Assembly (NCBI GenBank): GCA_017522105.1
Contig: JAFXAA010000037.1
Location: forward strand, 1 to 52,154
Length of the DNA: 52,154 nucleotides
Source: Bacteroidales bacterium
Lineage (GTDB): Bacteria > Bacteroidota > Bacteroidia > Bacteroidales > P3
Reading direction: 5' to 3'
Made by a program: the position numbers and the translations under genes. Shown here piece after piece: positions 1 through 52,154 of this stretch. The notes under the pieces are model-generated. The model had not been told where the DNA came from and did not search any database. It worked only from the letters and a program-made list of their open reading frames with translations. The stretch's first letter is position 1. The number at the start of each line of letters is the position of its first letter.

Positions 1-237
1 CTTAACCGACATTGTCCCATATACCGCGCGTTTGGGCGATGAACAGTAGAGGGCGCTGCGCGACGGCGACATCAGCGGTTTGCCATCGTATACGAGATCA
101 TAAGACATGCCTTCCCAGTCGGCGGTGATGTGCGTCACCAGTCGCCCGTCGGGCGAGGCGAGGGTGTAGGTCTTTTCTTTGGCCGACAGCGTGAGCGTCA
201 GCATCAGGAATGTCAACAGGACTGACAGATGTTTCAT
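1..237 (-). CDS. GH97 family glycoside hydrolase, N-terminal fragment (cut by window edge)
   Basis: Reading leftward from the ATG at 237, 79 codons stay open to the window edge. The product starts with a signal peptide (MKHLSVLLTFLMLTLTLSA). It continues with the SPDGRLVTHI and YDGKPLMSPS pattern of the GH97 N-terminal beta-sandwich, the same module that opens the gene upstream. The start lies 4 bp after the stop of that gene, so the two are almost certainly cotranscribed tandem paralogues. GH97 enzymes are periplasmic alpha-glucosidases or alpha-galactosidases. The catalytic domain is outside the window, so the mechanism and substrate of this copy cannot be judged. Confidence 0.8.
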   Translation of the reverse strand, partial: MKHLSVLLTFLMLTLTLSAKEKTYTLASPDGRLVTHITADWEGMSYDLVYDGKPLMSPSRSALYCSSPKRAVYGTMSVK

Positions 238-241
238 ACGG

Positions 242-2740
242 CTACTTTATTTCGCGGATGCTGACGGCGAAGCCGCCGCAGGGGGCCATACGGAGCTTCA
301 GCTTGCTCTTGCTGGTGACTTTCTTCTTGGTGATGGTGTAGGCCTTGGGATTGTAGCCCTCCTTCTGAGCGGCCTCCCAGCCTATATGCACATCCGACAC
401 ATACCCGCTGGCGTCCTTGGCGTCGGCGTAGATGGTGGCCTCATATTTGACGCCGGGCTTCAGGAAGTCGAGCTTCACTTCCACCTCACGGGCCTCCTCG
501 TCGGTGACACCGCCGATGTACCACGTGTCTCTGGGGATCATCCCATCCAACCCATTAACCCCATTAGCCTCATCTGACCCATAGACAAAGCGCGCTGCAT
601 TGCTGATGACGCCTTTCTTGCCGTCGGCGAGGGTGCCCACACCGTCGGCGGCGAGGTTGAGGGTGGAGGTCTTCGGGTGGCGTGCGGTGACGATATAGTC
701 GCCGATTTCGGCGGCGATATAAATGCTGGTGTCCCAGTCGACGGCCACATCCTTGATGAATTGGAAGGCGTCCATGTGGGGCTCGTAGTGCTCGGGGAAG
801 TCGGCGGCCATCTGCAGCGGTGAGTAGAAGGTGACGTAGAGGCCCAGCTGGTTGCAGATTGTGTGACGCATAAGGTCTCGGTTCCATGGGGCGTTCTTCT
901 CCATGTCGGTCTCGAAAATGCCCGGGGTGTAGTCCATGGGGCCACCCTGCAGACGCGTGAAGGGCAGGATGGTGGTGTGGCCGGGATTGATTCTCCCGCG
1001 GAACTCGGTGCCCATGGCGCTCTCGTTGCCAATCATGTTGGGCCACGTGCGGCACAATCCCGTCGGGCGCACCGCCTCGTGGGCATTGACCATGATTTTG
1101 TGCTTGGCGGCCTCGACGATGGCGCGGTGGTAGTGGTTGATGATGGGTTGGCTGTAGTGGTGCTCGCCGTGGGGCACAATGCGGCCCACGTAGCCACTCT
1201 TGACGGCGTCGTAGCCGTACTTGTTCATCAGGTTATAGGCAGGCTCCATGAAGCGCTCGTAGTTGCTCACCGACGAGCTGCTCTCGTGGTGCATAATGAG
1301 GCGGATGCCCTTGCGGTGGGCGTACTCGTTGAGCGCCGGCAGGTCAAAGTCGGGATAGGGGGTCTGGAAGTCGAAGACGTAGTCCTTGTCCTTGCCGTAC
1401 CAGTCTTCCCAGCCGATGTTCCAACCCTCGATGAGGAGGGCGTCGAAGCCGTGCTCGGCGGCGAAGTCGATGTAGCGGCGCACGTTGGCGTTGTTAGCTC
1501 CGTGGCGGCCGTGGGGCTTGGCCTTAGTGTAGTCGGTGACAGAGCCTTGCAGCGACGGCGGCAGGCTCGGGTCGCCCGGCAGGCGGACAGAAGGGAAGTC
1601 GTTGGTGTAGCCCCACGTGCTGTGGTCGCTGATCATCTCCCACCACACGCCCATGTACTTCACCGGATGTATCCAGCTGACGTCCTCCAAGGCGCACGGC
1701 TCGTTGAGGTTCAGAATCAGGCGCGAGCGCAGCACGTCGGTGGCGCTCTCGCACACCTGGATGGTGCGCCAGGGGGTATAGCAGGGCGACTGCAGTCGGC
1801 CCACATAGCCCGTAGCATCAGGCGTGAGGTGCACCTTGAGGGAGAATGAAGAATGAAGAGTGAAGAATGAAGAATCGGCTGACGCGGCAATAGATTCTTC
1901 ATTCTTCATTCTTGATTCTTCATTTATAATATTCAGGTTCATGGTCGGGAAGTAGAGCACGGCAGCTTCGTGGATATTGATGTAGAGGCCGTCGTCGGTC
2001 TTCATCTGCAGAGCTGTCTGCAGGCCGGTGTCGGAGAAACTCTTCCAGGGCCAGCCGCCGGTGAGGTGGGGATTGTTGTGCAGCTCGCGCACTTGGCTGA
2101 GGCGGCTCTGGGTGTAGTTGAACTCCTGCGTGTCGTAGTCGCCGGGGATCCACCACGCCGTGTGGTCGCCCGTCATGCGGAATTCCGTCAGCTCGTCGGT
2201 GAGCCAGAAGGTGACCAGCGAGTTGGTGATTGCGTTATTGTGTGATTGCGTTAGTGCGTCAGTGCTTGCCGCGTCAGCCTTGCTTTCCGCTTTCTGCGGG
2301 AACTCGTAGCGGAACCCGAGGCCGTCGTCGTAGAGGCGGAAGCGGACCACCATCACCGTCGGCTTGTCCACACGCTTGCCTTCGTGGTCGAGGTAATGGT
2401 TCTGTTCGAGGGTCACCGCCATCTCGTTGTAGTGGTTGCGGATGTTGGACTCCTCGCCCCACACGGGGTGCCACACCTCGTCAAACGAGCTGCGCCGCAC
2501 ATCGCCCACGTGGAAGCCGCTGGCCAGGTCGCTCTTGCGCCACTCCAGGGTGAAGCCCATGCGAGAATCGCGCACCACCGCCTTGCCCTCGCGTTCGAGC
2601 GAGTACATCGGCCGGCCGCCGTCGGCCAGCCAGAAGTGCGCCGCCAATCGTCCGTCGGGACTACGAAGCGTCAGCGTGTCGGCCCCGCGGGCCATCCCGA
2701 TGGCGGCCATGCAAGCCACCAATAAAAGCAACCTTTTCAT
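242..2740 (-). CDS. GH97 alpha-glucosidase (SusB-like, inverting type)
   Basis: An 832-residue exported glycoside hydrolase. I chose the ATG at 2740 because it begins a clear signal peptide (MKRLLLLVACMAAIGMARG); an in-frame start 15 codons earlier is less likely. The order is N-terminal GH97 beta-sandwich (SPDGRLAAHF), central (beta/alpha)8 barrel with the acidic residues, and C-terminal domain. The glutamates in HHES (about residue 486), HEAVRPTG (555), GNES (573) and GTEF (579) have the spacings I recall for SusB Glu439, Glu508, Glu526 and Glu532. These serve as general bases, calcium ligand and acid. The strand with the Asp nucleophile in retaining GH97 enzymes reads KSGYVG here, which supports inversion. 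It is longer than SusB (738 aa), partly because three low-complexity repeat stretches are read in frame (DNA 544-590, 1843-1925, 2222-2300). It follows sstT by 41 bp. Confidence 0.93.
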   Translation of the reverse strand: MKRLLLLVACMAAIGMARGADTLTLRSPDGRLAAHFWLADGGRPMYSLEREGKAVVRDSRMGFTLEWRKSDLASGFHVGDVRRSSFDEVWHPVWGEESNIRNHYNEMAVTLEQNHYLDHEGKRVDKPTVMVVRFRLYDDGLGFRYEFPQKAESKADAASTDALTQSHNNAITNSLVTFWLTDELTEFRMTGDHTAWWIPGDYDTQEFNYTQSRLSQVRELHNNPHLTGGWPWKSFSDTGLQTALQMKTDDGLYINIHEAAVLYFPTMNLNIINEESRMKNEESIAASADSSFFTLHSSFSLKVHLTPDATGYVGRLQSPCYTPWRTIQVCESATDVLRSRLILNLNEPCALEDVSWIHPVKYMGVWWEMISDHSTWGYTNDFPSVRLPGDPSLPPSLQGSVTDYTKAKPHGRHGANNANVRRYIDFAAEHGFDALLIEGWNIGWEDWYGKDKDYVFDFQTPYPDFDLPALNEYAHRKGIRLIMHHESSSSVSNYERFMEPAYNLMNKYGYDAVKSGYVGRIVPHGEHHYSQPIINHYHRAIVEAAKHKIMVNAHEAVRPTGLCRTWPNMIGNESAMGTEFRGRINPGHTTILPFTRLQGGPMDYTPGIFETDMEKNAPWNRDLMRHTICNQLGLYVTFYSPLQMAADFPEHYEPHMDAFQFIKDVAVDWDTSIYIAAEIGDYIVTARHPKTSTLNLAADGVGTLADGKKGVISNAARFVYGSDEANGVNGLDGMIPRDTWYIGGVTDEEAREVEVKLDFLKPGVKYEATIYADAKDASGYVSDVHIGWEAAQKEGYNPKAYTITKKKVTSKSKLKLRMAPCGGFAVSIREIK
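544..590. repeat. 9-bp degenerate tandem repeat inside the GH97 gene
   Basis: On the minus strand about five 9-mers beginning ATGGG or ATGAG follow one another (ATGGGTCAG, ATGAGGCTA, ATGGGGTTA, ATGGGTTGG, ATGGGATGA). The real reading frame turns them into a Gly/Asn-rich stretch (SDEANGVNGLDGM). The period of 9 keeps the frame. It looks like a small in-frame insertion in a surface loop of the enzyme. Confidence 0.6.
1843..1925. repeat. Heptad inverted repeat with GGCTGACGCGG core, in frame inside the GH97 gene
   Basis: The left arm (1843-1876) is a run of GAAGAAT-like heptamers. The right arm (1893-1925) is their inverse (ATTCTTC). A 16-nt loop contains GGCTGACGCGG at 1877-1887. The element is read through in frame and gives a low-complexity Asn/Glu/Ser/Phe-rich insert between two conserved GH97 segments. 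The same core occurs in inverse orientation at 2269-2279, and a degenerate form lies in the glucan synthase gene at 8953-8968. Confidence 0.75.
2222..2300. repeat. Second heptad repeat with inverted CCGCGTCAGCC core, in frame inside the GH97 gene
   Basis: Heptamer-like units of the GATTGCG / TTAGTGC type run up to CCGCGTCAGCC at 2269-2279, the exact reverse complement of the core at 1877-1887. A stretch of a different heptad type (TTTCCGCTTTC) follows. The two arms are not complementary, so this looks like a recombinant of two repeat types. It is read in frame as an Ala/Asn/Ser-rich segment. Confidence 0.6.
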
Positions 2741-2781
2741 ATTTCTGAGTGTTGGATTCTGGATTTTGAATATCTCGTTTC

Positions 2782-4032
2782 TCATTTTTTACTTCTCATT
2801 TTCCGTCTTTCCACTACCCGCTTCCTGCGGTCGTACAGCTCCGCCGTGGCGGTGAAGAAGGCGTCGCCGCTGCTGTTGAGGCATGTCTCCACCGAGTCCT
2901 GCACCACGCCCACGATGAAGCCCACGGCCACGGCCTGCATCGCTATGTCGTTCGGTATGCCGAAGAAGGAGCATGCCATGGGGATCAGCAGCAGGCTCCC
3001 GCCGGCCACCCCCGAGGCGCCGCAGGCACCCAGCGTGGCTATCACCCCGAGGAACAGCGCCGAGGCAAAGCTCACCTCCACGCCCACCGTGTGAGCCACG
3101 GCGAGTGCGAACACTGTGATGGTCACCGCCGCGCCGTCCATGTTGATCGTCGCCCCGAGCGGTATGCTGACGCTGTAGAAGTCCTCGTCCAGACCAAGCT
3201 TCTTGCACAGCGTCATGTTGATGGGTATGTTAGCCGCCGACGAGCGCGTGAAGAAAGCCTGCAGCCCGCTCTCTTTCAGGCATGTGAAGAGTAGCGGATA
3301 GGGGTTGCGGCGCGTCATCAGGAACGAGATGAGCGGGTTGAACACAAAGGCGTTGACCAGCATGCAGCCCACCAGCAACAGCAGCAGGTGGCCGTAGGTG
3401 GAAAAGACCGACAGGCCGTTCTCGCTCACCGTGGTGAACACCAGGCCCATGATGCCGAAGGGCGCAAACTGGATCACCCATTTCACCACGCGCGACACCA
3501 CGTCGCTCAGGTCGTGCACCACATTGACCGTGGCCTTCGATGCTATGGTCTTCAGCGCCACGCCGAGGATGATGCTCCAGAAAAGGATGGCTATGTAGTT
3601 GGCGTCGGCAATGGCGGCCACGGGGTTGCCCACCATGTTGGTCAGCAGGTTGGTGAACACGTCGCCCAGCGAACTCACCGTGGCCTCGATCTCCGTGCTC
3701 CCCTCCAGGTTCAGCGTCACGGGGAAGAGAAAACTGCCCACCACGGCGCACACCGCGGCGATGAACGTGGAGAGCAGGTAGACGCCAATCAGAGTGCGGA
3801 AGCGCCGTCCGAGGCCTCCGTGGGCACGGGCAATGCTCGACATCACCAGCACTGCCACCAGCACTGGCGCTATGCCCTTCAGGGCGCTGACGAACATCCG
3901 CCCCAGGATGCCGATGGCAGTCCAGCCCGGCAGCGTCAGCCCAAGGATGGCGCCGACGGTCAGTCCGACTAAAATGCGCAGCACCAGGCTTGTGTTCGTC
4001 CACATCTTCAGTATGTATTTCAAGGTCTTCAT
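2782..4032 (-). CDS. sstT: Serine/threonine:Na+ symporter, SstT-like (dicarboxylate/amino acid:cation symporter family)
   Basis: A 416-residue inner-membrane transporter, the usual SstT length. It shows about eight hydrophobic helices, and its C-terminal half carries the family signature: the serine-rich re-entrant region near SSAANIPINM, the NMDGAAVTIT motif, the glycine-rich GASGVAGGSLLLIP loop, and NSSGDAFFTA. By family knowledge it couples uptake of serine/threonine to sodium; the exact substrate is inferred. A consensus promoter lies 29 bp upstream at 4061-4092. The GH97 pair follows in the same direction, though import of amino acids and starch breakdown have no obvious direct link. Confidence 0.9.
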   Translation of the reverse strand: MKTLKYILKMWTNTSLVLRILVGLTVGAILGLTLPGWTAIGILGRMFVSALKGIAPVLVAVLVMSSIARAHGGLGRRFRTLIGVYLLSTFIAAVCAVVGSFLFPVTLNLEGSTEIEATVSSLGDVFTNLLTNMVGNPVAAIADANYIAILFWSIILGVALKTIASKATVNVVHDLSDVVSRVVKWVIQFAPFGIMGLVFTTVSENGLSVFSTYGHLLLLLVGCMLVNAFVFNPLISFLMTRRNPYPLLFTCLKESGLQAFFTRSSAANIPINMTLCKKLGLDEDFYSVSIPLGATINMDGAAVTITVFALAVAHTVGVEVSFASALFLGVIATLGACGASGVAGGSLLLIPMACSFFGIPNDIAMQAVAVGFIVGVVQDSVETCLNSSGDAFFTATAELYDRRKRVVERRKMRSKK

Positions 4033-4060
4033 CAGAAAAACGTGTTAGCAAATCAAAATG

Positions 4061-4092
4061 CAAAGGTACGCCTTTTTATCGGAATGGCCAAA
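4061..4092 (-). promoter_or_regulatory. Bacteroidales-type promoter of the sstT-GH97 operon
   Basis: On the minus strand TTTGG (4088-4092) and TACCTTTG (4061-4068) are about 19 nt apart. This matches the -33 TTTG / -7 TAnnTTTG consensus of the Bacteroidota primary sigma factor. It sits 29 bp before the sstT start. Confidence 0.75.
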
Positions 4093-4129
4093 TGCCGGGC
4101 ACGCATTCACTGTTTTGTCGCGCCGTCGC

Positions 4130-4300
4130 CCCAATGCATCCTCCACGGCTCCGGTACGGCCGTTCTTCAGCCGTGGGGCGTAGTTCCGTCGCTTCCGCAA
4201 CGGCACTTCTTCAGTAGTTCTTCAGTAGTTCTTCAGTCAAACACTGAAGAACTACTGAAGAACTACTGAAGAACGGCCGTAGGGGCTCCGTAGGGGAGAG
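4130..4300. repeat. Composite intergenic repeat with 11-bp-period palindrome (copy 1)
   Basis: Three parts are visible. A 44-bp unit (4163-4206) contains GGGGCGTAGTTCCGTCGC. A palindrome follows with 31-bp arms (4207-4237 and 4243-4273) built from TTCTTCAGTAG 11-mers around the loop CAAAC. A tail of CCGTAGGGGCT 11-mers (4274-4300) ends it. Copies of the palindrome occur at 25219-25285 and 40693-40759, with the loop inverted. The gap 4033-4386 holds only this element and the two divergent promoters. Confidence 0.9.
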
Positions 4301-4330
4301 GGGGCGGATTGGAGTGCCGGGCGAAATATT

Positions 4331-4362
4331 TTTGGTCATGTCGCGGATTTTTCGTATCTTTG
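4331..4362 (+). promoter_or_regulatory. Promoter of the glucan synthase gene
   Basis: TTTGG (4331-4335) and TATCTTTG (4355-4362) match the Bacteroidota promoter consensus. The expected transcription start near 4370 leaves a leader of about 17 nt before the ATG at 4387, with no strong Shine-Dalgarno sequence, which is usual in this phylum. Confidence 0.8.
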
Positions 4363-4386
4363 CACTTTGTTTATAACACACATAAA

Positions 4387-7300
4387 ATGAAGAGTGTATA
4401 CGATATATTCAAGCACGGCGTCAAGGAGATAACTTCATACTACATGCTGCTGGTGGAGGAGACCCGCAGCGAGCGTCTTGTGGGCAGTACCAACGAGTGG
4501 GTGCTCGACAACTACTACATGATCAGCGAGCAGGAGAAGGTGCTGAAGGAGGAGCTGAAGGGCGTGGAGCGAGGGAAGTGGAAGGTGGAGAGCGGACGTG
4601 TGGAGATGCTCTGGAAGTTGCTGGAGAGCTACTTGCGCAAGTGCCACCATCAGATAGACAAAGCCCTGCTGTTCCGCTACCTGAGTCAGGTGCAGCAGCG
4701 CGGCAAGGACTACCTGTCCTACCCCGAGGTGACGGCCCTGCTGCCACTGATGAAGACCATCCTCATCAGCGAGCTGGCCGACCTCTGCCGCCAGCTGCGT
4801 GCCGCCAAGGCCTACCACTACAGGCCCACGGACAAGAGCCAGGCCGACATGGAGCACCTCAACGAGGCCGCCCGTTGGAACCTGCAGATGATGAACATCT
4901 TCAACTCGCTGAAGAAGATGACCAAGCTGCCAATGGCCGAATTGATAGACGCCGTGAGCTTCTCGGAACGCATGCTCAAGGCCGAGAAGGCTGGCATGTA
5001 CGACCAGATGCAGGACAAGACCAAGGAGGACTACCGCGCCCAAGTGGTGAGGCTGTCGAAAAGCGGAAAGTGGAAAACAGAGGGTGGAAAGCCGATGTCG
5101 GAGTATGAGCTGGTGAAGACGCTGGTGGCCCAGGCCGACGGGCGCGGCGAGCATGTGGGGTGGCAGCTCTTCCCGCCCAAGTGGTGGAACCTGCGCGCCT
5201 GCCTCTATATCTGCATTGTCGTGCTGGCCTCGCTGGCGGTAGCGTCGGGGGTGGCGGTGCTGGCCACCGTGGGCGCAGGCCTTTCGTGGCTGACGCTGGC
5301 GCTCACCGTTGTGCTGTGGGTGCCGACGAGCCAGGTGGTGATAGACCTCTTCAACTGGCTGCTGGCCAAGCTGCACCGGCCGCGCGGCACCTTCAAGCTC
5401 AAGTTCAAGGACGGGCTTATCCCCAGCGAGTACGCCACGATGGTCATCATGCCCACCATCCTGAAGAACCGTGCCAAGACCGAGGAGCTGCTGGAGCAGC
5501 TGGAGGTGTACTACCTGAGCAACATAAACCGCGGCGAGGGCCGCGACAGCTTCAGCAACGCCAGCGGCCAGAACCTGTACTACACGCTGATAGGCGACGC
5601 CGCGGCCTACAAGGAGGCCGACGCGCCGTGGGACGACGAGGTGGTGGAGGCCGGCCTGGCCAAGGTCAAGGAGTTGAACGAGAAGTACGGAGCCCCGATA
5701 TTCAATTTCGTATACCGCCGGCGCGCATGGAGCGAGGGCGAGCGCACATGGCTGGGCCACGAGCGCAAGCGCGGCGCCATACTGCATTTCAACGACCTGC
5801 TGCTCGGCCAGACGAGCGACGCGGAGCGTGCCGCACGGTTCCGCTGCGAGACTGTCAGCACCTGGCGCGAGGGCACGGTGCCCGACATACAGTTCGTCAT
5901 CACCCTTGACACGGACACCGAGCTGGTGCTCTACTCGGCGCAGAAGCTCATAGGCGCCATGGCGCACCCGCTGAACCGCGCGCGTCTGAGTGCCGACGGG
6001 CGCCGGGTGGACGGCGGCTACGGCATCATGCAGCCGAGGGTGAACGTCGATGTGGAGGTGACCAACAAGAGCCGCTATGCGCAGCTCTTTGCCGGCCTGG
6101 GCGGCCTTGACGTGTACACCACCGCCAGCTTCGAGCTTTACCAGGACATCTTCAATGAGGGCTCGTTCTGCGGCAAGGGCATCTACGACCTGCGCGTGTT
6201 CCAGAAGGTGCTCAAGGGGGCCTTCCCGCAGAACCTCATCCTGAGCCATGACCTGTTGGAGGGCTGCCACATACGCTGCGGGCTCATCAATGACGTGGAG
6301 CTGTTTGACGACAACCCCTCCAACTATATCGACGACGCCAAGCGCCACCACCGCTGGACGCGTGGCGACTGGCAGATAATCTCGTGGCTGGGGCGCAGGG
6401 TGCGCAACGAAAAGGGCGAGCGCGTGAAGAACCAGGTGAACACCATAGGGCGTTGGAAGATATTCGACAACCTGCGCCGCTCGGTGCTGAGCCTGGCGGT
6501 GATGGTGCTGCTGTTCTTCGGCTACGGTGTGGCTGCGGGCACCGCTGAGCATGTGAGCGCGGCATGGTATGCCCTGGCGGCCCTCGCCGTGGTGGCGAGC
6601 CCCATAGTGTTCTTCATCGTGGGTCAGCTCACCAAGCTGCCCAGCTTCGGCCGCCGCTACAAGTACTACATGACCCTCATGCGCGGCTTCAACGTCATTG
6701 TCTACCGTTCGCTGGTGCAGTTTGCCCTGCTGCCCAAGGAGGCGTGGATGTACACCGACGCCGCCGTGCGCGCCTGCTGGCGCATGTGGGTCAGCAAGCA
6801 CGACCTGCTGGCGTGGATCACCAGCGACGAGGCCGCCAAGAGCACCAAGGGCACACTGGGCGACTACGCGGGCAAGTTCTGGTTCAACTATGTGGCGTCG
6901 GCGGCGCTGGCAGCCCTTGTGTGGCTGGCTATGGCCAACCGCGATGCCGTCACGACGGGCGACATAGTGGCCGCCGTGGCCGCCGCCTGCATGTGCATAG
7001 TGTGGTGCGGCGCGCCGTTCTTCATGTACTGGCTCGGCAAGAAATTCCCGCAGGAGAAGAAGACCCTCTCGGCCAAGGAGACCGAGGAGGTACGCCAGCT
7101 GGCCAAAGACACGTGGCACTTCTTCGACAGCCTCATCGCCGAGGAGAACCATTGGCTGGTGCCGGACAACTACCAGCTGGGGCGCGAGCCGCTGACTGAC
7201 TACAAGACCTCGCCGACCAATATAGGCTATTCGCTCACCGCCGTGGTCAGCGCCGCCGAACTGGGCTTCATAAGCCGCAAGGATGCACTCGGCAGGCTGG

Positions 7301-10300
7301 AGCGCATCGTGGACACCGTCACACGGCTGGAGAAGTGGAACGGACACCTCTTCAACTGGTACAGCGTCGACACCCTCAAGGCATTGCCCAACTTCTTCAT
7401 CAGCACGTGCGACTCCGGCAACTTCGTGGCCTGCCTCTATGTGGTTAAGGGATGGCTGGAGAGTGTGGATGGCGAGGGGCGCGGAGAACGTACCGACGCC
7501 TTGATGGCCAAGGTGCAGCGCCTCATTGACCAGACCGACTTCACCAAGCTGTACAACCATGAGCTCGACGTGTTCAGCATCGGCTACGACACTACGGGCC
7601 ACACTTTGCTGCCATACCACTACAACAACTTCGCCAGCGAGGCGCGCCTGACGTCGTTCCTCACCATCGCCCAGGGCGACGCACCCTACAAACACTGGTT
7701 CTGCCTGGACAAGACCCTGGTGCAATACAAAGGCTACAAGGGAGTTGCGTCGTGGTACGGCACCATGTTCGAGTACTTTATGCCGCTCATCTTCCTGCCC
7801 ACCTTCAAGCACACGCTCATGGACGAGACCTACAGCTTCGCCATCCGTGCGCAGCGCGCCTTCATGCGCAATGCCGGCGAGGAGAACATGCCGTGGGGCA
7901 TCAGCGAGACGGCCTACAACGAGCTGGACGACGCGCAGAACTACAAATACCACGCTTTCGGCGTGCCGTACCTCAAGTTCCAGAATACCACGCCCGACCG
8001 CATAGTGCTCTCGCCATACAGCTCGCTGATGGCCATCGGTGTTGACGACCGCGCCGTCTTTGACAACCTGCAGCGCTTCAAGAAACTTGGCATGTATGAC
8101 CAGTACGGCCTCTACGAGAGCTACGACGACGAAGACCATGTGGCCGTCAAGGCCCACTATGCCCACCACCAGGGCATGATTCTGGCTTCGCTGGCCAACT
8201 ACCTCGGCGATAATTGTCTGCAGCGTTGCTTCATGCAGGAGCCCACCATGCGCAGCATGGAGACACTCCTCAAGGAAAAAGCCCAGGTGAAGCCCTACAT
8301 AGACCTCAAGGTGACGCAGTACAAACGCTACCAATACAGCAAGGTGCAGACCGAGAGCGACGCGCGCGACTTTGACACCATTGCCAACGTGCCGGAGATC
8401 GGCGTCATCAGTAACGGCCAGTACACGGTGCTGATGAACGACCGCGGCAGCGGCTTCTCGCGCTACAAGAACATCATGCTGAGCCGTTACCGCAAGATAA
8501 GCGCCGACCACTACGGCACCTATCTCTATGTGCGTAACTTGCGCACCGACAAGCTGTGGTGCAACACCTACGCACCGCTGGATGTCATGCCGGAGAGCTA
8601 TCATGTCAGCTTCGCCAGCGACAAGATGAGTTACCTTCGTGTGGACGATGGCGTGGAGACCAAGACCGAAGTGACGGTGCTGAAAGACCGTAGCGCCGAG
8701 CTGCGCCGCGTGACCTTCACCAACAGCAGCGGACAGGATGTGGACTTGGAGATAACCACCTACGGCGAGGTGCTGCTGGCCCCTGCCGTGGAGGATGAGA
8801 ACCACCGTGTCTTTGCGGGAATGAAGGTGCTGTCGGAATACGACGCCGAGCACGAGGCACTGCTCTTCAGCCGCCCCGGCGACCACGGCAGCCGCCGGTA
8901 CATGCTGCACAAGCTGTGGACAGAGAATGAAGAGTTGCGGACTAAGAATGACGAATCGGCTTTCGCGGATAAGAACTCTTCCATAATAGAATATGAGACC
9001 TCGCGCCTCAAGTTCCTTGGTCGCGGCAACAGCCTGCGCCATGCAGACATCATAGAGAGTCGACGCACGCTGACGGGCACAGTGGGCACCACCTTGGACC
9101 CCATTATGAGCATGCGTCGCCGCCTGCATGTGGCTGCCGGCAAGAGTGTGGAGGCTTATATCCTCACCGGCTATGCCAAAGCCCGCGAGCAGTTGCTGCA
9201 CCTCACCGAGCAGTATCAGGGCTCTGTGGATGTGGAGCACGCTTTCAAGACGGCCTCCGTCTTCAACAACATGCGCACCAGCCTCTCCCTCCTCAAAGGC
9301 AGCCAGATGCGTCTCTACTGCAGCATGGCCAAGTATATGGCTCAGACCGCTACCCTCGGCAACGACCGCAACGCCCTTCTTGCCAAGAACACCCTTTCGC
9401 AGAGTGGCCTATGGCGCTTTGGCATCAGTGGCGACCTCGACATCATCCTTATGGAGGTGGACAGCATGGAACATAGCGGCCACGCCAAGGAGATGCTTCG
9501 GGCTTTCGAGTACTACAAGGTGCATGGCTTGTACCTCGACCTTGTCTTTATCAACGATGCCCCAGAAGGGGAGCGCGACGGCCTGACGCACTTCATCAAC
9601 GGTATGGCCAACACCGAGCACCTCTGGGCCGAGCACAGCCATGCTGGCCGCGTCTATGTGCTCAACGGCAGCGACATTACTGATGCAGAACGCATACTGC
9701 TGCACACCGTGGCCCGCCTGGCGTTCAATACCAGTGACGGCATCACCCTGGCGCAGCAGCTGCGCCGCCTCGAAGTGGCCAACCAGCGCTACCAGGACAA
9801 GATAGAATACCCTGTGCTCAAGCCCCGCAAGGAGTTTCGCGTGTGGAGCGGTCTGGAGTTCTACAACCAGTACGGAGGCTTCGACCGCGACGGTCGCGAC
9901 TATGTGGTGACCAACACCAACACCCCCATGCCGTGGATTAACGTCATGGCTAACGAGCAACACTTCGGCTGCATAGTCAGCTCCACCATGGCGGGCTTTA
10001 CCTTCGCCAACAACGCCCAGCAGTTCAAGCTCACCGGCTGGAGCAACGACATAGTGCGTGACAACGCCAGCGAGATGCTTCTCATCAACAGGCACCAGTT
10101 CCTGCCGGCTACGGCGCGCCACAGCCAGGGCTGGTCGGCTTTCGACGCCGAGTATGACGACCTCACCGTCGCTGTGCGCCTCTTCGTGGCCTGCGACAAG
10201 CCAGAGAAATACTACCAGATACGTCTCACCAACAAGACGGAAGCCCCTGTGGACGTACGGCTCGACATGGTATACAAGCTTGTCCTCGGCATGTGCGAGG

Positions 10301-12108
10301 AGCAGACCGCACGCTATCTCTACTCCGAGTGGGACGAGGCCACCAACAGCCTCCTCGTCCGCAATGTCTATCACCCCATCTACAGCAACCAGGTCGTTCG
10401 CCTTACGGCCACAGAGCCGCTGACCGACATCAGCCTCGACTATACCAACCGCAAGCGCCTCGGCTTCAATGTCAACCTTCCCGCCCATGGCGAGAGGCTC
10501 GTTGCCTTCATCATCTCGGTGGATAAGGAGGCTGGCGCTCGCGAGAACAGCGAGCCGGCGTATCAACGTTTAGACGTGCCTGCGATTGACTCCGAGTTTG
10601 ACCGCGTTGTGGCCTACTGGGACGACAAACTCTCCGCCATACAGGTGGAGACCCCGGACCGCTCGTTCAACCACATGGTGGGCCGCTGGTATCTCTACCA
10701 GGTCTATGCTTCGCGCCTCTTTGCTCGCGCAGGCTTCTATCAGGTGGGTGGAGCCACGGGCTTCCGCGACCAGCTGCAGGACGTAATGTCACTCCTCTAC
10801 AGCGACCCGGCCTACGCACGCCGCCAGATTCTCGACCATGCCGCCCACCAGTTCCCCGAAGGCGATGTGCTGCACTGGTGGCACGAGAGCCTCCACCTCG
10901 GCGCCCGCACCACCTTCAGCGACGACTACCTCTGGCTCGTCTTCGTGACCTATCAGTATGTCACCGTCACTGGCGACACCGCCATCCTCACCGAGGAGGT
11001 GCCCTTCTGCCATGCCGACCAGCTGGCCCCCGGTGAAGCCGAGCGCGGCATGCAGTTTGGCTATGCCGAAGCTTCGCCAGCCACGCAAAGCACACTCTAC
11101 GAGCACCTGCGCCGTGCCGTCAACCGCTCCATGTCGCGCATAGGAGCCCACGGTCTGCCCCTTATGGGCTGTGGCGACTGGAACGACGGCATGTCCACCG
11201 TTGGTGTCGAGGGCAAGGGCGAGAGCGTATGGGTGGCCTTCTTCCTGGCCGACCTACTGCCCAAGATGCAGCGCCTCACGGAGTTTATGCCCGGTGCCGA
11301 CCTTGCTTGGTGCGAGGAACTCTCGGCTTTCCGCAGCCGCATTGTCGACGCACTGCAGCACTCTGCATGGGATGGAGCATGGTTCCTCCGCGCCTATTTC
11401 GACAACGGCGACCCCATGGGCAGCCGCAACAACACCGAGTGCCAGATTGACCTCATCTCGCAGGCCTGGGCCATCCTCACCGACGTGGCTACTCCGGAGC
11501 AGAAACAGAGTATCTTCCGCGAGACAGACCGCCGCCTTGTCAACCGCGAGCACGAAATCATACAGCTCCTCACACCGGCTTTCCGCGACTCCAAGCCATC
11601 GCCGGGATACATTGCCAACTATCCCGTGGGTGTCCGCGAGAACGGTGGCCAGTACACGCACGGCGCCATGTGGTACATCATGGCAAAGCTCCATGCCGAC
11701 ACGCATCAGTCCTCATTGAAGGACGAGGCCTATTACCTCTACTCCATCATCAACCCCATACATCGCACACTGTCCCTTGCCGACGTGCTCAAATACAAGG
11801 TGGAACCATATTGCATAGCGGCCGACATCTACTCCAACCCGCAGCATCCGGGACGCGGCGGCTGGACGTGGTACACCGGTTCTGCCTCCTGGGCCTACAA
11901 GACCGGCATCGAGAATATCCTCGGCTTCCACAAGCAGGGCGACAGCCTAACCGTAAGTCCCAGCGTGCCTTCCGACTGGCCCGCCTTCATCCTGCGCTAC
12001 CGCTATGGCAGTACTACCTATGTGTTCCATTACACCCGAGGCACCTCGGCGCCCTCCGTCACTGTCGACCTCGTCGACGACGGACAGACACACGAAATCA
12101 ACATCTGA
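4387..12108 (+). CDS. Cyclic beta-1,2-glucan synthase-like protein (GT84 + glycoamylase-like + GH94 domains)
   Basis: A 2,573-residue multidomain membrane glycosyltransferase, slightly shorter than rhizobial NdvB or Brucella Cgs (about 2,830-2,870). The chosen ATG is the first after the promoter. The order is a helical N-terminus, membrane helices near residues 267-328, and a GT84 domain with the DTDTE nucleotide-sugar motif (about 507) and RHHRWTRGDW (about 652). More membrane helices follow (about 698-750 and 832-886). Next is a glycoamylase-like domain containing AHHQGMILASL (about 1259), which performs cyclisation in known synthases. The GH94-type phosphorylase domain comes last, with catalytic GDWNDGM (about 2262) and GWTWYTGSASW. 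In characterised relatives UDP-glucose is polymerised, length-trimmed and cyclised at the inner membrane. Linkage and cyclisation are inferred here. Repeat-derived stretches lie at 4568-4606, 5056-5100 and 8926-8984. Confidence 0.88.
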   Translation: MKSVYDIFKHGVKEITSYYMLLVEETRSERLVGSTNEWVLDNYYMISEQEKVLKEELKGVERGKWKVESGRVEMLWKLLESYLRKCHHQIDKALLFRYLSQVQQRGKDYLSYPEVTALLPLMKTILISELADLCRQLRAAKAYHYRPTDKSQADMEHLNEAARWNLQMMNIFNSLKKMTKLPMAELIDAVSFSERMLKAEKAGMYDQMQDKTKEDYRAQVVRLSKSGKWKTEGGKPMSEYELVKTLVAQADGRGEHVGWQLFPPKWWNLRACLYICIVVLASLAVASGVAVLATVGAGLSWLTLALTVVLWVPTSQVVIDLFNWLLAKLHRPRGTFKLKFKDGLIPSEYATMVIMPTILKNRAKTEELLEQLEVYYLSNINRGEGRDSFSNASGQNLYYTLIGDAAAYKEADAPWDDEVVEAGLAKVKELNEKYGAPIFNFVYRRRAWSEGERTWLGHERKRGAILHFNDLLLGQTSDAERAARFRCETVSTWREGTVPDIQFVITLDTDTELVLYSAQKLIGAMAHPLNRARLSADGRRVDGGYGIMQPRVNVDVEVTNKSRYAQLFAGLGGLDVYTTASFELYQDIFNEGSFCGKGIYDLRVFQKVLKGAFPQNLILSHDLLEGCHIRCGLINDVELFDDNPSNYIDDAKRHHRWTRGDWQIISWLGRRVRNEKGERVKNQVNTIGRWKIFDNLRRSVLSLAVMVLLFFGYGVAAGTAEHVSAAWYALAALAVVASPIVFFIVGQLTKLPSFGRRYKYYMTLMRGFNVIVYRSLVQFALLPKEAWMYTDAAVRACWRMWVSKHDLLAWITSDEAAKSTKGTLGDYAGKFWFNYVASAALAALVWLAMANRDAVTTGDIVAAVAAACMCIVWCGAPFFMYWLGKKFPQEKKTLSAKETEEVRQLAKDTWHFFDSLIAEENHWLVPDNYQLGREPLTDYKTSPTNIGYSLTAVVSAAELGFISRKDALGRLERIVDTVTRLEKWNGHLFNWYSVDTLKALPNFFISTCDSGNFVACLYVVKGWLESVDGEGRGERTDALMAKVQRLIDQTDFTKLYNHELDVFSIGYDTTGHTLLPYHYNNFASEARLTSFLTIAQGDAPYKHWFCLDKTLVQYKGYKGVASWYGTMFEYFMPLIFLPTFKHTLMDETYSFAIRAQRAFMRNAGEENMPWGISETAYNELDDAQNYKYHAFGVPYLKFQNTTPDRIVLSPYSSLMAIGVDDRAVFDNLQRFKKLGMYDQYGLYESYDDEDHVAVKAHYAHHQGMILASLANYLGDNCLQRCFMQEPTMRSMETLLKEKAQVKPYIDLKVTQYKRYQYSKVQTESDARDFDTIANVPEIGVISNGQYTVLMNDRGSGFSRYKNIMLSRYRKISADHYGTYLYVRNLRTDKLWCNTYAPLDVMPESYHVSFASDKMSYLRVDDGVETKTEVTVLKDRSAELRRVTFTNSSGQDVDLEITTYGEVLLAPAVEDENHRVFAGMKVLSEYDAEHEALLFSRPGDHGSRRYMLHKLWTENEELRTKNDESAFADKNSSIIEYETSRLKFLGRGNSLRHADIIESRRTLTGTVGTTLDPIMSMRRRLHVAAGKSVEAYILTGYAKAREQLLHLTEQYQGSVDVEHAFKTASVFNNMRTSLSLLKGSQMRLYCSMAKYMAQTATLGNDRNALLAKNTLSQSGLWRFGISGDLDIILMEVDSMEHSGHAKEMLRAFEYYKVHGLYLDLVFINDAPEGERDGLTHFINGMANTEHLWAEHSHAGRVYVLNGSDITDAERILLHTVARLAFNTSDGITLAQQLRRLEVANQRYQDKIEYPVLKPRKEFRVWSGLEFYNQYGGFDRDGRDYVVTNTNTPMPWINVMANEQHFGCIVSSTMAGFTFANNAQQFKLTGWSNDIVRDNASEMLLINRHQFLPATARHSQGWSAFDAEYDDLTVAVRLFVACDKPEKYYQIRLTNKTEAPVDVRLDMVYKLVLGMCEEQTARYLYSEWDEATNSLLVRNVYHPIYSNQVVRLTATEPLTDISLDYTNRKRLGFNVNLPAHGERLVAFIISVDKEAGARENSEPAYQRLDVPAIDSEFDRVVAYWDDKLSAIQVETPDRSFNHMVGRWYLYQVYASRLFARAGFYQVGGATGFRDQLQDVMSLLYSDPAYARRQILDHAAHQFPEGDVLHWWHESLHLGARTTFSDDYLWLVFVTYQYVTVTGDTAILTEEVPFCHADQLAPGEAERGMQFGYAEASPATQSTLYEHLRRAVNRSMSRIGAHGLPLMGCGDWNDGMSTVGVEGKGESVWVAFFLADLLPKMQRLTEFMPGADLAWCEELSAFRSRIVDALQHSAWDGAWFLRAYFDNGDPMGSRNNTECQIDLISQAWAILTDVATPEQKQSIFRETDRRLVNREHEIIQLLTPAFRDSKPSPGYIANYPVGVRENGGQYTHGAMWYIMAKLHADTHQSSLKDEAYYLYSIINPIHRTLSLADVLKYKVEPYCIAADIYSNPQHPGRGGWTWYTGSASWAYKTGIENILGFHKQGDSLTVSPSVPSDWPAFILRYRYGSTTYVFHYTRGTSAPSVTVDLVDDGQTHEINI
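8926..8984. repeat. Degenerate heptad inverted repeat in frame inside the glucan synthase gene
   Basis: Arms AATGAAGAGTT (8926-8936) and AACTCTTCCAT (8974-8984) are inverse with one mismatch. Between them, GAATCGGCTTTCGCGG (8953-8968) differs by two bases from GAATCGGCTGACGCGG at 1872-1887 in the GH97 gene. It encodes a charged low-complexity segment between conserved parts of the protein. It appears to be an older, decayed copy of the element in the GH97 gene. Confidence 0.6.
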
Positions 12109-12425
12109 TGTACGACGTCAAGATTACCGCTATACGTTGTGCCGACTATCGCGATCTGCAGGTGCTCTACGAAAACCCCATAGAGCATACCTGCAGCGTC
12201 CGCGAAGGGCAGCAATGGGTGAGCCATGCGGGGGAGCGCCCCGACGGCTTCTGCGACAGCGCCTGGGAGACGATGCAGTGGTTCGTCGCCGAGCTCGCTA
12301 CCGGGCGCGGCAACTTCTACGATGGCTGGATGCGCAACCCCTACAGCGCCCTCATCAGCTGCAACGACGGCTTCCGCCCCGTCAGTTTTTTGCTCGAACG
12401 CATAGACGAAAAACCGCTCGTTTGA
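12108..12425 (+). CDS. TIGR04076-like small protein
   Basis: A 105-residue protein whose ATG overlaps the TGA of the glucan synthase gene (TGATG), so translation is probably coupled. It starts MYDVKITAIR and contains a short conserved-looking core (RPDGFCDSAWETMQWFVAELATG) ending in a PVSFLLERI segment. This resembles the TIGR04076 family of unknown function: a beta-strand start, a Cys in the middle, and a C-terminal strand ending in an Arg. No signal peptide or membrane helix is visible. The function is unknown. The coupling suggests coexpression with glucan synthesis, but nothing more can be inferred. Confidence 0.7.
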   Translation: MYDVKITAIRCADYRDLQVLYENPIEHTCSVREGQQWVSHAGERPDGFCDSAWETMQWFVAELATGRGNFYDGWMRNPYSALISCNDGFRPVSFLLERIDEKPLV

Positions 12426-12504
12426 GCGTTGCCGCAAAGTGCTGTGTTATAATGCGCTGCGAATGGGTGATTTCTTGAAACCCTTGCAGGCACTGCAAAC
12501 CGAC

Positions 12505-12618
12505 GGAGTCCCTTCGGCCCCCCTACGGCTCCCCTTCGGCCTTCCTTCGGCCATCGTCGCCCGGGATGCGATAGAAAGGCCGTACAGGGGGCGTGGAAGC
12601 TCCGTTGAGACCCCGTAG
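12505..12618. repeat. Intergenic inverted repeat with degenerate 11-bp-period arms
   Basis: The left arm is a run of 11-mers (GGAGTCCCTTC, GGCCCCCCTAC, GGCTCCCCTTC, GGCCTTCCTTC). A spacer of about 25 nt follows. The right arm is roughly inverse (GGCCGTACAGG ... CCCCGTAGGGG). The 11-mers are of the same kind as those flanking the palindromes at 4207, 25219 and 40693, but the loop differs. It fills most of the 203-bp gap between the convergent genes ending at 12425 and 12629 and may serve as a bidirectional terminator. Confidence 0.7.
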
Positions 12619-12628
12619 GGGCTTGATT

Positions 12629-13597
12629 TTAAATAAAGAAAAGGCAGACGCCGGCCACACTGATGACGGCGCCGACGACCTCGCGGACGGTGACCCGCTG
12701 GTGGAAGAGCAGCGCCGCGGGGGCTATGATGAGCACCGGCGTCAGCGCGAAGAGGGTCTGGGCGATGCCCGTGGAGGTGTATTGCGTGGCCAGCAGCGAG
12801 GCGCTCACGCCGATGAAGGGGCCGAACACCGTGGCGCCCAGCAGGCACCACATGGCCTTGCGGTCGTGCACGGCGTGGCTCAGCTTCGCCTTCCAGTCGC
12901 GGTTGAAAAGCGCCAGCAGCGCGAAGAAGCCCGCCAGACCTATCGAGGCTCGTATCATCGTGGCCGCGAAGGGGACGGCCAGGTAGAGCGGCAGGGGCAG
13001 CAGGGCGCCCTCCACGGCGGCCTGCTGGCTGGCGCCGGCGGCGGCGATGGCGGCGTCGTAGTGTTCGAGGCCCACCTTGCTGAGCACCAGCCCGAACCCT
13101 TGGCAGATGCCGGCCATGGCGGCGAAGAAGATGCCCTTGCGCGGCAGGTTGAGGCGGACGCTGTTGTCCTTCTTGGAGAGTATCGACATGGCTATGCCTC
13201 CCAGCGTCACCACCATGCCGACGATTGCCAGCGGCCGCATCTGCTCGCCCAGCAGGAGGCGTCCTGTCAGTGCCGCCGTGGGGGCCGAGAGGGTCATGAA
13301 GAGCTGCCCGAAGCGCGAGCCGATGTATATGTAGCCCTGCATCAGGCAGTAGTCGCCGATGACGTAGCCCACCACGCCGCTCAGCACCAGCCACAGCCAC
13401 GTCTGGCCGTCGGCGTAGCGCGGGTAGGGGGCGCCCATCGTCAGCCACAGGGTCAACGCCAGCAGCGCCAGCGACATGGTCATGCGCACCGTGTTCAGCG
13501 GCAGCGAGCCCATGCGCTTCGACGCCACCTCGGCAAACAAAGCCGTGGCGGTCCACGAGACCGCCACGAACAATGCTATGATTTCTCCAATATACAT
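12629..13597 (-). CDS. EamA-family (DMT superfamily) transporter
   Basis: A 322-residue inner-membrane protein with ten predicted hydrophobic helices in two five-helix halves, the usual EamA layout. The first half begins MYIGEIIALFVAVSWTATAL. The second starts near GIFFAAMAGICQGFGLVLSK and ends with the typical GAVISVAGVCLFFI helix. EamA proteins export or import small metabolites. Substrate cannot be read from sequence. It lies 82 bp downstream of the flavin-reductase lipoprotein gene in the same orientation. The gap contains loose heptad repeats (CTGCCAG, CTGCCGA, CTGCCCA). Confidence 0.88.
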   Translation of the reverse strand: MYIGEIIALFVAVSWTATALFAEVASKRMGSLPLNTVRMTMSLALLALTLWLTMGAPYPRYADGQTWLWLVLSGVVGYVIGDYCLMQGYIYIGSRFGQLFMTLSAPTAALTGRLLLGEQMRPLAIVGMVVTLGGIAMSILSKKDNSVRLNLPRKGIFFAAMAGICQGFGLVLSKVGLEHYDAAIAAAGASQQAAVEGALLPLPLYLAVPFAATMIRASIGLAGFFALLALFNRDWKAKLSHAVHDRKAMWCLLGATVFGPFIGVSASLLATQYTSTGIAQTLFALTPVLIIAPAALLFHQRVTVREVVGAVISVAGVCLFFI

Positions 13598-13679
13598 GTG
13601 TGGAGTTGGTGGTGGGTGAAGTGTAGCGGCCAGAGGATTGGTGTATGGCTGTCAGGTGCTGCCAGCTGCCGACTGCCCA

Positions 13680-14375
13680 CTATTTCAGCTTCATGCCGCT
13701 GTTCCAGGCCTTGCCCACGCTGTCGGCGAGGGTGAAGTAGTTGAGGCTCGAGCCATCCCAGACCAGGGGGTTGAGCTTCTTGATGTCGATCTTGCCGTCG
13801 GTGAGGATGGCCGGGTCGGCCACGGCGTTGACGATTTCGCCCACGACGAAGGCGCCGTCGTTCTCACGCTCGATGAGCTCGACCACCTTGCACTCCATGG
13901 CCAGGGGGTACTCGTCGATGATGGGGGCGTTGACGTTCTCACTCTTGGTGCAGTGGAAGCCCACGTGGGCCACCTTGTCCTTCACGTCGCGGCCGCTGGC
14001 GATGCCGAAGTAGTCGCTCTCGGCCACCGTGCGGGCGTCGGCGAAGCTGAGGGTGAAAGCCTTGTTGAGGCGGATGTTCTCGGTGGTCTTGTGGCTGCTG
14101 AGCTGGAAGCAGACCTGGTTGCCCTCGTACTGGCCACCCCAGGCGGCCATCATCACGTCGGGGTTGCCCTCGGCATCGTAGGTGGCAATCATCAGCGCCG
14201 GCTGCGGCGTGACGTACAGTTTGGCGCCCATGTTGACGCGCTCGTTCACATTCTTGAATTCCATAGTGGTGATGTTGTTTTTAGTTTGTTCTTCGTTGGT
14301 GTTGTTCTCCTGTTTGGTGCCGCAGGCGGCGAAGAGCACGGCCGCCGCAGCCAGGGTGAGGATGGTTTGTTTCAT
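13680..14375 (-). CDS. Flavin-reductase-like (FMN split-barrel) domain protein with lipoprotein signal
   Basis: 231 residues from the ATG at 14375, which begins a lipoprotein signal peptide with lipobox LFAAC. A promoter 22 bp upstream supports this start over a longer open frame. The body, from MEFKNVNERVNMGAK, is a flavoredoxin / flavin reductase domain: a KLYVTPQPALMIATYDAEGNPDVMMAAW strand pair with an FMN-binding pattern, then KTTENIRLNKAFTLSF. Members of this family are usually cytoplasmic FMN proteins, and relatives often start where the internal Met (MEFKN) lies here. The exported, lipid-anchored form is therefore unusual, although the signal peptide looks intact. Substrate and redox partner are unknown. 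Confidence 0.85.
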   Translation of the reverse strand: MKQTILTLAAAAVLFAACGTKQENNTNEEQTKNNITTMEFKNVNERVNMGAKLYVTPQPALMIATYDAEGNPDVMMAAWGGQYEGNQVCFQLSSHKTTENIRLNKAFTLSFADARTVAESDYFGIASGRDVKDKVAHVGFHCTKSENVNAPIIDEYPLAMECKVVELIERENDGAFVVGEIVNAVADPAILTDGKIDIKKLNPLVWDGSSLNYFTLADSVGKAWNSGMKLK

Positions 14376-14397
14376 CGGTTGTATATTTTTCGGGCTG

Positions 14398-14428
14398 CAA
14401 AAATACGACAATTCCGCGAACTGGCAAA
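14398..14428 (-). promoter_or_regulatory. Promoter of the flavin-reductase lipoprotein gene
   Basis: On the minus strand TTTGCC (14423-14428) and TATTTTTG (14398-14405) are spaced about 19 nt apart. It is divergent from and nearly abuts the promoter of the structured RNA. Confidence 0.7.
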
Positions 14429-14433
14429 ATAAA

Positions 14434-14465
14434 TTTGGCCGCGTCGGAAAAAGTGCGTATCTTTG
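14434..14465 (+). promoter_or_regulatory. Promoter of the structured RNA at 14472
   Basis: TTTGG (14434-14438) and TATCTTTG (14458-14465) with about 20 nt between TTTG and TA fit the Bacteroidota consensus. The start is predicted near 14472. The first downstream ATG that could start a credible gene is 14705, beyond a terminator. Confidence 0.75.
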
Positions 14466-14471
14466 CATCCG

Positions 14472-14658
14472 ATTTCAACAGGAAATCTCGAAGCGTTATG
14501 CGACGACTGCGAATAGAGACGTAGGAAATCTTTATAGGGCGCAGGAGAGTGTAACGGTTCGCGTGTATTAGCGTGGACTGTTTCCATTTCTTAGCCCTAA
14601 GGTAATTCCTACGACCTCTATTCAAAGAAGTGGCATACGGTGCCACGCTTCTTTTATT
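14472..14658 (+). ncRNA. Structured non-coding RNA, about 185 nt, with own promoter and terminator (6S-like shape)
   Basis: A long imperfect hairpin is closed by three collinear stems: GAATAGAG/CTCTATTC (14511-14518 with 14616-14623), GTAGGAA/TTCCTAC (14521-14527 with 14606-14612) and TAGGGC/GCCCTA (14535-14540 with 14594-14599). The apical region between them is about 53 nt. It is preceded by a consensus promoter and followed at once by a terminator hairpin. No reading frame is plausible. The size and rod shape recall 6S RNA, but I recognise no conserved 6S sequence, so the family is open. Confidence 0.6.
14626..14657 (+). terminator. Rho-independent terminator of the structured RNA
   Basis: The stem AGAAG-TGGCA pairs with TGCCA-CG-CTTCT around a TACGG loop and is followed by TTTTATT. 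It ends the RNA 47 bp before the PH-domain gene. Confidence 0.8.
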
Positions 14659-14704
14659 GTTGCTCAACGCGGCACGGGAGAGCAAACTTTAAATAAAAAA
14701 AGTG

Positions 14705-15247
14705 ATGACGCTTATTATCTTATTATTGATTGTGGTTGACATTATTGTTCCAATACTAATGATTGGGGCAAAGAAGTCAAAGTTCGTGAAAGAATATCTC
14801 CAAAGCGATGAGATGATTATTGCAAAAGCCCAGAATTCAGTATTTATTGTCTTGTTTATTGTTATTATCATGGCTGTAATCAACTTTATTGCAATCAGCC
14901 AAATCGTGAACATGACCAAGAGTTATGGTTACGGCTCATCGAGCTTTTTAGGTGCAATCATGTACCTGTTATTGCTAGTCCTACTGTTTGGAATGGTAAA
15001 TAACTATTGCAGAGAGTTCGTCGTTACAAATAAAAGAATCGTATTGAAGAAAGGTATCTTGTCGCGTGCCGTCAAAGAATACCGATACGATAAGTTAGAG
15101 TCTTGCGACGTTAAACAATCGATAGTAGGAAGGGCGTGGAACTTCGGCACCATTGTATTACATGGTAGTGGTGGCAGTAAGGCCGAAGAATCATTCATTC
15201 AAGACCCGTACATATTCAGGCAGTATCTCATTGATAAAATCATCTAA
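14705..15247 (+). CDS. PH-domain (bPH2-like) membrane protein
   Basis: 180 residues from the ATG at 14705; a GTG one codon earlier is possible. Three hydrophobic helices are visible: residues 1-20, about 45-67 and about 80-98. A YdbT/bPH2-like domain follows with the typical YCREFVVTNKRIVLKKGILSR, in which the strand and R-V-x-K-x-G-x-x-S-R pattern is diagnostic, and then EYRYDKLESCDV and a GTIVLHGSGG segment. Such proteins sit in the inner membrane with the PH fold in the cytoplasm; their function is mostly unknown. The gene is AT-rich compared with its surroundings. It follows the RNA terminator by 47 bp without a clear promoter of its own, so expression may depend on read-through. Confidence 0.75.
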   Translation: MTLIILLLIVVDIIVPILMIGAKKSKFVKEYLQSDEMIIAKAQNSVFIVLFIVIIMAVINFIAISQIVNMTKSYGYGSSSFLGAIMYLLLLVLLFGMVNNYCREFVVTNKRIVLKKGILSRAVKEYRYDKLESCDVKQSIVGRAWNFGTIVLHGSGGSKAEESFIQDPYIFRQYLIDKII

Positions 15248-15263
15248 TTAAAAACTACGATAT

Positions 15264-15617
15264 ATGAACAAAGGAAAAGAAACAATTACACTTGTGGCGC
15301 TTCTTGCTGCAATCGCGGTAATATTTCGCAAAACAATCATATTACTCGTGTTCAGTCCGAACAATGCCGAGACGATTCGTGTAATTCTGACAAGGTGTCT
15401 CGGAGTGTTTGCTGTACTTTTTGCTATTTCATCCATCGCAACATTAGTCTTGGCATGGAGAACTCCAGAGAAACGGCAAGATAGTCTTCGTGAACGAATG
15501 CAAAAAACAAGTTGGATGCGCATTATTCCTTTTTTGCTGGCGCTTGTCTGCTTTTTTTACCTTCAAGAATGGATTTACTGGGTCCGTGAAGAATATTTAT
15601 TCCACATGGTTGAGTAA
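15264..15617 (+). CDS. Small three-helix membrane protein of unknown function
   Basis: 117 residues. Hydrophobic segments lie near residues 8-30, 42-65 and 86-105, separated by short charged loops (PEKRQDSLRERMQK). I recognise no family. It starts 16 bp after the PH-domain gene, has the same AT-rich composition, and lies within the same direct-repeat boundaries, so the two probably form one transcription unit and may act together in the membrane. The 348 bp that follow contain no gene, only the boundary repeat and the palindrome array. Confidence 0.55.
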   Translation: MNKGKETITLVALLAAIAVIFRKTIILLVFSPNNAETIRVILTRCLGVFAVLFAISSIATLVLAWRTPEKRQDSLRERMQKTSWMRIIPFLLALVCFFYLQEWIYWVREEYLFHMVE

Positions 15618-15765
15618 TAATTATCGTGAACCACCCCACATTGTCTTTCTTGCGAAGTTGACAATGACGAAACCGAAATGGTTTGGCATTGAAATGGCCG
15701 GCACGGGAGCGAAACGGAAATGAAACGTGGGTGAAATGAGCCGTTTTATTCTCCGATTATTTGTA

Positions 15766-15902
15766 GGGAGAATATTGTAATGGTGCAATATTCTCCCTTT
15801 ATTTATGCGGAGAATATTGTTATTGTGCGAGGTTCTCCCTTTATTTGTAGGGAGAATATTTCTATTGTGAAATATTCTCCGAGTATTTGCAGGGAGAATA
15901 TT
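15766..15902. repeat. Tandem array of palindromes with about 42-bp period
   Basis: GGGAGAATATT or GGAGAATATT starts at 15766, 15809, 15850 and 15892 (steps of 43, 41 and 42). Each of the first three is followed by its inverse, AATATTCTCCC (15787-15797), GGTTCTCCC (15831-15839) and AATATTCTCC (15871-15880), giving hairpins of about 31 nt with 9-12 nt loops often containing TATTGTG. The spacers are TTTATTTGTA-like. The array ends 15 bp before the -33 element of the AraC-type gene, so it could bind a regulator there. There are no cas genes, and the spacers are too short and similar for CRISPR. Confidence 0.85.
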
Positions 15903-15916
15903 TCGGTGCAAAAAAA

Positions 15917-15948
15917 TTTGGCCTGTCGGGAAAAACTTTGTATTTTTG
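15917..15948 (+). promoter_or_regulatory. Promoter of the AraC-type HTH gene
   Basis: TTTGG (15917-15921) and TATTTTTG (15941-15948) match the Bacteroidota consensus. The ATG at 15966 follows 17 nt later. This fixes the gene start downstream of the palindrome array rather than inside it. Confidence 0.75.
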
Positions 15949-15965
15949 CAAAAATTTTGACGACT

Positions 15966-16505
15966 ATGAAGAGACCGAGACAGGACAGATGGTACGGCGA
16001 CCTGAAACGGCGTCGGCCGAGGCCGGAGAAGCGGCTGCTGTGCGAGCCGCAGTTCGGGTTGGAGGAGTTGTACAGGATGCCGTTCGCGGAGCGGAGGGAG
16101 TTCGACACGCAGTCGGGCGCGGCGCGGTACTTCCCGATAGAGCGGGAGCCGCAGCGGTCGGGCGTGCGGATGCTGGACGAGCTGCTGGCGTGGCTCGACG
16201 CGGGGTCGCCGGGGACGGTGGCGCAGTTCTGCGAAAAGCGCGGGCTGAGCTACAACGACCTCGGCGGGCTGGTGTTCTGCCTGACGGGGATGAGCGGCGA
16301 GGATTTCCGCCTGACGTACCAGATGCGGATGGCCGACGACCTGATGCGCTACACGCGGATGACGCTGGCGGAGGTGGCGCGGCGGAGCGGCATCGGCTCG
16401 CCGCTGAACCTCAACCAGTCGTACCGCCGCGAGTACGACCTCACGCCCGGCGAGCGCCGCCGCCAGCTGCGGCAGAAGGGCGACGCGGGGCGCTACCGCT
16501 TGTGA
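15966..16505 (+). CDS. AraC-type helix-turn-helix protein (DNA-binding domain only)
   Basis: 179 residues from the ATG at 15966, downstream of a consensus promoter; the open frame extends upstream only through the palindrome array. The N-terminus is very basic (MKRPRQDRWYGDLKRRRPRP). The C-terminal half matches one AraC DNA-binding domain: MADDLMRYTRMTLAEVARRSGIGSP (first HTH with L-A-E-V-A-R-R-S-G) and YRREYDLTPGERR (the usual F-K-R-x-F-G-x-T-P-x-x-Y-R end). No ligand-binding domain is seen. Its nearest possible operator is the palindrome array just upstream, so autoregulation is a reasonable guess. A strong terminator follows. Confidence 0.72.
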   Translation: MKRPRQDRWYGDLKRRRPRPEKRLLCEPQFGLEELYRMPFAERREFDTQSGAARYFPIEREPQRSGVRMLDELLAWLDAGSPGTVAQFCEKRGLSYNDLGGLVFCLTGMSGEDFRLTYQMRMADDLMRYTRMTLAEVARRSGIGSPLNLNQSYRREYDLTPGERRRQLRQKGDAGRYRL

Positions 16506-16520
16506 TGCCGCATGAAAAGG

Positions 16521-16560
16521 CAGCGAGGGGGCATCCTGACGGATGCCCCCTCGCTGTTTT
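16521..16560. terminator. Strong bidirectional terminator between the AraC-type gene and htpG
   Basis: CAGCGAGGGGGCATCC (16521-16536) pairs perfectly with its inverse (16541-16556) around a TGAC loop and is followed by TTTT. It lies between the convergent gene ends at 16505 and 16581. Confidence 0.9.
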
Positions 16561-16580
16561 GTGGTGTATGCCTTGCAGGC

Positions 16581-18476
16581 TTAAATCATCTGCACCGAGC
16601 GCTGGAGGAACTTGCTGAGGGCTTCGCCTTTGAGCAGGCCGTTGGCCAGGAGGGCCAGGTCGGTGAGCTGGTGGACGAGCTCTTTCTGTTTCTCGGTGTC
16701 GGTCTCGTTGAGTACGCGGCTGATGAGGGGGTGGTTGATGTTGACGACGAGGTTGTAGCTCTCCGGCAGCTCGCCGTAGAAGCCCATGCCGCCGCCGGAG
16801 GTCTGCGCCATCTCGCGGTAGCGGCGCATGAACTCGCTCTGCGTCACCTGCATCGGCGCGTCGCTCTCCTCGAGGCTCTCCAGCTGCACGGTGAACTTCT
16901 GCTTGTCCACCTCGCCCTCGATGATGGGTTGCAGTTTCTCCTTCTCCTCCTTCGTGAGTTTCTCGGGGATGGCGTCGTCGTGGGGGATGAGCTTTTCGAC
17001 GGTGTCGCTGTCCACGCGCACGAAGCGGCTCTTCTCGAGCTTCTGTTCCAGCAGGTTGATGAAGTGGCTCTCCAGGGGCGAGTCCATCAGCAGCACGTCG
17101 TAGCCTTTGGCCTTGGCCTTCTCGATGTAGGCGTGCTCCTCCTCGGCGTCGCTGGCGTAGAGGTAGCAGACGGTCTTGTCCTTGTCGGTCTGCAGGGCTT
17201 TGATCTTTTCGCGGTAGCTGTCGAGCGTGTAGTACGTGCCGTCCACACCCTTGAGCAGGTAGAACTTCATGGCGCGCTCGCAGAATTTCTCGTCCGTCAA
17301 CATGCCGTACTGGACGAAGATTTTGATGTCGTCCCACTTCTCCTCCAAGGCGCTTTTCTCCTCACCTTCCTTTTTCTTCGACATCTCCTCCAGCTTGTCG
17401 GCCACCTTCTTGCTGATGTGCTGCGAAATCTTCTTCACGTTGCCGTCGCTCTGCAGGTAGCTGCGGCTGACGTTCAGCGGGATGTCCGGCGAGTCGAGCA
17501 CGCCGTGCAGCAGCATCAGGTAGTCGGGCACCACGCCCTCCACCTGGTCGGTGACGAAGACCTGGTTGCAGTAGAGCTGTATCTTGTTGCGGTTGGGGTC
17601 GATGGTCTTGCGCACCTTGGGGAAGTAGAGGATGCCCGTCAGGTTGAAGGGGTAGTCCACGTTGAGGTGTATCTGGAACAGCGGCTCCTCGAAGTTCATG
17701 GGGAACAGCTCGTGGTAGAACTTCTTATAGTCTTCGTCGGTGAGGCTGCTGGGCGATTTCTTCCACGCCGGGTCGGGGTCATTGATGATGCGGGGTTGCT
17801 TCTTCTCCACTCTCTTGGGTTTACCATCTTTATCACACTCTGTTTCAGAGTCCACCCACACGCTCTCCTCGCCGAAGCGGATGGCCACGGGCATGAAGCG
17901 GCAGTACTTCTTCAGCAGCTGCAGCACGGTGCCCTCCTCGAGGAACTCCTTGCAGTCGTCGGCTATGTGCAGCACGATGTCGGTGCCGCGGTCGGTGTGC
18001 TTCTTGTCCTCCTCCATCGTGAACTCCGGATTGCCCTCGCACGACCAGTGCTGTGCCGGTGCGTCCTTCCAGCTCTTGGTGAATATCTCCACCTTGTCGC
18101 TGACCATGAAGGCGCTGTAGAAGCCGAGGCCGAAGTGGCCGATGAGCGGCTCGTGGCTGTCCTTGTACTTCTCCATGAAGTCGGTGACGCCGCTGAAGGC
18201 TATCTGGTTGATGTATTTCTCCACCTCGTCGGCCGTCATGCCGATGCCGCGGTCGCTGACGGTGAGGGTCTTCTTCTTGGGGTCGAGCTTCACGTCGATG
18301 GTGAGGTCGCCCAGTTCGCCCTTGAACTCGCCGCGGGTGGAGAGCGTCTTCAGCTTCTGCGTGGCATCGACGGCGTTGCTGATGAGCTCGCGCAGGAAAA
18401 TCTCGTGGTCCGAATAGAGGAACTTCTTGATGACCGGAAAGATGTTCTCGGTCTGTACGTTCAATTTGCCTTCCAT
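16581..18476 (-). CDS. htpG: Molecular chaperone HtpG (bacterial Hsp90)
   Basis: 631 residues, close to the usual length. The N-terminal GHKL ATPase domain shows ELISNAVDAT (catalytic Glu and Asn), DRGIGM and GHFGLGFYSAF. The middle domain contains the conserved catalytic-loop Arg region (LNVSRSYLQSD). The C-terminal dimerisation domain ends in the NPLISRVLNE / LLANGLL region. It acts in the cytoplasm as an ATP-dependent dimeric chaperone. An inverted repeat lies directly before the start codon and may control translation. It is downstream of the mgtC-like gene on the same strand but separated by 86 bp. Confidence 0.97.
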   Translation of the reverse strand: MEGKLNVQTENIFPVIKKFLYSDHEIFLRELISNAVDATQKLKTLSTRGEFKGELGDLTIDVKLDPKKKTLTVSDRGIGMTADEVEKYINQIAFSGVTDFMEKYKDSHEPLIGHFGLGFYSAFMVSDKVEIFTKSWKDAPAQHWSCEGNPEFTMEEDKKHTDRGTDIVLHIADDCKEFLEEGTVLQLLKKYCRFMPVAIRFGEESVWVDSETECDKDGKPKRVEKKQPRIINDPDPAWKKSPSSLTDEDYKKFYHELFPMNFEEPLFQIHLNVDYPFNLTGILYFPKVRKTIDPNRNKIQLYCNQVFVTDQVEGVVPDYLMLLHGVLDSPDIPLNVSRSYLQSDGNVKKISQHISKKVADKLEEMSKKKEGEEKSALEEKWDDIKIFVQYGMLTDEKFCERAMKFYLLKGVDGTYYTLDSYREKIKALQTDKDKTVCYLYASDAEEEHAYIEKAKAKGYDVLLMDSPLESHFINLLEQKLEKSRFVRVDSDTVEKLIPHDDAIPEKLTKEEKEKLQPIIEGEVDKQKFTVQLESLEESDAPMQVTQSEFMRRYREMAQTSGGGMGFYGELPESYNLVVNINHPLISRVLNETDTEKQKELVHQLTDLALLANGLLKGEALSKFLQRSVQMI

Positions 18477-18521
18477 ATCTATGATATTTTGTTATTCTTG
18501 AGTATTAAAAACATCATAGAT
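18477..18521 (-). promoter_or_regulatory. Inverted repeat abutting the htpG start codon (possible RNA thermometer)
   Basis: ATCTATGAT and ATCATAGAT form 9-bp perfect arms (18513-18521 and 18477-18485) separated by 27 nt. The second arm directly precedes the AUG on the mRNA. Folding would occlude the ribosome entry site. It does not match CIRCE. A DNA operator is the alternative. Confidence 0.4.
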
Positions 18522-18562
18522 GGTTGCAATAAGTGTGCCAGCCGTTGCCGACTGACATTTTG

Positions 18563-19018
18563 TCAGTCGTCGCCCTTACCGAGCTTCTTCTTGAGGTATA
18601 TCTCTATGCTCTTGAGGCCCCAGTTGATGAGGATGATGACGCCGACGGCGATGAGGGCTTCGCGCCACAGGCCGTAGCCGCAGAGGCAGCCCACGGCGGC
18701 GGAGCACCAGATGGTGGCCGCCGACGAGAGGCCGTGGATGGTGACGCCGTTCTTCATGATGACGCCGGCGCCGAGGAAGCCGATACCCGTCACCACCTGG
18801 CTCAGCACGCGCAGGTTGTCGTTGTTCACCGGCCCGCCCATGGCCATGGCGTGCATGATGACGCTCTCGCTGATGAGAATGAAGATGCAGGCGCCCACGG
18901 CCACCAGCGAGTTGGTGGTCAGGCCTGCCTGCCTCTGCTTCAGTTCACGCTGTGCGCCGATGATGATGCCTGCCAGCAAAGCGCAGGCCAGACGGAAGAT
19001 GAATATCTTTATTGGCAT
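18563..19018 (-). CDS. MgtC/SapB family membrane protein
   Basis: 151 residues from the ATG at 19018, overlapping the rsmI stop by 10 bp. It has four to five hydrophobic helices and the family signatures: GAQRELKQRQAGLTTNSLVAVGA at the first loop (the R-E-x(4-6)-AGLxT pattern) and TGIGFLGAGVIMKNG. The charged C-terminus is LKKKLGKGDD. MgtC-like proteins are inner-membrane proteins tied to growth in low magnesium and acid stress; this short form lacks the C-terminal ACT-like domain of Salmonella MgtC. The overlap places it at the end of the rsmI operon. Confidence 0.9.
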   Translation of the reverse strand: MPIKIFIFRLACALLAGIIIGAQRELKQRQAGLTTNSLVAVGACIFILISESVIMHAMAMGGPVNNDNLRVLSQVVTGIGFLGAGVIMKNGVTIHGLSSAATIWCSAAVGCLCGYGLWREALIAVGVIILINWGLKSIEIYLKKKLGKGDD

Positions 19019-19680
19019 TTCCCAGAGATGATTACTACTATCTCGCCCTTCACTTCTTTCTGGCTGAAGTGGGCGAGCACTTCTGCCACGGTGCCGCGGG
19101 CGGTCTCGGCGTGCAGCTTGCTGATCTCGCGGCTCACGCTCACCTGTCGTTCTTCGCCCAGCACCTCGCGCAGTTCTTCCAGCAGCCTGACGAGGCGGTA
19201 AGGGCTCTCGTACACCACCATCGTGCGCTCCTCGTCGGCCAAGGCTTTGATGGCTGTCTGGCGCCCTTTCTTGTGTGGCAGGAAGCCGAGGAAGACGAAC
19301 CTGTCGCACGGCAGGCCGCTGTCTATCAGTGCCGGCACGAAAGCCGTGGCTCCCGGCAGGCACTCCACCTCCACACCCGCTTTCACGGCCTCGCGCACCA
19401 GCAGGAAGCCCGGGTCGCTGATGCCCGGTGTGCCGGCGTCGGTCACCACGGCGATGGTGGTGCCGCTCAGCAGCCGCTCCACCAGTCCCGCCACCGTCTG
19501 GTGCTCGTTGAAGATGTGGTAGCTTTGCAACGGCGTCTCTATGCCGTAGTGCTGCATCAGCACGCGGCTCGTGCGCGTGTCCTCGGCCAGTATGAGATCC
19601 ACTGACTTAAGAACCTCGACTCCACGATAGGTCATGTCGCCGAGGTTCCCTACAGGGGTCGGTACCAGGTATAATTTCAT
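19009..19680 (-). CDS. rsmI: 16S rRNA (cytidine-1402 2'-O)-methyltransferase RsmI
   Basis: 223 residues of the tetrapyrrole-methylase fold. The start MKLYLVPTPVGNLGDMT is the RsmI signature, followed by AEDTRTSRVLMQHYGI, VTDAGTPGISDPG (the SAM-binding glycine loop) and LPGATAFVPALIDSGL. The enzyme 2'-O-methylates C1402 in the ribosomal P site. Its length is slightly below the E. coli enzyme (286), because the C-terminal extension is missing, as in many Bacteroidota. It ends 10 bp inside the mgtC-like gene and starts 89 bp after yebC, with a heptad inverted repeat in the gap. Confidence 0.95.
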   Translation of the reverse strand: MKLYLVPTPVGNLGDMTYRGVEVLKSVDLILAEDTRTSRVLMQHYGIETPLQSYHIFNEHQTVAGLVERLLSGTTIAVVTDAGTPGISDPGFLLVREAVKAGVEVECLPGATAFVPALIDSGLPCDRFVFLGFLPHKKGRQTAIKALADEERTMVVYESPYRLVRLLEELREVLGEERQVSVSREISKLHAETARGTVAEVLAHFSQKEVKGEIVVIISGKCQ

Positions 19681-19688
19681 TATATTTT

Positions 19689-19764
19689 AGTTGGTAGTTG
19701 GTAGTGGGTAGTTGGTAGCATTCGTGGTCGTGTGCTACCAACTACCCACTATCCACTAATAACT
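19689..19764. repeat. Intergenic heptad inverted repeat (TTGGTAG type)
   Basis: The left arm (19689-19720) is AGTTGGTAGTTGGTAG-like heptads. The right arm (19733-19764) is the inverse (TGCTACCAACTACCCAC-like). The loop is TTCGTGGTCGTG. It fills the gap between yebC and rsmI, which lie in the same orientation, and could form an RNA hairpin that adjusts their relative expression. Confidence 0.8.
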
Positions 19765-19769
19765 CAAAA

Positions 19770-20510
19770 TCACTCTTCCTCGAAGTCGTCGGGGATCTCC
19801 ATGTCGTGGTAGACATTGGTGACGTCCTCGTCCTCCTCCAGGATGCCGATGATCTTCATGACCTTGCGGATGGTCTCGGTGTCCACCTGGCGCAGGGTGT
19901 TGGGGATGCGCTGCAGCTCGGCGCTCTCCACCTCGATGCCTTTCTGTTCCAGCATCTTCACCATGTTGCCGAAGTCCTCGTATGCGGTGTAGAGGGTCAG
20001 GTACTCGTCGTCGACCTCCATCTCTTCCAGGCCGCCGTCGATGAGCTCCATCTCCAGTTCCTCGACGTCCATCTCGGGCTTGCGGGGCACCACGAAGACG
20101 CCCTTGCGGGTGAAGAGGAAAGCCAGGCTGCCGTTGGTCTCCAGCGTGCCGCCGTTCTTGTTCATGATGCTCTTCACGTTGGCCACGGTGCGGTTGTTGT
20201 TGTCGCTGAGGGCCTCGATGAAGAGGGCTACGCCGTGGTTCACGTGGCACTCGAAGGTGAGCTCCATCATCTGGGCTGCATCCTTGTCGTTGGCTTTGTT
20301 GATAGAACGCTGCAGGGTGTCCTTGGGCATGTTGCAGCCGCGGGCGTTCTGGATGAGCAGACGCAGACGGGGGTTGCTGTCGGGGTCGGCGCCGCCTTCG
20401 CGCACGGCGATGGTTACTTGTTTCAGAATGTTGCTCCACTGTTTCGAGCGCTTGGCATCGGCTGCGCCTTTGGCGCGTTTGATCTTAGACCATTTGTTGT
20501 GTCCTGACAT
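19770..20510 (-). CDS. YebC/PmpR family DNA-binding regulatory protein
   Basis: 246 residues, the normal family length. It begins MSGHNKWSKIKRAKGAAD, the YebC N-terminal signature, with INKAND and RTVANVKSIMNKNGG in the middle and an acidic C-terminus (DDFEEE). YebC-family proteins were described as transcriptional regulators. More recent work links them to translation of proline-rich stretches. Which role applies here is not visible. It lies between trmB (25 bp gap upstream) and rsmI, consistent with a translation-related operon. Confidence 0.95.
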   Translation of the reverse strand: MSGHNKWSKIKRAKGAADAKRSKQWSNILKQVTIAVREGGADPDSNPRLRLLIQNARGCNMPKDTLQRSINKANDKDAAQMMELTFECHVNHGVALFIEALSDNNNRTVANVKSIMNKNGGTLETNGSLAFLFTRKGVFVVPRKPEMDVEELEMELIDGGLEEMEVDDEYLTLYTAYEDFGNMVKMLEQKGIEVESAELQRIPNTLRQVDTETIRKVMKIIGILEEDEDVTNVYHDMEIPDDFEEE

Positions 20511-20535
20511 AATGATGTTTTGTTTATTTGTTTAT

Positions 20536-21210
20536 TTATTGTTTAGTTTGATTGTTTCTCCATTGTATGTAGGTGATGGGCTTGCCTTCGGCGAGGAACA
20601 TGCGCTCGTAGAAGGTCTGCGTCAGTTTTGCCTCGCCGTCGTAGCTGCTGTTGTACAGGTCGTTGGTGCTGGCCACAACCTCCACATCGCGCTCCGGCAG
20701 CACCTCGTTCAGCGTGTAGTCGTACAGCTCCTGGCTGTCGGTCTTCAGGTGCATCGTGCTTTGCGGCGCCAGGAAGCGTGCGTAGGTGTCGAGGAAGCGC
20801 GGCGCCGTGAGACGCTTGTTGGGCTTCTTCAGCTGCGGGTCGCAGAAGGTGATCCACACCTCGCTCACCTCGCCGGGGGCGAAGAAGCGGTCTATCAGCT
20901 CTATCCTCGTGCGTATGAAGGCCACGTTCTGCAGCGGCTCCTCCACGGCGGTCTTGGCGCCGCGCCACAGGCGTGCCCCTTTGATGTCGACGCCTATGTA
21001 GTTGCGCTCGGGGTGTATGCGGGCCAGGGCCAGCGTGTAGTCGCCCTTGCCGCAGCCCAGTTCCAGCGTGATGGGGTTCTGGTTGCCGAAATGTTCAGCC
21101 CATCTCCCCTTCAGGGCGAAGCCCTCCTGTTCCAGCTGTTCGAAGCCCACCTGGAACAGGTTGGGGAAGGTCAGGTTCTCGGCGAAGCGTTGCAGTTTGT
21201 GGTGCCCCAT
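20536..21210 (-). CDS. trmB: tRNA (guanine-N7-)-methyltransferase TrmB
   Basis: 224 residues. A Rossmann-type SAM site is visible (ITLELGCGKGDYTLALA), followed by NYIGVDIKGARLWRGAKTA and the TrmB segment FCDPQLKKPNKRLTAPRFL, which corresponds to the PDPW-KxxHxKRR region of other species. TxFYERMFL near the C-terminus matches the conserved T-x-(Y/F)-E end. The enzyme makes m7G46 in tRNA. It starts 28 bp after the HU/SPOR gene; the gap carries heptads of CTAATCA type (21212-21243). Confidence 0.95.
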   Translation of the reverse strand: MGHHKLQRFAENLTFPNLFQVGFEQLEQEGFALKGRWAEHFGNQNPITLELGCGKGDYTLALARIHPERNYIGVDIKGARLWRGAKTAVEEPLQNVAFIRTRIELIDRFFAPGEVSEVWITFCDPQLKKPNKRLTAPRFLDTYARFLAPQSTMHLKTDSQELYDYTLNEVLPERDVEVVASTNDLYNSSYDGEAKLTQTFYERMFLAEGKPITYIQWRNNQTKQ

Positions 21211-21238
21211 ACTCTAATCACTAATCACCTGTCACCAA

Positions 21239-23521
21239 TCACCATTTCTTTATCACCACGTCGCCGTCGTACCAGCTCTTCACGTGCTTGTACAGGGCGT
21301 CGGCGGAGGTCTGCGTGCTGGCGCTGCCCATGCTGACGTAGTACATGTCGTTGAACTCAATGATGTAGGCGTCGCAGCCCATATCGTGCAGTCTGGCGGT
21401 CAGCTTGGCGGCGGTGCTCTTGTTCAGGTAGAAGCCTGCTATCAGGTCATAGCCCTGCTTGCTGCCCTTCTCCACGTACACGTACACCGGAGCCTCGCCG
21501 TTCTGGGCTTTCTGCTTGCGGCGCTCTATGGCCTTCTTCTCGTCGGCCTTCACCTGCTGCACCTCGGCGGAAGTCTTGCGGCCCGTACCGTCAGGCTGCA
21601 GACCCAGTTCGTCGACCATGCGGTAGAGCATGTCGTCAAGCGCGCGGTAGCTCATCAGCTCGCTCTGCACCTGCCCGCGGCAGCTGCGTGCATAGCTCTT
21701 CTTCATGAACGGCTCGTTGTAGTTGTAGATGTAGTCCGTGTACGGTATCAGGCGCTGCACGGCGTAGCGGTCGCCGAGCATCTGGCCCAGGCGCTCGCCG
21801 GCATACTGGCGTATGCGGTCCATCATCGGGGCGCGGGCTCCGCTGAAGGTGCGGTCGGCCAGGTACTGGCTTATGTACTCGCTCATGTAGCGGCACACCA
21901 TGTCGCTCTGCTGCGCAATCTCGCGCTCGTTGCAGGTGATCATGTCTGTGTTGTAGGTCAGGCTGTTGCTGATGCCGGTGTCTATGTGCGTCGTTGTGCG
22001 TGCCGTGGCTGGTGCCGACGGGGCGTTGTTGCGCGTCAGCAGGTAGTAGGCGCCGCCGCCAACCAGCAGCAGGCACAGCAGTATCAGTATCAGCGGCAGT
22101 GCGCCGAGTCTCTTCTTCTTGTCGCCGTCTTCTTTCTTCTCCTTTGCCGGGGCGGTCAGCTTGTCGGCCAGCTCTTTGTTCTTCTTGGCCTGCTTGGCAG
22201 CGGCCTTTTCGGCTTCCTTGCGTTCCTTCTCGGCCTCCTTGCGCAACTTCTCCACCTCGGCGGCCTTGGCGGCCTCTTCCTTGCGGCGCTCCTTTTCGGC
22301 CTTCGCGGCGGCCTTCTCTGCCTCGGAGGCCTGCTTGGCGGCTTCCTTCTCGGCATCCTTGCGCTGCCTCTCGGCCTCGGCGGCCTGTCTGGCGGCCTCC
22401 TTCTCGGCCTCCCTGCGCAGTTTATCTGCCTCGGCGGCCTGCGCGGCGGCCTGTCTGGCAGCCTCCTTCTCGGCGGCGCTGCGTGCTGCGGCCTCGGCCT
22501 TGGCGTTCTCGCGTGCCGCTATGGCGGCCAGGGCTGCGGCCTTCTTCTCGGCCTTGATGCGCTCCTTCTCGGCCTCCTTCTCGGCCTTGATGCGGCCGGC
22601 TTCGGCTTTCTTCTCGGCCTTGATGCGCTCCTCTTCGGCTTTCTTCTCGGCTTTGCGCAGCTCCTCTTCGGCTTTGCGTTTTTCTTCGGCTTCGCGGCGT
22701 TCGGCTTCTTTGCGCTGTTTGGCGAGCATCTCCTCCTCGTAGCGCTTCTGTTCGGCGGCTTTCTTCTCCAGTCTTATGCGTTCTTCTTCGGCTTTCTTCT
22801 CTGCTTTCAGGCGTTCTTTCTCTGCGCGTGCCAATGCCTTGGGGTCGGGGGCGGGCTGTTCTTTTTCGAGGTCTTCGAGCTTCTTGAGGCTCTCGTCCCA
22901 GTGTTCCTCCTGTGCCACGGGCTCCTCGGCGGGCTCTGCCTCTGGGGCCGGAGTCTCCTCTGCGGCGGCAGGTTCTGCCTCTGCTTCGGGAGCTGCCACG
23001 GGGGCCACGGGTTCCTCGACGGGCTCCGGCTCCGTTGCTGCTGCGGGCTCGGCGGCAGCCTCGGCTTCGTCGAAGCGGGCGAAGGGGTCTTCCTCACCGT
23101 CGTGATTGTATATCTTCACCTCCTCGATGGGCATCTCACCCTTGTTGTCGGCGTCAAGCACCAAGCCTTCGGCCACCTTGAATCCGAAGGTGCGCTTGTC
23201 GGCGCAGGTCAGCAAGCCCAGGCGGCCAAACTTGTGCTGCCCGCTGCGCTTCACCTTGTCGGTGAGGGCGTCGATGTAGTTGAGCCACATCTGTTTCGCC
23301 ACGTCCTCGTTGACGCATTCGCGCTCGGCAAGCACTTTGACAATCTCGCTGTCTCCGGTGGTGTCCGTGCTGAAAGCCACTGTGCGGCTCGCGGGGTAGT
23401 AGGTGCGTGTCGCGGGGTCGTGGTGTGCGTTGCGCATCACGGTGTCCAGGGTTCCGATGCCGGGCATTTCCACTTTCTGCCCTTTCTCAAGCAATTCGAC
23501 GATCAGGTCTGTAATGTTCAT
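21239..23521 (-). CDS. HU-like domain / coiled-coil / transmembrane / SPOR domain protein
   Basis: 760 residues. The N-terminal part (about 1-135) matches the paired prokaryotic CCDC81-like HU domains, with VEMPGIGTLDTV and GQHKFGRLGLLTC. A Pro/Ala/Glu-rich stretch (about 145-215) follows, then a very long charged coiled coil of AEKKAEEERIKAEKE type (about 225-450). A single membrane helix is LGALPLILILLCLLLVGGGAYYLL. The region after it is periplasmic and ends in a SPOR domain (VYVYVEKGSKQGYDLIAGFY ... CDAYIIEFNDMYYVSMG). SPOR domains bind denuded peptidoglycan at division sites. The HU-like domains suggest DNA or nucleoid contact in the cytoplasm. A link between nucleoid and cell wall is therefore plausible but inferred. 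Confidence 0.88.
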   Translation of the reverse strand: MNITDLIVELLEKGQKVEMPGIGTLDTVMRNAHHDPATRTYYPASRTVAFSTDTTGDSEIVKVLAERECVNEDVAKQMWLNYIDALTDKVKRSGQHKFGRLGLLTCADKRTFGFKVAEGLVLDADNKGEMPIEEVKIYNHDGEEDPFARFDEAEAAAEPAAATEPEPVEEPVAPVAAPEAEAEPAAAEETPAPEAEPAEEPVAQEEHWDESLKKLEDLEKEQPAPDPKALARAEKERLKAEKKAEEERIRLEKKAAEQKRYEEEMLAKQRKEAERREAEEKRKAEEELRKAEKKAEEERIKAEKKAEAGRIKAEKEAEKERIKAEKKAAALAAIAARENAKAEAAARSAAEKEAARQAAAQAAEADKLRREAEKEAARQAAEAERQRKDAEKEAAKQASEAEKAAAKAEKERRKEEAAKAAEVEKLRKEAEKERKEAEKAAAKQAKKNKELADKLTAPAKEKKEDGDKKKRLGALPLILILLCLLLVGGGAYYLLTRNNAPSAPATARTTTHIDTGISNSLTYNTDMITCNEREIAQQSDMVCRYMSEYISQYLADRTFSGARAPMMDRIRQYAGERLGQMLGDRYAVQRLIPYTDYIYNYNEPFMKKSYARSCRGQVQSELMSYRALDDMLYRMVDELGLQPDGTGRKTSAEVQQVKADEKKAIERRKQKAQNGEAPVYVYVEKGSKQGYDLIAGFYLNKSTAAKLTARLHDMGCDAYIIEFNDMYYVSMGSASTQTSADALYKHVKSWYDGDVVIKKW

Positions 23522-23558
23522 ATCTGTAATTCTTTGTTTTCGTTGCTATGACTCATCC

Positions 23559-24323
23559 TCACTGTCTCTCCCTCAGCGCCCTTTCGGCCTCGGCCAGGTC
23601 GGCGGGCGTGTCTATGCCTATGTTGGCGTGGTCGGTGTCGCGCACCGTGATGCGGTAGCCTGCGCAGAGCCAGCGCAGCTGCTCCAGTTTCTCGCACTCT
23701 TCGAGGGGTGCCGGCGCGAGCTTGCAGAGCTCTTCGAGCACCGCGCTGCGGAAGGCGTATATGCCCACGTGCTTGTAGTAGGCAGCCCCGTCGAGCCACT
23801 GCTCCGGCGCCACGTCGCGGCGGTAGGGTATGGGCTGGCGGCTGAAGTAGAGCGCTCGTCCCTGCCCGTCGCAGACCACCTTGACGTTGTTCGGCGACAT
23901 CAGCTCCGCGGTGCTGCGTATCGGGGTGCGCAGCGTGGCGATGTCGCAGCCGCTGTCGGCGAAGCAGTCCTTGAGGGCTTCTATCTGGGCGGGTTCCACG
24001 AAGGGCTCGTCGCCCTGCAGGTTCACCACCACGTCGTACTCTTCGCTGCGTTCCTTGAGGCGGCGCAGCACCTCGCCGCAGCGGTCGGTGCCGCTGCGGT
24101 GCGCCGTGGAGGTCATCATCGAGGCCTCCGGGCCTCCCACGGCCGCCATGTGGGCGTGGATGCGCTCGTCGTCGGTGGCCACCACCACGCGCTCTGCCGC
24201 ACCCATCTGTTGCGCCGTGCGCCACACGCGCCCCACGATGCTCTCGCCCCCCAGCATGGCCAGGGGCTTGCCGGGAAAGCGTGCCGACGCGTAGCGTGCC
24301 GGTATGATTATCAATGTCCTCAT
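23559..24323 (-). CDS. kdsB: 3-deoxy-manno-octulosonate cytidylyltransferase KdsB
   Basis: 254 residues, the standard size. The start MRTLIIIPARYASARFPGKPLA is the nucleotidyltransferase loop, followed by ATDDERI, TSTAHRSGTDRCGEV and VVNLQGDEPFVEP, all KdsB hallmarks, and later IGIDTPADLAEAE. It activates Kdo as CMP-Kdo for the inner core of lipopolysaccharide in the cytoplasm. It precedes the HU/SPOR gene by 37 bp and follows the nucleoside kinase by 62 bp; that gap has AACCAAT-type heptads (24352-24387). Confidence 0.97.
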   Translation of the reverse strand: MRTLIIIPARYASARFPGKPLAMLGGESIVGRVWRTAQQMGAAERVVVATDDERIHAHMAAVGGPEASMMTSTAHRSGTDRCGEVLRRLKERSEEYDVVVNLQGDEPFVEPAQIEALKDCFADSGCDIATLRTPIRSTAELMSPNNVKVVCDGQGRALYFSRQPIPYRRDVAPEQWLDGAAYYKHVGIYAFRSAVLEELCKLAPAPLEECEKLEQLRWLCAGYRITVRDTDHANIGIDTPADLAEAERALRERQ

Positions 24324-24385
24324 GTCCTTGTCTGTCTTTCTTTAGCCGATAGCTTCAATAACCAATAACCGATAACCAATAACCT

Positions 24386-25003
24386 TTACCCCTTGAACAG
24401 GCTGTTGAACTCGGCGTCTATGCGGTTGATGATGTGTCCCAGGTCTTCGCGGTTCTCCACGAAGTCGCACTCCTCCATGTCCACCACCAGCATCTTGCCC
24501 TCGTAGTTCTCGGCCCACTGCTCGTAGCGGTTGTTGAGGTTGGTCAGATAGTCCAGTCTGATGCCCGTCTCCAGCTCGCGGCCGCGCTTCTGTATGTGGC
24601 GTATCAGCGTCGGCACGTCGCACTTGAGGTATATCAGCAGGTCGGGCTGCGGCAGCAGCGAGTAGGTCATCTCGAAGAGTTCGGTGTAGGTCGTCAGGTC
24701 GCGCGTAGTCATCAGGCCCATGCTCTGCAGGTTGGGGGCGAAGATGTAGGCGTCGTCGTAGAGCGAGCGGTCGCGGATGAAGCTCTCGCCCGAGGCGTGC
24801 AGCTCGTCGAGCTGCTTGAGGTTCGAGTAGAGCGAGTACACCATCATGTTGAACGACCACCGGCGCATGTCCTCATAGAAGCTGTTGAGGTATGGGTTCT
24901 CGTCCGTTGTGCCGGAGATGGCCTTGTAGCCGTAGTGCTTCGACAGCAGCATGGTCAGTTCTGTCTTGCCGGCCCCTATATTGCCTGAAATTGCTATCTG
25001 CAT
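24386..25003 (-). CDS. Deoxynucleoside kinase
   Basis: 205 residues. P-loop GNIGAGKTELTMLLSKHYG at the N-terminus, then ENPYLNSFYEDMRRWSFN (the substrate Glu and Arg region), ESFIRDRSLYDDAYIF (the D/E-R-S catalytic motif), and a lid region with QKRGRELE. This is the dNK/dGK-type family that phosphorylates deoxynucleosides for salvage. The exact base preference cannot be read. It is the first gene of a minus-strand run that continues through kdsB to the mgtC-like gene. A -7-like TATATTTG element lies at 25086-25093. Confidence 0.92.
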   Translation of the reverse strand: MQIAISGNIGAGKTELTMLLSKHYGYKAISGTTDENPYLNSFYEDMRRWSFNMMVYSLYSNLKQLDELHASGESFIRDRSLYDDAYIFAPNLQSMGLMTTRDLTTYTELFEMTYSLLPQPDLLIYLKCDVPTLIRHIQKRGRELETGIRLDYLTNLNNRYEQWAENYEGKMLVVDMEECDFVENREDLGHIINRIDAEFNSLFKG

Positions 25004-25085
25004 ATACTTTCATTCATGCCCCCACACCCTCTTTTGCATTGAAAGAGTGTGTGATTGCTGTTGTTGCTTTGTTTTTTCCAAGTGG

Positions 25086-25093
25086 CAAATATA
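25086..25093 (-). promoter_or_regulatory. Candidate -7 element upstream of the deoxynucleoside kinase operon
   Basis: TATATTTG on the minus strand matches TAnnTTTG. I see no good -33 TTTG at the proper distance. It would give a leader of about 75 nt. Confidence 0.45.
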
Positions 25094-25196
25094 CGACTAT
25101 TTTTTGATTTATTAATATTTTGTGCACTTTTTTTGCAACTTTTTTCTGTTTTTGCCGTCCGCCGCCGCCCTCTGCGCCACCGATTTCCGCCGGCAC

Positions 25197-25307
25197 CCCT
25201 ACGGAGCCCCTACGGCATTTCTTCAGTAGTTCTTCAGTAGTTCTTCAGTGTTTGACTGAAGAACTACTGAAGAACTACTGAAGAAATGCCGTAGGGGCTC
25301 CGTAGGG
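25197..25307. repeat. Perfect 111-nt palindrome with 11-bp-period arms (copy 2)
   Basis: Perfect 53-bp arms (25197-25249 and 25255-25307) surround the loop GTTTG. The outer part is two CCCCTACGGAG-type units, and the inner part is TTCTTCAGTAG 11-mers. Compared with copy 1 (4207) the loop is inverted. It lies in the 447-bp gap between divergent genes. Nothing else is seen in this gap except the promoters and T-rich tracts. Confidence 0.92.
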
Positions 25308-25377
25308 ACTCCGTGGGGAATCGGCGGGGGAAAGGAGAAAATATTTGTGTTTTTATGTCTGTTTTGTATTTTTTTTG

Positions 25378-25385
25378 TATCTTTG
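25378..25385 (+). promoter_or_regulatory. Candidate -7 element of the nadC operon
   Basis: TATCTTTG is a perfect -7 match. The -33 region is T-rich but lacks a clearly placed TTTG. The leader would be about 58 nt and holds a short possible stem near CCCCGAAGGCTCGGAG (function unknown). Confidence 0.6.
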
Positions 25386-25450
25386 TAAAATCCTATCCGT
25401 TGCCCCGAAGGCTCGGAGAGGTGTTTTAATGAGCATAAAACCAGACTGTT

Positions 25451-26296
25451 ATGATGAAGATTGACAATCTCGACGAACTGATAGTTATGGCCTTGCGCGA
25501 GGATGTTGGCGACGGCGACCACTCCACCCTGGCCTGCATTCCGCCCGACGCCGTGGGCACGGCCAAGATGGTGGCCAAGCAGGAGGGCATCCTGTGCGGT
25601 ACCGAGGTGGGACGGAGGGTGTTCCAGATTGTGGACGCCAGCCTTGAGGTGAGCCTGATGAAGCACGACGGCGACGCCGTGGCCAAGGGCGACATCATCA
25701 TGACCGTCACAGGGCACAGCGGCTCCATCCTCACCGCCGAGCGCACGGCGCTGAACTTCATGCAGCGCCTCTCGGGCATCGCCACGGAGACCCACCGCAT
25801 GGTGCTGATGCTCGACGGCCTGCACACCAAGCTCCTCGACACCCGCAAGACGACACCGAACATGCGCCTGCTGGAGAAATACGCGGTGCATTGCGGCGGC
25901 GGCACCAACCACCGCATAGGCCTCTACGACATGGTGATGCTCAAGGACAACCACATCGACTTTGCCGGCGGCATCGAGGCCGCCATCGACCGCACGCACA
26001 GCTACCTGAAGGCCAAGGGAAAGAGTCTGCGCATAGAGATTGAGGTGCGCGACCTCGACGAGCTGCAGCGCGTGCTGGACCACGGCGGCGTGGACCGCAT
26101 CATGCTCGACAATTTCACGCCGGAGCTGCTTACCGAGGCCGTGAAGCGCATCGGCGGCCGCTACGAGACCGAAGCCAGCGGCGGCATCACCGAGGCCACG
26201 CTGCGCCGCTATGCGGAGACGGGCGTGGACTTCATCAGCGTGGGTGCGCTGACGCACCATATCAAGAGCCTCGACATCTCGCTGGTGAAGAAGTGA
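25451..26296 (+). CDS. nadC: Nicotinate-nucleotide pyrophosphorylase (carboxylating), quinolinate phosphoribosyltransferase
   Basis: 281 residues, the normal NadC size. DVGDGDHSTLACIP at the N-terminus, TAERTALNFMQRLSGIAT, the phosphoribosyl-binding DTRKTTPNMRLLEKYAV, and GGGTNHRIGLYDMVMLKDNH in the active site. The C-terminus has EASGGITEATLRRYAETGVD, typical of the alpha/beta-barrel phosphate site. It converts quinolinate and PRPP to nicotinate mononucleotide in de novo NAD synthesis. It leads a plus-strand run with the YihY-like gene, the methyltransferase and queG. Confidence 0.97.
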   Translation: MMKIDNLDELIVMALREDVGDGDHSTLACIPPDAVGTAKMVAKQEGILCGTEVGRRVFQIVDASLEVSLMKHDGDAVAKGDIIMTVTGHSGSILTAERTALNFMQRLSGIATETHRMVLMLDGLHTKLLDTRKTTPNMRLLEKYAVHCGGGTNHRIGLYDMVMLKDNHIDFAGGIEAAIDRTHSYLKAKGKSLRIEIEVRDLDELQRVLDHGGVDRIMLDNFTPELLTEAVKRIGGRYETEASGGITEATLRRYAETGVDFISVGALTHHIKSLDISLVKK

Positions 26297-26353
26297 GTGG
26301 AGAGGTTATGGGTTATTGGTTATGGGTTATTGTTTGTTGATAAATAGGTTATT

Positions 26354-27409
26354 GTGAATATCTGCCAGGTGGTTAATGTGAAGGCATACGTGAGGCTTTT
26401 CGGCGCGAAGCTGAGGCAGCTGTGGCGCAGGGTGCTCTACTGGAGGCCGCTGCGCAGCACGCTGTACTTCCTGCAGCATGTGACGCTGCCCGGCAACCGC
26501 GGTGTGCCGCTCTACGACGTGCTGCGCTTCTTCCTCGTGGGGGTGTTCAACGGCAGTATCACCAACCGCGCCAAGGGGTTGGCCTACAGCTTCCTGACGG
26601 CATTGCCGCCGCTGCTGATCTTCTTCTTCACCCTGGTGGCCTTCTTCCCGGTGGACGGCTTGCAGACCGAGTTGCTGTCGCAGCTCGGCGGCATCGTGCC
26701 GGAGAAGATTATGTCGCCCCTGTCAGACACCGTCAACGACATCATGGGCCACCGCCACACGACGCTCCTCTCGGTGGGCTTCGTCTCGTCCATCATGCTG
26801 GCGGCCAACGGCCTGATGGGGGTCATCTCCTCGCTCAACTTCGCCAACAGCAGTGTGGAGACTCGCCCCTACCTGCAGCGCTACCTGCTGTGCCTGGGCA
26901 TGGTCTTTGTGCTGTATGTCGTCGTGGTGCTCACGCTGGCGCTGCTCATAGGGCACAAGTTCCTGCTGCAGCTCATCTACAGCCAGGGATGGCTCACCTA
27001 CAGCCGCACCAACACGCTGCTCTTCAACATCGGGCGCTGGCTGCTGCTCTCCTTTGCCACCCTCTTCGCCGTGTCCCTGATTTATTACTGGGCCCCCGTC
27101 AAGCGGCAGAGGGTGGGCTTCTTCTCGTCGGGGAGCGTGCTGGCCACGGGCATGTTCTTCGTGCTCAGCTGGGGGTTGGGCATTTACCTCAACAACTTCA
27201 GCCGCTACAACCTGCTCTACGGCTCCATAGGCACGCTGCTGATGCTCATGTTCTGGGTCTACTTCAACTGCATCGTGCTCCTGGTGGGCTACGAGCTCAA
27301 CATAAGCATATACAACGGCACTACTGTGAAGCGCAACAGGCAGAGCCGCAAAGAGATAAGACAGAAACTACAAAACATACGCAATGATTATACAGAAAAA
27401 CAGGGGTAG
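26354..27409 (+). CDS. YihY/UPF0761 family inner-membrane protein
   Basis: 351 residues if the GTG at 26354 is used; a GTG at 26375 is an equally possible start. Six hydrophobic helices and the family pattern RAKGLAYSFLTALPPLLIFFFTLVAFFP (helix 1), VGFVSSIMLAANGLMGVISSLNFA, and GSVLATGMFFVLSWGLGIYLNNFSRYNLLYGSIGTLLMLMFWVYF. Despite the name virulence factor BrkB, YihY proteins are not ribonucleases and their role is unknown. The end overlaps the next gene by 26 bp. The gap before it (26304-26333) consists of GGTTATT-type heptads. Confidence 0.88.
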   Translation: MNICQVVNVKAYVRLFGAKLRQLWRRVLYWRPLRSTLYFLQHVTLPGNRGVPLYDVLRFFLVGVFNGSITNRAKGLAYSFLTALPPLLIFFFTLVAFFPVDGLQTELLSQLGGIVPEKIMSPLSDTVNDIMGHRHTTLLSVGFVSSIMLAANGLMGVISSLNFANSSVETRPYLQRYLLCLGMVFVLYVVVVLTLALLIGHKFLLQLIYSQGWLTYSRTNTLLFNIGRWLLLSFATLFAVSLIYYWAPVKRQRVGFFSSGSVLATGMFFVLSWGLGIYLNNFSRYNLLYGSIGTLLMLMFWVYFNCIVLLVGYELNISIYNGTTVKRNRQSRKEIRQKLQNIRNDYTEKQG

Positions 27410-28631
27410 GGTGGTGGCCGATGCCGCCACGCCGCGCGAGAAGTTCAAGATGGTTGCCAAGACGATGGTGAGCCTCGAAGAGGTGCTCGCCGACGAGCTG
27501 CGCCAGATGGGCGCCGAGAACGTGCAGGTGCTCACCCGCGCTGTGGAGTTCGAGGGCGACATGCGTCTGCTCTACCGCGCCAACTATTGCTGCCGCACGG
27601 CGCTGGCCATCCTCAAGCCCTTCGCGGAGTTCGACGCCAACGACGACCAGGAGCTCTACGACCAGGTGTACAAGCTGCGCTGGGAGAAGATCCTGGACTG
27701 CGACGGCACCTTCATGATCGACTCCACGACCAGTGGCGAGGTGTTCACGCACAGCTACTATGCCGCCCTGAAGACCAAGGACGCCATAGTGGACCGCTTC
27801 CGCCGCAACTTCGGCAAGCGCCCCTCCATAGACACCGAGCAGCCCGACTACAAGTTCAACCTGCACATTCGCGACAACCACGTCACGCTGCTGATGAACT
27901 CCAGCGGCGACTCGCTGCACAAGCGCGGCTACCGCCAGGGGGTTGGCATAGCACCCATCAACGAGGTGCTCGCCGCAGGGCTGCTGAAGCTCGCCGGATG
28001 GGACAAGGCCTTGCAGGCCAAGCCCGCCGACCTCAACTTCTACGACCCCATGTGCGGCAGCGGCACCATGCTCATCGAAGCCGCCATGATGGCCAACAAC
28101 ATACCGGCACAGTACTACCGCGGGCAGAACTTCGGCTTTATGCGCTGGAAGGAGTACAACCTTGGCGAGTGGAAGAGCGTGAAGGCCGAGGAAGACCGCA
28201 AGATAGGCTGCTTCGACTATGAGGGCGAGATTTGGGGCAATGACATCGACGAGCAGGTCATACAGCAGTGCGAGAAGAACCTTGAGTATGCCAAGCTGCA
28301 CCACGACGTGATGCTGCACATAGGCGACTTCGCCGACCAGGAAGCCCCGGAGGGACGCACGCTCATCGTCACCAACCCGCCCTACGGCGAGCGCATCAAG
28401 GTGGAGGACCTCAACGCCATGTACGAGAAGCTGGGCGACACCTTCAAGCAGCGCTACGGCAAGGATTGCGACGTGTGGCTCATCACCAGCGACTTTGAGG
28501 CCATGAAGCACATAGGGCTCCACCCGTCGGCCAAGATACCGGTGCAGAACGGCTCCCTCGACTGCCGCTTCCTGCACTTCGAGCTCTACGACGGCTCGAA
28601 GAAGGCCAAGTATCAGCAGGATGCTGAATAG
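27384..28631 (+). CDS. 23S rRNA guanine-N2 methyltransferase (RlmL N-terminal type, THUMP domain)
   Basis: 415 residues. An N-terminal THUMP-like RNA-binding region (LEEVLADELRQMGAENV), then a class I methyltransferase core with YDPMCGSGTMLIEAA (SAM loop), WGNDID (acidic end of strand 2) and VTNPPYGERI (catalytic motif IV). This equals the G2445-modifying half of E. coli RlmL; the second (RlmK) half is absent, which is the usual layout in this phylum. It overlaps the YihY-like gene by 26 bp and queG by 11 bp, so the three are translationally linked. Confidence 0.9.
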   Translation: MIIQKNRGRVVADAATPREKFKMVAKTMVSLEEVLADELRQMGAENVQVLTRAVEFEGDMRLLYRANYCCRTALAILKPFAEFDANDDQELYDQVYKLRWEKILDCDGTFMIDSTTSGEVFTHSYYAALKTKDAIVDRFRRNFGKRPSIDTEQPDYKFNLHIRDNHVTLLMNSSGDSLHKRGYRQGVGIAPINEVLAAGLLKLAGWDKALQAKPADLNFYDPMCGSGTMLIEAAMMANNIPAQYYRGQNFGFMRWKEYNLGEWKSVKAEEDRKIGCFDYEGEIWGNDIDEQVIQQCEKNLEYAKLHHDVMLHIGDFADQEAPEGRTLIVTNPPYGERIKVEDLNAMYEKLGDTFKQRYGKDCDVWLITSDFEAMKHIGLHPSAKIPVQNGSLDCRFLHFELYDGSKKAKYQQDAE

Positions 28632-29331
28632 CGCAGAGATTAAACAGGCGGCGTCGGCTGTGGGCTTTGACGCCTGTGGAGTGGCGCGTGCCGGCGCGCT
28701 GACGGACAGCGAGTATCCGCTGCGCGAGTGGCTGCGGCGGGGCTGGCACGGCGGTCTCGGCTATATGGAACGCAACGTGGAGAAGCGCATGGATCCGCGG
28801 CAGCTGCTGCCGGGGGCGCGCAGCGTGATATGCTGCGTGAGCGCCTATCCGCCGCCGGAGACGACGGGGGGCGTGGCGGCCTACGCACGCACACGCGAGT
28901 ATCATAAGGTGGTCAAGGACATGCTTTTTGATTTGAGGCAGCGGCTCGGCATCGACGGCAAAGTGTGCTGCGACACCGTGCCCATCAGCGACAAACACTG
29001 GGCGGCGCGTGCCGGCCTGGGGTGGATAGGACGCCATACGCTGCTCGTCACAGGGCGGTGGGGCTCGTGGGTCAACCTCGGCGAGATAGTCACCGCCGAG
29101 GAATGCGACAGCTACGATGCGCCTCTGGCGTCGGGCTGCACCGACTGCAACCTCTGCGTCGAAGCATGCCCCAACCACGCCATCGGCGAGAACATGATCG
29201 ATGTGCGCCGCTGCACCGCCTACTACACCACGCACCACACCCGCGAGCTTCCGCCCGACGTGGACCCCCACGGCTACACGCAAGGCTGCGACCTCTGCCA
29301 GCTGGCATGCCCCTGGAACAGGCTTCAGTAA
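28621..29331 (+). CDS. queG: Epoxyqueuosine reductase QueG, short at the C-terminus
   Basis: 236 residues, against roughly 310-380 in characterised QueG. The cobalamin-binding half (CCDTVPISDKHWAARAGLGWIGRHTLL) and both iron-sulphur motifs (CTDCNLCVEACPN and GCDLCQLACPWNR) are present. The frame stops three codons after the last one, where other QueG proteins continue for some 50-100 residues. The catalytic parts are all there, so it may be active. Alternatively the 3' end was lost when the downstream RNA locus was placed here: the new promoter begins 8 bp after the stop. It carries out the last step of queuosine synthesis in tRNA. Confidence 0.88.
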   Translation: MLNSAEIKQAASAVGFDACGVARAGALTDSEYPLREWLRRGWHGGLGYMERNVEKRMDPRQLLPGARSVICCVSAYPPPETTGGVAAYARTREYHKVVKDMLFDLRQRLGIDGKVCCDTVPISDKHWAARAGLGWIGRHTLLVTGRWGSWVNLGEIVTAEECDSYDAPLASGCTDCNLCVEACPNHAIGENMIDVRRCTAYYTTHHTRELPPDVDPHGYTQGCDLCQLACPWNRLQ

Positions 29332-29339
29332 AAAAAATA

Positions 29340-29370
29340 TTTGCCGGGAACGGAATTATTCGTATATTTG
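29340..29370 (+). promoter_or_regulatory. Promoter of the second structured RNA / lipoprotein leader
   Basis: TTTG (29340-29343) and TATATTTG (29363-29370) are separated by 19 nt. It begins only 8 bp after the queG stop, and transcription should start near 29377. Confidence 0.75.
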
Positions 29371-29376
29371 CACCAT

Positions 29377-29590
29377 GAAATAATGGATGAAATGGCATAA
29401 GAGACAGACATAAAGACATATACATAGGCGTATTCGCTTTTCTTCGGCATCGTTGGAATCTCGACAATTTCACACTATCATTACGCAAGGAAAGGGAATC
29501 GCTCACGGAACCGTGGGCTTTTCTTGTTCGTAATGATAGGTAGTCGAGAACCTCAACGATGGACAGAAAATAAGTTCACGGCTTTTTTTT
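29377..29590 (+). ncRNA. Second structured RNA or long leader with rod-like hairpin, followed by a U tract
   Basis: A 114-nt imperfect rod (29448-29561) consists of collinear stems: CATCGTTG/CAACGATG, TCTCGAC/GTCGAGA, CTATCATTACG/CGTAATGATAG, AAGGAAA/TTTTCTT (one G-U) and CACGG/CCGTG with a 2-nt gap at the tip. A run of nine T follows at 29582-29590. The lipoprotein ATG is at 29616. It may be an independent RNA of 6S-like shape or a regulatory leader of the lipoprotein gene. I recognise no riboswitch consensus in it. Confidence 0.6.
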
Positions 29591-29615
29591 TATTAACCCA
29601 TAAAACAAACACATT

Positions 29616-30560
29616 ATGAAGACAAAGTACATTGCACTGGCTTTCGCGGCCATGATGACGGGCTTGATGTTCACAGCCTGCCAGAAAGAAGACAACAGCC
29701 CGAGTGGCAACAACAACGGTGGGAATGGTGGCAACGGTGGTGAGACGCCGTCTGCTGTCGGCGGCTTCCGCGAGGACGGCGCCAGCAATGCCCTCTTCAC
29801 AGTGGCCGAAGGACGTCAGGTGCGCTTCTCGCGCGGCAACCTGCAGTACCAGGCCTCAACGGGCACATGGCGTTTTGCCGAGAACCAGTATGAGTATGTC
29901 GGCGAGGACAACATCAATATCTCGCAGACCTACGACGGCTGGATAGACCTCTTCGCGTGGGGCAACAGCGGCTGGGAAAGCGGAGCCACGTCATATCAGC
30001 CATGGGAGCTTCCGCTGCAGTGGAACGCCAACTACCCCGGTGGCGACGAGAACAACGACCTCATCGGCGATTATGCCGAAGCTGACTGGGCTTGGCACAA
30101 TGCCATCAGCAACGGCGGCAACCAGACGCACAAGTGGCGTACGCTGACGGGCGAGGAGTGGAATTATTTGATTAGCACCCGCGCCGGTGCCGACGGCAAG
30201 AACGGCATTGGCACAGTGAATGAGGTTCACGGCATGATTTTGTTGCCCGACACATGGGCTCTGCCCGAGGGTTTGTCGTTCAGCTCTGAATGCACAGGAT
30301 GGGATGACAATGTGTACACCGTTGAGCAGTGGGAAAAGATGGAGAATGCCGGTGCCGTGTTCTTCCCTGCCGCAGGCTACAGCCATAACGGCTACAGCCG
30401 CCACTATTTCTGGCAAGGCGGTGAGACTGGTGGCTACTGGGCATCCACACACTATGACAGTGATGAGTCACGGATGATGTTCTTCGACGCTACTGGCGTT
30501 TCGGGCGACTGGTGGGCCACCCGTCCTGCCGGCCGTTCGGTGAGACCTGTCACGGAGTGA
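29616..30560 (+). CDS. Outer-membrane or surface lipoprotein, FISUMP/FGE-like fold
   Basis: 314 residues with a lipoprotein signal (lipobox LMFTAC) and a flexible Asn/Gly linker (SGNNNGGNGGNGG). The body has RFSRGNLQYQASTGTWRFAENQY, GWIDLFAWGNSGW, the WRTLTGEEWNYLISTR segment, LPDTWALPEG, FFPAAGY, GYWASTHYDSDESRMMFF and a final GRSVRPVTE. These patterns belong to a lipoprotein family common in gut Bacteroidales with a C-type-lectin / formylglycine-generating-enzyme-like fold. Such proteins probably bind carbohydrate or protein at the surface; the ligand is unknown. The gene has a long structured leader and a strong terminator and appears to be a single-gene unit. Confidence 0.82.
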   Translation: MKTKYIALAFAAMMTGLMFTACQKEDNSPSGNNNGGNGGNGGETPSAVGGFREDGASNALFTVAEGRQVRFSRGNLQYQASTGTWRFAENQYEYVGEDNINISQTYDGWIDLFAWGNSGWESGATSYQPWELPLQWNANYPGGDENNDLIGDYAEADWAWHNAISNGGNQTHKWRTLTGEEWNYLISTRAGADGKNGIGTVNEVHGMILLPDTWALPEGLSFSSECTGWDDNVYTVEQWEKMENAGAVFFPAAGYSHNGYSRHYFWQGGETGGYWASTHYDSDESRMMFFDATGVSGDWWATRPAGRSVRPVTE

Positions 30561-30581
30561 TATTCCGCATTCTCACTGCAT

Positions 30582-30618
30582 GTGTGGCGCCACGGTACCG
30601 TGGCGCCACGCTTTTTTT
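30582..30618 (+). terminator. Rho-independent terminator after the lipoprotein gene
   Basis: A perfect 26-nt palindrome (GTGGCGCCACGGT and its inverse, 30584-30609) is followed by C and seven T. Confidence 0.92.
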
Positions 30619-30680
30619 GTCATGGTGCACAATTTAAGCCGGAGAAAGGCGTTAATCGGTATGCATAAAACAACAGTTAA

Positions 30681-32702
30681 ATGTACAAACAGCCAAAAAC
30701 ACAAAAGCAAGCGTTCCGCTTCCGTCGCTTCTGCCGTGCGGGGTGGGCGGCTTTCCGCTCGATGCACCGCGAGGTGACGATAGGGCGGCTGGCCGCACGC
30801 GTTGCCGACAGCAGTCTGGCCAAAGGAGCCGCCACGGTGGCGCTGGCCGTCACGCTGTCGCAAGGCACCCTCATGGCGCAGACCGAGAAGGAGAGCGAGA
30901 CGCGAACCCTGCCAGAGGTGCAGGTGATGGTGGCTGCCGACAGTCTGTTTGGCACGCCCGAGCCAGCGGCGGTGCTCACCGCCGAGGAACTACAACATTC
31001 TTCTGCCCGTACTGTGGGCGACATCGTGGCGATGTTGCCGGGGATTGACATGCGCACACGCGGTGTCGGCGATGTGCAGGCCGACCTTTCGATGCGTGGA
31101 GGTACCTTCGACCAGATGGTGGTGCTGCTGGGCGGCATCAACCTCACCGATGCCCAAACGGGACACCACACCATGGATATACCTGTTGATATCACCATGG
31201 TGGAGCGCGTGGAGCTACTCACGCCGGCGCAGCTCATGGCACGCGGCGTGACGGCATTCTGCGGCGGTGTGAACATCGTGGTCTGCGAGGAGTACCGCGA
31301 CCGTCTGCTGGCGCAAGTGTGTGGCGGCAGCTATGGCACCGCCGACGCATCGCTCCTCGCCACCAAGGCCGTGGGGCCGTGGGCGCTGACGGTGGCCGGT
31401 GCCTATCATCGCAGCGACGGCTACCGCCCGAATACCGACTACCGCCATGGAAGCCTCTATGTGCAGGCCGCCCGCCACGGCGAGCGTGACGACTGGCAGC
31501 TGCAGGTCGGTGGGCAGATGAAGGGCTTCGGCAGCGCCGGTTTCTACAGCACCACCTATCCCGACCAGTACGAGGCTACACGCACCCTGATGGTATCGGC
31601 AGCCAATGTGCACCGCTTCAATGCCGCGGTGCGCTTGGAGACAGCTCTCTATGGGCGCTTGCACGGCGACCGCTTCGAGCTTTTCCGTGACGGATATGTG
31701 GAGGCTCCGGCCTGGTACACCGGTCACAACCACCACCTCGGCTCAACGACTGGCCTTCGCGGCCGCGTCATGGCGCGATGGGGAGTGGGGGAGGTGATGG
31801 CTGGAGGCGAGGTGCGCCGCGAGGGCATTTGGAGCAATGTGCTTGGCGAGCAGGACAGTACCCTCCATTCCCCTTACGACAAGGCTGCGGCACGGCTCAA
31901 CAGTACCCTCTTCGCAGGCTACAGCATCAGGTTCGGACGCTTCGCCGCCGAGGTCTCCGCCCTGGGGCTTCACAGCACCTCCTTTGGCTTCAACTACGGC
32001 TTGTCGTCGCTTATGACCTACAGCACGCGGCTTCTGACGTGCCATCTCGCGCTATCGCGCACATACCGTCTGCCATCGTTCACAGACCTCTATTACAAGA
32101 GTGTCACCCAGACAGCCAACCCAGACCTTGGGGCAGAGCACAGCCTCGCCGCCGAAGCCGGTGCCACGCTGCGCTGCAAGGGCTTCGCGGCCAGTGCCAC
32201 GGCCTACTGGCGCGGTGGTCGCGACATTATCGACTGGGTGCGACATACAGATGCCGAGATGTGGTACGCCATGAACCACAGCGAGGTAAACGCCGCCGGT
32301 GTGGATGTTTCGGCCACCTACAGCCTCGGTGGCTTGCTTGATGCCGTGGGTGCGGGCTATAGCTTCTGCGATATATCGCTTGCCACTGGCCAGATGCTGT
32401 CGCAGTATTCCCTCGACCATCTGCGCCACAAGGCGTCGGCCTTCGTGCGTTTCTCCCTGTTCAAGGGCATGCGCCTCACCATGGACATGGCATACCGTCA
32501 CCGCGACGGGTTCTATTATGCCGACGGCGAGCGACATTCCTATGGCGGAGTGCTGCTGCTGAATGCCAAGGCTGAATATGAGTGGCGGCATGCGACCTTC
32601 TTTGCCGAGGGGCACAACCTCGCCGACATGGCTTATCGCGACTATGGTGGCGTGCCAATGCCGGGGCGTACCTGGATGGTAGGTATAAGAGTGGGCTACT
32701 GA
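30681..32702 (+). CDS. TonB-dependent receptor, BtuB-like, with extended N-terminal signal region
   Basis: 673 residues. The plug domain includes LSMRGGTFDQMVVLLGGINLTDAQTGHHTMDIP and VERVELLTPAQLMARGVTAFCGGVNIV. The beta-barrel has alternating aromatic strands and a carboxy-terminal strand ending in GY with RTWMVGIRVGY. The first ~65 residues are a conserved basic stretch (FRRFCRAGWAAFRSMHREVTIGRLAARVADSS) ahead of the hydrophobic signal core (ATVALAVTLSQGTLMAQ). Similar pre-sequences occur on other Bacteroidota BtuB-like receptors. It takes up a TonB-dependent ligand through the outer membrane. Cobalamin is possible but unproved: no cobalamin riboswitch is seen upstream. It converges with the radical SAM gene (7 bp overlap of ends). 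Confidence 0.87.
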   Translation: MYKQPKTQKQAFRFRRFCRAGWAAFRSMHREVTIGRLAARVADSSLAKGAATVALAVTLSQGTLMAQTEKESETRTLPEVQVMVAADSLFGTPEPAAVLTAEELQHSSARTVGDIVAMLPGIDMRTRGVGDVQADLSMRGGTFDQMVVLLGGINLTDAQTGHHTMDIPVDITMVERVELLTPAQLMARGVTAFCGGVNIVVCEEYRDRLLAQVCGGSYGTADASLLATKAVGPWALTVAGAYHRSDGYRPNTDYRHGSLYVQAARHGERDDWQLQVGGQMKGFGSAGFYSTTYPDQYEATRTLMVSAANVHRFNAAVRLETALYGRLHGDRFELFRDGYVEAPAWYTGHNHHLGSTTGLRGRVMARWGVGEVMAGGEVRREGIWSNVLGEQDSTLHSPYDKAAARLNSTLFAGYSIRFGRFAAEVSALGLHSTSFGFNYGLSSLMTYSTRLLTCHLALSRTYRLPSFTDLYYKSVTQTANPDLGAEHSLAAEAGATLRCKGFAASATAYWRGGRDIIDWVRHTDAEMWYAMNHSEVNAAGVDVSATYSLGGLLDAVGAGYSFCDISLATGQMLSQYSLDHLRHKASAFVRFSLFKGMRLTMDMAYRHRDGFYYADGERHSYGGVLLLNAKAEYEWRHATFFAEGHNLADMAYRDYGGVPMPGRTWMVGIRVGY

Positions 32703-34360
32703 CGTTGCGACGGCTTGGGTACCTTGATGGGAAACCATGACCGCACAGGCTGGTCGAGGCCCAGGCCGTTCATATAATTATATGTGGCCAGACGGAGGGC
32801 GGCGCCTACGGCTTCTATGTCGTAGGAAAATTGCGGTCCACCGTCAAGGGGTTCCCAGTCCACCTCGTTGTTGCAGAAGGGGTGTGCAGCCGTGCCTGTG
32901 CGGCGTGAGCCGAAAGCCTCGGGATGGTGTCCGCTGGGAGAGTGGCATGTCATCGCGTAGCGGTGCCAGAAAGCGCTCTGGACGATGCCCTCGTCGAACA
33001 TGCGGCGCACCGTCTCCAGTGCGTCTACGGTCTCCTGTAGCGTCTCGGTGGGGAAGCCGTACATGAGGTATGTGTGCACCATGATGCCCGCGTCGCGCAG
33101 GTGGCGGCATGCATCGGCGGTCTGCTGTATGGTGACGCCCTTGTCCATGAGCTTCAGCAGGCGGTCGCTGGCCACCTCCAAGCCTCCGCTGACGGCCACC
33201 ATGCCGGCCTCGGCCAGCAGGTCGCACAAGTCGGCCGTGTAGGCTTTCTCGAAGCGTATGTTGCCCCAGAAACTCAGCGTCAGGCCACGGCGCAGGATTT
33301 CCTCGGCCACATCGTGGAGCAGCTTGGGCGGGAGTGCCTCGTCGACGAAGTGGAATCCCGTCCGTTCCGTCTGTCCCATTACGCGCTCCATGCAGTCCAC
33401 CACCACCGAGGCCTGCGGGGCACGATAGTCGCCGATGTAGGGCAGCGAGGTGTCACAGAAGGCGCAGCGATGCCAGTAGCAGCCCTGTGCCATCACCATC
33501 TTGTTCCATCGCCCTTGGCTCCAGAGGCGGTGCATGGGGTTGGTTATCTCGGTGAGCGAGAGGTATTTGTCGAGCGGCAGGTCGCTGAAGTCTGGGCAAT
33601 AGTCAATGGCTTCGGGATGGCCGTCGATGACCACTTTGTCGCAGAACTCGTAGATGCGGGGCTCATTCAGCTGGCGCCACTCTGTATTGGGAAAACCGCC
33701 ACCGAGCTCCACCTGTGACGACGTGTGCTTCTTCAGCCATTGTCCGCAGCGCAGGGCGCCATAGAGGCATCCGGGAAATGGCACCGTGATGTCCACCTGC
33801 TCAGGGCAGAATTCTTCCACCACCTTTTCCAGCAGGCTGAGCATGATGCTGTCTATGGGCGTCGGCTCGCGCAGTAACTCGTCGTACAGAGGGTCGAACA
33901 CTGGTGCATCGTTTGACAGATATTCTGCATAGCGCACCAAGTCAAAGTGGGGGTCGACCTGCTCCCTGATGTGGTCGGCGATGTCTTCGATGAAGAGTGT
34001 GGCGAGGTGTAGCGCCTTGTCGGTGGTGCCTGCCACGCCAAACGACCACTCGAGGTTGTCCTCGTCCAGCTGCTGGAAGCGCTTGCCCTCGGGCAGCAAG
34101 CTGCGGTTGGCGATCCGCGGGCCCAGCGTGTCGTCCTGGCCCCGGAGGAACCGCTTGACGGGCCCGATCAGGCGCGCCTCGCGCTCGAGGCCGATATGGC
34201 GCAGGAAACCCTCCGACAGCACCCGGTCGGCCAATTCGACACCCAGGTCCACCTGCCGCACCGTATGGCCCTGCGCGACATACAGCCCCTTCAGGTAGGC
34301 CGTAGCCGGATAGGGTGTGTTGAGCTGTGTCAGCGGCGGAGTGAGGAGCAGGATGCGCAT
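32696..34360 (-). CDS. B12-binding-type radical SAM protein of unknown substrate
   Basis: 554 residues. The N-terminal domain (MRILLLTPPLTQLNTPYPATAYLKGLY) resembles the Rossmann-like B12-binding module of this superfamily, but the cobalamin DxHxxG motif is not obvious. The radical SAM core starts near residue 285 with GCYWHRCAFCDT, i.e. cysteines 294, 299 and 302, spaced C-x4-C-x2-C instead of the common C-x3-C-x2-C. It continues with FHFVDEALPP, SGGLEVASDRLLKLMDKGV and YLMYGFPTET, all typical of the BchE/P-methylase class. The substrate is unknown. Downstream of the DUF2130 gene (6 bp gap) on the same strand. Confidence 0.85.
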   Translation of the reverse strand: MRILLLTPPLTQLNTPYPATAYLKGLYVAQGHTVRQVDLGVELADRVLSEGFLRHIGLEREARLIGPVKRFLRGQDDTLGPRIANRSLLPEGKRFQQLDEDNLEWSFGVAGTTDKALHLATLFIEDIADHIREQVDPHFDLVRYAEYLSNDAPVFDPLYDELLREPTPIDSIMLSLLEKVVEEFCPEQVDITVPFPGCLYGALRCGQWLKKHTSSQVELGGGFPNTEWRQLNEPRIYEFCDKVVIDGHPEAIDYCPDFSDLPLDKYLSLTEITNPMHRLWSQGRWNKMVMAQGCYWHRCAFCDTSLPYIGDYRAPQASVVVDCMERVMGQTERTGFHFVDEALPPKLLHDVAEEILRRGLTLSFWGNIRFEKAYTADLCDLLAEAGMVAVSGGLEVASDRLLKLMDKGVTIQQTADACRHLRDAGIMVHTYLMYGFPTETLQETVDALETVRRMFDEGIVQSAFWHRYAMTCHSPSGHHPEAFGSRRTGTAAHPFCNNEVDWEPLDGGPQFSYDIEAVGAALRLATYNYMNGLGLDQPVRSWFPIKVPKPSQRQ

Positions 34361-34366
34361 GGGTGG

Positions 34367-35701
34367 CTATTCTTCCGTGGCAGGGTCGTTGGTGCGCGCC
34401 TCCTCGAAGCGCTTGCGCATCGTCTTGTTGCCCCAGGTGAGCTTCTTGATGGTCAGGTTTTCAGTCTCGTTGCCCGCCTTGCGCAGCGACTCCTCCGAGC
34501 CGACCAGGGCGGCGCGCACATCTTGCAGGTGCTTGATTGACTTGTCAATCTCCTCGATGGCGGTGTTGAACTTCTTGTGTGCCTGCGCATAGTTTTTGCT
34601 GAAGGCATCCTTGAAGTTCTCCAGCTTCTCCTCGAACTTGGAGACGTCGATGGTCTGCTGCTCGGCCATGAGCAGCTTGCGCTTGTACTCTATCGTCTTG
34701 CGCGAGGTCTGCACCAGCAGGGTGATGAGCGGGATGAAGAACTGGGGCCGGATGACGTACATCTTCTCATGCACGTGCGACATGTCCACGATGCCGGTGT
34801 TGTAGAGCTCGTTGTCGCTCTCCAGCATCGACACCAGCACGGCATACTCGCAGTTCTTCTTTCGGCGGTCGCTGTCCAGCTTGTCCAGGAAGTCGACATT
34901 GCGGTGCTTGCGGGCGGTGTCGTCGTTCTCGTTCTTCATCTCGAACATGATGGAGATGTACTCGATGCCGTCCTCCGAGTCGCGAAAGATGAAATCGCCC
35001 TTGGTCCCCTCCGATGCGTCGTTGTCCTTGTCGAAGTAGGCATTGGGGAGAATGGAGCGGATCGTGGTGTTGTACAGGTAGTTGCAGTGCTGCTCGAGCG
35101 ACTCGCCCACCATCTTTGTAGAGAGGCGCGTCTTCATGTCCTTGTAGTAGTCGACCAGCTCGCGGCTCTGCTTAAGCTGCAGTTCGTAGTTGTTCTTGAT
35201 CGACTGCTCGCGCTCCGAGGCTGTCTTCTGCTCGGTGATGACCTGCAGCTTGAGGCGCTCGATCTCGTTGTCACGGTTGTGCAACTCGTCCTTGGTCCGG
35301 TTCTGCTCCTCGAGGCGTGCCATATCGACCTGCGCTTTGCCGCGCTCAATTTCGGCCTTAAGGCGGACCACCTCCTGCTGCATCGCGGCCATCTGGCGCT
35401 CCATCTTGAGGTGCTCCTCAGTGCGGATGGCCTCCTCCTGGCTGCGCAGACGCCCGATCTCGTTGTCGCGGTCCTTGATGGCGTTATCCTTCTGGTTCAG
35501 CACGTTCAGGTACTCCTGTTCGCGTGCCAACTCGCGGTTGCGTATCTCGGCCGTGCGGCGCTGGTCTATTTCGTGCAGACGGGCTTCTAGTTCCTGGGCG
35601 AACTCGCGGTTCTTCACCTGGCTCAGGATAGAGGCATAGCTGGCCTCGTCGACGGTGAACACCTTGTTGCAGTGGGGACAAACGATCTCTTTCATATCCA
35701 A
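34367..35701 (-). CDS. DUF2130 domain protein with N-terminal zinc finger-like motif and coiled coil
   Basis: 444 residues (the Met at position 3 is an alternative start). A CPHC motif near the N-terminus may be half a zinc ribbon. Residues about 40-200 are a charged coiled coil (QEEAIRTEEHLKMERQMAA). The DUF2130 region follows with YYKDMKTRLSTKMVGESLEQHC, GTKGDFIFRDSEDGIEYISIMFEMKNENDD and YAVLVSMLESDNELYNTGI, a PD-(D/E)xK-like D...E-x-K pattern. Related proteins are of unknown function and often lie near restriction or DNA-related genes; no such neighbour is visible here. It overlaps no gene but is only 6 bp from the radical SAM gene. Confidence 0.88.
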   Translation of the reverse strand: MDMKEIVCPHCNKVFTVDEASYASILSQVKNREFAQELEARLHEIDQRRTAEIRNRELAREQEYLNVLNQKDNAIKDRDNEIGRLRSQEEAIRTEEHLKMERQMAAMQQEVVRLKAEIERGKAQVDMARLEEQNRTKDELHNRDNEIERLKLQVITEQKTASEREQSIKNNYELQLKQSRELVDYYKDMKTRLSTKMVGESLEQHCNYLYNTTIRSILPNAYFDKDNDASEGTKGDFIFRDSEDGIEYISIMFEMKNENDDTARKHRNVDFLDKLDSDRRKKNCEYAVLVSMLESDNELYNTGIVDMSHVHEKMYVIRPQFFIPLITLLVQTSRKTIEYKRKLLMAEQQTIDVSKFEEKLENFKDAFSKNYAQAHKKFNTAIEEIDKSIKHLQDVRAALVGSEESLRKAGNETENLTIKKLTWGNKTMRKRFEEARTNDPATEE

Positions 35702-35714
35702 TCATTACGGTTAT

Positions 35715-35749
35715 AACAAATCCGCCACCGGCGGGGTGGCGGATTTGTT
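35715..35749 (-). terminator. Terminator hairpin between the C1 peptidase and DUF2130 genes
   Basis: AACAAATCCGCCACC (35715-35729) and its inverse (35735-35749) flank CGGCG. On the minus strand the stem is followed by a short U-containing run, fitting termination of the peptidase transcript. Confidence 0.75.
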
Positions 35750-35767
35750 CGTCACTGGCGTGGCGGT

Positions 35768-37030
35768 TTATTTCTTTTTACCCTTTTTGGCAGGGGCTTT
35801 GGCGCTGTCCTGGATGCCGAGTTTGGCCTTGATGGCGGCGGGGATGGCGTCCTTGTGGACAACGATGTTCATGGTCTTGTAGCGGGCAAATGCTTTGCTG
35901 ACGAAGAAGTTGCCGCCGAACTCGCCGTTGTACTTGCCCCAGCTGTTCTTCACCATGTAGTACTCGTTGCCCATCTGATCCTTGGCCTTGCCAAAGATGA
36001 GCATGCCGTGGTCGTCGGTGGTCTCCCAGTTGTCGTAGGCCTGCTGGCGCTCCTCTTGGGTCACCCAGCGCTGCGGTGTGGGGTGCTTGGCGGCCTCGTC
36101 GGCAATTTCGCTGGCGCTCATGCCGCTCCACTTAGCCTGGTCGCTACCAACCTTGGCGGCAGCTTTGCCGTCGGTGGCCGGCAGGACGGCGAAGCCCTTG
36201 CGGGTGTAGCGGAAGCCCTGCTCGCTGACGTCAGAGCCCCAGGCGATGGTGTAGCCGTTGTCGATGGCGTAGTCGAAAATCTCCATCATCTCGTCCAGAG
36301 GCACGTTATAGCTCTGGCCCCAGCGCCAGTTGTCCTGAATCTCGAGGACGAAGGGCTCGTAGAAGGGGTGATGGGTGTAGGAGGTGATGCTGACGTAGTC
36401 ATCGGGGTTCAGGCCGAGGCTCTCGCCGAAGCTCTTGGGGGTGTACTCGACGCCCTTGTAGTTGAACTTCTCGGGTATCTTGCCGAGGTAGGTCTCGTGG
36501 ACGGCCTGGACGGCTTTGAGCCACAGGGGCTGGCCGTCGGGGCTGTACTGCAGCTTCTTCAGTTTGCCTTTGGCCACGGCCTCCACCATCACGTCGGTCA
36601 GGGCGCTGAGCTCGGTGTGGTTGCTCAGGGTGTCGCCGTAGGCGGCGCCGGCGGGCATCACCTCGTCGGGCACCATGCCGTAGTGCTTGAGACAGTAGAT
36701 CACATCGTTGAAGGCGCCACCCTGGCTGAAGCTCACGTCGCCGTGGGTACGCACGGCGGCCATGGCACGGTCGTTGTAGGTCTTCTCGACCACGTACATC
36801 TCGCTCAGGTCGTACTCGCCCTTGCCCAGGCGGAGCAGCTCGGCCTCGAGGAAGGCGATGCCGCTGTAGCTCCAGCAAGTGCCGGCATTGTTCTGGTCTT
36901 TGACGGAGGTAACGGGGATCACCTTCACGGTGTCAAACTTGTAGCCCTCGTCCTCTTTCTTCTCCTCCTGTGCTAACACGGAGGTGGCGCAAATGGCAAT
37001 GGCGCCAAGGGTCAGGAATGCTTTTTTCAT
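35768..37030 (-). CDS. Secreted C1-family cysteine peptidase (aminopeptidase C / bleomycin hydrolase type)
   Basis: 420 residues with a type I signal peptide (ending SVLAQ). The catalytic set is complete: Gln46 and Cys52 in VKDQNNAGTCWSYSG, His in DDHGMLIFG and Asn in YMVKNSWGKY. The sequence between matches the bleomycin-hydrolase-like branch (SFSQGGAFNDVIYCLKHYGMVPDEVMP). The C-terminus is Lys-rich (KAPAKKGKKK). Classical PepC is cytoplasmic, but Bacteroidales commonly carry this exported version, which probably trims peptides in the periplasm or outside. A consensus promoter lies 48 bp upstream. Confidence 0.92.
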   Translation of the reverse strand: MKKAFLTLGAIAICATSVLAQEEKKEDEGYKFDTVKVIPVTSVKDQNNAGTCWSYSGIAFLEAELLRLGKGEYDLSEMYVVEKTYNDRAMAAVRTHGDVSFSQGGAFNDVIYCLKHYGMVPDEVMPAGAAYGDTLSNHTELSALTDVMVEAVAKGKLKKLQYSPDGQPLWLKAVQAVHETYLGKIPEKFNYKGVEYTPKSFGESLGLNPDDYVSITSYTHHPFYEPFVLEIQDNWRWGQSYNVPLDEMMEIFDYAIDNGYTIAWGSDVSEQGFRYTRKGFAVLPATDGKAAAKVGSDQAKWSGMSASEIADEAAKHPTPQRWVTQEERQQAYDNWETTDDHGMLIFGKAKDQMGNEYYMVKNSWGKYNGEFGGNFFVSKAFARYKTMNIVVHKDAIPAAIKAKLGIQDSAKAPAKKGKKK

Positions 37031-37077
37031 TAGTATGTAATTGTTTGTTATTATTTATTTGTACTAAAAATGCGGTG

Positions 37078-37109
37078 CAAAGATACGACAATTATTTGTA
37101 CTGGCCAAA
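37078..37109 (-). promoter_or_regulatory. Promoter of the C1 peptidase gene
   Basis: On the minus strand TTTGG (37105-37109) and TATCTTTG (37078-37085) are about 19-20 nt apart, a near-perfect consensus. Confidence 0.8.
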
Positions 37110-37115
37110 TCTTTT

Positions 37116-38093
37116 TTACATCGCATCAATGACGGTGGTGTCGTGCTTGCCTTTGACGATTGTGTTGTATTCCGTGCCCTTCTTGGTGGGTATGCGCACC
37201 TTGTAGCTCTTGCCGTCCTTGTTCTTCAGTTTGTCGGTGGTAATCCACGGGTTCATGGTGCGCACCATCTTGTAGCTCGTGCCGTTGTCTGCGGCGAACT
37301 GCACGAGGTCCACGTTCTGTCCGCCGAGCGTCACCTCCTCGTAGGGCAGCTCGGGGTATGTGTCGCAACGGCGCACCGTGTAGCCGTAGTCCTGCGGGTG
37401 CTGCATGATGAGCTTCAAGGCCAGTATGCGGTACACGTAGCGCTGCGTCTCGCGGTTGAGCATCAGCTCGTAGTAGCTCTTCTGCCGCTGGTTGGCGAGG
37501 CGCTTCTCCAAACCGTTCTCTCCGCAGTTGTAGGCCGCTGCGGCCTCCGTCCAGCCCCCGAAGCGGCGCTTCAGCTCCTTGAGGTAGCGGCAGGCGGCGC
37601 GGGTCGACGCTTCGAGGTCGTTGCGCATGTCAATCTCCTCGCTTATCTCCAGCCCGTAGGTCTGTCCCGTCGACTTCATGAACTGCCAGTAGCCCTGTGC
37701 GCCAGCGGGCGAGGTGACGTTCTGCAGGCCGCTTTCTATGACGCAGAGGTACTTCATGTCCTGCGGCACATGCTCTTCCTTCAGTATGCGCTCTATGGTG
37801 GGGAAGACGCGCGCGGCGCGCTTGATGTTGAAGAGCGTGTTGCTCTGGTAGTACATGTTGCTCACCAGCTCACGGTCCAGCCCTTCGCGCACATACCACA
37901 GGTTGAGCGGCACGCGCTCGCCGCAGAAGTACAGCGTGTCGGGCATCGGCGGCGCGTAGACGTGGTAGCCGGCGCGTATGGCCTTGGTCAGTATCTCGTC
38001 GCTGTTGTCCTCCTTGCGGGTGGCGAAAATAAAGGCCTCGCCTGCTATAGCCAGCGAAGCCAGTATAATAGCTATTATTGATAGCTTCTTCAT
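37116..38093 (-). CDS. Lytic murein transglycosylase with C-terminal LysM-like segment (MltD-like)
   Basis: 325 residues from the ATG at 38093, which overlaps the coaBC stop (ATGA). A signal anchor (LSIIAIILASLAIAGEAFIFA) is followed by an SLT domain with the catalytic Glu in CVIESGLQNVTSPAGAQGYWQFM and the AAAAYNCGENGL motif. The C-terminus has a degenerate LysM-like segment (VDLVQFAADNGTSYKMVRTMNPW). It cleaves peptidoglycan strands in the periplasm. It ends the bamD / omega / coaBC operon, in the position where other Bacteroides carry a DUF4835 gene or recN. Confidence 0.9.
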   Translation of the reverse strand: MKKLSIIAIILASLAIAGEAFIFATRKEDNSDEILTKAIRAGYHVYAPPMPDTLYFCGERVPLNLWYVREGLDRELVSNMYYQSNTLFNIKRAARVFPTIERILKEEHVPQDMKYLCVIESGLQNVTSPAGAQGYWQFMKSTGQTYGLEISEEIDMRNDLEASTRAACRYLKELKRRFGGWTEAAAAYNCGENGLEKRLANQRQKSYYELMLNRETQRYVYRILALKLIMQHPQDYGYTVRRCDTYPELPYEEVTLGGQNVDLVQFAADNGTSYKMVRTMNPWITTDKLKNKDGKSYKVRIPTKKGTEYNTIVKGKHDTTVIDAM

Positions 38094-39259
38094 GTCGTTA
38101 CGGTGTTGATTATAAGTTGCGCCACCTCCTGCTTGCTCAGCAGGGGGCTCTCCGTGCAGCTGCCGTCGCGGCCTATGATGTACACCTTGTTGGTGTCCAC
38201 GCCGAAGCCGGCGCCTTTGTCGCGCAGCGAGTTGAGGACTATGTAGTCGAGGTTCTTCTTCTCCAGCTTGCGCTGGGCGTTGGCCTCCTCGTTGTCGGTC
38301 TCCAGGGCGAAGCCCACCAGCGTCTGCCCTTCGTGTTTCATGCCGCCGAGGGTGGCCAGTATGTCGGGGTTCTGCACCAGCTCCAGGGTCATGCCCTCCG
38401 AGCCGTTCTTCTTCAGCTTGTGGTCGGCGCACTCCGCCGGACGGTAGTCGGCCACGGCGGCCGAGAGGATGGCCCCGTGGCAGCGGGGGAACACCTCGGT
38501 GGCGGCGGCGTACATCTCGCGGGCGCTCTCCACGCGGATGAGGTGTATGTGTGGATTGGCGGCGTTGAGGCTTGTGGGGCCTGTCACCAGCTCCACCTTG
38601 GCACCGGCGCCGGCCAGCGCCTCGGCCAGGGCGAAGCCCATCTTGCCGCTGCTGTAGTTGCCTATGAACCGCACGCTGTCGATGCGCTCGTAGGTGGGCC
38701 CTGCCGTGACGAGCCACCGTTCGCCGTTGAGTTTCAGTGTTGCGCCCTCGCCGATGGCGTCGACAATCTGCTGCGGTTCAGCCATGCGGCCCACGCCGCT
38801 GACGCCGCAGGCCAGCTCGCCCTCTGCGGGGCCTACCATGCGTATACCCCACGACTTGAGCGTCTCCACGTTGCGCTGCACGGCGGGGTGCGCCCACATC
38901 TCGCAGTTCATGGCTGGGGCCATGACCACTGGTTTGCCCGAGAAGGCCAGCAGCAGCGTGCTCAGCGCGTCGTCGGCTATGCCGGAGGCCACCTTCCCTA
39001 TGATGTTGGCCGTCGCCGGGGCCACCACCAGCATCTCGCCCCAGTCCTTGAGCGAGATGTGCTCGGTGCGCCCCGAGGCGAAGAGGTCGCTGTACAGCGG
39101 CGCCCCGGAGACCGTCTCCAGGGTCACCCTCGTGACGAACTCCAAAGCATGCTCTGTGGCGGCACACCGCACCTCGTGTCCTGCCTTCTTCAGCAGGCGC
39201 ACCAGCTCCGGCGCCTTGTAGGCCGCTATGCCTCCCGTGATGCCGACGATGATCTTCAT
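38090..39259 (-). CDS. coaBC: Bifunctional phosphopantothenoylcysteine decarboxylase / phosphopantothenate-cysteine ligase
   Basis: 389 residues. The decarboxylase half (1 to about 180) shows the flavin loop VVAPATANIIGK, the active-site His in EHISLKDWGE, APAMN, and the catalytic Cys in ACGVSGVGRM. The ligase half has VTAGPTYERIDSVRFIGNYSSGKMG, with the conserved Lys, and VDTNKVYIIGRDG. It catalyses two successive steps of coenzyme A synthesis in the cytoplasm. Its stop overlaps the transglycosylase start by 4 bp. Heptads (39264-39300) fill the 32-bp gap to the omega-like gene. Confidence 0.97.
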   Translation of the reverse strand: MKIIVGITGGIAAYKAPELVRLLKKAGHEVRCAATEHALEFVTRVTLETVSGAPLYSDLFASGRTEHISLKDWGEMLVVAPATANIIGKVASGIADDALSTLLLAFSGKPVVMAPAMNCEMWAHPAVQRNVETLKSWGIRMVGPAEGELACGVSGVGRMAEPQQIVDAIGEGATLKLNGERWLVTAGPTYERIDSVRFIGNYSSGKMGFALAEALAGAGAKVELVTGPTSLNAANPHIHLIRVESAREMYAAATEVFPRCHGAILSAAVADYRPAECADHKLKKNGSEGMTLELVQNPDILATLGGMKHEGQTLVGFALETDNEEANAQRKLEKKNLDYIVLNSLRDKGAGFGVDTNKVYIIGRDGSCTESPLLSKQEVAQLIINTVTT

Positions 39260-39291
39260 TGCCTCGCTATCGCATTAACGCATTGTCACAT

Positions 39292-39666
39292 TCACGCGTT
39301 CTCCTTCATCACCTCTTCTTCCATGGCCTCGAAGCGGGCTGCCTGCTGGTCCTCCTTGGCGGGGTTGCGGTAGTAGATCTGTCCTTCGAGGTATTCCTCC
39401 GTGGCTTCGAGTGTGGGTTTGGGCATCTGCTCGTAGCGGCGCACAATCTCAATCTGCTCGCGGTTCTCGAACATCTCGTCCACGCCGTCGCCGCTGCTGC
39501 GGAAGTCGTCGATGCGGCTGTGCAGCTCCTTCTTCTCTTCGGCGGCAATCTGGTTGGCGCGTTTGGTGAGCATGGCCACGGTCTCGTAGATGTTGCCGGT
39601 CTGGCGGCTGAAGTCTGCCGTGTTGCGGGTGATGGTGGTGTTGATGACTTTCTTTTTCTCTTCCAT
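39292..39666 (-). CDS. Omega-like RNA polymerase subunit (Bacteroidota RpoZ type)
   Basis: 124 residues from the ATG at 39666 (MEEKKKVINTTITRNTADFS). The segment GNIYETVAMLTKRANQIAAEEKKELHSRID matches the omega core (x-R-x-x-x-V-A-x-R-A-x-x-I), and its place between bamD and coaBC is the standard locus in Bacteroidota. The acidic tail (EAMEEEVMKENA) is a family feature. Omega promotes RNA polymerase assembly. The stop codon lies inside a short run of heptad repeats. Called mainly on context plus the short core motif. Confidence 0.82.
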   Translation of the reverse strand: MEEKKKVINTTITRNTADFSRQTGNIYETVAMLTKRANQIAAEEKKELHSRIDDFRSSGDGVDEMFENREQIEIVRRYEQMPKPTLEATEEYLEGQIYYRNPAKEDQQAARFEAMEEEVMKENA

Positions 39667-39683
39667 TGCTGTTATGTGGTTTT

Positions 39684-40487
39684 TTATTTTTCCATTTTTG
39701 CCAAGGCCTCGCGGGTCTTGGTGTATATGTCCTGCGCGTCGGCCAGCTGTTTGGGGTCGGTGATGCCGCTCACCACGCGGTCGAAGTCCGCCACCACCTG
39801 CTGCAGGCGCTCGCGCTTCTTGTCCTCGCGGCTGTTGATGGCATATTTGTAGCCCGAGTGCAGCATGTAGTACATGGCGTCGCTGCGCATGGGCGCCTCG
39901 GGGTAGAGGTTGATGAAGTTCTTGAGGCTCTCGTAGGCCGCGCGGTATTCCTCTATGAAATAGTAGCCATAGGCTATCTCGTAGTCCTTCTTCATGAGCT
40001 TGACGCGCATCTCGTCGAGGTAGCGGTTCACCTCGGGCATGCGCGTGCTGCGCGGCCACCGCTCGGCGAAGGCCTCGAACTCCTCGATGGCCTCGCGCGT
40101 GAGGCTCTGGTCCAGCGTGTAGCTCGGCGACTCCATGTACTTGCAGTAGGCCGAGAGGAAGGAGGCCTCCTCCACGCGTTCGCTGTAGGGGAACTGGCGC
40201 GCGAAGCGTTTGAACTGGTAGCCTGCGGTGAAGTAGTCCTTCTCCTTGTACAGCGCCTGGCCGTAGTACCACGATATCTCCTCGGCGTTGTCGCGCCCGC
40301 GGTAGTGCAGCGTCAGGTTCTCAAACAGCTGGATGGCCTTCGAGTAGCTGTTGTCGTTGTAATACTGCATCGCTGCCTGGTACTTGGCATCGTAATCGTT
40401 GCTCTTCAGTATCTTGTCGAACTTGTTGCAACTCGTTAGCAGCAAGACTGTTGCAAGGATATTCAGGATAAATGCGCCCTTTTTCAT
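39684..40487 (-). CDS. bamD: Outer-membrane assembly lipoprotein BamD
   Basis: 267 residues from the ATG at 40487, with lipobox LLLTSC and five TPR-like repeats, e.g. YNDNSYSKAIQLFENLTLHYRGRDNAEEISWYYGQALYKEKDYFTAGYQFKRFARQFP. It is the periplasmic lipoprotein partner of BamA in folding outer-membrane proteins. Its Bacteroidota neighbours (omega-like, coaBC) support the call. The -7 element ends 6 nt before the start codon, so the mRNA is probably leaderless or nearly so. Confidence 0.93.
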   Translation of the reverse strand: MKKGAFILNILATVLLLTSCNKFDKILKSNDYDAKYQAAMQYYNDNSYSKAIQLFENLTLHYRGRDNAEEISWYYGQALYKEKDYFTAGYQFKRFARQFPYSERVEEASFLSAYCKYMESPSYTLDQSLTREAIEEFEAFAERWPRSTRMPEVNRYLDEMRVKLMKKDYEIAYGYYFIEEYRAAYESLKNFINLYPEAPMRSDAMYYMLHSGYKYAINSREDKKRERLQQVVADFDRVVSGITDPKQLADAQDIYTKTREALAKMEK

Positions 40488-40493
40488 AGGGTG

Positions 40494-40527
40494 CAAAGAT
40501 ACAACTTTTTTTTAAACTGCGTGCAAA
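40494..40527 (-). promoter_or_regulatory. Promoter of the bamD operon, placed for a leaderless mRNA
   Basis: On the minus strand TATCTTTG (40494-40501) lies 6 nt before the bamD ATG, with TTTG at 40524-40527 (spacing about 22, slightly long). Transcription should begin at or within a few bases of the AUG. Confidence 0.65.
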
Positions 40528-40592
40528 TAATTTAAAAATGGCCCTTTGCTGCGGTGCTGTCTGTCCGCCCATGGCGCCTGTCGCCACCACCT

Positions 40593-40782
40593 CCCCTACG
40601 GCATTTCTTCCGCCGGGGGGCGTAGTTCCGTCGCCTCCGCGACGGCACTTCTTCCGCCGAGGGGTGTAGTTCCGTCGCCTGCGCGACGGCACTTCTTCAG
40701 TAGTTCTTCAGTAGTTCTTCAGTGTTTGACTGAAGAACTACTGAAGAACTACTGAAGAAATGCCGTAGGGGCTCCGTAGGGG
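40593..40782. repeat. Composite intergenic repeat: two 44-bp units plus palindrome (copy 3)
   Basis: Two 44-bp units at 40605-40648 and 40649-40692 (TTCTTCCGCCG ... GTAGTTCCGTCGC ... GACGGCAC) are followed by the palindrome with 31-bp arms (40693-40723 and 40729-40759), loop GTTTG, and a CCGTAGGGGCT tail. 44 is four times 11. The left flank resembles copy 1 (4163-4206). The loop and right flank resemble copy 2 (25197-25307). It fills the 403-bp gap between divergent genes. Confidence 0.9.
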
Positions 40783-40822
40783 ATGCGGTGCGGATTGTTC
40801 CTTAATTATTTTTTTCATCGTG

Positions 40823-40853
40823 TTGCTCACAATTCAAATTTTTTATATCTTTG
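40823..40853 (+). promoter_or_regulatory. Promoter of the beta-barrel / metallophosphoesterase pair
   Basis: TTG (40823-40825) and TATCTTTG (40846-40853) with about 20 nt between them. The leader is about 30 nt. Confidence 0.7.
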
Positions 40854-40890
40854 CAGTTTGTAAGTTAATGTATGGAATAAGGATAAGTAT

Positions 40891-41610
40891 ATGTATGTTA
40901 GGCTTTTGTGTGGTTCCGTGATGGTTTTGACGCTGTTGCTCTCTGTCCTGCGCACCCATGCCCAGGAGGCTGCGGCGTCGGTCAGGGTGTATTCCACTGT
41001 GGGTCACAACTATTCTGAGGGCGTCTACGGCTCGGTGGCGGCTTGGAGCGACTGGCGCGCCGGCGACGGCCTCGTGGTCAGCGCCGGCGCCGAGGCGTTG
41101 CGCGCCAAGGGGTTCGCCCTCGGTGCGGGCTGGCGCAGCCGCCTGTCGTGCTTCGGCGGCAGGCTGTCGCTCTTCGGGCGCTACCTGTGGCGCCGCCTGG
41201 GGCGCTGGAACACCGACGAGTGCAGCGCCCACACGGGCCTCGCGTGGCGGTCGGGCCGCTGGCAGGCCTCGCTGGGTCTGGCCAGCCGCTTTGCGCGTCC
41301 GGTGCACTCGCGCAGCCAGGAGCGCGCGGCGGGGTGGCTCTTCGAGCCTTTCAACGTCATGTACGAGCTGCAGTACACCCAGCCGCTGGACCACAAAGGT
41401 CTCTGGGAGCTGGCTTTCAGGGTGGCGGACTACGACTGGTTCGTGGCCGACCGCGCCTACCAGCCTCTTTTCTCGTTGGCTGCCAGCCGCAACTTCGGCC
41501 ACGGCCTGACGGCGGCGGCGCGCGCCGTGTGCCAGCCTACTGGCATGCTCTCGCTCAGCGCCAACTACTATCATCTGTTTGTCAACCTCGGAATTGAGAA
41601 GAAATGGTGA
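40891..41610 (+). CDS. Predicted outer-membrane beta-barrel protein of unknown function
   Basis: 239 residues with a signal peptide (VLTLLLSVLRTHAQ). The mature part alternates polar and aromatic or hydrophobic residues in strand-sized stretches (SVRVYSTVGHNYS, LVVSAGAEALRAKGFALGAGWRSRL, RLSLFGRYLWRRLG, MYELQYTQPLDHKGLWELAFRVADYDWF). It ends in strand-like LSANYYHLFVNLGIEKKW, terminating in Trp, as barrel proteins often end in an aromatic. I do not recognise the family. It overlaps the next gene by 7 bp, so both are translationally coupled. Confidence 0.72.
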   Translation: MYVRLLCGSVMVLTLLLSVLRTHAQEAAASVRVYSTVGHNYSEGVYGSVAAWSDWRAGDGLVVSAGAEALRAKGFALGAGWRSRLSCFGGRLSLFGRYLWRRLGRWNTDECSAHTGLAWRSGRWQASLGLASRFARPVHSRSQERAAGWLFEPFNVMYELQYTQPLDHKGLWELAFRVADYDWFVADRAYQPLFSLAASRNFGHGLTAAARAVCQPTGMLSLSANYYHLFVNLGIEKKW

Positions 41611-42467
41611 AGAAGATTGTGCTCATGGCAGCTGTGGCGCTGCTGGCCGCGAGCTGCGACAAGCTCGACCTCGCGGGCTTGCTGATGCCTGCCAGCGCCG
41701 ACGTGGAGAGCCGCGTGAAGGAAAGCCTGGCCCTCAACGATGAGTCGGGGCCGCGGGTGGTCAGCGTGACGTCGGACTCCTACCGCGTCTATGCCTGCGC
41801 CGATGTGCACTGGCTCGATGGCTCGCGCCACCTTGCAGCCTTTGTTGACAGCCTGCGCTCCGACAGCCTTGCCGCCGTGGGTCTGCTCATAGGCGACCTT
41901 GCCGGGCGCCGCGGGGCCATGCCCGCCGTGGCCGCAGCCTTGCGCCGCGACCCTGCCGTGCACCCCTACGCACAGCCCCTGGCCGCCGTGGTGGGCAACC
42001 ATGACCTGTACTTCGGCCAGTGGGAGGACTTCAAGGAGTGTTTCGGCTCGTCTACCTACGCCCTCACCGTGGTCACCCCCAACCACCGCGACCTCTTCCT
42101 GATGCTCGACAGCGGCGGCGGATGCCACGGCCGCACGCAGATGGACTGGCTGCGCGGGCAGCTGGCGCACCGCGCCGAATACCGCCACGTGGTGGTGTGC
42201 ACGCATGTCAACCTTCTGCGCACCGACCTCTCGCAGTTCGTCAGCGGCAACCTGCCCCTTGAGGAGACCTACGAGCTGCTCGACCTGCTGGCTGCCAACG
42301 GCGTGAGCCTATGTCTGCAGGGCCACGACCACCACCGCGACGTGAGCCGCTACGACGGCGTGGAACACCTGACGCTGGACTGTCTGGAAGACGGCGCATC
42401 CAACGCCTCATTCCTTGTCGTCGACCTTGCAGAACGCGTCAACTGGCGCTTTATTTGCAATTTTTAA
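41604..42467 (+). CDS. Metallophosphoesterase lipoprotein
   Basis: 287 residues with lipobox LLAASC. Calcineurin-like metal-binding motifs appear in order: ADVHW (D-x-H), IGDLAGR (GD), VVGNHDLYF (GNHD), VVCTHVNLL (H) and LQGHDHHRD (GHxH). The second half of the motif set is intact, so two-metal phosphoesterase chemistry is likely in the periplasm or at the surface. Substrate unknown. The start lies inside the end of the beta-barrel gene. Confidence 0.88.
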   Translation: MVKKIVLMAAVALLAASCDKLDLAGLLMPASADVESRVKESLALNDESGPRVVSVTSDSYRVYACADVHWLDGSRHLAAFVDSLRSDSLAAVGLLIGDLAGRRGAMPAVAAALRRDPAVHPYAQPLAAVVGNHDLYFGQWEDFKECFGSSTYALTVVTPNHRDLFLMLDSGGGCHGRTQMDWLRGQLAHRAEYRHVVVCTHVNLLRTDLSQFVSGNLPLEETYELLDLLAANGVSLCLQGHDHHRDVSRYDGVEHLTLDCLEDGASNASFLVVDLAERVNWRFICNF

Positions 42468-42501
42468 CACTCGCGCGAGCCTTTATTTTATGAAAAATGC
42501 G

Positions 42502-42509
42502 TATCTTTG
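42502..42509 (+). promoter_or_regulatory. -7 element of the guaA operon
   Basis: TATCTTTG, 22 nt before the guaA ATG. The -33 region is AT-rich without a clean TTTG. Confidence 0.6.
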
Positions 42510-42531
42510 CATTTTAAAATAAAGGTTCGGA

Positions 42532-44058
42532 ATGGATACAATAGTAATATTAGACTTTGGTAGTCAGTATACTCAACTCATAGCGCGCAAAATCCGCGAG
42601 CTTAATGTTTACTGCGAGATTCACCCCTTCGACAAGGTTCCGGCGCTGACTCCGGAGGTCAAAGGCGTTGTTTTCAGCGGCAGCCCCTACAGCTGCAACG
42701 CAGCCGATGCGCCGGTGCCGCAGATGGATGGCATCAAGGGCAAGCTGCCCCTGCTGGCGGTGTGCTACGGGGCCCAGTATCTGGCCAAGTGGGGCGGCGG
42801 ACGCGTGCAGCAGAGCAAGATACGCGAGTATGGCCGCGCCAACCTCTCGTTCATAGACAGCAGCAACCCGCTGATGAAAGACGTGCCCATGGGCAGCCAG
42901 GTGTGGATGAGCCACGGCGACACCATAGAGGAGCTGCCGCAAGGCTACAAGACCATCTGCAGCACTGAAAACGTGCAGTTTGCAGGCTATCAGATAGAAG
43001 GCGAACAGACCTATGCCATACAGTTCCACCCCGAGGTGCACCACTCGGTGGACGGCCCCACCATGCTGCGCAACTTCGTGGTGGGCATCTGCGGCTGCCG
43101 CCAGGAGTGGACGCCGGAGAGCTTCATCGAGACCACGGTGAAGGAACTGCGCGAGAAGGTGGGTGGCGACAAGGTGGTGCTCGGCCTCAGCGGCGGTGTG
43201 GACAGCACCGTGGCCGCTGTGCTGCTCAACCGCGCCATAGGCCACCAGCTGCATTGCATCTTCGTGGACAACGGCTTGCTGCGCAAGAATGAGTTCGAGA
43301 GTGTGCTGGAGAGCTACAAGGACATGGGGCTCAACGTGAAGGGTGTCGACGCCAAGCAGCGCTTCTATGACGTGCTGGCAGGCGTCAAGGACCCCGAGAA
43401 GAAGCGCAAGGGTATAGGCAAGACCTTCATCGACGTCTTCGATGCCGAGGCCAAGCTCATCACCGACGCCAAGTGGCTCGGCCAGGGCACCATTTACCCA
43501 GACGTCATCGAGAGCTCCAGCGTCAAAGGACCTTCGCAGACCATCAAGAGCCACCACAATGTGGGTGGCCTGCCAGACTATATGAAACTCAAGCTCGTGG
43601 AGCCGCTGCGCTCGCTCTTCAAGGACGAGGTGCGCCGCGTGGGCCGCCAGCTGGGCATCAAGGACAGCCTCATCGGGCGCCATCCTTTCCCCGGCCCCGG
43701 CCTGGCAATACGCATACTGAGCGATGTGACGCCCGAAAAGGTGCGCATATTGCAGGAGGTTGACGACATCTTCATACAGGGCTTGCGCGACGCGGGCCTG
43801 TACGACAAGGTGTGGCAGGCCGGCGCCATGCTGCTGCCGGTGCAGAGCGTGGGCGTTATGGGCGACGAGCGCACCTACGAGAGTGTCGTGGCTCTGCGCG
43901 CCGTGGAGAGCGTGGACGGCATGACTGCCGACTGGAGCCACCTGCCATACGACTTCATGGCCAAGGTGAGCAATGAGATTATCAACCGTGTGAAGGGCGT
44001 CAACCGCGTGTGCTACGACATCAGCTCCAAGCCGCCAGCAACCATCGAGTGGGAATAA
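42532..44058 (+). CDS. guaA: GMP synthase (glutamine-hydrolysing)
   Basis: 508 residues. The N-terminal glutaminase domain has the nucleophile Cys in AVCYGAQYL (an Ala replaces the usual Met after Gly) and the His-Glu of FHPEVHH. The ATP pyrophosphatase P-loop is LSGGVDST, and the C-terminal dimerisation domain contains [20 protein letters not shown] and the PFPGPGL loop. It converts XMP to GMP in the cytoplasm. It opens a plus-strand operon; the LysM protein gene starts 11 bp later. Confidence 0.98.
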
Positions 44059-44069
44059 AAATCGGTAAC

Positions 44070-45635
44070 ATGAAACGTTTTGTCCTGACAATAGTGCTGG
44101 CGATGGCATCGGTGATGGCGTGGACTCAAGCGCCGGGTACCACACCTGTCAAAGTCAGCAACGAAACACAGATGCTGCACGGGCGCAAGTATTACGTGCA
44201 CATCGTGGAGACGGGTCAGACGGTGTACTCCATCTCCAGGGCCTACAAGGTACAGAGCTACGATGCCGTGACGCATGTGGACATACACTTCCTGCATGCA
44301 GGCGACACCGTGTGGCTGCCCTACCGCGGCCAGTTCGGCGACGAGGAACCTGCCGCCGTTGAAAACAGTGCGACACGTAAGCCCTCAGAACAGCAGGGCG
44401 TACGGCCCTCCGGGCGGCCGCAGACCGAGCGCAGTGCCGACCGGCCGCTGCCAGCTGCCACGCCACAGCACGCCAAGCGCACGCCGGAGGCCAAACCTGC
44501 CGCACAAGCCGTGCAGCTGCCGGAGGTGCGCAAGGTGGGTCGTACACTCAAAGTGGCCCTCATGATGCCACTTCACCTCGACCAGATTGACGAGATTTCC
44601 ACCTCTAAATTCGACATTGAGCAGCGTGGCAAGCGCAGCTACCGTCAGTTCGAGTTCATAGAGTTCTACGAGGGCATACAGCTTGCGCTCGAAAAGATGA
44701 CCGCCGAAGGTGTGAGTGTGGAGTTCAATGTGGTGGACGTCAGTGGCAACGACACTGCCCAGGTGAGCGCAAAATTTGCGTCGCACAATGTGGCGGAGAG
44801 CGACGTGCTTATAGCCCTGCTGCTGCGCGAATGCTTCGACAAGGCAGCGGAGTTGGCACGCGATGCCGGCATATATATTGTCAACCCCATGGCCACGCGC
44901 AGCGACATCTGCGCAGACAATCCCTATATGGTGAAGATGCAGCCCTCGACGGCAGGCCTCGTGACCAGGATGCTCAACAACATGAAGGCAGAGCGTCCCG
45001 ATGCGCATCTTTACATCATCCATTCAGGTGCCAAGGCCGAGAAGCCCGTGCTCGACGAGATGAAGCGTCAGCTCGACGAGAGGGGCGACATCAGGTACAC
45101 CCTCTTCAACTGGAGCCAGAGCGCCAAGCTGGCTACGGTGCTGAAGAAGTCGCCTAACGCCAGTGTGGTAAGCCTCTATGACCAGGGCAGGGATCAGAAC
45201 CGCGTCTATGTGGGCAACCTTCTCAACCGTCTCACGTCGCTCAAGCAGGGCACGCCGGTACTCTATACGCTTGGCGACTGGACGCGCGAATATGGCGACG
45301 TGGACTTTAACCAACTGCAAAACCTCAACTACCATACCTTTGCCACGGGCTGGGACATGACCAACGACGTGCATGTGGATTTCCTCAAAGCTTTCCGCAC
45401 GCGCTATGGCAACGAGCCCACAACGCCCCTGGCTGCCACAGGCTACGACCTTACCCTCTATATCGTTGGAGGCTTGCACCGCAAGGGCGCCGACTTCTGG
45501 AAGAACCCCGGCGGCATGGCCGAGGGGCTTACGCAGCCGTTGCACATGGTGCGCAGCGGCGCCGGGCTTGAGAACGACCGCGCCATGCTCTACCGCATGC
45601 AGGAGTTTGTCCTCGTACCTGTATCCTTTAAGTAA
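44070..45635 (+). CDS. LysM domain + periplasmic-binding-like (type 1) lipid-envelope protein
   Basis: 521 residues from the ATG at 44070, with a signal peptide (VLTIVLAMASVMAW). A LysM domain follows (YYVHIVETGQTVYSISRAYKV ... LHAGDTVWLPY), then a Pro/Ala-rich linker, and from about residue 160 a type 1 periplasmic-binding fold (VALMMPLHLDQID, EFIEFYEGIQLALEKM, DVLIALLLRECFDKAAELAR, TFATGWDMTNDVHVDFLKAFRTRYG). This two-part layout recurs in Bacteroidota next to cell-envelope genes. It probably binds peptidoglycan by LysM and holds a ligand or enzyme regulator in the other domain; the ligand is unknown. It lies 13 bp before lpxC. Confidence 0.85.
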   Translation: MKRFVLTIVLAMASVMAWTQAPGTTPVKVSNETQMLHGRKYYVHIVETGQTVYSISRAYKVQSYDAVTHVDIHFLHAGDTVWLPYRGQFGDEEPAAVENSATRKPSEQQGVRPSGRPQTERSADRPLPAATPQHAKRTPEAKPAAQAVQLPEVRKVGRTLKVALMMPLHLDQIDEISTSKFDIEQRGKRSYRQFEFIEFYEGIQLALEKMTAEGVSVEFNVVDVSGNDTAQVSAKFASHNVAESDVLIALLLRECFDKAAELARDAGIYIVNPMATRSDICADNPYMVKMQPSTAGLVTRMLNNMKAERPDAHLYIIHSGAKAEKPVLDEMKRQLDERGDIRYTLFNWSQSAKLATVLKKSPNASVVSLYDQGRDQNRVYVGNLLNRLTSLKQGTPVLYTLGDWTREYGDVDFNQLQNLNYHTFATGWDMTNDVHVDFLKAFRTRYGNEPTTPLAATGYDLTLYIVGGLHRKGADFWKNPGGMAEGLTQPLHMVRSGAGLENDRAMLYRMQEFVLVPVSFK

Positions 45636-45648
45636 GAAAAGAGACTGC

Positions 45649-46569
45649 ATGGAATACCAGAACACGATAAAGAAAGAGTTTCGCCTGACAGGCCCGGGCT
45701 TGCACACAGGCCGCACGGTGACCGTCACCGTCAAGCCTGCCCCGGAGAACTTCGGCATAGCATTCCGTAGAACAGACCACAACAATATAGTGACCCAGCC
45801 CGCATTGGCAAACAATGTGGGCGAGACCTCGCGCGGCACCACCCTCGGCTCGGGCCGCAACTCCATAGCTACCATAGAGCATCTCGTTTCGGCCCTGCAC
45901 GGCTCGCAGGTGGACAATGCCATCATCGAGCTCGACGGTGGAGAGGTGCCCATCATCGACGGGTCGGCGCGTCCCTGGATGCTGCAGCTGAGCCGCGTTG
46001 GTGTGCGGCAACAGCAGGCCGAGCGCAATACCTTCACCATCGCCGAACCGCTGCACTTCGAGTTCGCGAAGACGGGCTCAGTGTTCGACGTGGAGCCTTG
46101 CGACCACTTCGCCGTACATTGCGAGATTGACTTCAAGGACACCGTCATAGGGCACCAGACCGCCGACATGAACGACTTGAGCGAGTATGCTGCAAGCATT
46201 GCACCGTGCCGCACATTCGTCTTCCTGCACGAGGTGGAGCCCCTCCTTCACCTCAACCTCATCAAGGGCGGCAGCCTCGACAATGCGCTGGTCTTTGTGA
46301 ACAAAGAGCTCACCTCCAGGCAGCTCAAGCGTCTGGCCAAGATATTCAACAAGGACGAGAGTCTCTTCAAGGTGCACGACGGGGTGCTCAACACCACGGA
46401 CATCTATTTCCCCAACGAGCCGGCGCGCCACAAGCTGCTCGACTTTGTGGGCGATATACGCCTTGTGGGCATGCCCCTCAACGCAAAATTCAGCATTTAC
46501 AAACCCGGACACAAGGCCAACAATGCCTTTGCCCGCTATCTTATGGATTATATAAAAAAGAATAACTGA
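45649..46569 (+). CDS. lpxC: UDP-3-O-acyl-N-acetylglucosamine deacetylase LpxC (without FabZ)
   Basis: 306 residues, the length of a single-domain LpxC. Zinc and catalytic residues are visible: His in IEHLVSALHG, KGGSLDNALVF, His and Asp in HKLLDFVGDIRLVG, and His in KPGHKANNAFAR. It removes the acetyl group in the committed step of lipid A synthesis. In most Bacteroidota LpxC is fused to FabZ (about 460 residues). Here the protein ends at YLMDYIKKNN and LpxA follows 11 bp later, so no FabZ domain is present. See the finding below. Confidence 0.95.
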   Translation: MEYQNTIKKEFRLTGPGLHTGRTVTVTVKPAPENFGIAFRRTDHNNIVTQPALANNVGETSRGTTLGSGRNSIATIEHLVSALHGSQVDNAIIELDGGEVPIIDGSARPWMLQLSRVGVRQQQAERNTFTIAEPLHFEFAKTGSVFDVEPCDHFAVHCEIDFKDTVIGHQTADMNDLSEYAASIAPCRTFVFLHEVEPLLHLNLIKGGSLDNALVFVNKELTSRQLKRLAKIFNKDESLFKVHDGVLNTTDIYFPNEPARHKLLDFVGDIRLVGMPLNAKFSIYKPGHKANNAFARYLMDYIKKNN

Positions 46570-46580
46570 TACATTACGCT

Positions 46581-47369
46581 ATGGTATTGAATGACATTCA
46601 TCCCGATGCCAAGATAGGCAAGAACGTTACGGTCGGCAATTTCACCACTATCTGTGAGGATGTGGAGATTGGCGACGGCACTTGGATAGCCCCCAATGTG
46701 ACCATCTTCCCCGGTGCACGCATCGGCAAGAACTGCAAGATATTCCCCGGTTCGGTGATTGCTGCCATACCGCAGGACCTGAAGTTCGCGGGCGAGTACA
46801 CCACGGTGGAGATAGGCGACGACAACGTCATACGCGAATGCTGCACCATCAACCGCGGCACCGCCGCCAGCGGCAAGACGGTCATCGGCAGCGGCAACCT
46901 GCTGATGGCCTATGTCCATGTGGCACACGACTGCGTGGTCGGCGACCACTGCGTGCTGGCCAACAACGCCACCCTTGCCGGTCATATCATCCTCGGCGAC
47001 TGGGTGATTCTCGGCGGCAAGACGGCCTGCCTGCAGTTCATCCACATCGGTTCGCACGTCATTACGCAGGGCGGTGCACTCATTGACAAGGATATACCGC
47101 CTTTCGTCAAGGCCGCGCGCTACCCCATACAGTACTGCGGCGTCAATAGCCTCGGCCTCCAGCGCCGTGGCTTCTCGCAGGAGAGCATCAACCGCATCAG
47201 CGACATCTACCGCTACATCTTCGTCAAGGGGCTTACCGTCACCGACGCCGTGGAGCAGGTGAAGGAGCGCTACGGCAACACCGACGAGGGCAAGCAAGTG
47301 CTGGCCTTCATCGGCAGCGCCAACACTGGCCTGATGAGTGGCTTCAAGAGTGTGAGAAAAAGCGAGTAG
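46581..47369 (+). CDS. lpxA: UDP-N-acetylglucosamine acyltransferase LpxA
   Basis: 262 residues. Left-handed beta-helix hexapeptide repeats throughout (IHPDAKIGKNVTVGNF, IGDGTWIAPNVTIFPGARIG). The catalytic His lies in AYVHVAHDCVVGDHC, and IPQDLKF and RECCTINRG are family marks. The C-terminal helical part (about 190-255) completes the protein. It starts lipid A synthesis by acylating UDP-GlcNAc. It ends 1 bp from the stop of the convergent thioesterase gene. Confidence 0.97.
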   Translation: MVLNDIHPDAKIGKNVTVGNFTTICEDVEIGDGTWIAPNVTIFPGARIGKNCKIFPGSVIAAIPQDLKFAGEYTTVEIGDDNVIRECCTINRGTAASGKTVIGSGNLLMAYVHVAHDCVVGDHCVLANNATLAGHIILGDWVILGGKTACLQFIHIGSHVITQGGALIDKDIPPFVKAARYPIQYCGVNSLGLQRRGFSQESINRISDIYRYIFVKGLTVTDAVEQVKERYGNTDEGKQVLAFIGSANTGLMSGFKSVRKSE

Positions 47370-47370
47370 G

Positions 47371-47805
47371 TTACACCCGCATCATAGTGGTCTCGACAAC
47401 GGCAACCGTGCGCTCGCGGAGCGCATCTTTGCTGTTGTCGAGGCTTTCTATTATCGTCTGGTAGAGTGCTGTGGTGCGTCCGTGCTTCAGAGCGTGGCAG
47501 CGTGCCGTGAGGCGTGCACCCAGCGGGGCGGGGGAGAGGTAGTGCACCGTGGCGTCGAGCGACACCCAGTGCAGGTCGCCGCTGCCGAGGCAGTCGCTGT
47601 TGGCGGCAATGGCTGCCGCGAAGTCGGCCAGCGTGTACAGCACGCCACCCATGGCCACGCCGCGAGCGTTGCAGTGCTTGGCGGCGAGCGTGAGGGTGCA
47701 GGCGGCCTCGTGGTCGTCGGCCGAGGCAATTTCTATGCCGGTCAACTCTGTGGCGTAGCGGTCGGCGGCGAACACCGCACGCGCTCTTGCTGTCATGTCG
47801 TTCAT
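47371..47805 (-). CDS. PaaI-type hotdog-fold thioesterase
   Basis: 144 residues from the ATG at 47805, overlapping the HAD gene stop (ATGA). The hotdog helix signature HCNARGVAMGGVLYTLADFAAAIA has the catalytic Asn and Asp, but the usual His-Gly-Gly is Met-Gly-Gly. Strand SLDATVHYLSPAPLGARLTARC matches the PaaI subfamily. It hydrolyses acyl-CoA or similar thioesters; substrate unknown. Confidence 0.87.
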   Translation of the reverse strand: MNDMTARARAVFAADRYATELTGIEIASADDHEAACTLTLAAKHCNARGVAMGGVLYTLADFAAAIAANSDCLGSGDLHWVSLDATVHYLSPAPLGARLTARCHALKHGRTTALYQTIIESLDNSKDALRERTVAVVETTMMRV

Positions 47806-48389
47806 ATTCCCAGGTGTTTGCGCAGGCTGTCGGCGCCGGTGAATACGATGCCCTCCATGCCGAGAGCCTTGGCGGCGGCCACGTTGTCGGGGTTGTCGTC
47901 CACGAAGACGCATTCTTCCGCTTTCAGATGGTAGCGGTCGAGCAGCACGCGGAACAGCCTCGCGTCAGGCTTTATGAACCCTTCGGCGCCGCTCACCACG
48001 TAGCGGTCGATCATCTGCAGTATGCCGAAGCGCTCCCTGGCCGCGGGGAAGGTCTCCATGCTCCAGTTGGTGAGGCCGTAAATCTCATGCCCCCTGTTGC
48101 GGAGGTCGTTGATTACCTCCCTCATGCCCGGCACCTCGTCGGTGAGCATCTCGCGCCACCGCGAGCGGTAGAGTTCTATGGCCTCCGCATACTCTGGCTG
48201 CTTGGCTTTGAGTTCCTCGATACATGCGGCGGTGCTCTCGCCGGCGTCTATGCGGTTTCGCCACGCGGCGTCGCACACATGCCGCAGGAACCACCACGCA
48301 CGCGCCTCGTCGCCGAAGTGCTCGGCGTACACCTTTTCGGGGTGCCACTGCACCAGTACGTTGCCGAAGTCAAAGATGACGTTTTTCAT
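47802..48389 (-). CDS. HAD-superfamily phosphatase, YihX-like
   Basis: 195 residues. Motif I is IFDFGNVLV, with the nucleophile Asp; the second Asp of the common DxD is Gly, as in YihX-like glucose-1-phosphatases. A helical cap (about 15-85) and motifs YGLTNWS (II), GFIKPDARLF (III Lys) and VFVDDNPDNV (IV) follow. Substrate unknown. It lies 25 bp downstream of rfbB; TCAGCCG-type heptads fill the gap. Confidence 0.88.
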   Translation of the reverse strand: MKNVIFDFGNVLVQWHPEKVYAEHFGDEARAWWFLRHVCDAAWRNRIDAGESTAACIEELKAKQPEYAEAIELYRSRWREMLTDEVPGMREVINDLRNRGHEIYGLTNWSMETFPAARERFGILQMIDRYVVSGAEGFIKPDARLFRVLLDRYHLKAEECVFVDDNPDNVAAAKALGMEGIVFTGADSLRKHLGI

Positions 48390-48414
48390 GCAGTCAGCTG
48401 CCGTCAGCCGTCCG

Positions 48415-49545
48415 TCAACGGTTGGCGTACATGTCTTCGTAGTACTTCATGTAGTCGCCGCTGGTGACGTTGTCCATCCACTCCTGGTTGTCGAGGTACC
48501 AGCGCACGGTCTTCTCTATGCCCTCTTCGAACTGCAGGCTCGGCTCCCAGCCCAGCTCGCGCTGCAGCTTGCTGCTGTCGATGGCGTAGCGCATGTCGTG
48601 CCCCGCACGGTCGGTGACGTAGGTGATGAGGTCCATGTCCTGCCCCTCGGGGCGGCCCAGCAGGCGGTCCACGGTGTTGATGACCACCTTTATGATGTCG
48701 ATGTTCTTCCACTCGTTGAAGCCGCCGATGTTGTAGGTCTCGGCGATGGTGCCGCGGTGGAAGATGAGGTCTATGGCGCGGGCGTGGTCCTCGACGTAGA
48801 GCCAGTCGCGCACGTTCTCGCCCTTGCCGTAGACGGGCAGCGGTTTGCGGTGGCGTATGTTGTTGATGAAGAGCGGTATGAGCTTCTCCGGGAACTGGTA
48901 GGGGCCGTAGTTGTTGGAGCAGTTGGTGACGATGGTGGGCATGCCGTAGGTGTCGTGGAAGGCGCGCACGAAGTGGTCGCTGCTGGCCTTGGCGGCACTG
49001 TAGGGGCTGTGGGGCTGGTACTTGAGGTCCTCGGTGAAGAATTTCTCGCCGTAGGCCAGATGGTGCTTGCCGCTGCTGGCTTTCGTCGTAAACGGCGGCT
49101 TGATACCCTCGGGGTGCGTCATCTCCAGGGCGCCGTACACCTCGTCGGTAGAGATGTGGTAGAAGCGCTTGCCTTCCCACTTCTCCGGCAGGCTCTCCCA
49201 GTACAGCTTGGCGGCCTGCAGCATGCTCAGCGTGCCCATGACGTTGGTCTGCGCGAAGGTGAAGGGGTCTTTGATGGAGCGGTCCACATGGCTCTCGGCG
49301 GCCAGGTGGATGATGCCGTCCACGTGTTCGTCCTGCATCAGCTTGTAGACACCGTCGAAGTCGCAGATGTCCATTTTGACGAACTTGTAGTTCGGCTTGT
49401 CCTCCACGTCCTTGAGGTTGGCCAGATTGCCGGCGTAGGTCAGCTTGTCGAGGTTGATTATCTTGTACTGCGGGTACTTGTTGACAAACAGCCGTACCAC
49501 GTGGCTCCCGATAAATCCGGCTCCGCCGGTGATGATGATGTTCAT
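48415..49545 (-). CDS. rfbB: dTDP-glucose 4,6-dehydratase
   Basis: 376 residues. NAD-binding GGAGFIGSHVVR, STDEVYG with the catalytic Asp/Glu, and YSAAKASSDHFVR (Tyr-x3-Lys). NYGPYQFPEKLIPLFI and VRDWLYVEDHARAI are diagnostic for RfbB. A segment of about 30 residues between STDEVYG and YSAAK (EGIKPPFTTK ... FFTEDLKYQ) is slightly longer than in E. coli RmlB and typical for Bacteroides. It makes dTDP-4-keto-6-deoxyglucose for O-antigen or surface sugars. No other rml genes are next to it. Confidence 0.97.
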   Translation of the reverse strand: MNIIITGGAGFIGSHVVRLFVNKYPQYKIINLDKLTYAGNLANLKDVEDKPNYKFVKMDICDFDGVYKLMQDEHVDGIIHLAAESHVDRSIKDPFTFAQTNVMGTLSMLQAAKLYWESLPEKWEGKRFYHISTDEVYGALEMTHPEGIKPPFTTKASSGKHHLAYGEKFFTEDLKYQPHSPYSAAKASSDHFVRAFHDTYGMPTIVTNCSNNYGPYQFPEKLIPLFINNIRHRKPLPVYGKGENVRDWLYVEDHARAIDLIFHRGTIAETYNIGGFNEWKNIDIIKVVINTVDRLLGRPEGQDMDLITYVTDRAGHDMRYAIDSSKLQRELGWEPSLQFEEGIEKTVRWYLDNQEWMDNVTSGDYMKYYEDMYANR

Positions 49546-49603
49546 GTCGCGTTATTATTTTTGCATATCAACGCTACCGCCGCCCTTTTATTGTGCCAAA
49601 AGG

Positions 49604-49611
49604 CAAAAATA
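49604..49611 (-). promoter_or_regulatory. -7 element of the rfbB operon
   Basis: TATTTTTG on the minus strand, about 58 bp before the rfbB start. No clear -33. Confidence 0.4.
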
Positions 49612-49705
49612 CCGCCGTTATTGCCATATTTTGCTGTTATACAGTGTATTGTGTCCTGGTGACTTTCTTTGCGATGTATTTCGTTGACAGTCAGTGTTTT
49701 CAATG

Positions 49706-49826
49706 GAGCCCCTACGGCCCCCCTACGGAGCCCCTACGGCCCCTCTACGGCCGTGGTATTGAAAATCAGCGAGTAAGTGCATTTGAAAGGCCGTAGAAAA
49801 ACCGTAGGAACTCCGTGGCGGGTCGG
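49706..49826. repeat. Intergenic inverted repeat with 11-bp-period arms and 37-nt spacer
   Basis: The left arm is exact 11-mers (GAGCCCCTACG, GCCCCCCTACG, GAGCCCCTACG, GCCCCTCTACG). A spacer follows (49754-49790, AT-rich, GAAAATCAGCGAG). The right arm is the inverse, degenerate (GGCCGTAGAAAAACCGTAGG). It occupies most of the 376-bp gap between rfbB and the M6 protease gene; I see no other feature there except the -7 element. Confidence 0.75.
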
Positions 49827-49921
49827 TGCCGCAGTCCTTGCGGCACGCGGGAAAATTGTTGCCACGGGGCAATAATTTACTGCGAGTGGCGTTTGGAAAT
49901 AATTATTTATACAGCAAAAAC

Positions 49922-51418
49922 ATGAAACACGTCTACACCCTGCTCCTCGCCGTCGTCATGATGGCCCCCGGCGTGCTGCGCGCGCAGTCCGCAAGCACAG
50001 AACTGACCAACCTTGTCGTCTTCGTCCGCTTTGCCGACGACGCCGAGATTACACACCCTTTCGACTCCATCGACGCCATGTTCAACTCGCGCCGGGAGGG
50101 CTACTACAGCGTCTACAACTACTACGACGCCATGACCTACGGCCGCATCCACTACAACACGGTCTACACCTCCAACGTGCAGAACGGCGTCATCGTCTCC
50201 TACCGCGACACCCTGCCGCGCGGCGCCTTCCAGCCGTGGAGCGAGACGAACCCCATCGGATACCAGTTTGAGATCCCCTTTATGGGCGTCTGCATGTTCG
50301 AGGCACAGCTGCTGGCACGCATACTGGACTATGTGGATTCCATGCACTTGGTGCCTGACAGCGTGGTGCTTGACGGCGACGGCGACGGCTATATCGACAA
50401 CGTGAGCTTCGTCGTCAAGGGCGGCGTCGGCGCCTGGGCCTCGCTGCTGTGGCCGCACATGGAGTACTTCCCACACGACTCCATCGACCACCCCGTCACC
50501 GTCAACGGCATGCGCCCCAACACGTTCAACTTCGAGTTCGAGGGCGCTGGCGAGGACTACTTCAACGCCGGCGTCTTCTGCCACGAGATGGGCCACTCGC
50601 TCGGTCTGCCCGACCTCTACCACTATACCAACTATCCCAACGTGTCGCCTGCCGGCTACTGGGACATCATGAGCTCCAACGCCCTCGGTCCCAACCACAC
50701 CGCCGCCATCTACAAGCACAAACTCCTCCATGTCTGCGACGCCCCCATCGAGATCACCGCCGACGGCGACTACACGCTGCTCAGCGTAGGCTCCAGCCCA
50801 TCGCGCAACTGCTACTACATACGCTCGTCCGAAGACACTAACCAGTGGTTCACCTTCGAGTACCGCAACAGCGGCGACCCCTTCGAGCAGGGCCTTATGG
50901 GCAGCGGCCTGCTGGCGGCGCGCTGGGTGGACAGCATTCCGCTGGACTACAGCGGCTCCTTCGCCAACGCCTTCTTCGACGGCGGCAATCGTGTGCACCA
51001 GTACTGGCTCTTCAGGCCCGGCAGCGAAAGCGACACCGTGCAGGGTTCTGTGTTCTTTGCCAACTTCGGCCAGTCGGGGAACGGCACCTCCTTCGGCCCG
51101 ACGACCAATCCGCACCCCTACCGCACCGACGGCACGCCGGAGACCAGCTTCGAGCTCACCAACATCTACGACCACGGCGACTCGTTGACCTTCCACGTCC
51201 ACTTCCTCGGCACCCAGGGCATCGGCAGCGTGGCAGAGGTTGACGACGTCAGGGTCTACACCCGCGACGGCAACATCATGGTCCTCGGCGCCGACAGCGA
51301 GCAGGTGCAGGTCTTCGACGTCATGGGCCGCCGCGTGGCCCCGCGCGACCTGCGCTCGGGCGTCTACGTCGTCAAAGTCGGCAACCGTGCCGCCCGCAAG
51401 GTTGTGGTGACAAGATAG
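49922..51418 (+). CDS. M6 family metalloprotease with T9SS type A C-terminal domain
   Basis: 498 residues with a signal peptide (LLLAVVMMAPGVLRAQ). The zinc site is HEMGHSLGLPDLY (about residue 220) and the Met-turn is WDIMSS, matching M6. The last ~75 residues (VRVYTRDGNIMVLGADSEQVQVFDVMGRRVAPRDLRSGVYVVKVGNRAARKVVVTR region) carry the beta-sandwich pattern of a type A T9SS sorting domain. It is therefore most likely secreted to the surface or medium as a zinc endopeptidase. The start ATG is the first with a signal peptide. A long terminator hairpin follows. Confidence 0.9.
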   Translation: MKHVYTLLLAVVMMAPGVLRAQSASTELTNLVVFVRFADDAEITHPFDSIDAMFNSRREGYYSVYNYYDAMTYGRIHYNTVYTSNVQNGVIVSYRDTLPRGAFQPWSETNPIGYQFEIPFMGVCMFEAQLLARILDYVDSMHLVPDSVVLDGDGDGYIDNVSFVVKGGVGAWASLLWPHMEYFPHDSIDHPVTVNGMRPNTFNFEFEGAGEDYFNAGVFCHEMGHSLGLPDLYHYTNYPNVSPAGYWDIMSSNALGPNHTAAIYKHKLLHVCDAPIEITADGDYTLLSVGSSPSRNCYYIRSSEDTNQWFTFEYRNSGDPFEQGLMGSGLLAARWVDSIPLDYSGSFANAFFDGGNRVHQYWLFRPGSESDTVQGSVFFANFGQSGNGTSFGPTTNPHPYRTDGTPETSFELTNIYDHGDSLTFHVHFLGTQGIGSVAEVDDVRVYTRDGNIMVLGADSEQVQVFDVMGRRVAPRDLRSGVYVVKVGNRAARKVVVTR

Positions 51419-51449
51419 GCCAGTCATCCCCTGACTGCCATTTTGTCAG

Positions 51450-51487
51450 CATCCGTGTCAGTCTCGGCAGACTGGCACGGATGTTGT
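51450..51487 (+). terminator. Terminator hairpin after the M6 protease gene
   Basis: CATCCGTGTCAGTCT and AGACTGGCACGGATG pair around CGGC (one mismatch) and are followed by TTGTTGT. Confidence 0.8.
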
Positions 51488-51510
51488 TGTCATGAGGGTG
51501 TCGCTAAAGA

Positions 51511-51548
51511 CCTAGGACGCCTGGAAACCCCGGAAATCCTAGAAACCC
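51511..51548. repeat. 9-bp degenerate tandem repeat upstream of dnaK
   Basis: CCTAGGACG, CCTGGAAAC, CCCGGAAAT and CCTAGAAAC follow one another exactly at 9-bp steps, ending about 34 bp before the dnaK ATG. It lies inside the probable dnaK leader. A heat-shock operator such as CIRCE is not present. Confidence 0.7.
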
Positions 51549-51581
51549 AAACAAGCAAACAAAAAAAGAAAGGAAAACAAT

Positions 51582-52154
51582 ATGAGCAAAATCATCGGAA
51601 TCGACCTCGGCACAACCAACAGCTGTGTGAGCGTCATGGAAGGTAACGAACCCGTAGTTATCGCTAACAGCGAGGGCAACCGCACCACCCCCAGCGTGGT
51701 GGGCTTCCTCGAGAACGGCGACCGCAAGGTGGGCGACCCCGCCAAGCGTCAGGCCATCACCAACCCCCACAACACCGTCTATAGCATCAAGCGCTTCATG
51801 GGCGAGAGCTATGACCAGGTGACCAAGGAGATTGAGGCTGTGCCCTACAAGGTGGTGCGCGGCAACAACAACACCCCCTGCGTCGACATCAACGGCCGCC
51901 AGTACACCCCGCAGGAGATCAGCGCCATCGTGCTGCAGAAGATGAAGAAGACCGCCGAAGACTACCTGGGTCAGGAAGTCACCGAGGCCGTCATCACCGT
52001 CCCTGCCTACTTCAACGACAGCCAGCGTCAGGCTACCAAAGAGGCTGGCGAAATCGCCGGCCTTAAGGTGCGCCGTATCGTCAACGAGCCTACGGCCGCA
52101 GCTCTGGCCTACGGTCTGGACAAGAAGAACCAGGATATGACTGTGGCCGTCTTC
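51582..52154 (+). CDS. dnaK: Molecular chaperone DnaK (Hsp70), N-terminal part (cut by window edge)
   Basis: 191 codons are open to the window end. [18 protein letters not shown] is the Hsp70 phosphate-1 motif. [19 protein letters not shown] and [14 protein letters not shown] are further nucleotide-binding signatures. The A-rich leader AAAGGAAAACAAT carries a weak ribosome-binding site. This is the ATPase domain of the general chaperone; the substrate-binding domain lies outside the window. Confidence 0.98.

Follow-up and report, generated by a model that had tools for sequence, protein, structure and literature searches.

The three large palindromes in the window, the 52,154-nucleotide stretch of Bacteroidales DNA that was analysed here, are members of a high-copy dispersed family of extragenic palindromes. 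The positions of these sites are largely common to related species, and the text at each site has been replaced species-specifically. The reading that we hold to be somewhat probable is that the elements are interspersed palindromic satellites whose intergenic sites are inherited and whose sequences are homogenised within each species, through exchange that begins in the centre of the hairpin.

The inner arms of elements 1-3 were identical and were composed of TTCTTCAGTAG units throughout (Table 1). The first-pass annotation had described identical 31-bp arms around a loop reading CAAAC in the first copy and GTTTG in the other two, perfect 53-bp arms in copy 2, and a 44-bp unit to the left of copies 1 (once) and 3 (twice). 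All of this held on re-reading, the perfect palindrome of element 2 extending across 25197-25307. Chance was excluded for the palindromes because the 12-mer TTCTTCAGTAGT had 12 matches (≤1 mismatch) against 0.05 expected from shuffles and because DNA folding z-scores were -15.0, -24.6 and -15.6 for elements 1, 2 and 3. The genome of the window (G000) is a draft assembly of 38 contigs, and the loop orientation at each site therefore hinges on the assembler. The 42 predicted genes of the window were compared with Pfam; no transposase or recombinase family was matched at E ≤ 1e-5, in agreement with the earlier statement that the window is without a transposase, and 6/42 genes had no Pfam match. 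No RNA families or tRNAs were found in the window.

Table 1. Positions of palindromic elements, scaffolds and -7 boxes in the window
Feature	Position	Strand	Details
Element 1 with outer scaffold	4139..4297	.	loop CAAAC, 4238-4242
Core of element 1	4207..4273	.	31-bp arms (11-bp units), 4207-4237/4243-4273, and 5-nt loop
44-bp (4 x 11) unit, n=1, left of core 1	4163..4206	+	
Element 2 with outer scaffold	25169..25335	.	loop GTTTG, 25250-25254
Core of element 2	25219..25285	.	arms 25219-25249/25255-25285
Element 3 with outer scaffold	40585..40790	.	loop GTTTG, 40724-40728
Core of element 3	40693..40759	.	arms 40693-40723/40729-40759
44-bp units, n=2, left of core 3	40590..40677	+	direct repeat; units 89% alike
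Core-less scaffold (no TTC core)	49705..49822	.	CCCCTACGGAG units and facing partners; divergent gap 49546-49885; lag-11 match 0.73
Core-less scaffold (no TTC core)	12500..12620	.	convergent gap 12426-12628; lag-11 match 0.73
-7 box, left gene, site 1	4061..4068	-	
-7 box, right gene, site 1	4355..4362	+	TATCTTTG
-7 box, left gene, site 2	25086..25093	-	
-7 box, nadC, site 2	25378..25385	+	TATCTTTG
-7 box, left gene, site 3	40494..40501	-	
-7 box, right gene, site 3	40846..40853	+	TATCTTTG

The loops of the family were tabulated across G000, as the first-pass annotation had proposed. A total of 70 cores was read, in which a single physical copy split between two contig ends may have been counted as two; the loops were CAAAC (36), GTTTG (30), GCCGC (1), GCGGC (1), ATCCG (1) and GTTAG (1), and 0/70 cores lay inside predicted genes. 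The ACTGAAATAC arm variant was on the same side of CAAAC in 9/9 G000 copies; loop and inner arm thus stay together, and the core travels as a unit. Units of 44 bp were found directly outside one arm only, with 0 elements carrying them on both sides, and the orientation of the loop relative to this one-sided unit varied (17 vs 9). The stem-loop had been suggested to be inverted, copied or templated by some activity. Copying or templating is supported by cores that are homogenised genome-wide, species-specific and unit-like, but inversion of the loop alone is not needed, since a core with palindromic arms can be placed in both orientations without a loop-inverting enzyme, and the 9/9 linkage speaks against a loop that flips freely on its own.

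A second core family was present in G000, some of its copies in scaffolds like those of the first. One chimera (C10:191284-191364) consists of half of each family joined at the loop, and a patched loop at C3:37846-37922 is a second recombinant copy; the junctions of both are within the palindrome centre. The left and right link dinucleotides agreed in 35/64 cases in G000, in excess of chance (mean 24.4), and in 16/45 cases in RUG061 (mean 21.6 by chance), the latter showing no excess.

Orthologous gaps, which the earlier note had wished to see compared between strains, were compared between species using RUG061. The RUG061 set contained at least 49 elements after 7 cores of other organisms were dropped from 56, and 6/49 were without a gap class. 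Of the 49 elements among the matches listed, 38 occupy a site where G000 also has an element, 23 of them by both flanks, and the loops were identical at 0/38 paired sites. The first 11 bp beyond the arms were identical on 6/67 orthologous sides against 5.1 for random pairing. In gapped alignments ortholog identity was equal to random out to 44 bp from the arms, in slight excess at 44-88 bp (0.62-0.63 vs 0.57-0.58) and in clear excess at 88 bp and beyond (0.72-0.75 vs 0.53-0.57), and the flanks of shared sites still align at about 72-99%. At C3:42271 of G000 the adjoining coding ends are near-identical to those of the RUG061 counterpart and the two palindromes are of different families. The two elements of G000 that have loops of the RUG061 type lie in sequence with about 97-99% identity to RUG061, and this suggests transfer; as a counterpoint, one flank is 96-98% identical to RUG061 at some CAAAC/GTTTG sites too. 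At the closely shared site C10:3222 an apparent inversion of the loop (GCGGC vs GCCGC) equals a single base change and was dropped as proof.

The same intergenic gaps across the genus, all compared as draft assemblies, often hold arrays of 11-bp units with text that differs between species. In the gap of element 2, next to nadC, an 11-bp-periodic array was present in 20/29 relatives and in none of the shuffles, the nadC loci being the best 30 of about 118 matches. Site 3 had a palindromic 11-bp array in 9/13 relatives, with six unit types, and in G099 only 229 bp of this site was covered. The two neighbour genes of site 1 are on separate contigs in G072, G082, G096 and G091. Two relatives have families of their own with unlike arms: a 22-mer of G042 had 45+48 matches in that genome and 0 in the remaining 119 genomes of the genus, and a 21-mer of G096 had 63+47 matches in its genome and 0 in the 119 others. 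At the one near-empty site compared (site 1, G102 vs G095) outer units seem to be retained and there was no clean insertion point.

In the favoured reading, of satellites homogenised from the hairpin centre, arms of 11-bp units and a short loop lie inside a scaffold that is older, more diverged and likewise composed in steps of 11 bp. Exchange would begin at the centre of the hairpin or cruciform, by breakage or by replication template switching at the tip. The core of another copy could then serve as template in either orientation, the arms being palindromic, and each genome would thereby converge on its own core and loop. The comparisons suggest that copies within a genome may overwrite one another from the middle outwards. 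We infer the central exchange from the two recombinant copies, which are few, and homologous arms, microhomology or a dedicated enzyme would give the same picture. Ordinary gene conversion explains neither the first entry of a core with unrelated arms nor the constant 11-bp unit. A wider formulation is advanced more tentatively, as possible but short of probable: that these are genus-wide bacterial interspersed satellites at fixed intergenic sites, most of which are rewritten in each species by a putative centre-initiated copying activity, such that inheritance would extend to position, period and hairpin but not to sequence.

SbcCD was considered as the breaking nuclease and was set aside, the relation of SbcD loss to palindromes being a trend that is not significant. 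An 11-periodic palindrome was present in 8/30 genomes without SbcD vs 2/27 with SbcD (p = 0.083), and the maximum palindrome score compared with SbcD gave p = 0.06. SbcD of G000 was a below-cut-off match only, and the SbcD-positive G044 also has an 11-periodic palindrome.

Two alternatives are each considered unlikely, to a similar degree. The first is a MITE-like non-autonomous palindrome, in which a putative hairpin-recognising enzyme adds new cores at the centre of older palindromes and the youngest core of a nested array is innermost. Cores that are nested in older scaffolds with the parts kept together fit this, as do scaffolds without a core, the occurrence of some second-family copies in like scaffolds, and the emergence of new families with unlike arms. 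However, no enzyme candidate was found (the genus-wide search being for Y1), the one near-empty site compared showed no clean empty site with a target duplication, and arms with TTCAACGATAC units in RUG061 are frequently one-sided, unlike symmetric nesting.

The second, equally doubtful, is that the elements are binding arrays for a putative coevolving DNA-binding protein, a regulator or chromosome organiser with one helical turn per 11-bp unit, whose sites are kept by selection. Period 11 was the commonest strong period in the gaps of G000 and 17 relatives, and sites are shared between species. Arm units were also alike beyond shuffles: 16 units, chosen per genome by eye and read towards the loop, had 6.46 matches vs 5.58 shuffled (0/500), and a reduced set of 10 had 5.89 vs 5.49 (0/500); related units are, however, also expected from shared ancestry alone. 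The genome-wide change of sequence between species with flanks that still align, and the central chimera, stand against such arrays.

The positions of the elements bear on this alternative in both directions. In G000 most first-family elements lie between back-to-back promoters. Element 1 is between divergent genes at 2782-4032(-) and 4387-12108(+), element 2 between a dNK-like gene at 24386-25003(-) and nadC at 25451-26296(+), and element 3 between a bamD-like gene at 39684-40487(-) and a gene at 40921-41610(+). The -7 boxes of sites 1-3 were labelled from TAnnTTTG, the Bacteroidetes-type -7 box; they were read at these sites, and the motif was also tested genome-wide. First-family gaps in G000 were divergent in 50/57 cases, tandem in 7 and convergent in 0, the 57 being the 70 cores minus 13 at contig ends with one neighbour only. 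Base rates of gap classes were taken from fourteen 20-kb G000 stretches that were partly picked to contain elements, and are not usable for element density. The divergent preference is not general: it is absent from the second family of G000 (5/12 divergent, 7/12 tandem), from G042 (n=11; 3 divergent, 7 tandem, 1 convergent) and from G096 (20 places; 7 divergent, 8 tandem, 4 convergent, 1 without class), and copies in the latter two genomes are not limited to promoter regions. Intrinsic terminators were rejected from the first-family counts, which do not place the elements at gene ends. Most first-family copies in the lineage of the window, between divergent promoters, are probably not transcribed by the flanking genes, and a torsional buffer or insulator between such promoters is a putative role for them.

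Dependence on a RAYT-like factor had been proposed by the first-pass annotation, with spread of the palindromes by a Y1 transposase present in single copy, as in REPIN systems; this is now very improbable. A Y1_Tnp match was found in 73/120 genus genomes, with one match each in G000 (C31:24109-24450) and G072 (C24:14934-15275), and REPINs likewise form hairpins and spread within genomes, according to the available part of PMC3116915. Both Y1 genes, however, lie amid other repeats and are not flanked by the repeat of the elements. No Y1 match was found in G040, G096, G086, G102 and G082 (drafts, 81-97% complete), all with 11-bp palindromic arrays; in a draft genome one such absence alone is no proof. 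REPs are mainly located between unidirectional or convergent ORFs in the part of PMC3733652 available, vs the mostly divergent first family of G000. GTAG at the element ends did not mark an end, as far as inspected. A degenerate solo arm was observed about 1.1 kb from the Y1 gene of G000.

That short-read assemblers collapsed 70 similar hairpins onto a dominant core and placed loops randomly has very little to recommend it: identical arms that exceed a small k-mer make loops ambiguous in assembly and several G000 contigs terminate in elements, but site-specific variants persist (ACTGAAATAC, GTTAG, ATCCG, GCNGC), many different loops are retained in RUG061, and several genomes that were assembled separately share the architecture but differ in text.

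Eukaryotic satellites are a well-known case of concerted evolution among dispersed repeats; to our knowledge, clear bacterial cases with inherited sites and wholesale replacement of sequence are scarce. If the favoured reading is true, homogenisation within bacterial genomes becomes measurable, with two families per genome, natural chimeras and relatives that share sites. It also raises the question by what agent a hairpin is copied into others whose arms are unlike its own while the 11-bp step is kept, and it carries the warning that such systems can be concealed in palindromes of draft genomes and of contig ends.

In the literature covered, which did not extend to subscription journals and preprints, the only close architectural match was the LIMP repeats in the mitochondrial genome of Lobosphaera incisa (19 copies, 5-bp units, 7-nt loop; PMC4524435). 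In the accessible text of that source, LIMPs have tandem short units in both arms and an invariant loop in either orientation about equally, are always intergenic and in some copies adjoin imperfect units; tandem-unit arms and an invariant loop in both orientations were also found in the G000 family. They differ in belonging to an algal organelle and in unit and loop length, and the same text contains no comparison of shared sites with replaced text. The likeness is one of architecture and does not imply common descent.

REP/REPIN-RAYT elements are also high-copy dispersed extragenic hairpin-forming palindromes, as far as the accessible parts of PMC3116915 and PMC3733652 describe them, and the G000 family is of this kind, with 70 cores and z of -15 to -25 for the window copies. 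The present family departs from REPs in that its arms consist of 11-bp tandem arrays, the repeat does not flank Y1 genes, several array-bearing species are without a Y1 match, and the G000 position is mostly divergent rather than convergent or unidirectional (PMC3733652, in part). The BrickBuilt MITE of Porphyromonas gingivalis is likewise a Bacteroidales intergenic repeat with internal tandem units, but in the sections of PMC4596501 available it has direct repeats of 23 nt flanked by leader and tail segments, terminal inverted repeats and no tandem-unit palindrome. CGTC-type REPs, as partly seen in PMC3733652, are short palindromes without an associated transposase, Bacteroidetes included; they differ as short stem-loops with a CGTC tag at one end, and no 11-bp array architecture appears in that part of the source.

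A viral origin was considered and dropped, a 22-mer being absent from viral contigs. Matches in Burkholderiales MAGs (L089, L119) consisted of six tandem TTCTTCAGTAG units in direct arrays without a palindrome and are possibly a coincidence.

The three palindromes of the window agreed in sequence with the first-pass annotation, and the observation was real; inversion of the loop, one of the activities proposed there, is not needed to account for it. Instead, the elements are common sites whose hairpins get rewritten species by species, with cores (31-bp arms of 11-bp units and a 5-nt loop) that fit the older, more diverged 11-bp-step scaffold outside them either way round. The unit 12-mer was matched 12 times in the window at ≤1 mismatch, against 0.05 expected. 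The reported absence of a transposase held, with none of the 42 predicted genes matching a Pfam transposase or recombinase family at E ≤ 1e-5 (6/42 had no Pfam family match). Within the draft genome (G000; 2.28 Mb, 38 contigs, 92% complete, the window being contig C37) the two-unit 22-mer occurred 81 + 79 times and the core + loop pattern, at ≤2 mismatches, at 67 places, with 36 and 31 in the two orientations. The 70 cores read in fetched loci carried the loops CAAAC (36), GTTTG (30), GCCGC, GCGGC, ATCCG and GTTAG (1 each). Contigs C8, C16, C18, C20, C21, C25, C28, C31, C35 and others often started or ended inside or near an element, and the real copy number may differ from this count.

The arm variant ACTGAAATAC was present in 9 copies, all with the same loop side and its mirror form absent, so loop and inner arm move jointly. 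The 44-bp unit lay directly outside one arm only, no element having units on both sides. When it lay on the left the loop was CAAAC in 17 elements and GTTTG in 9; the core can therefore sit in the scaffold either way.

Sites were paired between G000 and the relative species RUG061 (G072) by flanking sequence, with 120 bp around each core masked. Among the matches listed, 38/49 RUG061 elements were paired with a G000 element site, 23 by both flanks, and the loop was identical in 0/38 pairs. Identity was profiled in gapped alignments running outward from the arms, comparing non-recent orthologs with random between-species pairs. Values in the first four 11-bp bins were 0.74, 0.67, 0.60 and 0.58 for orthologs vs 0.80, 0.70, 0.60 and 0.58 for random pairs; at 44-88 bp they were 0.63 and 0.62 vs 0.57 and 0.58, and at ≥88 bp 0.72-0.75 vs 0.53-0.57. 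The first 11 bp outside the arms agreed on 6/67 ortholog sides (random pairing mean 5.1). Two G000 elements with RUG061-type loops lay in stretches ∼97-99% identical to RUG061. This identity is only suggestive of recent transfer, because some CAAAC/GTTTG sites also had one flank 96-98% identical to RUG061.

The gap upstream of nadC, which holds element 2, was read in 30 loci (the window's own and 29 relatives; the best 30 of about 118 matches). Using a 44-bp window and a match of ≥0.6, an 11-bp-periodic stretch was found in 21/30 loci (20/29 relatives) and in 0/30 shuffles; the stretches had many different sequences, some direct and some palindromic. Site 3 held a palindromic 11-bp array in 9/13 relatives (RUG061, G082, G086, G102, G095, G050, G096, G048, G042), with six unit types, and a non-palindromic periodic stretch in G091; none was seen in G099 (229 bp read), G079 or G040. 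Site 1 held such a palindromic array in 5 of the 10 relatives in which a neighbouring region was read (RUG061, G082, G095, G086, G050). Arm sequences could be private to one genome: a G042 22-mer occurred 45 + 48 times there and in none of the remaining genus genomes (120 searched), and a G096 21-mer 63 + 47 times there and in no other genus genome. Lag 11 was the most frequent strong period when the gaps of 17 further genomes were surveyed, with a match of ≥0.6 in 3/29 divergent, 8/38 tandem and 5/18 convergent gaps. Compared in the direction of the loop, 16 arm units taken from 15 genomes (consensus about TTCTWCRRTWG) had 6.46/11 mutual matches vs 5.58 in shuffles (0/500); being more alike than shuffles, they probably reflect common ancestry or constraint. 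The run of N in G021 (table) shows that such palindromes can hide or break in assemblies.

G000 also contains a second family with TTGTTCTACGG units, whose pattern gave 36 + 36 matches there, 22 + 26 in G086, 4 in all in G095, 7 in all in G102 and 0 in the other 116 genus genomes, RUG061 included. Some second-family copies in G000 had an outer scaffold common to both families, and recombinants were found (table). At the site occupied by different families in G000 and RUG061, one flank had 87% identity across 1.6 kb and the other 98% across 1.2 kb, and the coding ends adjoining the palindrome were nearly identical.

Positions of recombinant elements and other individual features (C, contig; L, locus read)
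Feature	Genome	Position	Description
Chimera	G000	C10:191284-191364	Left arm second family (TTGTTCTACGG units), right arm TTCTTCAGTAG family, junction at loop
Filled loop	G000	C3:37846-37922	First-family palindrome, loop filled by second-family piece
Family replacement	G000	C3:42271	Second-family palindrome; first-family one with TTCAACGATAC units in RUG061
N run	G021	L199	Run of N in nadC gap, exactly between two facing 11-bp arms
Double core	G096	L296	Two cores in tandem
Shared inner core	G029	L328, C9:1-20000	Different species; units GTTGTTCAGTC, inner core TTCAGT-CAAAC-ACTGAA same as window
Direct array	Burkholderiales MAG MJ1_bin-0510	L089:8-73, L119:113-178	Six tandem copies of 11-mer TTCTTCAGTAG in a distant genome
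Single Y1 gene	G000	C31 (L181:3500-4600)	Amid own tandem REP-like repeats
Single Y1 gene	RUG061	C24 (L182:3700-4600)	Amid own tandem REP-like repeats

The features seen (homogenised centres, an outer scaffold that has diverged, cores moving as units either way round, junctions in the centre) point to exchange between copies that would begin at the hairpin centre. Dependence on a RAYT-like Y1 transposase, as had been suggested, was not upheld, since the single Y1 genes of G000 and RUG061 each lie amid their own other repeats; a Y1 transposase is not needed. The repeats around the two genes were CCAGCCGTTGAAACGGCTGG and 80-83 bp direct repeats, ACCCCTACGGGGTCG (53-bp units) and ACCCCATAGGGGTTTCAT (55-bp units), and perhaps form with them a true RAYT system apart from the palindromes.

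SbcD is a subunit of a palindrome-cutting nuclease. It was above cut-off in 57/120 genus genomes, and not in G000, RUG061, G042, G096, G040, G086, G095, G102 or G082. In 57 sampled genomes 11-periodic palindromes were found in 8/30 without SbcD vs 2/27 with it (G100, G029), a pattern that fits long palindromes surviving better without SbcCD and is not significant (p = 0.083, kinship uncorrected). The SbcD-positive G044 had an 11-periodic palindrome in the nadC gap.

Neighbouring genes were called with a purpose-written small hexamer gene finder. Both neighbours were called for 57/70 G000 elements, giving 50 divergent, 7 tandem and 0 convergent gaps. Base rates came from 332 kb of G000, in which adjacent gene pairs were 29 divergent, 252 tandem and 28 convergent, and gaps of ≥150 bp were 27, 27 and 6. 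The divergent excess (50/57 elements vs 27/60 gaps) gave a Fisher p = 9e-7, the base-rate stretches having been picked partly because they hold elements. A TAnnTTTG box, the -7 box of Bacteroidetes promoters, stood on both sides of 22/50 divergent elements vs 0.18 in base shuffles, and inside the 115-bp core of 0 of these 50. RUG061 elements among the matches listed were 31 divergent, 12 tandem and 0 convergent, with 6 without an assigned gap class. Outside the first-family elements of these two genomes the preference was weaker or absent: second-family sites in G000 were 5 divergent and 7 tandem (n = 12), G042 sites 3 divergent, 7 tandem and 1 convergent (n = 11), and 20 places in G096, one element being counted twice, 7 divergent, 8 tandem, 4 convergent and 1 without class. 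The window elements have ordinary gene neighbours, namely SstT (a serine/threonine transporter), a GH94-type protein, a deoxynucleoside kinase, nadC, a BamD-like lipoprotein and one of unknown kind.

The elements fall among the dispersed extragenic palindromes; of the repeats compared with them, mitochondrial LIMPs have the architecture nearest to that of the G000 palindromes. The exact 22-mer was present in 6/190 family genomes, all from one genus; named records among the matches listed were uncultured Bacteroidales MAGs, e.g. RUG061 and a roe-deer rumen MAG (G039). RUG061 had the same arms as G000 and different loops. The commonest loops in 56 cores of named loci, among the matches listed, were GCGGC (15), GCCGC (8), GCTGC (7), GCAGC (6), GTGGC (4) and GCCAC (3); the RUG061 loop is itself near-palindromic, so its two 'orientations' often differ by one base. 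Four cores read in G039 had CTTTG, CAAAG, CGATG and CATTG. Many diverged copies resembling the window element, in pieces ∼72-96% identical, were present in G082 and G048 and are perhaps an ageing state of its family. The TTCTTCAGTAG copies of MJ1_bin-0510 formed a direct array close to contig ends, with the short inverted ends CCTCCGT / ACGGAGG on either side. A second short hairpin family, of type GAACCCCGTCGGGGTTCCAT, lay near several elements (L043, L085, L107, L129, L136 and others).
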